A stretch of DNA of 64,000 nt from Mya arenaria (Eukaryota; Mollusca; Bivalvia; Myida; Myidae): NCBI RefSeq assembly GCF_026914265.1, contig NC_069138.1, positions 34,774,598 through 34,838,597 of the forward strand, written 5' to 3'. The position numbers and the translations under genes were made by a program. This document shows positions 1 through 64,000 of the stretch, in pieces (the stretch's first letter is position 1; every line of letters begins with the position of its first letter). Below the pieces are notes generated by a model that did no database searches, was not told the DNA's origin, and saw only the letters and a list, made by a program, of their open reading frames with translations.

Positions 1-900
1 CAATTCCAGTTTGCAATCTGTGTTCAATGCCCTGTCTGTAAAATAATCATTTGCATTTAAAAGTTCTTACTTAGTATTACTATTGACTTTTTCTACTCTC
101 CTACAAAAAAATGTAAGTTTCAGTGTAAAATTGCAAAATATTTCTACTTGGCAATACCAAAAGTAAATATATCACTACACCACATTCTTATGGTGGTCAC
201 TTGGTTAAATATACTGTGATCTAACACTGAAACAAACACTAATATTCCATGTGTTTAGCTTGTATGAATGAAAATCGGTATTTCTAACTTCAAATATACC
301 TGCTATTGTTATGGTTGTATATAATATGAATTTTACTACCAAATAAATTTGTGGAATGTTATGTTGTTTTCATTTATTAAGTGATCTTTGGTGAATGTCC
401 AATCGTCTACTATCCATACTATTTTGTAATTTAATTTATATATTTCGATGTATCGAAATAAAGAAAGCTATTTCTACAAAAAATTATTGTGTTTTAATAA
501 GTGATGTAACGAGTATCGAGTAGAATCGAATGATCATCACTTAAAACATCATATCAGCGACAGTCGATGTTGTTGGCCAAGAATCAAGGTCGGGTCTAAC
601 GCAGTACGGTATTTGCGTTTTAAAAATAACAACTTTATTTCATAATTGCAGCATATGTACAATGTGCAGGACAATGTAAATTTTGTAATTTGTGTTCTAC
701 ATTCATGTCCAGTACTTTTTGCCTCCCCGTATCTGTCAACTTGGTTGTCACTTTTAACACAAACTTGTAAAAGATAGCTTTAAACAAATTACTCTAGCTT
801 ATGAGTGGTTGACAAAAAATATGGTGGATGATAAACAGAAAATACCTTGTTAATCTAATTTTGTTTTGAAATTCTTTCGGGTTAAGGGGAACTTTTTTTA
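1..900. other. AT-rich DNA with no recognised gene
   Basis: No ORF with recognisable domain content and no clear repeat is visible. Two AATAAA-like motifs occur (near 343 and 457), so the 3' end of an upstream gene is possible, but nothing coding supports this. Confidence 0.4.
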
Positions 901-904
901 AAAT

Positions 905-1816
905 CATTTTTAGCTCGACTATTCGAAGAATAAGGAGAGCTATCCTAGTCAACCGAGCGTCGGCGTAACCACTTATCTTAAAGTTTGCGTACCACCTCAA
1001 ATATTTTCAAAGTCCGTTGACATCTCGCTTTCAAACTTTACACGCTTGTTTACCATCATGCCCCCAACCTGTACACAGGAGGAGGTAACCCTATCAAGCA
1101 TTTTGACAAAATTATGCCCCTTTTTCGACTTAAAATTTATGTTAAAGTTTGCGTACCACCTCAAATATTTTCAAAGTTCTTTTTACATCTGGCTTTTAAA
1201 CTTAGTTCGCTTGTTCACCATCATGCCCCCAACCTGTACACAGGAAGAGGTCACTTTATCAAGCATTTTGACAGAACTATGCCACTTTTTCGACTTAGAA
1301 TTAACGTTAAAGTTTGCGTACCATCAATTATTTTCAAAGTCCATTGACATCTGGCTTTTAAACTTAGTATGCTTGTTCACCATCATGCCCCCAACCTGTA
1401 CACAGGAAGAGGTCACTTTATCAAGCATGTTGACAGAACTATGCCACTTTTTCGACTTAGAATTTATGTTAAAGTTTGCGTACCACCTCAATTATTTTCA
1501 AAGTCCATTGACATCTAGCTTTGAAACTTAGCACGCTTGTTCACCATCATGCCCCCAACCTGTACACAGGAAGAGGTCACTGTATCGAGCATTTTGACAA
1601 AATTATGCCCCTTTTTCGACTTAGAATTTTAATTAAAGTTTGCGTACCACCTTAAATATTTTCCAATTCAATTTATATAAATATCACAGCACATCATGTA
1701 TTGCATTGAAATCTAATCCAACAGTGATCCATGCATGTTTCGCCAAAACCGTTCAATCCATACACCGAAAAGCGGCGGAATAGTCGAGCGCTCTGTCTCT
1801 GTGACAGCTCTTGTTT
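905..1816 (+). mobile_element. Non-autonomous Helentron-like (pearl/HINE-type) element with core tandem repeats
   Basis: The left end carries GCTCGACTATTC (913-924). Its exact reverse complement lies near the right end (1778-1789), giving subterminal inverted repeats. The right end also has a small hairpin (CTGTC-TCTGT-GACAG) before a TTGTT end. Inside are four tandem units of ~164 bp, with the phrase AAAGTTTGCG recurring at 980, 1144, 1309, 1471 and 1635. This layout matches the 'pearl' elements described in bivalves, later grouped with Helentron-associated elements. A second element with similar ends lies at 21594-22020. There is no coding capacity; the 161-codon ORF across the core repeats is a by-product of repetition. 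Confidence 0.65.
980..1660. repeat. ~164-bp tandem core repeat, about four units
   Basis: Units start at 980, 1144, 1309 and 1471, with a partial fifth from 1635. Each holds the block CCCCCAACCTGTACACAGGA followed by a conserved stretch ending in TTTTTCGACTTA. Spacing varies by only 1-3 bp. The array forms the core of the Helentron-like element. Confidence 0.85.
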
Positions 1817-2206
1817 ATTTTAAAATATCTTATACCATTGGAAAGGTCTAAAATTCCAAATCTCGATTATATCAATTGATATGAATTCCAAAAACTTTTT
1901 TGTTTTAATTTGTTCCGGTTTAAAGTTAAGATAAGTGCATTGAAGTTAATTGGTCTGTACAGAAAGCACGATAACAATTGTGTTGGATTATTTTTATTAA
2001 AAAAGTTTAAAATATACCATTTACATTTTCAAACAGTTTTTAAGAGCCTTCTGAAGATATATGAAACTCTAAAGAAAAGCCGATTGAATGTTTACATTGG
2101 GACTAGTTCGCGATTTATCGGGTCAGACATAGATTTTTTTTATTTCGTTTGTAAGGTTAGATAAGAGCTCTATTGTAAATACTTGAGTGTGATAGATTAT
2201 GTTTTG

Positions 2207-2735
2207 GTTTCCGGACAACTCGGCACCCAACAAATTCGGCATACGTATCTTTTCGGCACCAATTCAATTCGGCACCGCCTAGTCGGCACCATGAGATTGG
2301 ATACCAAGATAACTCGGCACCGTTTCTTTTTTGCTCATGTATTCAAGCATTTAGAGCTTAAATTTGGTCCAGAAAAATTATATTCCCAGAAAATTTCGTA
2401 GAGCTACTTTATTTATTTTTTAATTCTTATTTTTTATTCATTATCATACACTGTACTGTATTTTAAATTTTAACTCCTGGTACAAAGATTTTGAAAACAT
2501 TTAAATCAGTTTAAATTTATACTAAATTCAACTACATGTAGAATGTTCGATATAACAAACAAAATATGTGACATAAAAATGTTCATATTAAAACTTAACA
2601 CTAAAACTTTCGCTGTTAAAATAATGAAACAATTATGAAAGTATTTTGCAAAAATGAAATAACTGGGTGCCGAATGTGTTGGTGCCGAATTGACTAGACC
2701 GAATTATCTTGGTGCCGAATTATCCTGTTACCGAT
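2207..2735. mobile_element. Fold-back element built from ATTCGGCACC motifs
   Basis: The left arm (about 2207-2330) holds repeated TTCGGCACC/CTCGGCACC words. The right arm (about 2663-2735) holds the same words reversed (GGTGCCGAAT). The arms pair only imperfectly, and the ~330 bp between them is AT-rich and non-coding. This looks like a non-autonomous fold-back or MITE inserted just upstream of gene copy A. No clear target duplication was found and the family is unknown. Confidence 0.5.
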
Positions 2736-2755
2736 GTTTTATGGATGTTTGATGC

Positions 2756-2880
2756 ATGTAAATATAATAACTCATTCAATATCAAGGGTTGGAACGGTAG
2801 AAAAAGTAATAAAGTTGAACACATGGCTAGTTTATCATCAACAAGTGCGTTTGACGTCACCGATCAATGGACCTGTAAAG
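2756..2880 (+). promoter_or_regulatory. Conserved upstream/5' leader segment of copy A with a CRE-type site
   Basis: The segment matches the equivalent segments of copy C (19286-19408) and copy D (52966-53063). All three share a block around GGTTGGAACGG/GGATTGGAACG and a perfect TGACGTCA palindrome (here 2852-2859), the consensus CREB/ATF site. It sits 21 bp before the chosen start codon. An upstream ATG at 2823 opens a short reading frame overlapping the main start. Whether the segment is promoter, 5' UTR or both cannot be told without transcripts. Confidence 0.5.
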
Positions 2881-5800
2881 ATGGAAGATATATTCGTCCA
2901 AGGTTAGTAAAATCATGTTTATTAGATAAACATAATGGTAGCTTTTTCTGTATCAGCATTAGGGACGTTACTAGTGTCATGCCATCGTTGTCTATAAATG
3001 TAAAACGGTTTCTAAACTTCTAAAACAGTACATTTTTAAGCATATTAGCTTCTAAGAGGTTGACACAGGCTAGTGTTTTCAAGTCCGAGTAGTTATATCT
3101 GTGTACAAAAATACTTTAAACCGCCCAGTCAAATACTTTTTGGGAAAGGAAAACTAATGAAAACATTGCCTTTGATTTACTACCTGGTTATCCAGGAAGC
3201 AATTATTAATGGAATGAGATTAGAATTAAAATGACTGCGACAGTACATGCATATTTCTGTATACCTTATAGTTTGTTTTCAAGAAGACGCATTGACGCTT
3301 CTGCCACCCTCATACAAATGCAAAAATAGTTCTTAACAAACAATAAAACATCAACAGCAATGAAACTAATCAAAAAGCAATAAAAAAAACAAAAAACAGC
3401 CGCAATGTTAGAAATGTTTCTAACTATGTTTCACTTTCTCTTTGAATATACAGCGACAAGACACCCAAGAGTGCCTGAGAGAAAACTAAAAAGATATGGC
3501 GCTTCGATCAAGATTTTAAAGGATATAAAATCGTTGTGTCAGAGGTAAATATGCCAGATATATCGGAGATCGTTTTTTTTTACGAGGCAACGAAACCATC
3601 TATAGTCGCCGGTCCAAGAAAAAGTCAGAAGGTCCAAGCGTGCTAACACTTTCCTGGACGTACCCTACCTAGATTCACATTATATAAATATTTTCTTACC
3701 AATTTTTTTTTCGGTAAATGCAAATAAGTGCTGATTTGTGTTTTTACGTTTCTAAACTACGAATGAAGAAGATTGAGATTTATACATGAAAAAACATGGT
3801 AAATCCCAATATCATGGAAACTGACTTTTTTGATGATGTAGATACTGATATTGAGAATATCCTCGGCTGCTTATAATTGCATTTATTCAGACAGTTTTAG
3901 TGTCAAATTAATATATGGACAAGTCGACAAAGTTTGGTTGAAGTCGTCTTATTACTCAGTCTCAGCACTACATTATGTTGAATGACGAGTGGTTTGTCAA
4001 TGACTAATGTAAACGTTCAGATTTTACCGAGTAACTTCTAAGGTGAAATAAAGGTTGAATTGATCGGAATTGCTTATGTACAGAATATATATTTCTGTTT
4101 AATAATTCAAATTGTCAGTTTATCTTAATTCTACAAACAAATTCATTAAAGATACTTTTCACAGCAATTTACTGTATAAGTATATAGAAACTATGGGTGG
4201 GGCCATTTTTTATCCCAGGGTCACAATTTGCACATTCTTGGTAAATGCCACTACATGAGGCTTCGTGCCTAATATCATAGATACTTGCATTATAGTTCTC
4301 ACAATCTACCGAGTGCAGTTTTAATATGAGTAATATTTGAAGGTTTTACTTTTGAAATTATTCATTTTCTATGTTTCAGGTCCCAACAACCGGAAGTTAT
4401 ACTTCTTGTCGGTGACGTCGGTGCAGGCAAAAGCTCCTTAGTCAACACTATTATTCAAGCACTGACTGAACAACATCTTCCGAGGGCGAAAACTGGCAAA
4501 GGTGGCACACGCACCAAAACCATCACACTCCAAAGGTATGCTACAACATCAAATATTCGACTTTTAATTGGTTTTTAAACCATTCATTTTTTAAGTCCCG
4601 CTAGAGAGCAGGTTTGGAAGGCGGAAAGAAACACATTAAAGAATAGCCTTCGAGTAAGACAGATTATCATAAAAATTAGTCAATGCCTTTTTCAGAAAGT
4701 GTCAAGGAAATTAACATTAGACTCAATAAATGATGTAAAATATTTCTACTTCAATAACACTGCACATGAAAATAAAGTCCATTTTAATAATTCTTTAATA
4801 AACATGCAGCAAAGAGCACAATTCAAATAGTGATGAATTCGTTTTTAACATTTAAGTCGGTGTTTAGTAGTATAATGCATCCTCCAACGTTTGGCACCAT
4901 ACAAAGTGTTGGTACAATTTCCTATGTTTAGCACTTTTTACACATAGTGTTAGCACATTCTACATAGGTTTGAAACATTTCCCTATGTTAAGCACGTTTT
5001 ATATAGTTTTGAAACAATTTCTTGTTTGGCATGTTCTAAATAGTTTTGAAACAATTTCCTATGTTTAGGACGGTCTTCATAATTTTGAAACAATTTCCTA
5101 TGTTTAGGACGGTCTTCATAATTTTGAAACAATTTCCTATGTTTAGGACGGTCTTCATAATTTTGAAACAATTTCCTATGTTAAGGACGTTCTTCATAAT
5201 TTTGAAACAATTCCATTCCTATGTTAAGCCCTTCCTACATAGTAATTTTCCTTATTTGACACGATCTCCATAATTGCCATAGTTTTAAAATATTCTACTG
5301 TATTTGGCACGTTCTCTTTGTTGTATTATGACTTGAAGATCTTGCAATGGCTACCTTTTTATACTAACTGCTTATAGCGTTCAGTCTATTAGTTGTGATA
5401 TAAAACACACATTTCATGGCATGGCCACGGGCGAAAATGACGTTACATTGGTTTTATCTTTTAAATAAACTTAAAGATCAATTTGCTGAAATAAGGCGTG
5501 ATTCCTTGCGTTATGAATTTCACCAGTGGCCTGGTTTTCACCATATACATTGTATATACCTACAGGTTTTACCACTGCGGAGTCAACGAAAACGACCTAC
5601 AAGATGGCCACGAGTTGGAAGGCTTAACTGACATGCTTCCAACACTTACTGACTTTGCCGGCAATTCAAACTGTCATGAAGAATTTCTTGAAATTTTATT
5701 TCTTATTCTTGGCGGTACAGTTTTTTATATTTAATCGTGTTGTAAGATATATTTTTTTCTTAAAATTCTCTTGCATTTTGTGTTATATCGTTAACCACTA

Positions 5801-6796
5801 GAGTAATGAAATGAGTTGTTTTCATAAAAGCTCGCAATTTAAGATTTATATTCGATTGTAGAATAGTTGATTGTCATTTAATTCAACAATCAGCATGATA
5901 AAATTATGTACTAATTACAAAGCTATTTGCCACGGAGTTTTTAGGGTCTGACATGGACAAATTCAGACATAACCCAACTAAACTACTTTCAGGATACATT
6001 CCAACCGGCACTTCAATCAATTATCTCGAGGAATATCAGAGAAAATTCGGCGTTGGAAAACTGTCTCGGAAGTTCAACGCAAGCGACCCTGCACTAGAAG
6101 TGACAAAAATTGTCTTTGTGATAGACGCTCAATCCTCCTCGTTGCCTTATGCGCTTATTGATGGCATACAACGTGCCATCCAACAACACACTGCAGATGG
6201 ACAACTGAAGTGTATGTTGATTTATTTCATGTCACAAGAGCCTAAAATGGGCCTTAACTAATGTCTTAAATCGTAATTGTAAATGTTACAGTTTTCCTAT
6301 TATCAAACCCATGAATATAATTTCATTTTCAGATCACTGTGATCTTTTTGTCGTTTTGACGAAAATGGATGTCACAGATCAAGAAACAAAACTTGATTCA
6401 ACTGCGTCGGTTAGAGAGTCAAATGCGTCGCGTGAAAAGAGAGAACGCGAGCTTGCTGAAATGCTTACCATCGAGGGAGCCCTTAACGACAACCTCTTCC
6501 GGTGGATCAATTACAATGACAACATAACGGAGCAAAATCCCGAGATTGACATCATAGCCCTTACGTTTTTGAAAACCATGATGCAACAAAGACTGACAGA
6601 TGCCCAATCAAGCGTAAAACCCAAAGCACTGTTACCCAAAGAGTTGATTCAAATGAGAGTTGCAAAAATGTGGGATGATGCCTTGATATACGGCTGTAGA
6701 AATTGGAATAGTCTCGAGAAACAAACACAACTCATAGTGTTGGCGGTTCTGGGAGGGTTTTTTATCATCTTCCTCCTAAGCCGTTCTTATGCATGA
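2881..6796 (+). CDS. IFI44-like tail-anchored GTPase, copy A (six exons, 366 aa)
   Basis: Exons: 2881-2902, 3454-3544, 4380-4535, 5566-5714, 5993-6211, 6333-6796. All junctions are GT-AG and in phase, summing to 1101 nt. Domains: a basic N-terminal helix ending KSLCQR (to residue 38); P-loop GDVGAGKSS (49-57); G3 DFAG (119-122); hydrophobic strand KIVFVIDA (178-185); G4 TKMD (222-225); a charged loop; a segment resembling the IFI44 C-terminal region; and a single hydrophobic segment (about 346-361) before a five-residue tail, which suggests a tail-anchored membrane protein. Motif order and spacing recall vertebrate IFI44/IFI44L, which bind GTP and are interferon-induced; the anchor is not a usual part of those proteins. 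The start ATGGAAGA is chosen because copies A, C and D all keep it in phase with the canonical exon-2 acceptor. Function here is inferred; immune or membrane-remodelling roles are possible. Confidence 0.8.
4877..5320. repeat. Intron-3 minisatellite of copy A (~39-bp units, degenerate)
   Basis: About eleven diverged units contain the words TTTTGAAACAATTTCCTATG and TTTAGGACGG. The best-kept stretch is 5040-5200, with an exact 39-bp period. The same kind of repeat occupies intron 3 of copies B and C, so it was present before the genes duplicated. Short ORFs across it on both strands are repeat artefacts. Confidence 0.8.
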
Positions 6797-6932
6797 TTTC
6801 TTATGATGGAAAAGAAGTGACAATGTGGTATATCTGGCTTGACGTTCAATGAGTTTGTTTATAACTTTGACATTATCTTATAAAACAATGTTTTTTTCCA
6901 ACAGTTCGATTCGGCATTGTTTACACAATTGT

Positions 6933-6938
6933 AATAAA
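6933..6938 (+). promoter_or_regulatory. Candidate polyadenylation signal of copy A
   Basis: AATAAA, 137 bp after the stop codon of copy A. The surrounding 3' UTR aligns with that of copy C, whose own AATAAA lies closer to its stop codon. Confidence 0.45.
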
Positions 6939-7160
6939 TTGAATTCGAGGCTGGGACACAGTCGACAGCTAAGCGTTAGACGGTTGCAACTCCTTATACA
7001 TATAAAAGGAGTTACTACTATCTTGCGCAATGATTACGGTAAATTCAATTAAAGTTGCAAGCCATTTTTTCCATATAGTTTAACAAAATGATCAGTTATA
7101 CTATGTAACCATAACATATTATCAACAGTTCCGATCAGCTTTCTTTCTGTATAGATTTCA

Positions 7161-7290
7161 CAGCCTATTGGTGTGGATTTAAAAAAAAAAAATACCTTGT
7201 TCAGATCTCGTTGTCGTAAAACCATTTTACGACAACTGGAGTGTTAATGTTACAAATTTTCATATGAAGGAATAAAATCCTAATTAAATA
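7161..7290. repeat. Segment inverted relative to its counterpart after copy C
   Basis: This stretch matches the reverse complement of 31553-31680. Shared phrases are CATATGAAGGAATAAAA, CGTTGT(C/T)CAG-like words and GTGTGGAT. Both lie about 350-500 bp after the respective genes. It is either a dispersed element inserted twice in opposite directions or a local inversion in one block. Confidence 0.5.
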
Positions 7291-7399
7291 TTTTTCTATA
7301 GCATTCACACATCCATTATTAATAAATTAAAATGATTTGTTTTAATCAAGGTCCTATTGATATAAGATATTTTTTATATTCCATGTCAAATTAACAATA

Positions 7400-7725
7400 A
7401 CTTGTACAAGTACGTTTCGATCATTGACTTTACCAAAGCATTTGATTACGTCGTTAAAGATAACATATTTTATATATTAATCAAACTTTTAGAAGAGGAA
7501 ACATCAGGTTCAATAAATGTATGAATATGTTATATCAGGGGTAAGAAATAGATGACTTCCCTAGTATACTTGGTGTTAGACAGAGTGAGTTTTTGTCACC
7601 TTTCTTATTTTGTATATATTGAAATGATATAGAAGGATATTTTACGCTTAATATCTTCGAGGATGTGCAATTGAAAATGTTTCTCTTATTGTATGTTGAT
7701 GATATAGTTATTCCATGAGAATCTA
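7400..7725 (+). mobile_element. Degenerate LINE reverse-transcriptase fragment
   Basis: Broken frames give RT phrases in the right order: DFTKAFDYVVKDNIFYIL, then a GVRQ..FLSPFLF block, then NDIEGYFTLNIFEDVQ, then YVDDIVI (the catalytic YxDD box). Stops and frame changes show it is dead. A longer homologous remnant lies after copy C (32275-32600) and a short one after copy B (about 18390), so the insertion is older than the block duplication. Confidence 0.7.
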
Positions 7726-10060
7726 TAAGTGACGTTAAGCTCCTTTGGTTGAGTTAAAACAATATGCCTGAATTCACGTGTGCTCATTCAGTATTATGGA
7801 AGTGTCGCTTCGTTGCAGACAAATATTTTTCTATTATGTGTGTATGACCTATTATTTTGCTGAATAAAATAGTATTACATCCATTACTGCACACTTGTGA
7901 AGTGTTTGTTTAACACTCTCTTAAGGTTTTCTTAACCAGAACCAATCTGCATTGTTACGCATTGATATAAATCGAGGGTCCTATTAAGTAGTGTGCATGT
8001 GTTTGTTAGTCCATACTTAAGTCACAACAATCCTTGTTTTTGTTTGTTGAAGATGTGGTCATTTCAATAGTGTTATGTAATCGGCATATACATGTAAATA
8101 GTGCTGTTTTCTCGTGCCTGTCTTGTATGCTTGACTGCTGTTCACTTTTGTCTTCTTATTGTGCTTCGAAATAAAATCATTGATATACTTGGATGTTGGC
8201 GGCTTATCTCTGTGATTTCAAGTACCTTGCTGATAAACAAGGACTCTTTATATCTTTTTAGCATGCGCTTAGCAAATAAACTTCTGTTACTGTTAATCAT
8301 GACAAGTGATTCAAAGCTTTTTTATATTTCTAATATACTTTATGAACTACAGCTGTTGTCAAATAAACGCTTCAAATTAAGCAAAAAATAAAAAATACAC
8401 TCAATACAAAGGCAAGAGTACCAAGGTCAAGGTCATATGGAGTGCTTCAAAACCTAAACTAGGTCAGCAAAACATGTTTTTGTTGCTCTGCCAACTTGTC
8501 AACAATGTTGTAATAAATGAATTGCAACAAACAACGACCGAATCACTGAGTTCAGAATCGGGCATATCATTGGCCCTTGACCATTCTGACATTCATATCC
8601 CGGATGACAACTTATCGAATGTTTTAGAAAGTGTTAGAATATAATAAAGACGTTGTATGTATAAAAGTTGCACTGAAAGGCATACTCACAATGATGAACC
8701 AAACTAAAGGTTTTATACAACTTATTTCATATGATATTGGTACTATCGAAGTCTCATCCCTCTATCGGTAAATGGTATCGCAGGGACTCTACTTATTACT
8801 ATGACGATTGAGACTGGGTGCACATCAATAAATGATGGTTATGAATTATACAATATAACATTGTTTTATACATGTTCTTAACAGTCTATTATGTAACTAA
8901 TTTTCAATGTTGAATGTTTGGGATTAGTGGCCGTATTGTGCTTAGGGTTTAGCAATGTAAATCGAACACCAGTCAGATACTCCTGGCAACATCAACGGGC
9001 CTATTGCACCAATTGTGTTCACAATCATGTCCGCTTTTACCTCTCAGTCTATCGTGTTGTTGGTGGTTTGGTTAGACTGCAAATCAAATGAATTGCAATA
9101 ACATGCAAAATGTTTTAAACTTGCATTTATAAGAACGACGAAAGTACGTGACAAACTACAAGATACAGCCAAAGGGCGAAATTCAAGTCTAATACAACTC
9201 ATTAGACAAAACTTCAGCAATAAATAATAAATACATACAGATCAAATGTAATGGTGTGTACAGCTTGGAATTAAAACACTAATATTAATGATGTCTGTCT
9301 CAAATCACCCATTCATACGACACATACAAAAATGCTACTTTCACAACTTTAAATTATGGAAGGTTACAGACCACTGATTTAAAAAGCCAGAAACACCACA
9401 GGCGGGCTACACTTACCCTCCCTTCATATATAAAAAGTATCTGCTAGTTGTTACTTCATTGATTTTGATTTTTCACAAAGTGCCTAAAACTCATCTTTCT
9501 CTTTAAAAAAATAGAATTGTTTAAATGACAACCGGTCCATTAAAGTGGAGCGATTAAAAGAAATGATTTAAAACAACAGCAACAATACATTCACACCATT
9601 TAAATTGCAATCTGCCTTCAAAAAACGTTAATGCTGCATTTGTATTAGTCTAAAGAATGAGGAAAACGAGTATTTATTAACAAAACACTCTTTTTTTCAA
9701 GTACGTTGGGATATTTTTATATTTATGTGGAAATTATTATAAGTATTTAAGAGAGCACTTAACACTACCCACCTATTCCAGTGTATGTCAACCATCGTCA
9801 AAGTATCAAACATGCTTTCTGGTGTTGGCATATTTTCATTATATGTTTGGAAACAAAATGAATTGTTTGTTTACGATCCGATTCGCATACAAATGAAAGG
9901 TTCTTATAATCTCACATTTTGAAAATGACTGGTTTATCTATCTAGTAAACGAGAAAACTGATGGTGTAGCCTGCCTTTGAAGTGTGACAGAAATGGAACC
10001 CCATAATGATGATAACAAACGCTTTCAAAAATATATTCGAAACAGTTTAGGGTCGAATTT
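7726..10060. other. Intergenic DNA downstream of copy A, no gene seen
   Basis: No coding exon is recognised. Parts of 9404-9840 align with DNA after copy C (about 34250-34440 and 34985-35285), including the phrases CCTAAAACTCATCTTTCTCT and GACAACC(G/A)GTCCA. This supports a block duplication. The 96-codon ORF at 8101-8391 shows no domain and lies in this decayed sequence. Confidence 0.5.
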
Positions 10061-10089
10061 ATGATGGCAAATACGTGACATGTGTGTGT

Positions 10090-10650
10090 CTATTTTATCT
10101 TGTGGCCACGACTTACTCGTTTCCATGACTTCTTGTGCCGTGGTCAAGACTTACTATCGCGTTCCCACGAGTGAGTTATCTGGTGGCCACGAATTAGATA
10201 TGTAGTTTTTCTAAATCATGGCAAACGACGTCGTTGGACCGAGTTAGAAAGTCGTAGAGGATCACACGTGTCACCTCTTCGCCAACGATTTTCTTTTTAC
10301 CGGACAGTCATCGAAGTTGAACTGCATAAAGTTTGTTCTTTGTCATCAATACATTTGAATGTGGCCTTCATTACATATTTTCGATAAAGTTAAGGCCAAT
10401 CATGGTATTTGATCTCCGTCCGACAAGCTAAACATTCCAAAATTCCCTAGTGTTGCAGTACGTGTGCACGTTGCACAGCACGAACTAAAGATAAGAAGCG
10501 CATGTGTGTACGTCTGGGTTGGCAAAAGGGGATGTGGACTGCATGGTCATTTGAGCATCAATGGAGTTCGGTAGCTTTTAACGTATTTTATATTTGAAGG
10601 TAAGCACACGATTTTGATACTTATGAGCCTCAGTAGCTAAGTAATGTATT
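10090..10650. repeat. Upstream region of copy B homologous to DNA upstream of copy D
   Basis: It aligns with 45960-46375 plus 51117-51230, the two sides of the retrotransposon insertion. Shared phrases include AGGCCAATCATGGTATTTGAT, ACTAAAGATAAGAAG and GAGTTCGGTAGCTTTTAA. The first 110 bp hold decayed units of the GTGGCCACGACTTACTATC minisatellite that is expanded at 45600. Comparison with copy D suggests that about 2 kb following this segment, including exon 1, was deleted from copy B. Confidence 0.7.
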
Positions 10651-12949
10651 ATTGCTTTATGGTAAATTGTACAAGTTTGACACCGCAAATGTGTTTGTGA
10701 CTTGCTTTGTTCACAAAAGCAAAAAAGCGTTAATATTTATATTTTTGTACCAAAATGCTTCAGACCATCCAAGCAAGTACGTTTTTACATAAGACAACTA
10801 TTGAAACCATTGTCGTTAATTTACTTCCTGGTCAGCCAAGAAAAGCAAAGCTGAATATGGTTCATATCAATCCAAATATGCAAGTAATTATTAAAGCTTA
10901 TTTATAATAACACAATAGTTCGATCGTAATGCAATAACACGGGCCACACTACAATAATGTTGTCCAAAGCGATCGGTACTTGTGTTACTTGTTTTTATAT
11001 AAAAACATGTAAAACAATATTAAGAAGCGATAATAGATGCGTATTCCTGAATACGGTACGCTAGTAGTTTTCTTTCATGAATACGTCTTTACGCAAGTGC
11101 GACCTACATATACAAATACAATGATACTATTCAATAAACAATAAAAACTACAACGATGATACGACCTAATAAGAAATAAAACACAACGACACTACTCAAT
11201 GAACAATAAAGCAACAAAAATGTTTATAATTTTATTTCTCGTTTATTATGCAGCAGGAAGACACCCAAAAATGGCTGAGAAAAAAACAAAAAATGGCGAT
11301 ACGATAAAATTGTTAAAAGAAATAAAATCGCTTTGTCAGAGGTAACTATGTCATATATATCGGGGATTGTTTATTTTACGGCGTAACCAGTCTACCCATA
11401 GTCCTATGAAAGATCAGAATGTCCAAGGGTTCCAACGCCTTCCTGGGCGTACCCAAACTAGATTCATATTATATAAGTATTTGCTTAACAATTTTGACCG
11501 AAACATCGGGAAATGCAGATCAGTACTTATAGGTGTTGATGCGTTTATAAACTACGAATGAAGAAAAATTGGATTTAAACATGAACAAACCTTGTAAAAC
11601 TACAATATCATAGAAACTTCGTTTGCTTAAATGAAATTGAAATGTCTGGGGTGCAATGAATCACATAAGGATGTAGAAAATGAAATTTAGAACATCCTCG
11701 ACTACTTATAATTGCACAACATTTGGTTTAAACAATGTTCTGACAATTTTAGCGTTCTACCCCTTGAAAGTATCCACATATACCCTTCCTCTTTAAACAT
11801 GATCGACCCATTGAATAGTGCTCGCACATGGGATCCTCTCGGAAGACGCTTTGTATTTTAGTTTTGAGGCGGGTTGGCAGTCAAGTGATTCAACTGTTTG
11901 TCGATAAAAACAACAGTCGGCATTATAACTTATTATGTCGACAAAGGTTTATTCGATAAATCCATTCGAACCGGTCCTTAAAAGTCCATTGCTCTACAAA
12001 ATTAATTACAGATTGATTGATTAAAAATGTTTATATATAGAAGAAACATATATCTATATAAAGTTAATATATGGACAAGTTGACATAGTTAGTCTCATGA
12101 GATTAAATGATCGGTAATTGCACTACATTATGTTGAATGACAAGTGGTTTGTCTATGACTTATGTAAATAGTGGTTCTTAGTTTACCGACTAATTTCAAT
12201 GGTGAAAACAAAGGTTGAATTGATCAAAATGTTTTGTTTTTATTTCTGTTGAATGTTTTGCATTTGTCAGCTAATATAGACATTCATTCTGGATACACAT
12301 TCATTGAAATTTGTATTGCCAAAGCATCACCTTCATTCACCAGGACTTCATTTTTGTTAATGAAAGAAACGCATAATTTTAATCTCCTTGGTGCAATTTT
12401 AATGTAAGAAATATAAGAAGTATTCTTTGTTTAACATTACTTATGACAGTATTCATTTTCAATGTTTCAGGTCCCAAAACCCGGAAGTTGTTCTTCTTCT
12501 CGGTAACGTCGGTGCAGGCAAAAGCTCCTTAGTCAACACTATTATTCAAGCACTGACTGAACAACATCTTCCGAGGGCGAAGACTGGCAAAGGTGGCACA
12601 CTTTCTAAAACCGTCACACTCCAAAGGTATGCTTTAACATAAGGTATCTGGCTTAGTAGGTTATAAAAAAAATATTTCCATGCGGTCCAAGTCACGCCAG
12701 AGGGCATGTGTGGAAGCCGGCAAGAAACAGTTAAATAGTAGCCTTTGAGTCAGAAAGATTATCATAATATGTCATCGCCATTTTCGATAGTGTCAAGGAG
12801 ATTGACACACTAGATGGACGAAATGGATGATGTTTAGTTGTAGCTTGTTTGTCTATCATAGACACTGCATATGCATTCAATCGCTTTTAAGACCAAAAGA
12901 GAACGATTTCAGTCATGGAAAATGTGTTTTTAACTTTTAACAAAGTTGG

Positions 12950-13400
12950 TCAGTGTTTAATAGTTTGGTGCACCATCTTACGTTTAGTACGTTCTCCACA
13001 GATTTGGTACATGTTTCAACATGTTTTAAAACAATTTACTATGTTTGGCACGTTCGCAATATTTTTAAAACATGCCCATATGTTTGCCAGTTTTCCATTG
13101 TTTTGAAATATCCTTCTACGTTTGGCACACTCTCCATATGTTTTGAAACATTCTCATACATTTTGCATGTTCTCCATTTGAAACATACTCCTATTTTTAT
13201 TAAGTTATTCTGAGTTTTGAAACATTACTTATGTTTGGCACTTTCTACATAGTTTTGGAATAACGCCTATGTTTGGCAAGTGTTTCATAGTTTTAAACAT
13301 CCTCCTATTTTAACGCGTTCAACATATGTTTTTAGACATCCTTGGTATGTTATCCGCAGTTTTGAAAGGTCCTACTACATGTAGCACGTTTTCCTGAGTG
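12950..13400. repeat. Intron-3 minisatellite of copy B (degenerate ~36-39-bp units)
   Basis: Recurrent words are ATGTTTGGCACGTTC, TTTTGAAACAT and CTCCATATG. They match the repeats in intron 3 of copies A and C. Units are well diverged, so the array is old and not recently expanded. Confidence 0.7.
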
Positions 13401-15054
13401 TTGTGCATCCTTTTGTTTGTGAAACCCGGTTAAAAAAACGCGCACGCCGTTTTCCGGGCGGGCGGACCTGCAGCTTTAAACTCAACCTTGATACGAGGCA
13501 ATTTCAGTTGGTACAAATAGAAGATTGTACATGTTAATTGAACCGTGCTCGCAGAATGGATTTCACACGATTGCGAGGGCAAACAATCTCATCCCCAAAT
13601 TTTGATAATTATGTCGCGGAAGTTTGAGTGTTGTTTAAGTATTTTTAATAAGTTTATTGACTCAATAAAGTATTCATTCATAATCGCATAAGTTTAACGA
13701 GTGAATTTGAAAATCTAGATCTTTTCAAACAAGGTGACAATAGCGTCTAAATACTTGCACCGTTGCAAAGCATAATTTTCAGGGATTCAACTACGTTTTG
13801 AGTACGAACCAAGATTTGTAGATGACGGGTCTAGTTTGAATTAGTTTAATAAAACTGACTAGAATTATATGTATAGGATCCCTGGGAACAAAGAAAAAGC
13901 CTTCAGAGGATTGACAGCTACCTGTTTTACCGTTAATTAACACTTCGTAACGCCGCGTTTCGCGTTGACTCGACGCGGTGGAACGCCGGGGAAGTTATTG
14001 GTATGAACGCGTTGACCATCACACTTCAGTCGCAGCGTATAGTGATAATTAGATTAAAAGATAACGTCCATGGTAAGGGGAAATCGCGGCGATGTGCGAA
14101 ATGTGCAAAAAAAAAACGTATGGTTGGTGGTGTACATGCATAAAAAATTCTAAAAAAAGGCGTGTGACTTTTGCACATTTGTACCTTTCAACCATAAAAC
14201 AGGACAAAGTCTGAATTCCCAACTACCACTGGTCAACCAGCTGATCTTTGGATATTCGCAAATAACAGCTTAATATAAACATTAACATCTTACTACTATG
14301 TAATTAATTATTCGAATCCCAAACTGGCAACTAGCAGGAAGTTGAATATTCCGAAACAAATAGGTAGTTGGATATCCGAATCCCCAACTACCAACTACCT
14401 TTACCGCTATATATATTTTATATGTTACCGTTATCTTCGAAAACCAGGCCACAGCCGAAAAAAACGTAATACGAGAAATCACTTTTTTCCAACAAGCTAT
14501 TTTTGGCTGAAGTTGGTTTCATTTTGAATGTCTCTTTGTTTATTGACAGTGGAATAAGGTTAAAAGTACTGCGTTCTCATCCGGTGTATTCGACAGTAAG
14601 TGGAATTTTGCAGATTGGAATTAAAGTCTGCAAAAATCCACGAGAGTCGAACACGACATTTCGGATTAAAACGCAGTTCTTACAATCCTTTCATTAAATA
14701 CATTATTGCTTAAAATACTTAAAAGATACATGTTTTCATAATAAATGTCATTTTATAATGACATGACGTCTTTGTTTTTGTTATATGATGACGTTATTTT
14801 AACAGCGCGCATTGGTACGCTTATGATATGACGTCAGCAGATTAGAATACGGTCGTATTGCATTGGAGTGCAATACGGACTTACGTATTTTGCAATATAT
14901 ATTGCGTTTGGGGTTATAATTGGTATATACTAAAAATAAAACCACCGTCAAAATTTAAAACAAAATGTGCTGTAAAATTGTGATTTCTTGCGTTACGTCA
15001 TATCATCATGTGGCCTGTTTTTTCGCATACTAAATATAAAGCGTTTATCTTCAG
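13401..15054. other. Rest of intron 3 of copy B
   Basis: No exon is seen. A short low-order repeat of CCCAACTACC-type words lies near 14220-14400. Several TGACGTCA-like or GACGTCA words occur between 14760 and 15000 within probable repeat-derived sequence. Nothing here could be assigned to a named family. Confidence 0.4.
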
Positions 15055-15224
15055 GTTTGACCAGTGCGGGGTCAACGAAAACGACCTTGAAGATGGCCAC
15101 GAGTTGAAAGGCTTAACACGCTACCAACGCTGATTGACTTTGCCGGCAAGTCAGGCTGTCAAGATGAATTTATTGAAACTTTAGATCTTATTCTTGGAGG
15201 TACTGTTCTCTACACAAAACTTTT

Positions 15225-16115
15225 GCAAGAAAACCTTTACGTCGGTATTAACACTGACCATATTTCAATCTATTTACTGCGTTTTGCCTACGATGCGTTG
15301 ATTGTTTCAGAGACTAAGTCAGGATTGCAGAGCTCTCTAAACAGTAATATTGCCGCAAATGGAATCTCACTAAGGTTATGGTTTTCGGAAAGGGTCGACC
15401 GGGATAAATGGTTTTATAATAGTAAAGAAGTAAAACTTGTTAGTTCTTTCAATTATCTAGGAGTTTTATTTACCAGTGGTGGTTCATTTATGCAAGGTAC
15501 CAAAACTCTAGCAAGGAAATGCTTGAGATCTCTATAAATATCAATTTTAATCTATTCAACGCATATGTACTATCAGTTCTTTACTATGATTCTTAGGTTT
15601 GGGATTATATTAACTCGGAGGTTTAAGAAAGTCTACAAGAAGTTCTGTAAATGGGTATAAACTTCATTTATAGTGTTGATAACTTTTCTTCTACAAACAG
15701 ACTGTCAAACATGTTAAGGAGATCATCTGATCTTTATGAGGTATGGCCCGTAAAATATGTAAGGCTTGTTCCCGCACTGAAGAATAGATTTAGAATCTTA
15801 TGTCTTGGTTAGACTTGTCACCTTTTGTAGACGTATTCAAAGAAATAGAGGCCAGTTTTGAAACAATCCTAATATCGCAGTCTTATAGAAAATAAGTATA
15901 AAATCATTTTAGCTCAATTACGGTTATCATCCAATAAAATAAATATACAGTCTGGTAGACACAATAAATATCCCAGAAAATAAAGAAAATGTACAATTAT
16001 TAATTTATGAGAGGACGAGTTTCATTTCGTCATCAAATGCCCAGTATATGCATACCGTGGACGTCAATATATTCCGAGGTATTTTAAAACTCAACTCAAC
16101 CGAGTTTAATGATAT
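15225..16115 (+). mobile_element. LINE 3' fragment in intron 4 of copy B
   Basis: A broken reading frame gives the RT end and C-terminal part of a LINE: RFAYDALIVSETKSGLQSSL (a decayed (Y/F)ADD box and helix), then WFYNSKEVKLVSSFNYLGV and FTSGGSF. It ends with a degenerate zinc-knuckle region containing HFVIKCPVYAYRGRQYIPR. Several frame changes and stops show it is inactive. A related C-terminal region (CPHCNVLEEEEVHVLIEC) lies at 33272-33556. The insertion is within an intron and would not alone break the gene. Confidence 0.75.
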
Positions 16116-16171
16116 ATATATATATATATATATATATCATTAAACTCGGTTGAGTTTTAAAATACCTCGGA

Positions 16172-16178
<7 letters not shown>
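16066..16178. repeat. Near-perfect fold-back palindrome with an (AT)n centre
   Basis: The left arm runs from AATATATTCCGAGGTATTTT and the right arm is its reverse complement ending at 16178. Arms are ~48 bp around an (AT)n core. The left arm has one extra CTCAA. The left arm is the coding end of the LINE fragment (QYIPRYFK), so the right arm is the secondary copy. Confidence 0.9.
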
Positions 16179-16208
<30 letters not shown>

Positions 16209-17686
16209 TTCATATAGTATTCCTTTTAATTATGTGTTTCCCTTTTTTCTCAATTCGCTTTTAAATATGAGAACATGCTACTTGTTGTTTTGTTGATTGT
16301 CACCTGTCGTGATTAAATTTTAACGAGTAGTTCTTTTTGATACATATAGATAGACATTTTTTATTATTTAGTTTTTGTAAACTCAATATTATTCTTAAAC
16401 GTTTAGCTATTTATTTAAAAAAGTGAAGCATACTGATATCACACATATTCTTTTTTGGTTTTGAAAGATTGCAAAATATGTCATATTTCTTTCTTTTTTT
16501 GTTGAAATAAAGAACAATAATAAAAACTGCAATAATTGTATCTACAATGTATATTGAATAATTTATTTCACATATTCGTAACAAGCGAGCAATAACCGTT
16601 AAAATGATACCAATATTAAATGGGGCCCTCAGGTATTCAAATGTGTTATTGTCGCCAATAGCTCGATTGGCAAGCTTATTTGTACATTGGATAGATTAAA
16701 TTCAGCAATTTATATACATGTACTTATGAGAAGTATCCTAACAAAGCCATTTTCAGGATACATTCCAACCGGTACTTCAATCAAATATCTCGAGGAATAT
16801 CAGAGAGAGTTCGGCGTTGGAAAACTGGCTCGAAAGTTCAACGCAAGCGACCCTGCCTTGGAAGCGACCAAAGTCGTCCTGGTGATAGACACCACATGCC
16901 ACTCGTTGCCAAAGGCGCATATTGAGAGCATACTTTGTGCCACTCAACAATACACTGGAGATGGACAACTGAAATGTCGGTACATGTATATGTCTTCCAT
17001 GTCACAAAAACCATGAATAGTGCGTTAACTTATGAATTTAATAGTTATTATTCATGTTACACTTTTCCTATTATAAAAAAAAACATGATTATTTGCCATA
17101 TGACCTGTCTGAGAATATAATTTCATTTTCAGATCAGTGTGATCTTTTTGTCGTTTTGACAAAAATGGATCTTGGAAAGGATGACAAAGATGAAGAAACT
17201 TCGCGTAAAGAGAGAGAACGCGAGCTTGCAAAAATGCTTACCATCGAGGGAGCCCTTAACGACAACCTCTTCCGGTGGACCAATTACAATGACGACATAA
17301 CGGAGCAAAACCCCGAGATTGACATCATGGCTCTTACGTTTTTGAAAACCATGATGCAACAAAGACCGACAGATGCCCAATCAAGCGTGAAACCTAAAGT
17401 ACTGTTACCCAAAGATGTATTTCTTATGAAAGTTGAAAAAATATGGGATGATGCCATGATAAAATGCTGTACAAGTTGGAGCAGTTTGGAAAGACAAACA
17501 AAACTTGCAGTATTGGCCGTATTGGGAGGATGTTTTATCATCTTCCTCCTAAGCCATTCAGTTATGACAAACAAAGAAGAGACACTTTGATATACCTAAC
17601 TTTGACATGATTCTACAAAATACTGAATCGTTTTACAACAGTACGATTCGTTATTGTTCACACATTCGTAAGTCTATTTAAAATTA

Positions 17687-17692
17687 AATAAA
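17687..17692 (+). promoter_or_regulatory. Candidate polyadenylation signal of copy B
   Basis: AATAAA within an AT-rich stretch, 97 bp after the copy B stop codon. A second overlapping candidate follows at once. Confidence 0.4.
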
Positions 17693-18049
17693 AATAAAAT
17701 TAATTAAAGTGTTTACGCGTTTTGTATTTATTCCAAACATTTCGCTATCGGGTCATAAGAGGGACATTTTAAGTATTTTAATAATCAGTTTCAGACCTTT
17801 CTTTGACCTGAATTTTGCCATAAAGACTTCCGAAGCTGTAATAGTCAACAACAGCATTAATATAAAGGGAAAGAAAGCTGCCAGAAACTGGGTTTCCTTC
17901 TATGGCTTATGAAAACATCGTATACAGAGTTTTCACTGTGAGATGTTTAACGTCTATGACACTTTCTGAAGTAGTTAACAATGTTCTTGTGCTGAGATTG
18001 TTAAGCCCTGTAAGAAGTTATATAATGGAAGACCAACTGAGCCTGACTT

Positions 18050-18425
18050 AATATTGAATGACTTGTTGATATATGGTTTGGAATTTGAATATTTTTGTGT
18101 ACTATTTTAAACAAAATATTTGATGTGATGCCGTCTCAATATGTTTTGAGAATGTTATCATTGTAAAGGAAATACATTGTTAAATACGAGTACATTTGGA
18201 AAATTGTTTATAAAAGTTATTAATGACTAAGTTTTTGGCAAAGGCATATAATGTGTATAAAATGTGTATATTGAGGCCCAATCGGGCTTTAGAACATGGA
18301 AACTGTAGATAATATGTTTGTGTGACATTGTATACTAGAACATTTGTTTAATAATTAGAAAAGCTGTTTGCAACTTTTATTGACTTTACCAAAGCATTCA
18401 TTGTTAGAAAAAAAGTTATTACTGA
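18050..18425 (+). mobile_element. Short degenerate LINE remnant after copy B
   Basis: Fragments align with the LINE remnant after copy C: AACAAAATATTTGAT followed by a decayed fingers region, then QSGFRTWK-like and IDFTKAF-like phrases near 18280-18400. Heavily broken and non-coding. Confidence 0.5.
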
Positions 18426-18469
18426 TAAACATGATGTGTGGATCGGGGGTTTTTCATTTGATAATTAAA

Positions 18470-18652
18470 TATATTATTGGAAAGGCCTAAAGTTTCAAAT
18501 TTCGATTATATAAATTAACATTCTTTTGTGATGGTTTTTTTTTTGGTTTGAAACAAGCTTGCATTTTCAATTGAATTTTATGTTTTAAATGGACTAGTTA
18601 ACGTTTTACCGGATCAGATGATAGAAAAAGTTTTGTTGTTTGTTTCATTTTG
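18470..18652. repeat. Start of the second duplication block
   Basis: The stretch from TATTGGAAAGGCCTAAA onward matches the DNA upstream of copy A from about 1830 (CATTGGAAAGGTCTAAA), including the phrases TCGATTATAT and GGACTAGTT/GGGACTAGTT. It marks the left edge of homology between the A and C blocks. Confidence 0.55.
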
Positions 18653-19000
18653 AAGCTGCACAGATTTACCGTTTTGACGACTCTTTTTTTTGTCTTGGAA
18701 TGAGCCAATTTTTGTAAAAATATCTGCCTACCAGTGATATAAAACTGGTGACAAAAGATCAGATCGCAGATTTTCATATTTCCTTTCGAAAGTTAATGTT
18801 TTATGGCTAAAAGCGTTACTAACGGTTTAAGAAAATGCATCTAACATCCATTTCTGAACTTAAATATGAACATCTGCGATTCGATTTTTTGTCAGCGGTC
18901 TTTTATGACTTGTTTCCATGCATTTTCGCATAGATTGGCTCGTTCTAAAATAAAAAATAAAAAAGTTGTCAAAAACGTTCGATCTGTGAGAGTGCAGCTT
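18653..19000. mobile_element. MITE with imperfect ~30-bp terminal inverted repeats
   Basis: The left end AAGCTGCACAGATTTACCG pairs with the right end ...GATCTGTGAGAGTGCAGCTT. The 348-bp interior has internal inverted words around CGCAGATTTTCATATTT and ATATGAACATCTGCG. It is absent from the matching region upstream of copy A, so it inserted after the block duplication or was lost there. Superfamily not determined. Confidence 0.6.
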
Positions 19001-19285
19001 TAATGATAAAGATAAGAACTCTTGTTGAAATAATTATTTAAATTTAATACGACATCACATGATCTATTTTGCCGAAAAGCGTTAGTAACGGAATTGTTAA
19101 ATTTATGCTTCGCAAAATTGCGATCACATATTAAAGTATATCTGCCAGGTTATGTTTGATGCAGGTTTTCATAAAAGTAAGCACACAAATTTGAACAAAG
19201 TTTTTAAGAAATGTTTTTAATATAAACATCAGTGGGTCCCTTTAAGTCTAATTACTTTTTTTTGCTTTTAGCAAAAGTACAAAAC

Positions 19286-19408
19286 ATGTCAATATAATAA
19301 CACATTCAATATTCAGGATTGGAACGGTAGAAATAAACAAAAACTTTAAAGCCATGGCTAGATTGTCAGTAGGTGCGTGTGACGTCACCAATAACTGAAC
19401 CTGTTAAT
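19286..19408 (+). promoter_or_regulatory. Conserved upstream/5' leader segment of copy C with a CRE-type site
   Basis: It aligns with 2756-2880 and 52966-53063. It carries TGACGTCA at 19380-19387, 21 bp before the start ATG. A 14-codon upstream ORF (MARLSVGACDVTNN) starts at 19354 and ends before the main start. That ATG corresponds to the one at 2823 in copy A and is absent from copy D. Confidence 0.5.
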
Positions 19409-22400
19409 ATGGAAGAAATAAAATACGTCCGAGGTTAGTAAAATCATGTTACTTAGATATAAATAATGGTAACTTTTTCTGTATCAGCATTAGGGGCGTT
19501 ACTCATGTCATGCATTCGTTGTCTTTAAATGTGATACGGTTTAAAACTTCTAAAGTAGTACTTTGTAAAGTATATTAGCGTTAACTTCTAAATATTTATA
19601 CGAGTTTAACACAGGCTAGTGTCTCCAAGCATCAAAAGTGTATCCGTGAAAGAAAACTATTGAAAACATGCCTTTGATTTACTTCCTGGTTTACCTCAAC
19701 AAAGTCGAATATGGATTATATCGAATCAAATATGCAAGCAAGTATAAAAGCTTATTTATAATAACACACATATATCCGATCGCGATGCAAGAACCGTATG
19801 TACGGAACTGTATCATATTGGTTTCCGCACTCATTTGACCCATTTGACTTACTTTTTTGAAGTCACGTGATATTTTTGCGCGAAAGTATAAATTAAATTA
19901 TTTATATGCATACGTTCTTTGTATTCTTTATTGTACATGTATACTATTTTGACTAGTTGCTTGCGTGTTTGTGGGTTCGATGAAATTAAAACGTTAACAT
20001 AGTTAACGAAACAACGATTATAGTACCTTATAAGAAATAAAACCTAGTGATACTATTCGATAAACAATTAAACAACACTTTAACTTTTATAATTTTATTT
20101 CTCTTTATTATGCAGCGGGAAGACACCCAAGAGTGGCTGAGAAAAGCAGAAAAAACGGAGATATCATAAAGTTGTTAAAAGAAATAGAATCGCTGTGCCA
20201 GAGGTAACTATGCCATATATATGGGGGACTGTTTATTTTACGACACAACCAGACTATAAATAGTCGTCGGTGACAGTTGTACGTCTGTTAGACAATGCCC
20301 AATCGTGCCATTGCCTTCGCAGGCGTTCCGCACCTAGATTCCCTTTAAGAAGGAATTAATTAAGCAATTTTGACCGAAAATTGGTCAATGCAAATCATTA
20401 GTGTTTATGGGTTTTTTAAACTACAAATCAAGGAAAATTAGATTAACAAAATGGCATGGAAACATAAAAAAGCAAGCTAAAACTGACAGTTTTATTATCA
20501 TCATCAAGTACACAGGCTTAGTTCACTTGAAAGCTCTCTGAAAAACAATAAATAACATAATGAGGATGTAGTAATATCAATACGGAACAAACTTGACAAT
20601 ACATTGCACAATAGTTTGTTTAAAATAGCTCTGTACTATGGTAGTGTCTTACACAATGTTTGGTGATTAAAAGAATATATTGACTGTACTAAAATAAGAA
20701 ATATAGGAACAAGTTATTGCTAAGTCTCAATCTCAAACATGAGTTGTGTACGACACTATATTTCTCGACTAGTTCTGTCTTTCGAAGGTTTTTCATGCTC
20801 CTGATAAATCATGGTAAGAATCACAATTTGACTATATGTCTCAGTTTAAGAGAGAAAAGAACTACATTCGTGTATAACCATGGTGATTTAATTGAATCAT
20901 ACGCACAATAAAGCGAACAAGCAAACAGGCACAAGAGATCCATTGAATAAACACACCAACAGCAATTATCAACATACGATGGTTATATATCAACACACCG
21001 TGATCATATATCAACACAGAGTGAACATATATCAACAGCACATGTATCAACACACCAAGGGCAATTATCAAAACACATCAACATAACGTGAACATGTATC
21101 AACACATCGTGAGCAAGTATCAACACATCGTGAGCAAGTATCAACATACCGTGATCATAAATCAACACACCGTGAGCATGAATCAACTCACCGTGAGCAT
21201 GTATCGACACACAATGAGCATGTATCAACACGCCATTAGCATGTATCAACACTCTATGAGCATTTATTAACAACATGATCATTTATCAACAAACCGTGAA
21301 TTCAACCAATGAGTATTTATCAACACACAATGAGCATTTATTAACACAATGTGATCATGTATTAACACACCGTGATCATGTTTTGTTACACCGTGAGCAT
21401 GTATCAACATTCAATGAGCATTTATCAACACACAATAAGGATGCACCAACCGCCGTGATCAGGTATCAACACACTGTGAGCATTTATCAACACATCGTCA
21501 TTTTGTATCCACACACCGTGAGCGTATATCAGCACACCGTAATCAGATAGCAACACCCCATGATCATAATCGTTCTTGCTTAACACCATTCATTTAAGTT
21601 CGACTCTTCGAAGATTGAAAAGGACTATACTTCTCACCCCGGCGTCGGCGTCGGGGTCTGGTTTAAGATGGCATTTTCAATTATTATTCCAATACTGTCA
21701 ATTCAATTCACTTAATGCTTATTATAGCTGTGCATGATCATTTCACCATTAGTTTCTAGAATACCCTAATATTATCATCCTAAGTGCAAAGTATGGCCCC
21801 TGATTCAGATTGACTGGGTTCAAGTTTTAGGGCAAATTGTTCCCCGGCATTAGACAATTAGGTGACGTAACTCTATATTAACTTAAATACAAATTATGGC
21901 CTTTGATTGACTTATTTTTTCACTCTTTTTTATTTTGATTGATTTTAACTCACTAATGCGTTCAATTTTAAGACAAGGCGATGTTAGATCGAGCGTGCTC
22001 TCCTACGACAGCTTTTGTTATTCCAATTTATGCAAATGCCAAAAACACACCATTACTTAGCACAACTGGCAAAAATAGTGAATTGAAATTATTTAAGAAA
22101 TAAACTACTTAAATCTTGATAGAAAATAAGTATAAACCGTATAAAAATATAACATGTATTTTACAACCTGTCACGTCCTGGAAAACAAACAAAGAACTTT
22201 AAATTATCAAAACAAATAAATTGAAAGTATGATGAAATACTTAGTCCCTTATTTTCTTGTACATGAAATTAAACTGCTATAACTATATCATCATTTTAGC
22301 GTTATTTGATTTTCAAATAATAGCTGTTTACATGTATCTGTAGTCTTGGGCAAAATTGTCTTTGAAACATCTTCATGAATTTTGATATATCACCTTTAAA

Positions 22401-25400
22401 TAGCATACATATATGGTCAATGTTTCAGGTCCAAACAATCGGAAGTTATACTTCTTGTCGGTGACGTCGGTGCAGGAAAAAGCTCCCTGGTCAACACTGT
22501 TATTCGAGCATTGACGGAACAACATCTTCCGAGGGCGAAAACTGGCAAAGGTGGCGCAGGCTCTAAAACCGTCACACTCCAAGCGTATGCTATACGTTAC
22601 GTTTACCATATTTTGGTCCATCCCCCAATGTTAAGCATATGTTGATGTATCCTCCCATGTTAGCAAGTTCACCGTATGATGATGCATCCTCATATGTTAA
22701 GCACGTTCTCCATATGTTGATGCATCCTCCTATGTTTAGCACGTTCTCAATATGTTGGTGCAGCCTCCTATGTTTAGCACGTTCTCCATATGTTGGTGCA
22801 TCCTCCTATGTTTAGCACGTTCTCCATACGTTGGTGCAACCTCCTATGTTTAGCACGTTCTCCATTTGTTGGTGCATCCTCCTATGTTTAGCACGTTCTC
22901 CATACGTTGGTGCAACCTCCTATGTTAAGCACGTTCTCCATACGTTGATGCATCCTCCTATGTTTAGCACGTTCTCCATTATGTTGATGCATCCTCCTAT
23001 GTTTAGCACGTTCTCCATATGTTGGTGCAGCCTCCTATGATTAGCACGTTCTCTATTTGTTGGTGCATCCTCCTATGTTAGCAAGTTCATCATATGTTGA
23101 TGAATCCTCCCATGTTAAGCACGTTCTCCATATGTTGGTGCATCCTCCTATGTTTAGCACGTTATTCATTTGTTGTTGCAACCTCCTATGTTAAGCACGT
23201 TCTCAATACGTTGATGCATCCTCCTATGTTTAGCACGTTCTCCATACATTCGTGCAACCTCCTATGTTAAGCACGTTCTCAATACGTTGATGCATCCTCC
23301 TATGTTTAGCACGTTCTCCATACATTGGTGTAACCTCCTATGTTTAGCACGTTCTCCATACATTGGTGCAACCTCCTTTGTTAAGCACGTTCTCCATATG
23401 TTGGTGCAGCCTCCTATGATTAGCACGTTCTCTATGTGTTGGTGCATCCTCCTATGTTAGCAAGTTCATCATATGTTGATGAATCCTCCCATGTTAAGCA
23501 CGTTCTCCATATGTTGGTGCATCCTCCTATCTTTAGCACGTTATTCATTTGTTGTTGCAACCTCCTATGTTAAGCACGTTCTCAATACGTTGATGCATCC
23601 TCCTATGTTTAGCACGTTTTCCATACATTGGTGCAACCTCCTATGTTAAGCATGTTCTCAATACGTTGATGCATCCTCCTATGTTTAGCACGTTCTCCAT
23701 ACATTGGTGCAACCTCCTATGTTTAGCACGTTCTCCATACGTTGGTGCAACCTCCTATGTTAAGCACGTTCTCCATACGTTGATGTTTCCTCCTATTTTA
23801 GCAAGTTCACCATATGTTGGTGCATACTCCTATGTTAAGTACGTTCTCCATATGTTGGTGCATCCTCCTATGTTTAGCACGTTCTCCATTTGTTGGTGCA
23901 ACTTCCTATGTTAAGCACGTTCTCCATATGTTGGTGCATCCTCCTATGTTAAGCACGTTCTCCATTTGTTGGTGCATCCTCCTATTATTAGCACGTTCTC
24001 TATATGTTGGTGCATCCTCCTATGTTTAGCACGTTCTCTATATGTTGCTGCATCCTCCTATGTTTAGCACGTTTTCCATCTGTTGGTGCATCCTCCTATG
24101 TTTAGCACATTCTCCATATGTTGATACATCCTTCTTTGCTTAACACGTTCTCCATTATGTCGGTGCATCCTTCTTTGCTTAGCACATCCTCCATATGTTG
24201 GTGCATCCTTCTTTGCTTAGCACGTTCTCCATTATGTTGGTGCATCCTCCTATGTTTAGCACATTCTCAATTATGTTGGTGCATCCTCCTATGTTTAGCA
24301 CATTCTCCATTATGTTGGTGCATCCTTCTATGTTTAGCACGTTCTCTATTTGTTGGTGCATCCTCCTATGTTTAGCACGTTCTCTTGAGTTGGTGCATCC
24401 TTCTATGTTAGCAAGTTTATCATATGTTGATGCATCCTCCTATGTTAAGCACGTTCTCCATATGTTGGTACATCCTCCTATGTTAAGCACGTTATTCATT
24501 TGTTGGTGCAACCACCTATGTTAAGCACGTTCTCCATACGTTGATGCATCCTCCTTTGTTTAGCACGTTCTCCATATGTTGGTGCAACCTCCTATGTTTA
24601 GCACGTTCTCCATTTGTTGGTGCAACCTCCTATGTTTAGCACGTTCTCCATACGTTGATGCATCCTCCTATGTTAGCAAGTTCACCATATTTTGGTGCAT
24701 CCTCCTATGTTTAGCGCGTTCTCCATATGTTGGTGCAACCTCCTATGTTTAGCACGTTCTCCATATGTTGGTGCATCCTCCTATGTTAAGCACGTTCTCC
24801 ATTTGTTGGTGCATCCTCCTATCATAAGTACGTTCTCTATTTGTTGGTGCATCCTCCTATGTTTAGCACGTTCTCTATATGTTGCTGCATCCTTCTATGT
24901 TAAGAACGTTCTCTATATGTTGCTGCATTCTCCTATGTTTAGCACGTTCTCTATATGTTGCTGCATCCTCCTATGTTTAGCACGTTCACTATATGTTGCT
25001 GCATCCTTCTATGTTAAGAACGTTCTCTATATGTTGCTGCATCCTCCTATGTTTAGCACGTTCTCTATATGTTGGTGCATCCTCCTATGTTAAGCACGTT
25101 CTCCATTTGTTGGTGCATCCTCCTATCATAAGTACGTTCTCTATTTGTTGGTGCATCCTCCTATGTTTAGCACGTTCTCTATATGTTGCTGCATCCTTCT
25201 ATGTTAAGAACGTTCTCTATATGTTGCTGCATCCTTCTATGTTTAGCACGTTCTCTATATGTTGCTGCATCCTCCTATGTTTAGCACGTTTTCTATATGT
25301 TGCTGCATCCTTCTATGTTAAGAACGTTCTCTATATGTTGCTGCATCCTCCTATGTTTAGCACATTCTCATTTATGTTGCTGCATCCTCCTATGTTTAGC

Positions 25401-28400
25401 ACGTTCTCTATATGTTGCTGCATCCTCCTATGTTTAGCACGTTCACTATATGTTGCTGCATCCTTCTATGTTAAGAACGGTCTCTATATGTTGCTGCATC
25501 CTCCTATGTTTAGCACGTTCTCCATATGTTGGTGCATCCTCCTATGTTAAGCACGTTCTCCATTTGTTGGTGCATCCTCCTATCATAAGTACGTTCTCTA
25601 TTTGTTGTTGCATCCTCCTATGTTTAGCACGTTCTCTATATGTTGCTGCATCCTTCTATGTTAAGAACGTTCTCTATATGTTGCTGCATCCTCCTATGTT
25701 AAGCACGTTCTCTATATGTTGCTGCATCCTCCTATGTTTAGCACGTTCTCTATATGTTGCTGCATCCTTCTATGTTAAGAACGTTCTCTATATGTTGCTG
25801 CATCCTCCTATGTTTAGCACGTTCTCTATATGTTGGTGCATCCTCCTATGTTAAGCACGTTCTCCATTTGTTGGTGCATCCTCCTATCATAAGTACGTTC
25901 TCTATTTGTTGGTGCATCCTCCTATGTTAAGCACGTTCTCTATATGTTGCTGCATCCTTCTATGTTAAGAACGTTCTCTATATGTTGCTGCATCCTCCTA
26001 TGTTTAGCACGTTCTCTATATGTTGCTGCATCCTCCTATGTTTAGCACGTTCTCTATATGTTGCTGCATCCTCCTATGTTTAGCACGTTCACTATATGTT
26101 GCTGCATCCTTCTATGTTTAGCACGTTCTCTATATGTTGCTGCATCCTCCCATGTTTAGCACGTTCTCTATATGTTGCTGCATCCTCCTATGTTTAGCAC
26201 GTTCACTATATGTTGCTGCATCCTCCTATGTTTAGCACGTTCTCCATATGTTGGTGCAACTTCCTATGTTTAGCACGTTCTCCATACGTTGATGCATCCT
26301 CCTATGTTAGCAAGTTCACCATATGTTGGTGCATCCTCCTATGTTTAGCGCGTTCTCCATTTGTTGGTGCAACCTCCTATGTTGAGCACGTTCTCCATAT
26401 GTTGGTGCATCCTCCTATATTAAGCACGTTCTCCATTTGTTGGTGCATCCTCCTATCATTAGTACGTTCTCTATTTGTTGGTGCATCCTCCTATGTTTAG
26501 CACGTTCTCTATATGTTGCTGCATCCTCCTATGTTTAGAACGCTCTCTATATGTTGCTGCATCCTCCTATGTTTAGCACGTTCTCTATATGTTGCTGCAT
26601 CCTCCTATGTTTAGCACGTTCACTATATATTGCTGCATCCTCCTATGTTTAGCACGTTCTCTATATGTTGCTGCATCCTCCTATGTTTAGCACGTTCTCT
26701 ATATGTTGATGCATCCTCCTATGTTTAGCACATTCTCCATATGTTGGTGCATCCTTCTTTGCTTAGCACGTTCTCCATTATGTTTGTGCATCCTCCTATG
26801 TTTAGCACATTCTCCATTATGTTGGTGCATCCTCCTATGTTTAGCACGTTCTCTATTTGTTGGTGCATCCTCCTATCTTTAGCACGTTCTTTTGAGTTGG
26901 TGCATCCTCCTACGTTTAGCACGTTCTCCGTATGTTGATGCATCCTCCTACATTGAGCACGTTCTCTATATGTTGATGCATCCTCCTATGTATAGCACGT
27001 TCTCCATATGTTGGTACATCCTCCTATGTTAAGCACGTTCTCCATATGTTGATGCATCCTCCTACATTGAGCACGTTCTCTATATGTTAATGCATCCTCC
27101 TATGTAGATCACGTTATATATATGTTGGTGCATCCTCCTATGTTGAGCACGTTCTCTATATGTTGATGCATTCACCTATGTAGATCACGTTATATATATA
27201 TGTTGGTGCATCCTCCTATGTTGAGCACGTTCTCTATATGTTGATGCATCCTCCTATGTAGATCACGTTATATATATGTTGGTGCATCCTCCTATGTTTA
27301 GCACGTTCGCCATATGTTGATGCATCCTCCTACATTGAGCACCTTCTCTATATGCTGATGCATCCACCTATGTAGATCACGTTATATATATGTTGGTGCA
27401 TCCTCCTATGTTTAGCACGTTCTCCATATGTTGATGCATCCTCCTACATTGAGCACCTTCTCTATATGCTGATGCATCCACCTATGTAGATCACGTTAAA
27501 TATATGTTGGTGCATCCTCCTATGTTTAGCACGTTCTCTATATGTTGGTGCATCCTCCTATGTTAAGCACATTCTCATTTATGTTGGTGCATCCTCCTGT
27601 GTTTAGCACGTTCTCTATATGTTGGTGCATTCTCCTATGTTTAGCACGTTCTCCATATGTTGGTGCATCCTCCTATGTTGAGCACATTCTCAATATGTTG
27701 GTGCATCCTCCTATGTATAGCACGTTCTCCATATGTTGGTGCATCCTCCTATGTTAAGCACGTTCTCCATATGTTGGTGCATCCTCCTATGTTTAGCACG
27801 TTCTCCATATGTCGGTGCATCCTCCTATGTATAGCACGTTCTCCATATGTTGGTGCATCCTCCTATGTTTAGCACGTTCTCCATATGTTGGTGCAACCTC
27901 CTATGTATAGCACGTTCTCCATATGTTGGTGCATCCTCCTATGTTGGTGCATCCTCCTATGTATAACACGTTCTCCATATGTTGGTGCATCCTCCTATGT
28001 TTAGCACGTTCTCCATATGTTGGTGCATCTTCCTATGTATAGCCCGTTCTCCATATGTTGGTGCATCCTCCTATGTTTAGCACGTTCTCCATATGTTGGT
28101 GCATCCTCCTATGTTTAGCACGTTTTCCATATGTTGGTGCATCCTCCTATGTTTATCACGTTCTCCATATGTTGGTGCATCCTCCTATGTTTAGCACGTT
28201 CTCCATATGTTGGTGCATCCTCCTATGTTTAGCTCGTTCTCCATATGTTGGTGCATCCTCCTATGTTAAGCACGTTCTTCATATGTTGGTGCATCCTCCT
28301 TTGTATAGCACGTTCTCCATAAGTTGGTGCATCCTCTATCTAAGCACGTTCCCCATATGTTGGTGCATCCTCCTATGTTTAGCACGTTCTCCATATGTTG

Positions 28401-31138
28401 GTGCATCCTCCTATGTATAACACGTTCTTCATATGTTGGTGCATCCTCCTATCTTTATCACGTTCTCCGTTTTGTATCCTCCTGCATCAAGCACGTTCTC
28501 CATATGTTGGAGTATTCTCCCATATTTAACACGTTCTCTATACTTTGGTGAATCGTCCTATATTTAAGACGTGTTCCATATGTTGCTGAATCCTCCTAAA
28601 TTTAACACGATTTTCATATTTTGGTGCATCCTCCTTTGTTCAACATCTTTTCTATAGTTCTGAAATATTATCCTGTGTGTTTGGCACGCTCCCCATAGTT
28701 TTAAAACATACTCTTGTGTGTTTTGCACATTCTCCATACTTTTGAAACAATCACATGTGTTTGTTCTCGTTATTATTGCAACATTCTCCTGTGTGTTTGG
28801 CACGTTCTGCAGAGTTTTGAAATGTCCTCTTATGTTTTGCAAGTCCTCCATACGTTTGAAACATCCTCCCATGTTTTGCAAGTTCTCCATAGTCTTGAAA
28901 CATCCTCCAATGCTGTGCACGTTCTCCATAGTTTTAAAACATCCTCCAATGTTTTGCAAGTTCTCCATAGTTTTAAAACATCCTCCTATGTGTTTTGCAA
29001 GATCTCCATAGTTTTGACACATCCTCCTATGATTGGTATCTCTACAGTTTTCAAACATCCTCCTCGTGTGTTTTGCACGTTCTTAAATCGAATCGTGTTC
29101 GAATTAAATTCTCTTTCTGTACTTAAAGGTCCATGAAAGGAAGGTATACCATGCAATACATTCCTTAGAGTGCATTAATTACTAGTTAATGTTTGTTTGT
29201 ATTTTCTTTTCTTTTTTCTTGTTTTTTTTGTGTTCATTGTTTTATAACCATCATATACTGGTGGGAATAAAGACTATTAAATCAAAATGAATGTATCATA
29301 TGTATGATACGCAATCTTCGAAAACAAGGCGACATGCGAAAATGACGTTCAGAGAGAAACGCGACATTGGTTTCATACTTACTGACACTCAATTCATTGA
29401 TACTAAAATATAAAACGATTGTCACGATTTACAATAAGCGTGCTGAACGAGCATGTGTTTTTTTTTGCATTACGTCTTTTTCACCTAGGCGTTGTGTTCA
29501 CAGACTGTGTCACATAAATTGTGTACGTCTACAGGTTTAACCAGTGCGGGGTCAACGCAGACGACTTTAAAGATGACCACGATTTGAAAGGATTAACTGA
29601 CATGCTACCAACGCTTATCGACTTTGCCGGCAATTCCATCTGTCAAAAAGAATATCTTGAAATTTTAGAGCTTATTCTTGGAGGTACTGTTTTCAACGCC
29701 TACCTTTATTTGCGTTATAAGATGTCTCTTTCCTTAATTTTTTGGTCTGTGTTTTGTGGTTATAGTATATATAACATATATTTAAATTTCTATGAAACCG
29801 CTTAAGAGGTGTATTGAGTTATTTCCATTTGTCAAACGTGGGTATGTTTTCTGTTTATGATCTTTAATCGATTATAGAGTGTTTTGATTAGTAATAAGGT
29901 AAATGTATCTTGTACTGTGTAAACACTTGTGTGGTTTTGATGTCTGGCTACCCCATGCTATTTTGAAAAAGAATACTATAACGATATCATTCACATTCTT
30001 TTTGGCCCTGAGGAGTGCCAAAATAGTTCATTTTTCTTCCGATTTCAGTTGAAATGATGAACAATAATATAAACTACAATAACGTTTTCTACAATGTATG
30101 TTTCACATTTGAGTTATCAAAAAGGATACCAAAAGCATATTGGGTCCTCAGACATCCAATTTTAGCATTATCGCCAATAACTCGATGAAACCAAGCTTAA
30201 ATTTACATCGGATACCTTAAATTCAGCAACTTATAACGTGGCTATTTCAGCTGAAAGTCTGCAGGGGAATATTTCCTTTCATACTTAACCTAACAAAATC
30301 ACTTTCAGGATACATTCCGACCGGCACTTCAAGCAAATTTCTCGAGGAATATCAGAGAGAATTCGGCGTTGGAAAACTGTCTCGGAAGTTCAACGCAAGC
30401 GACCCTGCCATGAAAGTGACCAAAATAGTCTTCGTGATAGACGCTCAATCCTGCTCGTTGCCTAAAGCGCTTATTGAGGGTATACAACGTGCCATCCAAC
30501 AACATACTGCAGATGGACAACTGAAGTGTAGGTAGATTTATTCCATGTCCCAAGAGCCTAAAATGTGTCTTAACTAATGTCTTAAATCGTCATTATAAAT
30601 GTTACAGTTTCTCTATTATCAAACCTATGATTAATTGCCTTATGACCTGTCTGGGAATTTCATTGCATTTTCAGACCACTGTGATCTTTTTGTCGTTTTG
30701 ACAAAAATGGATGTCACAGATCAAGAAACAAAACTTGATTCAACTGCGTCGGTTAAACAGTCAGGTGTGTCGCGTGAAGAGAGAGAACGCGAGCTTGCTG
30801 AAATACTTACCATCGAAGGAGCCCTTAACGACAACCTCTTCCGATGGACCAGTTACCATGACAAAAATACGGAGCAAAGTCCTCAGATTGACATCGTGGC
30901 TCTTACGTTTTTGAAAACCATGATGCAACAAAGACCGACAGTTGCCCGATCAAGCGTGAAACCAAAAGCACTGTTGCCCAAAGAGTTTATTCAAATGAGA
31001 GTTGAAAAAATATTGGATGATGCTTGGACATACGGCTGTAGAAATTGGAACAGTCTCGACCAACAAACACAATTCATAGTTTGGGCCGTGCTTGCAGGGT
31101 GTTTTATCATCTTCCTCCTAAGCCTTTCTTATGCATAA
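19409..31138 (+). CDS. IFI44-like tail-anchored GTPase, copy C (six exons, 366 aa)
   Basis: Exons: 19409-19433, 20116-20203, 22429-22584, 29535-29683, 30309-30527, 30675-31138, total 1101 nt, all in phase. Motifs are those of copy A: P-loop GDVGAGKSS, G3 DFAG, strand KIVFVIDA, G4 TKMD, IFI44-like C-terminal region, then a hydrophobic anchor (FIVWAVLAGCFIIFLL). Exon 6 is closest to that of copy A (both have KMDVTDQETKLDSTASV); copy B differs there. Two oddities stand out. Intron 3 is ~6.95 kb because it holds a 38-bp satellite. The exon-3 donor is AAGC|GTATGC where A and B have AAAG|GTATGC, changing the split codon from Arg to Ala and weakening the site. The frame is whole, but efficient splicing across intron 3 is unproven. 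Confidence 0.75.
20940..21565. repeat. 21-bp satellite in intron 2 of copy C
   Basis: About 28 diverged units of the form ATGTATCAACACACCGTGAGC. No alternating dimer pattern is visible, so this is the monomeric state. The same monomer is one half of the 42-bp unit that fills intron 2 of copy D, at the matching intron position. Small ORFs across it on both strands are artefacts. Confidence 0.85.
21594..22020 (+). mobile_element. Second Helentron-like element, in intron 2 of copy C
   Basis: The left end TTCGACTCTTCGAAGATTGA and right end ATCGAGCGTGCTC...ACAGCTTTTGTT resemble the ends of the element at 905-1816. The 164-bp core repeats are missing; the interior is ~370 bp of non-coding DNA. The GGCGTCGGCG block near the left end matches the same place in the first element. 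Confidence 0.55.
22620..28560. repeat. 38-bp satellite array in intron 3 of copy C (about 155 units)
   Basis: The unit reads TATGTTGGTGCATCCTCCTA then TGTTTAGCACGTTCTCCA. Variants alternate in blocks: GTTGCTGCATCCTTC with GTTAAGAACG, ATCATAAGTACG, TGTTAGCAAGTTCA, and TGTAGATCACGTTATATAT. The ATCATAAGTACG variant recurs at 24821, 25125, 25582 and 25886, i.e. steps of 304, 457 and 304 bp (8, 12 and 8 units), showing higher-order repeats. The array begins ~35 bp after the exon-3 donor. Many short ORFs with CWCILLCLARS-like peptides arise from it and are not genes. Confidence 0.95.
28561..29085. repeat. Degenerate flank of the intron-3 satellite in copy C
   Basis: Units of ~36-39 bp contain GTTTTGAAACATCCTCC, ATGTTTTGCAAGTTC and TCCATAG. 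They are closer to the old repeats in introns 3 of copies A and B than to the homogenised array before them. This is probably the ancestral, unexpanded part. Confidence 0.8.
29086..29534. other. End of intron 3 of copy C
   Basis: No exon is seen before the acceptor at 29534. The stretch 29120-29285 ends in GGGAATAAAGACTATTAAATC and looks like the 3' tail of a retroposed element, but no family could be named. Confidence 0.35.
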
Positions 31139-31198
31139 TTTATTTTGGTATTTTAGGCGTGACGTTCGATATGCCTGTTTATAACTTTGACATAATTC

Positions 31199-31204
31199 AA
31201 TAAA
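31199..31204 (+). promoter_or_regulatory. Candidate polyadenylation signal of copy C
   Basis: AATAAA, 60 bp after the copy C stop codon. The matching place in copy A reads TATAAA. Confidence 0.5.
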
Positions 31205-31552
31205 ACAATGTGTTTTTCAACAGTTCGATTGAGCATTGTTTACACAATCGTATTACATTGAAATCGAGATGGGGACGCAGTCGACAGCTAAGCGTTAGAT
31301 GGATGTAACTCCATATAAATATAAAAGTAGTAACTACTATCTTGCGCAAAGATTTCAATTAGTGTGATGATCGAAAGGTACTTGTGCAAATTATTTGTGA
31401 AATGTACTCACAAATTGAATTCTTATAAGAAATTGTTTTAAACGTTAATTTTACATGGAGTATAAAAATTCTCTTATATCAATACGACCTAAAATTAAAC
31501 AAAGCATTTAAACTAATTAATACTGAATTTGGTAATGCTATACAAAAAGATA

Positions 31553-31685
31553 TTTAATTAGGATTTTTATTCCTTCATATGACCATTTGTAAGATACACT
31601 CCAATTGTCGTAATATGTTTTTACGAAAAGGAGTGCTGAACAACGCATTTATTTTTTAGATATCCACACCTATAGGATGTGGTCA
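31553..31685. repeat. Counterpart of 7161-7290 in opposite orientation
   Basis: The reverse complement aligns with the segment after copy A, including CATATGAAGGAATAAAA and AATTGGAGTGT/AACTGGAGTGT. See the entry at 7161. Confidence 0.5.
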
Positions 31686-31879
31686 CCTGCCTTAAGCAGC
31701 CAATATGGGTGTTTTCCATAGTTGCTTCTTAACACATGTTCAACCGTATACAATGATTCAATAATTCTAAGCCAATATATGGACCCAGGCTTTGCATTCT
31801 CTTACCCAAAAGGCTCATCCACACTTTTTAGCAAAATGCTTGGCAAACAAATTCTGCTATGTGTGAATAGATGTTTTAT

Positions 31880-33920
31880 ATTTTTCATGAAAGAAGAAAC
31901 TTGCCTTAATTTTGATGGTGAAATGCAGAAAATGTTTGATGAGCTTACTATACCCTTATCTTATGATGACATTGTTTATGCTTGTAAAACGTTTTATGTT
32001 ACCCGAGTTGTATAACATAGGTAATACCTTAATGGAAATACGGTATAGAGCATGAAGTGTTTTAGTCTTGTTCATATACTCTTCTTAACAAAATATTTGA
32101 TATGAAATACCTCCCTGAAAAGTTGATGAGGAGAATGTTAAAACTTATGGTGGAATTACATTGTTTAATAAGATTGAAAAATGGGAAAGCTGATCGGAAT
32201 TGTAAATAATATGTTATGGTTACATAGTATAATAGATCATTTTGTTAAACTATATGGAAAAAAAAACAGTTTGCAACTTTATTTGACTTTACCAAAGCAT
32301 TTGATTACGTCGTTAGAGATAACATATTTTATATATACGAGTATATAAACTTTTAAAAGAGGAAAAATATTACATCTGGTTAAATAAATGTATGATTGTG
32401 TTATATCAGGGGTAAGAAATAAATGACGTCCTAAGTATACTTGGTCTTAGACAGAGTCAGTTTTTGTCACCTTTCTTGTTTGGTATATACTGAAATGATA
32501 TAGAAGGATATTTTATGCTTAATATCTTTGAGGGTGTTTAATTAGATGTACTGAAAATGTTTCTCTTAGTGTGTGTTGATGATATAGTTATTCTATCAGA
32601 ATCTAAAAGTGAGTTCACAAATAGTTTGTTTTTGCTGTTTGTTGATCACTGTAATGAATGGAAACGTAGTGTTGATGTAAATAAAATAAATGTAATGATT
32701 TTAAAAGAAAGTGTTGAATTCTAAGGGGAAATGTAAGATTTGTATCCAGGGCAAGTGTAAGCCATTGTGAAAACAAAATTACTTAGGAAAAGTGTCTACT
32801 AATGTGTCATTCATTTGCTACACTTTTGAAACCTTGTAAACGGGATGAGACGGTAGGTCATTTCTTGTCTTCGTTTGAAAAGCTAATGTATACTTGTTAA
32901 AGTATTGCTGTGAAGTTTTGGGTTTACAAGCTGGCATTAAGATAATAAGAGTTCATCTAAAGAACAGAACAGAACAGAAAGATGATTTTTTTGGATTTAA
33001 ACATATTGTTTCTCATCCATACACATAATTATAACACAAAAGGTTGGTAAATAAATACAAATAATACAAAAAAAAACATTTTAAGACAAACAAGCGTAAT
33101 TTAAGGATAGTATTTGTAAGCGAATTTCTTATTTCAATAGCTTTGCTTATATAAGAACACAATCGATTGAACACCGATCTTTTATTTGAGGAGTTAGTGG
33201 TTTCTCAAGTGTAATGTCATGTAAGAAGTAAAGAATACAAGACGTTTAGGTTAAAAAAATCAAACAAAAAATTGCCCGATTCTTCAATGGCGTTATTTTA
33301 TATGAACATTTTTAATTTTAAATCCAAACCCTTCCGTAAGTGTGTTTATGTACAGAAATTCAGAATTGCTTTTAGCCCGTTGAGATTATCGTCACTAAAT
33401 ATAGAAGTTGCTGGGTGGAATAATACAGTTTTGGAACACAGAATTTGCCCACATTGTAATGTTTTAGAAGAAGAAGAAGTTCATGTTTTGATCGAATGCA
33501 GCCTCTATACAAGTATAAGATCTAAATATACTCCCCGATTTGATCGTACTCATTAAGATTTGTATAGAACTGTTGAATACAGAAAATATGGGTTTGTTAA
33601 AGAATCATTCTACTTTCGAGTATAAAGCATTTGCTTAGAGAATGGATTTTATTACTTTACAAACATGATTTATTAAATGATTAAGTACCAACAGTTAGAT
33701 AGTTGTAAAATGATTCGTACGTAATATTTTGTCTGAGATTGAGTTTAAATTTTCGCTTCTACATAATATGTTACCTATTTGTTTCTAGTCATATATAGTA
33801 AACCGCTAAGCAAAGGTTTGATAATGAAAAATTATCATGGGCTATCACAGTCTACTTTATTGATGTATATATGTGTGATGTTATGTGTGGAAATAAACTT
33901 GTGTTCTGTTCTGTCCTGAT
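31880..33920 (+). mobile_element. Degenerate LINE remains after copy C
   Basis: In order along the + strand: an endonuclease-RT linker-like piece (FDELTIPLSYDDIVYACK, about 31935-31995); an RT start (LLNKIFDMKYLPEKL-like); DFTKAFDYVVRDN (about 32283); SPFLFGIY and a decayed YVDD box (about 32465-32590); and at 33272-33556 a C-terminal region with CPHC...HVLIEC, a zinc-knuckle type end found in several LINE clades. It ends near 33915 in a short TTCTG repeat. An AGAACAGAAC run at 32957-32980 is the reverse of that tail and may mark a second, opposite fragment. Many stops and frame changes; inactive. Confidence 0.65.
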
Positions 33921-34489
33921 TAAGTATTGGTTGAAACTTTTAACAATGTGGTGATGACCAGTTTATAAAATTCTGTATAGAGATTTTAAAAAGATTACCT
34001 TACTGTAAATAATGGACAAAAGTTTTAGAGGATATTACAGTCATTAAGATTTTATGATATTCCTTCCAAAGTTTAAAATATGCTGATATATTTATATCTG
34101 AACTGAAGCAGATACGCAAAGAAGTTTATGTTTTAGAATTTGGTTGGTTGCATAATTATAATATTATAGTTATTGCAGAGCTAAAAAATATGTACATTTT
34201 GCAGAAATTAAGTTACAAACTTACTTATGAAGTAAAAATTGTTAAGGCTACATCTACCCTCCCTTTTTATATAAAAATTTCTGAAGGTTGTTAGTTCATT
34301 GACTTTTATTATTATTATTTTTCACAGGTTGCCTAAAACTCATCTTTCTCTTAGAGAGAACAATTGTTTAAATGACAACCAGTCCACTATAGTAGAGCGA
34401 TTAAAAGCAATTGAAACACGTTTAACGAAATAACTAAGAGACAACTATGCCAATCATTATCACAAAATAGAGAGATTCAGGGTGATGGC

Positions 34490-34935
34490 GATATAGTGAA
34501 TGTACAGAGAATGTGCCAACGTAGTAGAATGTGCCAAACGTAGTGAAAGTGCCAAACGTAGTTGAAAGTGGCAAACTTAGTAGAACGTGCCATTAGTAGA
34601 ATGTGCCAGTAGTAGAAGGAGTCAAACGTAGTAGATTGTGTCAAACGTAGTAAAATTTGCCAATTGTAGTAAAATGTGTCAAACGTATTAGAATGTTCCA
34701 AACGAAATATAATGTGCCAACCGTAGAATGTGCCAAACATAGTAGAATGTGCCAACCGTAGTAGAATGTGCCAAACGTAGTAAAATGTGCCAACTGTAGT
34801 AGAATGTATCAGTAGTAGAATGTGCCAAACGTAGTATAATGTACCAAATGTAGAAGAATGTGCCAAAAGTCGTAGAATGTGCCTGTAGCAGAATAGGCCA
34901 AACGTAGTAGAATGTGCCAAACATAACAGGATGTG
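34490..34935. repeat. ~19-22-bp minisatellite (AGTAGAATGTGCCAAACGT type)
   Basis: About 21 variable units. On the minus strand the word reads ACGTTTGGCACATTCTACT, which resembles the ATGTTTGGCACGTTCTCC words of the intron-3 minisatellite. The array interrupts DNA that is continuous after copy A (about 9560). ORFs of 147 and 95 codons on the minus strand are artefacts. Confidence 0.8.
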
Positions 34936-35438
34936 TCAAACCCATTTTTGTGAAATAAAAGCTTATCAATGTCATGAACTACTAAACAATGACTTAAACA
35001 GTTTTAAAACAACAACAACAACAACAACAACACATTCAGCCAATTTAAATTGCAATTTGTCTTCACAAAAAAGGAAATGCTGCATCTATTCCAGTCAAAA
35101 GAACAAGAAAAACGAACATTTATCAACAACAAAAAACTGTTCCAAGTACGTTGAGAAGATACATTTATGTGTATGTGGAAATTATTAGACGATTTTAAAG
35201 AGTACCTTTAACACCACCCATCAATTCCAATGTATGTCAACCACCGTCTAAGTATCGAACATGCTTTCTGGTGATGGCATATTTTTAGACTATATGCGCA
35301 TGCGCGCATGTAGTCTTAAGACTGCAAACTCCAAAGAACTACTTCTATTTATGTCGTTTTAACCCATTTTTTGTCTCAATGCGCTCTATGTTTAGTAGCA
35401 GAATGACGTCAAAACCATAAAAATAGATTATCCGAGTA

Positions 35439-35963
35439 TGGAACGCCGGCACTGTCTTTCGTAGTCCAAAAACTTTATTATTGTGTTTGTTTCTTATTAC
35501 ATTATGTACCGAGTGCTTTACATGGTGTACAAACATAGTTATGTTATGTCAGTTTATCTTTATATGTTGTGGTTTTGTACATATATTATGACAGTTTTTA
35601 TTATATTTAGCGGATACATCTTTATATCATGTAGACATATTATTACGTTATGTACATACTTAATTATAGTATGTCCATACTTTATTATAGTGTGTGCAAA
35701 TATCATTATATTATGTCCATACTTCATCACGACATTGAATATTTCCTATATAATATCGAATGTCGAGCTTGAATTCCGTCCAGCTCGACATTGCAGCTCG
35801 ACATTGAAGATTTGCTATATAATATCGAATGTCAATTGCCGATGGGTGAGCCAACTTCACACACATTGTTTGTACACCATGTAAAGCACTCGGTACATAA
35901 TGTAATAAGAAACAAACACAATAATAAAGATTTTGGACTACGAAAGACAGTGCCGGCGTTCCA
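35439..35963. mobile_element. Mutator-like MITE with ~97-bp terminal inverted repeats and 10-bp target duplication
   Basis: The left end starts TGGAACGCCGGCACTGTC and the right end finishes GACAGTGCCGGCGTTCCA. The inverted repeats match for ~97 bp with one visible mismatch. Both sides carry the same 10-mer TATCCGAGTA (35429-35438 and 35964-35973). Long inverted repeats with 9-10-bp target duplications are the mark of Mutator-like (MULE) elements. The 525-bp element has no transposase. Near-identity of its ends points to a fairly recent insertion. Confidence 0.85.
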
Positions 35964-36875
35964 TATCCGAGTATGAGTTCTTGCTTGTTCGGCTATTTCC
36001 GCGCTGTATTTCTGTATTCCGGCGTTTTATTTTTAGCAGAATATAACTTTATTTATAGATCGTTATATTTATCAGATTAGTGTGGGTCAAAATAATAGAT
36101 GGCTCAAGACCACAGTTATCTGCCCCCCGTTGACCAAGATCCGGATGTGAATACAGAAACAAAGAGTGCTTGTGTTCAAGTATCAATATTTTATTAAAAT
36201 TGAATGAAAAAGAAGCAAAAAATGTTCTTTTTGCAGAGAACTTGACTGAATTTGACACTCTATTGCAGAAATTGATAGTTTTCAATGTAAATATTGGAAA
36301 AATCATAGCTTGTGGAAGTCTGAAAATTAGTTGTTTGTAGCCGATTGACTCCCTGGCGGAAGGGTTATGTATTTGAACTCAATTTTGACAGTCGGGTCAA
36401 TGGTCAACATGGTGTTTTCTTGTGATTATATTTTGTGTCTTGAATTGTTCTAGAGATGCCATGTCCTTGTTTTTCAATTGGGGTGTGTATAAAGTCAAAA
36501 GCCAGGTTAGTGTCTATATGAAACATATAGTAAAAATAACTGTGGTCTCACGCCTGATATAGAGGAAGCTTTTGGAGGGGTGGCCTATTTTAAATTGTTA
36601 TAAATTCTTAATTTATACAGCTATCTGGTTGAAATTTGGCCAGTTGACAGTGCTTAGCCATAGAATATTGGTGTTTGAGTATGAAATGTGAAAATCTTAT
36701 ATTACATAATATAAATTAATAATATATAATTTTCTTATATATTTTTGACATTTTTAAAAAAAACTACTTTCACTTTCAATTTAATGTTTGGAAATAGTTC
36801 CAAATGATGGTAACTAATGAATGAAAGCCTCACTTTCAATTCCAAAGTATAAATGGAGGGATTTTTTTAACATAG

Positions 36876-36985
36876 GAAGCAGACCCAGGAGGAACTGTCT
36901 GTTGAAGACCTCCCCCCCCCCACCACCACCAAGCTGCCCACCAGAGGCCAAGCTGTACTTGGTGTTTGCCAACATGCTGTAATTT
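36876..36985 (+). other. Candidate exon with a proline/poly-C tract in the 2.9-kb unit
   Basis: It is bounded by AACATAG before and GTAAGTAC after, i.e. splice-like borders. It holds an uninterrupted C run (10 or 11 bases in different units) followed by CACCACCACC, so the reading frame shifts between units. It recurs in each full unit. No family is recognised; it could be a gene fragment or a non-coding transcript exon. Confidence 0.3.
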
Positions 36986-37629
36986 GTAAGTACTTCAAGA
37001 TAATATATTAGAAAATGGTATCCAAACTGAAGTACAAAGTGAGACAGTTTGGTCATAAAAGCCCATTGAGACTGTTTGTTCCATTCCTAAATGAATTTCT
37101 TTCATGTTGTCAATCATTTCTGATGTGGCTTTGATAATAATATTATTTTCTAATGAAACTGCTGACTTGTATCAGTCTTTGGTCTGTATTGTGCATCTAT
37201 TCACACATTTTGTTTGCTCTTTTAAGCAAACATTACAATAATTGCAAATTCTATAAGCAATTAAACAAAACTTACTGCACATAGGATGCAGAATGATGTT
37301 TTATTTAGTGTGCATATGATTTTCAGCTTATGGACAAGAAAACATATACTTTAACAATCACAGCAACACAATGAGATCCCAATTTTAAAGAAATAATGCC
37401 ACCTTTCATTAATTCATTAATTCATTCTATCAATCATTCATATATATTCATTAATTCATTCATTTATTCAATTTATTCATTGAAAAACTTGACATTTCTC
37501 AAGGCAAAATAAATAAAAAGTGAGCAGCTTTCATAAAGAATAGAGCCTTTTCCCTTAATGCATTAAAAAACACAACCTTAATACAGTATAAATGTTTTAA
37601 AAACCCTAATTTATTGCTTATTTTAATAG

Positions 37630-37757
37630 CCAGCCTGGTTGCTGTAGCCACAGAGGAATTTTCAAGGACAAGAACCAGTGCTGGTAAAACTGTGGTCTCT
37701 GTGGTTTTCCATACCGGCTCTCGGCAAGGATTTTCAAGAAAGGAATACCATCTCCAA
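37630..37757 (+). other. Candidate exon in the 2.9-kb unit (repeated at +2913 and +5824)
   Basis: A 128-bp stretch lies between a TTTTAATAG acceptor-like border and a GTAAGA donor-like border. One frame is open and reads SLVAVATEEFSRTRTSAGKT, then VVFHTGSRQGF and EYHLQ; read through the donor it continues VRRNSKHVWFECLQ. The last part faintly resembles FLYWCH-type zinc-finger sequence, but the match is weak. GC content is higher than the surroundings. The product is unknown. Confidence 0.3.
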
Positions 37758-40700
37758 GTAAGAAGAAATTCTAAGCATGTCTGGTTTGAATGCTTGCAAA
37801 ATGCATCTGGGTACTCAATAAGATGAGGTTTACCTTTGAGTTGTTAAAAACTGATTGCAAAATGTCCAAAAGACTATATATTCTATTAAATTTGTCCTGA
37901 AAATCTTTGAATTCATGAACTTTTCTGCATATTTATCACATTTATGACTATATTAAAGGTTGTGTATGCCTCAAATGAGTGTTTACAGGCCTTTTTCAAA
38001 CTTTAACAGTAGTGGCAGATAGTTTTATTTGTGTAAAACATTGCTTTTGTGTCTTGCTTGCAGATCATGATGTGCCAATAAGCTCCAGTTAGCTGCGGCC
38101 TTTTCCCCAGGCGGTAGTCCTGCAATCTGAATCCAGGAGATGCAGCTCTGAATCCAATATTTCAGAAGAATGAAGATGTTAGTCAACTCTGTAGTGCTTG
38201 TTTGTGTGTAAATGATTCCAATGAGTGAGATTTATAGCAAATCAGGTGTAAATAAGCATCTTATAGACAATAGTGAAGTGCTGTACTCTGAATTTAATGC
38301 CAAATCTAGCCTTCAAAACAGATTCTTAAAGTAATTTTTTTTTTAAAAATGGGCATAATAATGCTATCTCTGCATTTTCTACATCATGTAGCCACCTCAT
38401 ACATGAAAACACTAGCAGTTGTCATGAATCTTTAAGTTTTGGTGTGTTTTTTGCCATTTCCTTTGTTGCGCCATTTGTCCCGGAAGCCAACAATTTGGCA
38501 TATAGTGTTGTTTAGACTGTCTATTAACACATTATCACTAAATTTCTTGTGTTAAACTGAACAGTTCTGTTACCTTTGTATATAAGTGGACCAGAAAAGC
38601 AAAATTTTGACAAGTTGAGGCATTTCAGTTGGGCTCTATGTCATTTTTTATATAAAACACTAAGCCGATGAAGTGGAAAAACCTTATTTTGCTTAGAAAA
38701 AATCTTAAAAGAGTAGGCAGGCCAGTTTTGTGGTGCTGTTCTATAGACACCATTAAAAGCTACAAGGAAAACTTTACTTGGTCAAATTATTCCAATGCAT
38801 AAGGAAATAATGGCTCTTCAAAGGTTTGCGGCTTAACATTTGAGGGAAATGGCTGTTTCTGCTTTTTATGAAAATACCACAGGTGCTAATACTTGTCTCA
38901 TTCATTTAGTGTTTGATATATCATTGCCAAACTTTCAGTATGTGTTGCATATAGCCTGAAGCTGAAGTATAGGAGTTTTGAAGTCTGTTTCTGAAAAAAT
39001 GTTGCTTAAATAGGCTCAAGACCACAGTTATCTGCCCCCCGTTGACCAAGATCCGGATGTGAATACAGAAACAAAGAGTGCTTGTGTTCAAGTATCAATA
39101 TTTTATTAAAATTGAATGAAAAAGAAGCAAAAAATGTTCTTTTTGCAGAGAACTTGACTGAATTTGACACTCTATTGCAGAAATTGATAGTTTTCAATGT
39201 AAATATTGGAAAAATCATAGCTTGTGGAAGTCTGAAAATTAGTTGTTTGTAGCCGATTGACTCCCTGGCGGAAGGGTTATGTATTTGAACTCAATTTTGA
39301 CAGTCGGGTCAATGGTCAACATGGTGTTTTCTTGTGATTATATTTTGTGTCTTGAATTGTTCTAGAGATGCCATGTCCTTGTTTTTCAATTGGGGTGTGT
39401 ATAAAGTCAAAAGCCAGGTTAGTGTCTATATGAAACATATAGTAAAAATAACTGTGGTCTCACGCCTGATATAGAGGAAGCTTTTGGAGGGGTGGCCTAT
39501 TTTAAATTGTTATAAATTCTTAATTTATACAGCTATCTGGTTGAAATTTGGCCAGTTGACAGTGCTTAGCCATAGAATATTGGTGTTTGAGTATGAAATG
39601 TGAAAATCTTATATTACATAATATAAATTAATAATATATAATTTTCTTATATATTTTTGACATTTTTAAAAAAAACTACTTTCACTTTCAATTTAATGTT
39701 TGGAAATAGTTCCAAATGATGGTAACTAATGAATGAAAGCCTCACTTTCAATTCCAAAGTATAAATGGAGGGATTTTTTTAACATAGGAAGCAGACCCAG
39801 GAGGAACTGTCTGTTGAAGACCTCCCCCCCCCCCACCACCACCAAGCTGCCCACCAGAGGCCAAGCTGTACTTGGTGTTTGCCAACATGCTGTAATTTGT
39901 AAGTACTTCAAGATAATATATTAGAAAATGGTATCCAAACTGAAGTACAAAGTGAGACAGTTTGGTCATAAAAGCCCATTGAGACTGTTTGTTCCATTCC
40001 TAAATGAATTTCTTTCATGTTGTCAATCATTTCTGATGTGGCTTTGATAATAATATTATTTTCTAATGAAACTGCTGACTTGTATCAGTCTTTGGTCTGT
40101 ATTGTGCATCTATTCACACATTTTGTTTGCTCTTTTAAGCAAACATTACAATAATTGCAAATTCTATAAGCAATTAAACAAAACTTACTGCACATAGGAT
40201 GCAGAATGATGTTTTATTTAGTGTGCATATGATTTTCAGCTTATGGACAAGAAAACATATACTTTAACAATCACAGCAACACAATGAGATCCCAATTTTA
40301 AAGAAATAATGCCACCTTTCATTAATTCATTAATTCATTCTATCAATCATTCATATATATTCATTAATTCATTCATTTATTCAATTTATTCATTGAAAAA
40401 CTTGACATTTCTCAAGGCAAAATAAATAAAAAGTGAGCAGCTTTCATAAAGAATAGAGCCTTTTCCCTTAATGCATTAAAAAACACAACCTTAATACAGT
40501 ATAAATGTTTTAAAAACCCTAATTTATTGCTTATTTTAATAGCCAGCCTGGTTGCTGTAGCCACAGAGGAATTTTCAAGGACAAGAACCAGTGCTGGTAA
40601 AACTGTGGTCTCTGTGGTTTTCCATACCGGCTCTCGGCAAGGATTTTCAAGAAAGGAATACCATCTCCAAGTAAGAAGAAATTCTAAGCATGTCTGGTTT

Positions 40701-43700
40701 GAATGCTTGCAAAATGCATCTGGGTACTCAATAAGATGAGGTTTACCTTTGAGTTGTTAAAAACTGATTGCAAAATGTCCAAAAGACTATATATTCTATT
40801 AAATTTGTCCTGAAAATCTTTGAATTCATGAACTTTTCTGCATATTTATCACATTTATGACTATATTAAAGGTTGTGTATGCCTCAAATGAGTGTTTACA
40901 GGCCTTTTTCAAACTTTAACAGTAGTGGCAGATAGTTTTATTTGTGTAAAACATTGCTTTTGTGTCTTGCTTGCAGATCATGATGTGCCAATAAGCTCCA
41001 GTTAGCTGCGGCCTTTTCCCCAGGCGGTAGTCCTGCAATCTGAATCCAGGAGATGCAGCTCTGAATCCAATATTTCAGAAGAATGAAGATGTTAGTCAAC
41101 TCTGTAGTGCTTGTTTGTGTGTAAATGATTCCAATGAGTGAGATTTATAGCAAATCAGGTGTAAATAAGCATCTTATAGACAATAGTGAAGTGCTGTACT
41201 CTGAATTTAATGCCAAATCTAGCCTTCAAAACAGATTCTTAAAGTAATTTTTTTTTAAAAATGGGCATAATAATGCTATCTCTGCATTTTCTACATCATG
41301 TAGCCACCTCATACATGAAAACACTAGCAGTTGTCATGAATCTTTAAGTTTTGGTGTGTTTTTTGCCATTTCCTTTGTTGCGCCATTTGTCCCGGAAGCC
41401 AACAATTTGGCATATAGTGTTGTTTAGACTGTCTATTAACACATTATCACTAAATTTCTTGTGTTAAACTGAACAGTTCTGTTACCTTTGTATATAAGTG
41501 GACCAGAAAAGCAAAATTTTGACAAGTTGAGGCATTTCAGTTGGGCTCTATGTCATTTTTTATATAAAACACTAAGCCGATGAAGTGGAAAAACCTTATT
41601 TTGCTTAGAAAAAATCTTAAAAGAGTAGGCAGGCCAGTTTTGTGGTGCTGTTCTATAGACACCATTAAAAGCTACAAGGAAAACTTTACTTGGTCAAATT
41701 ATTCCAATGCATAAGGAAATAATGGCTCTTCAAAGGTTTGCGGCTTAACATTTGAGGGAAATGGCTGTTTCTGCTTTTTATGAAAATACCACAGGTGCTA
41801 ATACTTGTCTCATTCATTTAGTGTTTGATATATCATTGCCAAACTTTCAGTATGTGTTGCATATAGCCTGAAGCTGAAGTATAGGAGTTTTGAAGTCTGT
41901 TTCTGAAAAAATGTTGCTTAAATAGGCTCAAGACCACAGTTATCTGCCCCCCGTTGACCAAGATCCGGATGTGAATACAGAAACAAAGAGTGCTTGTGTT
42001 CAAGTATCAATATTTTATTAAAATTGAATGAAAAAGAAGCAAAAAATGTTCTTTTTGCAGAGAACTTGACTGAATTTGACACTCTATTGCAGAAATTGAT
42101 AGTTTTCAATGTAAATATTGGAAAAATCATAGCTTGTGGAAGTCTGAAAATTAGTTGTTTGTAGCCGATTGACTCCCTGGCGGAAGGGTTATGTATTTGA
42201 ACTCAATTTTGACAGTCGGGTCAATGGTCAACATGGTGTTTTCTTGTGATTATATTTTGTGTCTTGAATTGTTCTAGAGATGCCATGTCCTTGTTTTTCA
42301 ATTGGGGTGTGTATAAAGTCAAAAGCCAGGTTAGTGTCTATATGAAACATATAGTAAAAATAACTGTGGTCTCACGCCTGATATAGAGGAAGCTTTTGGA
42401 GGGGTGGCCTATTTTAAATTGTTATAAATTCTTAATTTATACAGCTATCTGGTTGAAATTTGGCCAGTTGACAGTGCTTAGCCATAGAATATTGGTGTTT
42501 GAGTATGAAATGTGAAAATCTTATATTACATAATATAAATTAATAATATATAATTTTCTTATATATTTTTGACATTTTTAAAAAAAACTACTTTCACTTT
42601 CAATTTAATGTTTGGAAATAGTTCCAAATGATGGTAACTAATGAATGAAAGCCTCACTTTCAATTCCAAAGTATAAATGGAGGGATTTTTTTAACATAGG
42701 AAGCAGACCCAGGAGGAACTGTCTGTTGAAGACCTCCCCCCCCCCACCACCACCAAGCTGCCCACCAGAGGCCAAGCTGTACTTGGTGTTTGCCAACATG
42801 CTGTAATTTGTAAGTACTTCAAGATAATATATTAGAAAATGGTATCCAAACTGAAGTACAAAGTGAGACAGTTTGGTCATAAAAGCCCATTGAGACTGTT
42901 TGTTCCATTCCTAAATGAATTTCTTTCATGTTGTCAATCATTTCTGATGTGGCTTTGATAATAATATTATTTTCTAATGAAACTGCTGACTTGTATCAGT
43001 CTTTGGTCTGTATTGTGCATCTATTCACACATTTTGTTTGCTCTTTTAAGCAAACATTACAATAATTGCAAATTCTATAAGCAATTAAACAAAACTTACT
43101 GCACATAGGATGCAGAATGATGTTTTATTTAGTGTGCATATGATTTTCAGCTTATGGACAAGAAAACATATACTTTAACAATCACAGCAACACAATGAGA
43201 TCCCAATTTTAAAGAAATAATGCCACCTTTCATTAATTCATTAATTCATTCTATCAATCATTCATATATATTCATTAATTCATTCATTTATTCAATTTAT
43301 TCATTGAAAAACTTGACATTTCTCAAGGCAAAATAAATAAAAAGTGAGCAGCTTTCATAAAGAATAGAGCCTTTTCCCTTAATGCATTAAAAAACACAAC
43401 CTTAATACAGTATAAATGTTTTAAAAACCCTAATTTATTGCTTATTTTAATAGCCAGCCTGGTTGCTGTAGCCACAGAGGAATTTTCAAGGACAAGAACC
43501 AGTGCTGGTAAAACTGTGGTCTCTGTGGTTTTCCATACCGGCTCTCGGCAAGGATTTTCAAGAAAGGAATACCATCTCCAAGTAAGAAGAAATTCTAAGC
43601 ATGTCTGGTTTGAATGCTTGCAAAATGCATCTGGGTACTCAATAAGATGAGGTTTACCTTTGAGTTGTTAAAAACTGATTGCAAAATGTCCAAAAGACTA

Positions 43701-45599
43701 TATATTCTATTAAATTTGTCCTGAAAATCTTTGAATTCATGAACTTTTCTGCATATTTATCACATTTATGACTATATTAAAGGTTGTGTATGCCTCAAAT
43801 GAGTGTTTACAGGCCTTTTTCAAACTTTAACAGTAGTGGCAGATAGTTTTATTTGTGTAAAACATTGCTTTTGTGTCTTGCTTGCAGATCATGATGTGCC
43901 AATAAGCTCCAGTTAGCTGCGGCCTTTTCCCCAGGCGGTAGTCCTGCAATCTGAATCCAGGAGATGCAGCTCTGAATCCAATATTTCAGAAGAATGAAGA
44001 TGTTAGTCAACTCTGTAGTGCTTGTTTGTGTGTAAATGATTCCAATGAGTGAGATTTATAGCAAATCAGGTGTAAATAAGCATCTTATAGACAATAGTGA
44101 AGTGCTGTACTCTGAATTTAATGCCAAATCTAGCCTTCAAAACAGATTCTTAAAGTAATTTTTTTTTAAAAATGGGCATAATAATGCTATCTCTGCATTT
44201 TCTACATCATGTAGCCACCTCATACATGAAAACACTAGCAGTTGTCATGAATCTTTAAGTTTTGGTGTGTTTTTTGCCATTTCCTTTGTTGCGCCATTTG
44301 TCCCGGAAGCCAACAATTTGGCATATAGTGTTGTTTAGACTGTCTATTAACACATTATCACTAAATTTCTTGTGTTAAACTGAACAGTTCTGTTACCTTT
44401 GTATATAAGTGGACCAGAAAAGCAAAATTTTGACAAGTTGAGGCATTTCAGTTGGGCTCTATGTCATTTTTTATATAAAACACTAAGCCGATGAAGTGGA
44501 AAAACCTTATTTTGCTTAGAAAAAATCTTAAAAGAGTAGGCAGGCCAGTTTTGTGGTGCTGTTCTATAGACACCATTAAAAGCTACAAGGAAAACTTTAC
44601 TTGGTCAAATTATTCCAATGCATAAGGAAATAATGGCTCTTCAAAGGTTTGCGGCTTAACATTTGAGGGAAATGGCTGTTTCTGCTTTTTATGAAAATAC
44701 CACAGGTGCTAATACTTGTCTCATTCATTTAGTGTTTGATATATCATTGCCAAACTTTCAGTATGTGTTGCATATAGCCTGAAGCTGAAGTATAGGAGTT
44801 TTGAAGTCTGTTTCTGAAAAAATGTTGCTTAAATAGGCTCAAGACCACAGTTATCTGCCCCCCGTTGACCAAGATCCGGATGTGAATACAGAAACAAAGA
44901 GTGCTTGTGTTCAAGTATCAATATTTTATTAAAATTGAATGAAAAAGAAGCAAAAAATGTTCTTTTTGCAGAGAACTTGACTGAATTTGACACTCTATTG
45001 CAGAAATTGATAGTTTTCAATGTAAATATTGGAAAAATCATAGCTTGTGGAAGTCTGAAAATTAGTTGTTTGTAGCCGATTGACTCCCTGGCGGAAGGGT
45101 TATGTATTTGAACTCAATTTTGACAGTCGGGTCAATGGTCAACATGGTGTTTTCTTGTGATTATATTTTGTGTCTTGAATTGTTCTAGAGATGCCATGTC
45201 CTTGTTTTTCAATTGGGGTGTGTATAAAGTCAAAAGCCAGGTTAGTGTCTATATGAAACATATAGTAAAAATAACTGTGGTCTCACGCCAGATGCTCTGG
45301 TAGGAAGGTAACATACTGATATTCACTCTGAGTTTAGCCCAAGATGCTTTAGAAATTATTACCGACCGCAAGTGTGCCATCGCCTGCAGGGTTTGTTATT
45401 ATAACCTGGTGTGACCATAAAGCAGGCTTACTTGTAAGGGTGTACATATATTTCTAATATAACTTTTATGAGATAAGAAACCAAAATGATTGTCTGAAAG
45501 TCAAAATAGTTGTATCCCAGGTTTCGCGTTGCTAATGCTTCAAATACTGTGATTTGCCTGCTACACAATAACAAAATACTATTCATTCTATAAATTACT

Positions 45600-46015
45600 A
45601 TCAAGTTCCCACGACTGATTATGTCGTGGCCACGACTTACTATCAAGTTCCCACGACTGTTTATGTCGTGGCCACGACTTACTATTAAGTTCCCACGACT
45701 GATTATGTCGTGTCCCACGACTTACTATCAAGTTCCCATGACTGATTATATCGTGGCCACGACTTACTATCAAGTTCCCACGACTGATTATGTCGTGGCC
45801 ACGACTTACTATCAAGTTCCCAGGACTGATTATGTCGTGGCCATGACTTACTATCAAGTTCCAACGACTGATTATGTCGTGTCCCACGACTGATTATGTC
45901 GTGGCCACGACTTACTATCAAGTTCCCACGACTGATTATGTCGTGGCCCACGACTGATTATGTCGTGGCCCACGACTTACTATCAAGTTTCCACGACTGA
46001 TTATGTCGTGGCCAT
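45600..46015. repeat. 42-bp palindromic minisatellite (GTCGTGGCCACGAC)
   Basis: About ten units contain CACGACTGATTATGTCGTGG, CCACGACTTACTATCAAGTT and CC. Each carries the 14-bp perfect palindrome GTCGTGGCCACGAC, sometimes shortened to GTCGTGTCCCACGAC. A decayed version sits at the matching place upstream of copy B (10100-10200). Overlapping small ORFs on both strands are by-products. Confidence 0.9.
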
Positions 46016-46375
46016 GAATTAAATATGTCGTTACCGTATCTCTAAATCGTGGCAAACGACATGCTTAGTCGTTGGACCATGTAAGAAAGTCGTGGAGGAT
46101 TCCACGTGTCACCTCTTCGCCACCGAATGTTTTTTTACCATCAATGTCATCAATGTTAAACTGCATATATGTAGTCCTTTATCATTAATATACCCGAATT
46201 AGGTATTCATTAAATAGTTTCGATAATGTTCAGGCCAATCATGGTATTTGATCTACAACAAGCTCAACATTTCGGCATTCCCTGATGACGCAATACCTGT
46301 GCACTTTTCACCGAACAAACTAAAGATAAGAAGTGCATGTGAGTACGTCTGGTTGGCAAAAAGAGATGTGGATTG

Positions 46376-46567
46376 TGTAATGATATCATGTATGTGGCCA
46401 GTCTATGGTCACATGGTCAAGCATGCTGTAATTTGATAGGCACTTCCGCCCAAAGGTGAAGCGCCAGTTCTTAGAATAAACTCACACTGCTAACATCGCT
46501 GTTCTCTGTGTTTATTACAATCCTAAACTTAAGTGGATTTAATGCATCCGATTAGCATATCTTTACA
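46376..46567 (+). repeat. 5' LTR of the Ty3-type element
   Basis: 192 bp, TG...CA ends, with an AATAAA near the middle. It matches the 3' LTR without visible difference. Confidence 0.93.
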
Positions 46568-46687
46568 TGGTGTCAGAAGTAAAAACTCTGACACATAATC
46601 TAGTGGAAATTGAAAGGAATTATTTCAACGTTCCAAAAGGATATACGTGGACATAACACATTGTTTTGAACTTGCCCATTCAAACAC

Positions 46688-49600
46688 GTGGCCATTATGG
46701 AGATGTATGGGGTGTCAATTCCCAAAATGGATTGGGAAAGCACGAACTTACCCCAAGCCTGGGATAAGTTTCAAAGGCACGCCGAACTAGTGTTCTCTGG
46801 GCCCCTAAAGAACAAAAGTGACGAAGAGAAAGCGTCGTACGTCCTTCTTTGGGTCGGAGACAAAGGAAGGGATATTCGCCAGACGTGGACGACAATTAGC
46901 GAGACTGACGCTAAAAAGCCGGCAACGTTTTTTAAGAAATTTAAGGAATACGTCCAGCCGAAACTTAACCCGATATTTGCCAGGTTCAAGTTTAACAACA
47001 TAGTTCAAGGTGCTGACAATTTTGAATCATTCGTTACAAAACTGAGATTAGCGGCGACAGATTGCCAGTTTACCAGCTCAGACGAAATGATTCGCGATCG
47101 GATCGTTTTTGGAATTTCGTCGGCCAAACTGCGCGAGAAGCTTATTAACGAAGGAGAGAAACTGTCGCTGGACAAAGCTGTTCAAATAGCACAGAACTTT
47201 GAATACGCCAGAGAGCAGATGCGAACCATGACGACGACTTCCGGCGAAGAAGCCCATTCTTCAGCTGTATACCAGGTGCGGCGGCAACCAAATGAGCGAT
47301 ACCGGAAGTACCAGCCAGAGAGACCAGCTGCGGCGTATAAGCCGAGGGACGACAACAAAAACTGTGGTAATTGTGGAAACAAACATTCAAGGACAGCCAA
47401 CTGCCCTGCAAAGGGAAAACAATGCCATGCGTGTAAAAAGTGGAACCACTTTGCACAAATGTGTCGTACGAATGAGGTGACCAAAAGGGTAAACGAACTG
47501 AGAGTGGATTATGAATCAAGTTGTGAATCAGACGACGATGCATTCTATGTGGACACCGTGAAAACAGCAGGTAAGTTGGTTTCACAAGCCCATGCCACTC
47601 TTATCATTGGCCCCGTCAAGAAACCTATAAAGTTCAAAATTGACACAGGCTCTATGGTGAACATTTTGCCTAACAATGTTTACAGGCAGCTTAAAGTTCA
47701 CGGCCCCTTATCAATAGCATCACACAAGCTGACCTCTTACACTGGGGATTCTCTGAAAGTACTCGGCACAGTAGACTTGCCATGTGGCTACAAAGAGCAC
47801 ATGGTAACAGCCACTTTTTACATTGTAGAAACAAATTCCCAACCTCTACTCTCGCTGACTACGTCTGTTGACTTAGAGCTCATCAAACTGACATACGCTG
47901 TCGATAAATCGTCCTCTAAACATGACATTGTGACAGAATATAATGACATTTTTCAAGGTGTTGGTCTCCTTCCAGGTAAATGTCAATTACACCTGCGAAA
48001 AGATGCAATTCCCGTAGTAAACGCTACTAGACGGGTACCGTATGCAATAAAAGACAAACTCAGACAGGAGTTAGATCAAATGGAACAAGAATCGATCATT
48101 TGCAAGGTCACAGAGCCAACAGAATGGGTCAATTCTCTTGTTTGTGTAGAGAAACCCCAAACTGGCAAATTACGCATTTGTATAGACCCTAAACACTTAA
48201 ACGACGCCCTACTGCGACCTCACTATCCAATGAGAACACTTGAAGAAGTGACCTCTGACATCTCAGGTGCTCGCTTCTTCTCTGTGTTGGATGCCAAATC
48301 AGGTTACTGGAGTATCGAGTTGACAGAAGAGTCTTCATACATGTGCACATTTGGCAGTCCATTCGGACGGTATAGATTTCTTAGACTTCCTTTTGGAATC
48401 AAATCAAGTCAAGACGAATTCCAAAGACGAATGGACGAGTGTTTAGAGGGTCTCACTGGTGTAAAATGCATTGTTGATGACATTCTTGTTCATGGAAAAA
48501 CGCTAGAGGAACATGACACTAACTTACGCAACGTACTAGGACGATGTAGAGAAACGGGCATTCGACTCAATCCTGACAAATCCAAAATCGGACTGACAGA
48601 AGTCCCGTACTTTGGTCATATTCTTACATCCGACGGACTCAAACCAGACCCTGACAAAGTGGCATCCATCCTACAAATGAAAGCACCAACGTCACGTGCA
48701 GAGCTAGAGACTCTGTTAGGAATGGTTACATATCTCAGCAAGTTCTCGCCAAAACTGGCCGAGTTGACAAACCCATTGCGGGCACTGCTAAAAAATGACA
48801 TGCACTTCCATTGGGACAGACAACATGACAAAGCTTTTGACGATGTCAAAAAAGCCCTGACTGAGAGCCCTGTGCTAGTATATTTTGACACGCACAAACC
48901 TGTGACGCTTCAGGTAGACAGTTCAAAATACGGACTAGGTGCATGCATATTGCAAGATGGTAAACCTGTCATATATGCATCAAAATCATTGACACCTACA
49001 GAGGTAGGATACGCACAAATTGAGAAAGAAATGCTTGCTATTCTATTTGGGTGCAAACGTTTTCACCATTTCGTGTACGGACGTCAGGTTCTTGTTCAAT
49101 CAGACCACAAACCGATTGAGAGTATCGTAAAAAAACCACTCTCTGCTGCCCCAGCCAGACTTCAACGTATGTTATTGCAACTGCAAGCATACGACATTCT
49201 GGTCACGCACGTACCTGGAAAATCAATACCAGTCGCTGACACACTTTCCAGGTATTATGCCGAAGACACATGTTCAGACTTAATTGACGGTCTAGATTTC
49301 CAAATCCATTCAGTCAAGTCAAATCACAACATGAGCGACACAAAACTAGACGAGGTTAGGATATCGACTGACAAAGACGCCGAACTTTGCACTTTGAAAC
49401 GTGTCATTCTCGATGGATGGCCTGACAAACGCACACATTGTCCTTCGTCTGTATTGAAATACTGGACATTCAGAGACGAACTAACTGTCACGGACCGTAT
49501 GATAGTGAAAGGTGAGAAAATTCTCATCCCTCGCGAAATGAGATCTTCCATGTTAGAAAAAATTCACATAGGTCATTTAGGAATCGGCAAGTGCACCAGC

Positions 49601-50653
49601 CGAGCACGTGACGTAATGTTTTGGCCTGGAATGTCGAGTGACATATCCGACATGGTTCAACAATGTGACATTTGCCTGACGCATAGGAGTTCAAATAACA
49701 AAGAACCAATGCAACCTCATCAGATTCCAGAACAGCCCTGGCAAGTTGTTGCAACTGACATTTTTACACTGGACGGTGTTGATTACCTCGTTACCGTTGA
49801 CTATTACTCCAGATTCTTTGAAGTTGACAAATTATCGGACACAAAAAGTATCACCGTAATACGCAAACTAAAGACACATTTTGCTAGATACGGTATCTGC
49901 CAAAAAGTTGTCAGCGACAACGCAGCTCAGTTCACATCAGAACAATTCATTACATTTGCGAGGGAATGGGGTTTTGAGCATACGACTTCTAGTCCCCTTT
50001 ACCCTCAATCTAACGGTCTGGCAGAAAAGACGGTACAGACGGCTAAACGACTGTTACGAAAGGCAAAATCTGACAACAGAGACCCATACTTAGCCTTTCT
50101 AGAGTATCGAAACTGCCCACTGGAGTGTGGATACTCTCCCTCTCAACTGCTTATGTCACGACGATTGAGATCTATTATCCCGACGGTAAAATCTCTTCTT
50201 AAACCACAGACGGTTAACACAGACATTGTGCAGGACAAGATCAATAAATCGCGCTCCAGCCAAAAACACTACTACGATCAGACTGCTAAATCGCTACCGC
50301 CCTTGGCAGACGGACAGACGATCAGGGTTCAAATGAAAAAAAGATGGGTTCCGGCAAAACTTATTAAAGACAACCATGACAGATCGTACACAGTTCAGAC
50401 TGAGGACGGTGGTATTTACAGACGAAACAGACGATTTATTATGAGTACTAAAGAGAAATGCCCCGAACTTTCGGAAAACTTTCCAAATTTGCTGCATCAG
50501 ACAGATTGCGGCAAGTCTCAGTCCAATGAGTCAGCCGAAATATCTCCCTTAATCTCTCCACAAAATATGTCTGCGTCCCACGAAAATCAGCCATACGTAA
50601 CTAGATACGGGCGCTCTGTGAAACCAACTTCCCGCTTAGTAGAACACGCTTGA
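46688..50653 (+). CDS. gag-pol: Gag-pol polyprotein of the Ty3-type retrotransposon (1321 codons)
   Basis: A single long frame. Parts in order: a Gag-like N-terminal region (about 1-220); paired zinc knuckles (about 226-259); an aspartic protease with a DTGS core (about 317); reverse transcriptase (about 430-640, catalytic box in the xVDD form); RNase H (about 735-860); integrase zinc-binding region (about 955-1000) and a catalytic core of the D,D-35-E kind (about 1020-1115). The order PR-RT-RH-IN is that of the Ty3/Gypsy group. A fused Gag-Pol frame and the zinc knuckles suggest a Mag-like lineage, but the clade needs a tree. It looks whole. Confidence 0.92.
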   Translation: MAIMEMYGVSIPKMDWESTNLPQAWDKFQRHAELVFSGPLKNKSDEEKASYVLLWVGDKGRDIRQTWTTISETDAKKPATFFKKFKEYVQPKLNPIFARFKFNNIVQGADNFESFVTKLRLAATDCQFTSSDEMIRDRIVFGISSAKLREKLINEGEKLSLDKAVQIAQNFEYAREQMRTMTTTSGEEAHSSAVYQVRRQPNERYRKYQPERPAAAYKPRDDNKNCGNCGNKHSRTANCPAKGKQCHACKKWNHFAQMCRTNEVTKRVNELRVDYESSCESDDDAFYVDTVKTAGKLVSQAHATLIIGPVKKPIKFKIDTGSMVNILPNNVYRQLKVHGPLSIASHKLTSYTGDSLKVLGTVDLPCGYKEHMVTATFYIVETNSQPLLSLTTSVDLELIKLTYAVDKSSSKHDIVTEYNDIFQGVGLLPGKCQLHLRKDAIPVVNATRRVPYAIKDKLRQELDQMEQESIICKVTEPTEWVNSLVCVEKPQTGKLRICIDPKHLNDALLRPHYPMRTLEEVTSDISGARFFSVLDAKSGYWSIELTEESSYMCTFGSPFGRYRFLRLPFGIKSSQDEFQRRMDECLEGLTGVKCIVDDILVHGKTLEEHDTNLRNVLGRCRETGIRLNPDKSKIGLTEVPYFGHILTSDGLKPDPDKVASILQMKAPTSRAELETLLGMVTYLSKFSPKLAELTNPLRALLKNDMHFHWDRQHDKAFDDVKKALTESPVLVYFDTHKPVTLQVDSSKYGLGACILQDGKPVIYASKSLTPTEVGYAQIEKEMLAILFGCKRFHHFVYGRQVLVQSDHKPIESIVKKPLSAAPARLQRMLLQLQAYDILVTHVPGKSIPVADTLSRYYAEDTCSDLIDGLDFQIHSVKSNHNMSDTKLDEVRISTDKDAELCTLKRVILDGWPDKRTHCPSSVLKYWTFRDELTVTDRMIVKGEKILIPREMRSSMLEKIHIGHLGIGKCTSRARDVMFWPGMSSDISDMVQQCDICLTHRSSNNKEPMQPHQIPEQPWQVVATDIFTLDGVDYLVTVDYYSRFFEVDKLSDTKSITVIRKLKTHFARYGICQKVVSDNAAQFTSEQFITFAREWGFEHTTSSPLYPQSNGLAEKTVQTAKRLLRKAKSDNRDPYLAFLEYRNCPLECGYSPSQLLMSRRLRSIIPTVKSLLKPQTVNTDIVQDKINKSRSSQKHYYDQTAKSLPPLADGQTIRVQMKKRWVPAKLIKDNHDRSYTVQTEDGGIYRRNRRFIMSTKEKCPELSENFPNLLHQTDCGKSQSNESAEISPLISPQNMSASHENQPYVTRYGRSVKPTSRLVEHA

Positions 50654-50924
50654 ATGAAAGCATGTGAGGTTTGTTTACTATTCGTAGTAAATGCCATGCA
50701 TAGTAAATTCCTGAGTGCCACAGTCCAGACTGTAAACAGCCTCTATAGACTGGCACGCGGGATTAAATCACCATGCAGCACATGTTTTATATGACGTGTT
50801 GATATACCGGACTACATCAAACACATGTTATTTTTATACTGTTTATATAAGTTATCAAATTAAGATTCTTTGATGAAATATGTATCTCTCATAAAAATGT
50901 TGTTCAATCTCAAAAGAAGAAAGA

Positions 50925-51116
50925 TGTAATGATATCATGTATGTGGCCAGTCTATGGTCACATGGTCAAGCATGCTGTAATTTGATAGGCACTTCCGCCC
51001 AAAGGTGAAGCGCCAGTTCTTAGAATAAACTCACACTGCTAACATCGCTGTTCTCTGTGTTTATTACAATCCTAAACTTAAGTGGATTTAATGCATCCGA
51101 TTAGCATATCTTTACA
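50925..51116 (+). repeat. 3' LTR of the Ty3-type element
   Basis: 192 bp, same sequence as the 5' LTR by eye. It is preceded by a polypurine tract at about 50911-50924 and followed by the GATTG duplication. Confidence 0.93.
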
Positions 51117-51520
51117 GATTGCATGATTATTTTAGCATAAATTGAGTTCGGTAGCTTTTAAAGTACATGTATTGCATAGTTGAAGGTAGCACGCGATTTT
51201 GATACTTACGAGCCTCAATAGCTAAATGTGAAAAAACAAATAGTTAATCAGACGAAAACATAGTGTTAAAACATATCACTCTCTTTAAAGGTACACATTT
51301 TATACAGGAAGAAAACAAATATGATGATATACATTTTCTTCTTTTGATTCTGTGATTATGTCGAATAGTAACTGACAAAACTGAACGAAATCGAAATAAC
51401 CCATGAAACAAACAAGGCTTTGCGTTTATATGAAATGGATCCACGTGAGAAAATATTTCAAACCTCCAGACATAGCACAAATTTGCTCCCCGTGAATACT
51501 TCTTTCCCCAGTGGGAATTT
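51117..51520. other. Continuation of the copy D upstream region
   Basis: The first ~110 bp align with 10545-10650 upstream of copy B. The rest (51240-51520) shows no gene; a 96-codon minus-strand ORF there has no recognisable domain. Confidence 0.45.
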
Positions 51521-51821
51521 GCGTTTATAGGCACATATTTGTACTGCAGCTAATTTGCATCCGATGTTAAATTTCATCATTGGTTGTGTGTAGCCTTTTG
51601 CGTTTATAGGCACATATTTGTACTGCAGCTAATTTGCATCCGATGTTAAATTTCATCATTGGTTGTGTGTAGCCTTTTGCGTTTATAGGCACATATTTGT
51701 ACTGCAGCTAATTTGCATCCGATGTTAAATTTCATCATTGGTTGTGTGTAGCCTTTTGCGTTTATAGGCAAATATTTGTACTGCAGCTAATTTGCATCCG
51801 ATGTTAAATTTCATCATACAA
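51521..51821. repeat. 79-bp tandem repeat, nearly four units
   Basis: GCGTTTATAGGCACATATTT starts units at 51521, 51600, 51679 and 51758, an exact 79-bp period. The units are almost identical, so the expansion is recent. The unit end TCATTGGTTGTGTGTAGCC recurs inverted at 52711-52731. Confidence 0.93.
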
Positions 51822-52739
51822 ACGAGACATATGTCAAAACGACGACTTAATTCAACTGTTGGAAGGCGAAATGGTTAAACAACATACAATTTCGTATTTT
51901 GTGATAACCCTGGGTTAACCCAGCTTAGTCATTTGACCAATTTGCATGCTACTCATTTCTAGTGCTTTCATACCCCAAACATCATGAATGGGGAGAAAGC
52001 TACACTTGTGTACTAAACATTAAACAACGTTGGAAAATACGTTTCTCCTAAGAAAAATAAAATGGTTGAACGTAACCACTGTGTATGTGGTAAAAAAACA
52101 CTTCCTGATGTACGAAGCAAAACAATGAGGTAAAAAAAAACAATAACATACATCCAGCCTGTTCAGTCCGTTTTGGAAATCACTAACCATTCAGCTTCAG
52201 AAAGGTAGCCTTTGATCTCAGATGGTAAAACCAAGCTTTGATTCACTGTCATGTGCCTGTGTTAAAGGAAGAAGGTATGTAATAATGAGTAGGTACTTCC
52301 GAATTGGTGTAATTTGACCTGTAAAATAGTAAGTGAAATTTAACCTTTCAGTATTTATGTTTTTCTTCAAATTTATCAATAGGGTCACTCCTACCAACAA
52401 TATAGCATATAATCTCTATGGAACACTGCAGTGTCAGAAAACCTCGAAATGCCTAAATAGAGTGATTCCCCCCCCTCGCCCCCCCCCCCCCGCTTGATAA
52501 ATTTGAAAAAAGCTGTATAGCCAAGACTTTGCTTGAAACCTTTGCTCTGTTCATTTAGACACTTACCTGTCTTCACTTTAAAGCAGTCCCAATTGAAAAC
52601 AAGTCACTAGTCCAAGACACAAAATTTAATCACAAGAAAACATAAGGTTGACCAATGCAGTGTCCCACAAAATTGAGTAGAAATACATGACCCTGAGGTC
52701 AAGACGAAAAAAGGCTACACACAACCAATGAACACAGTT
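51822..52739. other. Non-coding DNA upstream of copy D
   Basis: No gene is seen. It includes a long C tract near 52470-52492 and the inverted copy of the 79-bp-unit end at 52711-52731. The two 60-codon minus-strand ORFs here have no support. Confidence 0.4.
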
Positions 52740-52975
52740 CTACAGGAAATGATTTTTCCAATATTTACACTCGAAACTCTCATTCGTTGCAAAACAGCGT
52801 CAAATTGTGTTAAGTTCTATGAAAAAGGAGCATCCCTTTCTTTTTTCATTCAACTTTAACAAAATATTGATACTTGAACACAAGCACTCTTCTTTCTGTT
52901 TCAACCTCCTGGTCAACGTGGCCGGACAGGTCAACGGAGGAGGCGGACATCTGTTGTTTTGAGCCATATCAAATT
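52740..52975 (-). repeat. Diverged inverted copy of the start of the 2.9-kb unit
   Basis: On the minus strand this aligns with 36096-36330: both share ATGGCTCAA, the run GAGTGCTTGTGTTCAAGTAT, and GTAAATATTGGAAAAATCAT. In one frame both encode ECLCSSINILLKLNEK and later VNIGKII, which hints at conservation at protein level. It ends directly before the copy D leader. The family is unidentified. Confidence 0.6.
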
Positions 52976-53063
52976 TTCAATATCCAGGATTGGAACGAAA
53001 GAAATAAACTTATTTAGTTACCATCAGCAGGTGCGTGTGACGTCACCAATGAGTAATCCTGAG
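52966..53063 (+). promoter_or_regulatory. Conserved upstream/5' leader segment of copy D with a CRE-type site
   Basis: It aligns with 2756-2880 and 19286-19408. TGACGTCA lies at 53038-53045. The upstream ATG seen in A and C is lost. The stretch GGAACGAAAGAAATAAAC here is weakly like an interferon-response motif (paired GAAA), but the spacing is not the consensus. Confidence 0.45.
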
Positions 53064-54382
53064 ATGAATATGGAAGATGTATGTGTTAAAGGTGAGTTAA
53101 ATCTTAACTTTATATATACATGACATATATAACTATATCACTTCCTTTATCAGCATTGGGGGCGTTACTCGCGTCATCCTTTCTTTATTTTTTAAATGTG
53201 ATTTGGGTTTGGTAATATCAGCCTAAGCTACTAGAATAGTGCATAATAATGTATTGTATTCAAGCTACTATGATAACTTCAGATCTTCAGCCAATGTGTT
53301 TCTTATATCCCCTTACTATTTTTATTGACATCTAGCAAAAGCAAAAACAGACTTGAATATTTATAGCAATGTACCATCCAATCAAATACGTATTTACATA
53401 AGACAACTATTGAAAACAAACATTATCTTTGATTTACTTCCTGGTAAAACCAAACACAACAAAGCTGAATATGGTTTCTATCAAACCAAATATGCAAGCC
53501 GGATAGGGGCTAGACACCAGACGGTCACAACATTGGAAAATGTTTATAATTATTTCCACAAGACAATATGAGCTTCTATGAGGCCGATAATAGAACATAT
53601 AGATAAAAGAAAATGTTCGCTGTCTCAGCTGAGTTAACCCGTTTAAGATTAGCGCATAATGGGTTCCCAGTTTTATATAGTGTGTATATTTAGCATGTGA
53701 AGGTCACATGGTTAGTAGCCTTTTTTTAATTAAATGGGAATTACGTGGTAAAAAGCCCTGTTAAACATTGAATTGGAAAAATACGCAAAATCTGCGAAAG
53801 ATACATATATGTCGTAAACGATGTGATACATAAGTTATTAAGATTCAATGCGTTGTACACGACGATATCAATTTATGTAAGTTTTTAACAATTTCCATTT
53901 TATTAGCAATTGTATCATCTGGTCTCTCCCTTTTAAGCTGATTTATAATAACACACAATTTCGATCACGATGCAAGAACCGTACTTACGAAGCACACTTT
54001 AATCATGTTATCAATAACAGACGTTGATTTTGCTTATGTTTTTATATAAATAGAACAATATTTATAAGCGATAATGCATATTCGTGTATATGGTAGTTTT
54101 CATTCGTGAAGACGTCTTTACGTAAGTGCCACCTACATACATATGCAATGATATTACTCAACAAGCAATAAAAAACAACAATAACGATGATAGTACCTAA
54201 TAAGAAAAAAAAACAATGTTACAACTCAATATACAATTAAAACAACTACAGCAATACTTAGTGTAAGTAATTTTATTTCTCTTCGATTATGCAGCGAGAA
54301 GTCATTCAAGAGTGACTGAGAGAAAAACAAAAGATGGCGATACGATCAAGTTGCTAAAAGAAATAGAATCGCTGTGTCAGAG
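53064..54382 (+). CDS. IFI44-like GTPase, copy D, 5' part (exons 1-2)
   Basis: Exon 1 is 53064-53091 (MNMEDVCVK plus one base; the ATG at 53070 corresponds to the start used in A and C). Exon 2 is 54295-54382 and encodes the basic helix region ending IKLLKEIESLCQR. Both have good GT/AG borders and the same phases as copies A and C. The donor at 54383 leads into intron 2, which is filled by the 42-bp satellite from 54680 to the window end. Exons 3-6 with the GTPase motifs would lie beyond 64000, if present. Copy D is the counterpart of copy B by its upstream flank. Whether it is whole cannot be told. Confidence 0.6.
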
Positions 54383-57300
54383 GTAACTATGTCGTATATT
54401 ATATGGGGTGGGGGTATTTTACGACGCAACCAGACTATCCATAGTCGTCGGTGACAGTTGTAAGGCTGTAAGACATAGCCTAAGCGAGCCAATGATTCGA
54501 AGACTTCTGTCTTTCGAAAGTTGTTCATGCTCTTGATAAACAATGGTGATAATCACATTTTGAGTATAAATTTCAGCTTAAAGAGCGATAAAAAACTATA
54601 TTCGTTTATAACATTGCTTATTTAGTTCAATACACAATAAAACGAACAAGCAAATGGGCACAATTGATCATGTAAACTCGCCATGAGAAATTATCAACAT
54701 ACCATGATCATGAATCAACACATCGTGAGCATGTACCAACACACCGTGAGCATGTATTATCCCACATTAAGCTTGTATCAACACACCGTGAGCATGTATT
54801 ATCTCACATTAAGCGTGTACCAACACACCGTGAGCATGTATTATCCCAACTTGAGCGTGTATCAACACACCGTGAGCATGTATTATCCCACATTAAGCTT
54901 GTACCAACACACCGTGAGCATGTATTATCCCAACTTGAGCGTGTATCAACACACCGTGAGCATGTATTATCCCAACTTGAGCGTGTATCAACACACAGTG
55001 AGCATGTATTATCCCAACTTGAGCGTGTATCAACACACCGTGAGCATTATTATCCCAACTTGAGCGTGTATCAACACACTGTGAACATGTATTATCCCTA
55101 CTTGAGCGTGTATCAACACACCGTGAGCATGTATTATCCCAACTTGAGCGTGTATCAACACACCGTGAGCATGTATTATCCCAACTTGAGCGTGTATCAA
55201 CACACCGTGACCATGTATTATCCCAACTTGAGCGTGTATCAACACACCGTGAGCATGTATTATCCCACATTGAGCATGTATTAACACACCGTGAACATGT
55301 ATTATCCCAACTTGAGCGTGTATCAACACACCGAGAGCATGTATTATCCCAACTTGAGCGTGTATCAACACACCGTGAGCATGTATTATCCCACATTAAG
55401 CTTGTATCAACACACCGTGAACATGTATTATCCCACATTAAGCTTGTATCAACACACCGTGAGCATGTATTATCCCACATTGAGCTTGTACCAACACACC
55501 GTGAGCATGTTTTATCCCACATTGAGCATGTATTAACACACCGTGAACATGTATTATCTCACATTAAGCATGTACCAACACACCGAGAGCATGTATTATC
55601 CCAACTTGAGCGTGTATCAACACACCGTGAACATGTATTATCCCACATTAAGCGTGTACCAACACACCGAGAGCATGTATTATCCCAACTTGAGCGTGTA
55701 CCAACACACCGTGAGCATGTATTATCCCACATTGAGCTTGTATCAACATACCGTGAGTATGTATTATCCCACATTGAGCATGTATCAACACACCGTGAAC
55801 ATGTATTATCTCACATTAAGCATGTACCAACACACCGAGAGCATGTATTATCCCAACTTGAGCGTGTACCAACACACCGTGAACATGTATTATCCCACAT
55901 TGAGCATGTATCAACACACCGTGAACATGTATTATCCCACATTGAGCGTGTATCAACACACCGAGAGCATGTATTATCCCAACTTGAGCGTGTATCAACA
56001 CACCGTGAACATGTATTATCCCACATTGAGCATGTATTAACACACCGTGAACATGTATTATCCCACATTGAGCGTGTATCAACACACCGAGAGCATGTAT
56101 TTTCCCAACTTGAGCGTGTATCAACACACCGTGAGCATGTATTATCCCACATTAAGCTTGTATCAACACACCGTGAACATGTATTATCCCACATTAAGCG
56201 TGTATCAACACACCGTGAGCATGTATTATCCCACATTGAGCTTGTACCAACACACCGTGAGCATGTATTATCCCACATTGAGCATGTATTAACACACCGT
56301 GAACATGTATTATCTCACATTAAGCATGTACCAACACACCGTGAGCATGTATTATCCCACATTGAGCATGTATTAACACACCGTGAACATGTATTATCTC
56401 ACATTAAGCATGTACCAACACACCGTGAGCATGTATTATCCTACATTGAGCATGTATCAACACTCCATGAACATGTATTATCCCACATTGAGCATGTACC
56501 AACACACCGTGAGCATTTATTATCCCACATTGAGCTTGTATCAACAGTCCATGAGCATGTATTATCCCACATTGAGCTTGTGTCAACACACCGTGAGCAT
56601 GTATTATCCCACATTGAGCATGTTTTAACACACCGTGAACATGTATTATCTCACATTGAGCATGTATCAACACACCGTGTGCATGTATTATCCCACATTA
56701 AGCTTGTATCAACACACCGTGAGCATTTATTATCCCACATTGAGCATGTATCAACACACCGTGAGCATTTATTATCCCACATTGAGCTTGTATCAACACA
56801 CCGTGCGCATGTATTATCCCACATTAAGCTTGTATCAACACACCGTGAGCAATTATTATCCCACATTAAGCATGTATCAACACATCGTGAGCATTTATTA
56901 TCCCACATTGAGCATGTACCAACACACCGTGAGCATTTATTATCCTACATTGAGCTTGTATCAACACATCGTGAGCATGTATTATCCCACATTAAGCATG
57001 TATCAACACACCGTGTGCATGTATTATCCCGCATTAAGCTTGTATCAACACACCGAGAGCATTTATTATCCCACATTGAGCAGGTATCAACACACCGTGA
57101 GCATTTATTATCCCACACTGAGCTTGTATCAACACACCGTGTGCATGTATTATCCCACATTAAGCTTGTATCAACACACCGTGAGCATTTATTATCCCAC
57201 ATTGAGCATGTATCAACACACCGTGAACATTTATTATCCCACATTGAGCTTGTATCAACACATCGTGTGCATGTATTATCCCACATTAAGCTTGTATCAA

Positions 57301-57680
57301 CACACCGTGAGCAATTATTATCCCACATTAAGCTTGTATCAACACATCGTGAGCATTTATTATCCAACATTAAGCTTGTATCAACACATCGTGAGCATGT
57401 ATTATCCCGCATTAAGCTTGTTTCAACACACCGTGAGCATGTGTTTTCCCAAATTTGGCTTACATCAACACACCTGAGCATGTACTATCCCACATTGAGC
57501 TTGTATCAACACTCCATGAGCATGTATTATCCCACATTAAAGTGTATCAACACGCCGTGAGCATGTATTATCCCACATTAAGCGTGTATCAACAGGCCGT
57601 GAGCATGTATAAACACTACATGAGCATGCATCATCCCACATTAAAGTGTATCAACACACCGTCAGCATGTATTATCCCAC

Positions 57681-57783
57681 AATAAGCTTGTATCAACAAT
57701 AAGCTTGTATCAACAATAAGCTTGTATCAACAATAAGCTTGTATCAACAATAAGCTTGTATCAACAATAAGCTTGTATCAACA
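57681..57783. repeat. 17-bp sub-array inside the 42-bp satellite
   Basis: About six perfect tandem copies of AATAAGCTTGTATCAAC, a shortened piece of the 42-bp unit. A local slippage expansion. Confidence 0.9.
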
Positions 57784-59373
57784 CACCGTGAGCATGTATC
57801 ATCCCACAATAAGCTTGTACCAACACACCATGAACATGCATTATCCCACATTAAGCTTGTATCAACACACCGTGAGCATGTATTATTCCAAATTTGGCTT
57901 ACATCAACACACCAGAGCATGTATTATCCGACATTCAACTTGTATCAACACTCCATGAGCATGTATGAACACTCCATGAGCATGTTTCATCCCACATTAA
58001 AGTGTATCAACACGCCGTGAGCATGTATTATCCCACATTAATCTAGTATCAACACGCTGTGAGCATGTATAAACACTCCATGCGCATGTATCATCCCACA
58101 TTAAGTTTGTACCAACACACCGTGAGCATGTATTATCCCACAATAAGCTTGTATCAACACACTGTGAGCATGTATTATCCCACTTTAAGCTTGTATCAAC
58201 ACACAGTGAATATTAATTAACGCACATTAAGCTTGTATCAACACACTATGCATGTATTATCCCAAATTAAGCGTGTATCAACACTCCGTGAGCATGTATT
58301 ATCCAACATTAATCTTGTTTCAACACACCATGAGCATGTATTATCCCACATTAAGCTTGTATCAACACACGGTGAGAATGTATCAACACACATTAAGCTT
58401 GTATCAACACACCATGAGCATGTATTATCCCTTATTAAGCTTGTATCAACACACCGTGAGCATGTATTATCCCACATTAAGCTTTTACCAACACACCGTG
58501 AGCATGTATTATCCCACATTAAACTTGTATCAGCACAACATGAGCATATATTAACACACGGTGAGCATGTTTTATCTAACTTTAAGCTTGTATCAACACA
58601 CCATGAGCATGTATCAATACACCATGAGCATGTATCAACACACGATGAGCATGTATCAACACACCATGAGCATTTATCAACACACCATGAGCATGTATTA
58701 TCACACATTAGGCTTGTATCAACACAAGGTGAGCATGTATCAACACACCGTGAGCATGTATTATCACACATTAAGCTTGTATCAACACACCATGAGCATA
58801 TATTATCACACATTAAGCTTGTATCAACACAAGGTGAGCATGTATCAACACATCGTTAGCATGTATTATCACACATTAAGCTTGTATCAACACACCGTGA
58901 GCATGTATTATCAAAAATTAAGCTTTATCAACACACAATGAGCATGTATCATCCCACATTAAGCTTGTACCAACATACCATAAGCATGTATTATTCCAAC
59001 TTGAGCGTGTATCAACACACCATGAGCATGTATTATCCCACATTAAGCTTGTATCAACACTCCATGAGCATGTATTATCCCACATTAAGCTTGTATCAAC
59101 ACACCGTGAGCATGTATCATCCCACATTAAGCTTGTATCAACACACCATAATCATGTACTATCCCAACTTGAGCATGTATCAACACACCGTGAGCATGTA
59201 TTATCCCACATTAAGCGTGTATCAACACACCATGAGCATGTATTATCCCAAAGTAAGCTTGTATCAACTGACCATGAGCGTGTATTATCGCACATAAAGC
59301 TGGTATCAACACACCTTGAGCATGTATTATCCCACATTAAGCTTGTATCAACACACCATGAGCATGTATTATT

Positions 59374-59424
59374 CGGAATAATACATGCTCATGGTGTTTT
59401 GATACAAGCTTAATGTGGAATACT
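59374..59424. repeat. Single inverted satellite unit
   Basis: One unit runs in the opposite direction. Its two borders are palindromes: TGTATTATTC-GGAATAATACA and GCTTAATGTGGAATA-CTTATTCCACATTAAGC. All other units visible in the array run one way. Confidence 0.9.
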
Positions 59425-62400
59425 TATTCCACATTAAGCTTGTATCAACACACCGTGATCATGTATTATCCCACATTAAGCTTGTATCAACACACCGTGA
59501 GTATGTATTATCCCAAATTATGCTTGTATCAACACTCCATGAGCATGTATTATCCCACATTAAGCTTGTATCAACACACCATGAGCATGTATTATTCCAC
59601 ATTCAGCTTGTATCAACACGCCGTGAGCATGTATCATCCCAAATTATGCTTGTATCAACACTCCATGAGCATGTAATATCCCACATTAAGCTTGTATCAA
59701 CACACCGTGAGTATGTATTATCCCAAATTATGCTTGTATCAACACTCCATGAGCATGTATTATCCCACATTAAGCTTGTATCAACACACCATGAGCATGT
59801 ATTATTCCACATTCAGCTTGTATCAACACGCCGTGAGCATGTATCATCAAACATTACGCTTGTATCAACACACCATGAGCATGTATTATCCCACAATAAG
59901 CGTGTATCAACAATAAGCTTGTATCAACACACCGTGAGCATGTATTATCCCACAATAAGCGTGTATCAACAATAAGCTTGTACCAACACACCGTGAACAT
60001 GCATTATCCCACAATAAGCTTGTACCAACACACCATGAACATGTATTATCCAACATTAACCTTGTACCAACACACCGTGAGCATGTATTATCCCACAATA
60101 AGCGTGTATCAACAATAAGCTTGTATCAACACACCGTGAGCATGTATTATCCCACAATAAGCTTGTACCAACACACCGTGAACATGCATTATCCCACAAT
60201 AAGCTTGTACCAACACACCGTGAACATGCATTATCCCACAATAAGCTTGTACCAACACACCATGAACATGTATTATCCAACATTAACCTTGTACCAACAC
60301 ACCGTGAGCATGTATCATCCCACAATAAGCTTGTACCAACACACCGTGAACATGCATTATCCCACAATAAGCTTGTACCAACACACCATGAACATGTATT
60401 ATCCAACATTAACCTTGTACCAACACACCGTGAGCATGTAATATCCCACATTAAGTTTGTACCAACACACCGTGAACATGCATTATCCCACAATAAGCTT
60501 GTACCAACACACCATGAACATGTATTATCCAACATTAACCTTGTATCAACACACCGTGAGCATGTATTATCCCACATTAAGCTTGTATCAACACACCATG
60601 AACATGCATTATCCCACAATAAGCTTGTACCAACACACCGTGAGCATGTACCAACACACCGTGAACATGCATTATCCCACAATAAGCTTGTACCAACACA
60701 CCGTGAGCATGTATTATCCCACATTAAGCTTGTACCAACACACCGTGAGCATGTAATATCCCACATTAAGTTTGTATCAACACACCGTGAGCATGTATAA
60801 TCCCACACTGAGCTTGTATCAACACACCGTGAGCATGTATTATCCCACATTGAGCTTGTATCAACACACCATGAGCATGTATTATCCCACATTAAGCTTG
60901 TACCAACACACCGTGAGCATGTATTATCCCACATTAAGCTTGTATCAACACACCGTGAGCATGTTTTATCCCACAATAAGCTTGTACCAACACACCGTGA
61001 ACATGCATTATCCTACAATAAGCTTGTACCAACACACCATGAACATGTATTATCCAACATTAACCTTGTACCAACACACCGTTAGCATGTAATATCCCAC
61101 ATTAAGTTTGTATCAACACACCGTGAGCATGTATTATCCCACATTGAGCTTGTATCAACACACCATGAGCATGTATTATCCCACATTAAGTTTGTACCAA
61201 CACACCGTGAGCATGTATTATCCCACATTAAGCTTGTATCAACACACCGTGAGCATGTATTATCCCACATGAAGCTTGTATCAACACACCATGAGCATGT
61301 ATTATCCCACATTGAGCTTGTATCAACACACCATGAGCATGTATTATCCCACATTGAGCTTGTATCAACACACCATGAACATGCATTATCCCACATTAAG
61401 CTTGTACCAACACACCATGAACATGCATTATCCCACATTAAGCTTGTATCAACACACCATGAGCATGTATTATCCCACATTGAGCTTGTATCAACACACC
61501 ATGAGCATGTATTATCCAACATTAACCTTGTACCAACAACACACCGTGAGCATGTATTATCCAACATTAACCTTGTACCAACACACCATGAGCATGTATT
61601 ATCCCACATTGAGCTTGTACCAACACACCATGAACATGTATTATCCCACATTAACCTTGTACCAACACACCATGAACATGTATTATCCCACATTAAGCTT
61701 GTATCAACACACCATGAGCATGTATTATCCAACATTAACCTTGTACCAACACACCGTGAGCATGTATTATCTAACATTAACCTTTTACCAACACACCGTG
61801 AGCATGTATTATCCCACATTAAGCTTGTGTCAACACACCATGAGCATGTATTATCCAACATTAACCTTGTACCAACACACCATGAGCATGTATTATCCCA
61901 CATTGAGCTTGTACCAACACACCATGAACATGCATTATCCCACATTAAGCTTTTATCAACACACCGTGAGCATGTATTATCCCACAATAAGCTTGTACCA
62001 ACACACCATGAACATGCATTATCCAACATTAAGCTTGTATCAACACACCATGAGCATGCATTATCCAACATTAACCTTGTACCAACACACCATGAACATG
62101 CATTATCCCACATTAAGCTTTTATCAACACACCGTGAGCATGAATTATCCCACATTGAACTTGTACCAACACACCATGAGCATGTATTATCCCACATTGA
62201 GCTTGTACCAACACACCGTGAGCATTTATTATCCCACATTGAGCTTGTATCAACACACCGTGAGCATTTATTATCCCACATTGAGATTATACCAACACAC
62301 CGTGAGCATTTATTATCCCACATTGAGATTATACCAACACACCGTGAGCATGTATCAACACACCATGAGCATGTATTATCCCACATTGAGCTTGTACCAA

Positions 62401-64000
62401 CACACCATGAACATGCATTATCCCACAATAAGCTTGTATAAACACACCATGAGCATGTATTATCCCACATTGAGCTTGTATCAACACACCATGAACATGC
62501 ATTATCCCACATTAAGCTTTTATCAACACACCGTGAGCATGTATTATCCCACATTGAGCTTGTACCAACACACCGTGAGCATTTATTATCCCACATTGAG
62601 ATTATACCAACACACCGTGAGCATGCATCAACACACCATGAGCATGTATTATCCCACATTAAGCTTGTACCAACACACCATGAACATGCATTATCCCACA
62701 TTAAGCTTTTATCAACACACCATGAGCATGTATTATCCCACATTGAGCTTGTACCAACACACCGTGAGCATGCATCATCCCACATTGAGCTTGTATCAAC
62801 ACACCGTGAGCATGTATTATCCCACATTGAGCTTGTATCAACACACCGTGAGCATGTATTATCCCACATTAAGCTTGTATCAACACACCGTGAGCATGTA
62901 TTATCCCACATTGAGCTTGTATCAACACACCGTGAGCATGTATTATCCCACATTAAGCGTGTACCAACACACCGTGAGCATGTATTATCCCACATTGAGC
63001 GTGTACCAACACACCGTGAGCATGCATCATCCCACATTGAGCTTGTATCAACACACCGTGAGCATGTATTATCCCACATTGAGCTTGTACCAACACACCA
63101 TGAACATGTATTATCCCACAATAAGCTTGTACCAACACACCATGAACATGTATTATCCCACATTGAGCTTGTACCAACACACCATGAACATGCATTATCC
63201 CACATTAAGCTTGTATCAACACACCATGAGCATGCATTATCCAACATTAACCTTGTACCAACACACCATGAGCATGCATTATCCCACATTAAGCTTGTAT
63301 CAACACACCGTATTATCCCACATTGAGCTTGTACCAACACACCGTGAGCATTTATTATCCCACATTGAGATTATACCAACACACCGTGAGCATGTATCAA
63401 CACACCATGAGCATGTATTATCCCACATTGAGCTTGTACCAACACACCATGAACATGCATTATCCCACAATAAGCTTGTATCAACACACCATGAGCATGT
63501 ATTATCCCACATTGAGCTTGTATCAAAACACCATGAACATGCATTATCCCACATTAAGCTTTTATCAACACACCGTGAGCATGTATTATCCCACATTGAG
63601 CTTGTACCAACACACCGTGATCATTTATTATCCCACATTGAGATTATACCAACACACCGTGAGCATGCATCAACACACCATGAGCATGTATTATCCCACA
63701 TTAAGCTTGTACCAACACACCATGAACATGCATTATCCCACATTAAGCTTTTATCAACACACCATGAACATGCATTATCCCACATTAAGCTTGTATCAAC
63801 ACACCATGAACATGCATTATCCCACGTTGAGCTTGTATCAACACACCATGAGCATGTATTATCCCACATTGAGCTTGTATCAATACACCATGAGCATGTA
63901 TTATCCAACATTAACCTTGTACCAACAACACACCGTGAGCATGTATTATCCAACATTAACCTTGTACCAACACACCATGAGCATGTATTATCCCACATTG

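Follow-up and report, generated by a model that had tools for sequence, protein, structure and literature searches.

Structure of the locus

The window, a stretch of 64,000 nucleotides from the bivalve Mya arenaria, carries four copies, A to D, of a gene for a P-loop GTPase-like protein, arranged in tandem (Table 1).

Table 1. Features of the array (positions in the window)
Feature	Position	Strand	Exons or details	Basis
Octamer TGACGTCA, copy A	2852..2859	+	starts 29 bases ahead of the start codon	
Copy A, intact, 366 aa	2881..6796	+	2881-2902, 3454-3544, 4380-4535, 5566-5714, 5993-6211, 6333-6796	GT-AG introns and open frame
Copy A hydrophobic segment TQLIVLAVLGGFFIIFLLS with the last four residues	6725..6793	+		position derived from residue 344 of 366
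Copy B, degraded	11254..17590	+	11254-11341, 12471-12626, 15055-15199 (exon 4), 16757-16975, 17133-17590	
Copy C, intact, 366 aa	19409..31138	+	19409-19433, 20116-20203, 22429-22584, 29535-29683, 30309-30527, 30675-31138	
Minisatellite, copy C intron 3	22636..28640 (approximate limits)	none		blastn ladder of offset self-type matches against the E block
Copy D, window part	53064..54382	+	53064-53091 (exon 1), 54295-54382 (exon 2); gene cut by the window edge	
Minisatellite, copy D intron 2	54600..63620 (approximate limits)	none	units of ~42 bases	ORF list and blastn ladder

Copies A and C are intact. Each consists of six exons separated by GT-AG introns, with no stop codon in the frame, and encodes GDVGAGKSS, DFAG and TKMD, with a hydrophobic run at the end, as an earlier reading made from the sequence only had stated. 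In both, just 38 aa are encoded ahead of the P-loop exon. The same reading attributed one six-exon plan to all four copies; within the window this holds fully for A and C. In copy B, the exon borders of which were read by analogy with A and C, exon 1 was found neither by blastn of the copy A exon-1 region nor by a search for ATGGARGA, and a 4-nt deletion in exon 4 breaks the frame; the last exon is open and has the hydrophobic segment at its end. Exons 3 to 6 of copy D lie at C17:34844066-34848262, approximately 15-19 kb further on and past a minisatellite; spliced with these exons from the flanking chromosome, the gene has an open frame of 371 aa. The proposed local duplication was borne out by exon-level DNA identity of 71-92% between copy A and the other copies (blastn, E down to 0.0), and this duplication is not a chance likeness. 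The minisatellite region in copy C also contains long open frames in several frames.

Size and divergence of the family

The family is larger than the four copies initially described. At least 16 last-exon loci were detected genome-wide, in three subfamilies: at least six in that of the window copies, at least seven in the second and at least three in the third, all lower bounds from a search that scores its best candidates only. The other subfamilies are 30-37% identical to copy A, and the marks DxAG, GTSI, VTK and WxxYxD are conserved through all three. Across the six pairs among copies A, C, D and F, dN/dS is 0.23-0.55 (0.38-0.55 for A against C, D and F); these copies are under purifying selection. 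At loci on C5 (17.7 Mb) and C12, the 10 kb read yielded a P-loop exon only, beside retroelement-like frames.

The family may nevertheless be smaller than it appears. It is a tentative but real possibility that copies E and F, together with near-identical pairs at 21.1 and 22.6 Mb, represent assembly haplotypes that were not collapsed. The E block matches the copy C region at 94.9% across 9.2 kb, most of it minisatellite, and at 99.4% over 1.9 kb, and F is 98.0% identical to D over 3.3 kb. However, the distance between last exons is 42.5 kb for C and D but 19.6 kb for E and F. Whatever E and F are, copies A, C and D are paralogues, because their proteins differ by 21-24% and their dS values are 0.21-0.34.

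The C-terminal hydrophobic segment

The hydrophobic segment, previously put at ~16 residues, is present but is closer to 19 residues long, as judged with a 19-residue window, and lies four residues before the end of copy A. In this copy, TQLIVLAVLGGFFIIFLLS has a Kyte-Doolittle 19-residue mean of 2.38 and a Wimley-White octanol value of -11.4, and in a scan of the full protein all 19-residue windows that start ahead of residue 320 stayed at or below 1.53. The tail is not a local oddity: a C-terminal segment of transmembrane grade was found in 15 of the 16 last-exon loci, covering the three subfamilies, and the sixteenth locus is frameshifted before the segment. Hydropathy, read for copy A in full and for the last exons of the 16 loci, agrees with a tail-anchored protein: one membrane segment near the C-terminus, and neither a signal peptide nor a second hydrophobic segment. 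Both TLDc-IFI44-like genes tested lack such a segment. Exon skipping could not remove the tail alone, because exon 6 also encodes TKMD.

These features suggest that the segment should be a membrane anchor in this family. That it is instead a helix buried in the protein core seems very improbable. The anchor is predicted by hydropathy, and five of the 15 best windows (those of D, F and three subfamily-2 loci) include a charged K or R, which would suit such a helix. On the other hand, the means of the 15 loci are 2.26-2.73 and the octanol values -8.4 to -14.2, the segments end 0-7 residues from the C-terminus (26-28 in the third subfamily), the ten other windows contain no D, E, K or R, and hydrophobicity is kept across the subfamilies while the letters change. 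A structure prediction of the last exon for three window copies had a mean pLDDT of 49, and the model was too poor to use.

Relationship to IFI44-like and other GTPases

Vertebrate IFI44 and IFI44L have the motif order found here and are interferon-induced; they are not known to be tail-anchored proteins. The sequence-only reading identified the clam genes as IFI44-like. In hhalign comparisons, the three-subfamily profile matched the TLDc-IFI44-like genes of the same genome with a probability of 97.0% (E 1e-10, 222 columns, 23% identity), and a second comparison with IFI44L gave 97.2% (E 3.1e-11, 224 columns). The match rose when the third subfamily was added to the profile. Most of the IFI44L profile score comes from the P-loop exon alone; with the P-loop part removed, IFI44L still scored 31.3, whereas the highest of 60 column shuffles reached 21.4 and GIMAP 13.1. 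The GTPase domain thus appears homologous to that of IFI44L along its length. The advantage over the likeness shared by GTPases in general is moderate, because the IFI44L profiles are shallow (two to five sequences, with three partial ones among the five) and the IFI44L and GIMAP profiles also match each other significantly (E 7.9e-8). An IFI44-like protein as the best relative among the families compared by profile is nevertheless supported.

The genes are not simply IFI44 genes with an added tail. They lack the N-terminal TLDc domain, and among the 82 TLD matches listed none falls between C17:34717786 and 34988968, and hence none in the window. Ten of these 82 matches surround the array on the same chromosome (34.29-35.35 Mb, within ~0.5 Mb), a region that the family thus shares with ten TLDc exons; the two of these loci that were read are both TLDc-GTPase genes. 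In comparison with one IFI44L gene, L046, two of three comparable introns differ in position and phase, whereas the last intron, ahead of the G4 motif, has the same phase and lies within about one residue. In place of the DTxG of the IFI44L genes that were read, the clam family carries DxAG.

GIMAP was not a better match than IFI44L. The AIG1 family (PF04548) shares the P-loop, and this genome has many such genes (69 matches), but the GIMAP profile match is limited to 25-30 columns, all in the P-loop, and copy A reaches only 13.7 bits against a cut-off of 27. GIMAP was therefore rejected as the family of these genes.

The Pfam search with A and C gave no IFI44-specific match among the families listed (25 out of 35 and 25 out of 32), and two generic models passed their curated cut-offs. 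Among the families listed, the lowest E was that of RsgA_GTPase (1.1e-6, 29.1 bits, cut-off 30). In both copies, cobW was above its curated cut-off (24.1 bits, cut-off 20.7) and Gtr1_RagA (PF04670) narrowly so, at 23.4 and 24.7 bits for a cut-off of 22. This weak Rag/Gtr match recurred in all five family members scanned (E <= 0.1, best 3.4e-5), although in the subfamily-2 gene L034 it stayed under the cut-off, at 13.2 bits; the IFI44L protein L046 had no Gtr1_RagA match at E <= 1. The Gtr1_RagA match covers ~70 residues only (175-245/248 of A and C, profile positions 76-144 of 232), and the likeness was judged by the Pfam model. On this weak Pfam evidence, Rag/Gtr was retained as a rival family. 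Rag genes gave seven matches in this genome. No solved structure (PDB) matched at E <= 0.001; the best values were 0.47 for a single sequence, 0.019 and 0.006, the last being the best match of the three-subfamily profile, to Gtr1 in the P-loop region.

IRG/IIGP proteins (PF05049) are membrane-acting immune GTPases that have a P-loop as well, but the Pfam match was confined to its region (copy C, E 8.3e-4, 19 bits, cut-off 24); the same restriction, judged by Pfam only, led us to reject septin and dynamin along with IRG. All NCBIfam matches of the first member were far under cut-off. Matches to anti-phage families were weak and mostly in the P-loop (best E 5.4e-5). Among prokaryote genomes and viral contigs, 587 and 87 stretches fitted the search patterns and none was confirmed as a relative.

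It could be argued that these proteins form a separate membrane-anchored GTPase family, no closer to IFI44 than to Rag/Gtr, GIMAP or others, and that the TLDc neighbourhood is coincidental. We consider this rather doubtful. The absence of TLDc, the intron positions differing from L046, the family's own marks kept in three subfamilies, the Gtr1_RagA matches and the significant IFI44L-GIMAP similarity would all agree with it. However, the C-terminal parts without the P-loop match IFI44L and not GIMAP, the IFI44L match grew stronger with the third subfamily, and it extends over 222 columns, compared with the ~70 residues of Gtr1_RagA.

Upstream sequences and proposed function

The CRE-type octamer TGACGTCA is common to copies A, C, D and F; it starts 29 bases upstream of the start codon in A and C, and 26 bases upstream in D and F. 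Interferon-type sites were sought in the 500 bases upstream, with patterns mostly on one strand. No ISRE, STAT or NF-kB site common to the four copies was detected there. An ISRE was absent ahead of A and C; there was one ISRE-like match in D and one in F, and STAT-like matches in A, D and F.

The best explanation for the locus, to which we assign a probability of roughly 0.55, is that it holds bivalve IFI44-like GTPases with a membrane anchor, arranged in tandem. The proteins most likely hold cytosolic G domains at a membrane inside the cell, and perhaps serve in immunity. Each gene would encode a short N-terminal stretch without TLDc, a P-loop GTPase domain with the motifs G1 GxxGxGK[ST], G3 DxAG and G4 TKxD, and a C-terminal transmembrane helix. 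Insertion of the helix would be post-translational, with the G domain kept in the cytosol and 0-7 residues, or 26-28 in the third subfamily, on the far side of the membrane. A membrane anchor at the C-terminus also occurs in some GIMAPs, and by analogy with these the G domains may self-associate in a nucleotide-dependent manner on the endoplasmic reticulum, the mitochondrion or a pathogen-bearing compartment. From the sequences we infer tail insertion, topology, GTP binding, self-association and an immune role alike.

A housekeeping function in organelle shape or trafficking, with local expansion and no immune role, seems unlikely to us. It would fit the upstream regions, where the CRE-type octamer is common to the copies and interferon-type sites are not. 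However, defence genes more often show local expansion of this kind, with duplicate and broken copies, and the nearest profile relatives are IFI44-like. A more specific version of the immune interpretation is quite unlikely at present: an undescribed tail-anchored immune GTPase family of bivalves, perhaps of lophotrochozoans, that split from IFI44-like genes, lost TLDc, gained the anchor and acts as the membrane-bound partner of the surrounding soluble TLDc-IFI44-like proteins.

In the parts of the publications consulted, oyster IFI44 transcripts are reported to increase after OsHV-1 infection (PMC4111845), CgIFI44L-1 of oyster is described in a review as a cytoplasmic TLDc and MMR_HSR1 protein (PMC11682996), IFI44 is merely listed (PMC9334734), and the biochemical action of IFI44 proteins is still unclear. 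No description of a membrane-anchored IFI44-like protein was found in the titles, abstract beginnings and passages of the open-access literature, nor was a tail-anchored GTPase of bivalves found in that literature. If the membrane-anchored, IFI44-like reading is true, an IFI44-like G domain on a membrane, with its anchor conserved across three divergent subfamilies, would suggest that the proteins act at membranes, and would offer a testable system: which membrane carries the proteins, and are soluble IFI44-like partners drawn there? With no link to immunity, the array would make a modest gene-family note. The clam family is also a further part of the GTPase and TLDc gene expansion seen in this bivalve.

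Genes and copies of subfamily 1

The sequence-only reading described four copies with one six-exon plan, which stands for copies A and C: their spliced frames are open (366 aa each), with GT-AG borders. Copies beyond A were located in the window by tblastn and blastn, using the copy A exons as queries. Copy B carries a deletion of 4 nt in exon 4 and its exon 1 was not found within the window, while copy D has exons 1–2 inside the window and exons 3–6 beyond it, with a full spliced frame of 371 aa lacking stops. A last-exon search of the genome (1.216 Gb, 18 contigs) revealed at least six loci of the subfamily, A–D and the further copies E and F, all on contig C17 at 34.78–35.20 Mb. On that contig the window occupies positions 34774598-34838597. 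Just exons 4–6 of E were detected within the 20 kb read; F is a near twin of D (98.0% DNA match over 3.3 kb). Between the E block and the copy C block, 9.2 kb of largely minisatellite sequence align at 94.9% and a flank of 1.9 kb aligns at 99.4%. The E/C and F/D blocks are either recent duplications or uncollapsed haplotypes.

The GTPase copies of the window are real genes. The proteins of A, C and D are mutually 76–79% identical, and dN/dS is 0.55 for A–C, 0.38–0.39 for A–D, A–F, C–D and C–F, and 0.23 for D–F. GTP binding is predicted from the intact G1, G3 and G4 motifs.

A recurrent hydrophobic tail

The final 23 residues of copy A include TQLIVLAVLGGFFIIFLLS, which has a Kyte–Doolittle mean of 2.38; the top hydropathy window among those starting before residue 320 reaches 1.53. 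With its one strongly hydrophobic stretch at the C-terminus, the protein is predicted to have a tail-anchored topology. We surveyed 16 last-exon loci: six of subfamily 1, seven of subfamily 2 (C17 21.09–22.68 Mb, 34–37% identity to A) and three of subfamily 3 (C5 65.63–65.73 Mb, 30% identity to A). The final hydrophobic segment that the sequence-only reading gave for two copies recurs across all three subfamilies, closing the frame in 15 of the 16 loci (mean 2.26–2.73); at the exception (22.604 Mb), the frame is broken upstream of it. The best windows lack D, E, K and R in ten of these 15 and contain a single K or R in five. The tail is followed by 0–7 residues in subfamilies 1 and 2 and by 26–28 in subfamily 3. 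As a rough background, of the 229 frames in the window that reach 60 aa or more, 5 have such a tail, a count that includes copies of the GTPase gene. A putative membrane-type tail is recurrent in the family.

Relationship to IFI44L and other GTPases

A two-subfamily profile matched IFI44L at 95.3% (E 2.3e-8, 221 columns), a three-subfamily profile at 97.0% (E 1e-10, 222 columns), and the family matched an IFI44L profile of five sequences, of which three are partial, at 97.2% (3.1e-11, 224 columns). Against three GIMAPs, just 25–30 columns aligned (E about 2e-5). IFI44L itself matches the GIMAP profile (E 7.9e-8, 133 columns), so part of the similarity is general. Shuffling every column of the IFI44L profile (n=40) gave scores no higher than 21.0, whereas shuffles retaining its first 60 columns (n=40) reached up to 69.7 against the real 78.3; the bulk of the score therefore comes from the P-loop exon. 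With the P-loop part removed, the IFI44L match scored 31.3 (24% probability alone); none of 60 shuffles exceeded 21.4, and GIMAP scored 13.1. By these comparators, the family appears IFI44-like beyond the P-loop, with a moderate margin.

Pfam gave numerous weak matches to A and C, mostly at the P-loop. Among the matches listed, RsgA_GTPase had the lowest E (1.1e-6), yet fell under its cut-off, and cobW and Gtr1_RagA narrowly exceeded theirs in both copies. All five sequences representing the three subfamilies matched Gtr1_RagA, with E down to 3.4e-5, and seven Rag matches were located in the same genome. NCBIfam and PDB searches with the family returned no significant match; the top PDB match of the three-subfamily profile was Gtr1 (E 0.006).

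TLD (PF07534) matches at least 82 places in the genome, at least ten of them on C17 at 34.29–35.35 Mb, and none, among the genome matches listed, inside the window. TLD exon matches are often clustered (C1, C7, C9, C16, C17). Their number and clustering suggest a large expansion of TLDc genes. AIG1 (GIMAP) gave 69 matches. Two of the ten C17 loci were fetched, L046 and L047; in both, exons with P-loop, DTxG, VVFVL and TH/TK come after the TLDc exons, and both lack the hydrophobic tail. Unlike these IFI44L genes, the window GTPase genes have no TLDc domain. By our own reading, the introns after the P-loop and G3 exons are phase 0 in L046 but phases 2 and 1 in the window genes, some residues apart, whereas the last introns, directly before the G4 motif, agree in being phase 1 and lie no more than about one residue apart. 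The "IFI44-like" label keeps its 222-column match, against 25–30 for GIMAP, but is qualified by the missing TLDc domain, the partly different introns and the Gtr1_RagA matches; IFI44-like ancestry is no more than likely.

Phases 2, 1, 1 of the three introns 3' of the P-loop exon are common to subfamily 1 and the subfamily-2 gene L034 (splice sites read by eye). Columns conserved across the three subfamilies (five sequences) include DxAG, GTSI, VTK and WxxYxD. Near-identical GTPase loci, L033 with L034 and L032 with L035, lie 1.5 Mb apart (C17 21.09–21.11 and 22.59–22.61 Mb), one being frameshifted; these pairs are recent segmental duplications or assembly duplicates. P-loop exons resembling the family adjoin retroelement-like frames on C5 and C12 (L036 5943–6092, L037 5181–5330); no other family exons were found there (10 kb), and both look closest to subfamily 3.

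Possible immune role and upstream sequence

IFI44 transcripts rise in oysters upon herpesvirus infection (passages of PMC4111845) and in mussels upon Vibrio exposure (passages of PMC6401078), and a review passage describes oyster CgIFI44L-1 as cytoplasmic, with TLDc and MMR_HSR1 (PMC11682996). By analogy, an immune role is plausible for the branch with the membrane-type tail. Within 500 bases upstream, scanned chiefly on one strand, no ISRE, STAT or NF-kB pattern was common to A, C, D and F; a single ISRE-like match occurs in each of D and F, and a single STAT-like match in each of A, D and F. The octamer TGACGTCA lies 26–29 bases upstream of the ATG (start to start) in all four, inside a conserved block; three of its five occurrences in the window are at these gene starts.

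Repeats and mobile elements

Repeats and mobile elements of the window
Feature	Position	Description
LTR retrotransposon	46376-51116	single long open frame 46670-50653; two 192-base terminal repeats, 100% identical
Tandem repeat	36101-45293	~2.91 kb unit, about three copies, 99.94% identity; 114-aa minus-strand frame per unit
Minisatellite	54600-63620	~42-base units, within copy D intron; several frames, both strands, open for hundreds of codons

Since its terminal repeats are identical, the LTR retrotransposon was probably inserted recently. The tandem array is either very recent or an assembly effect.
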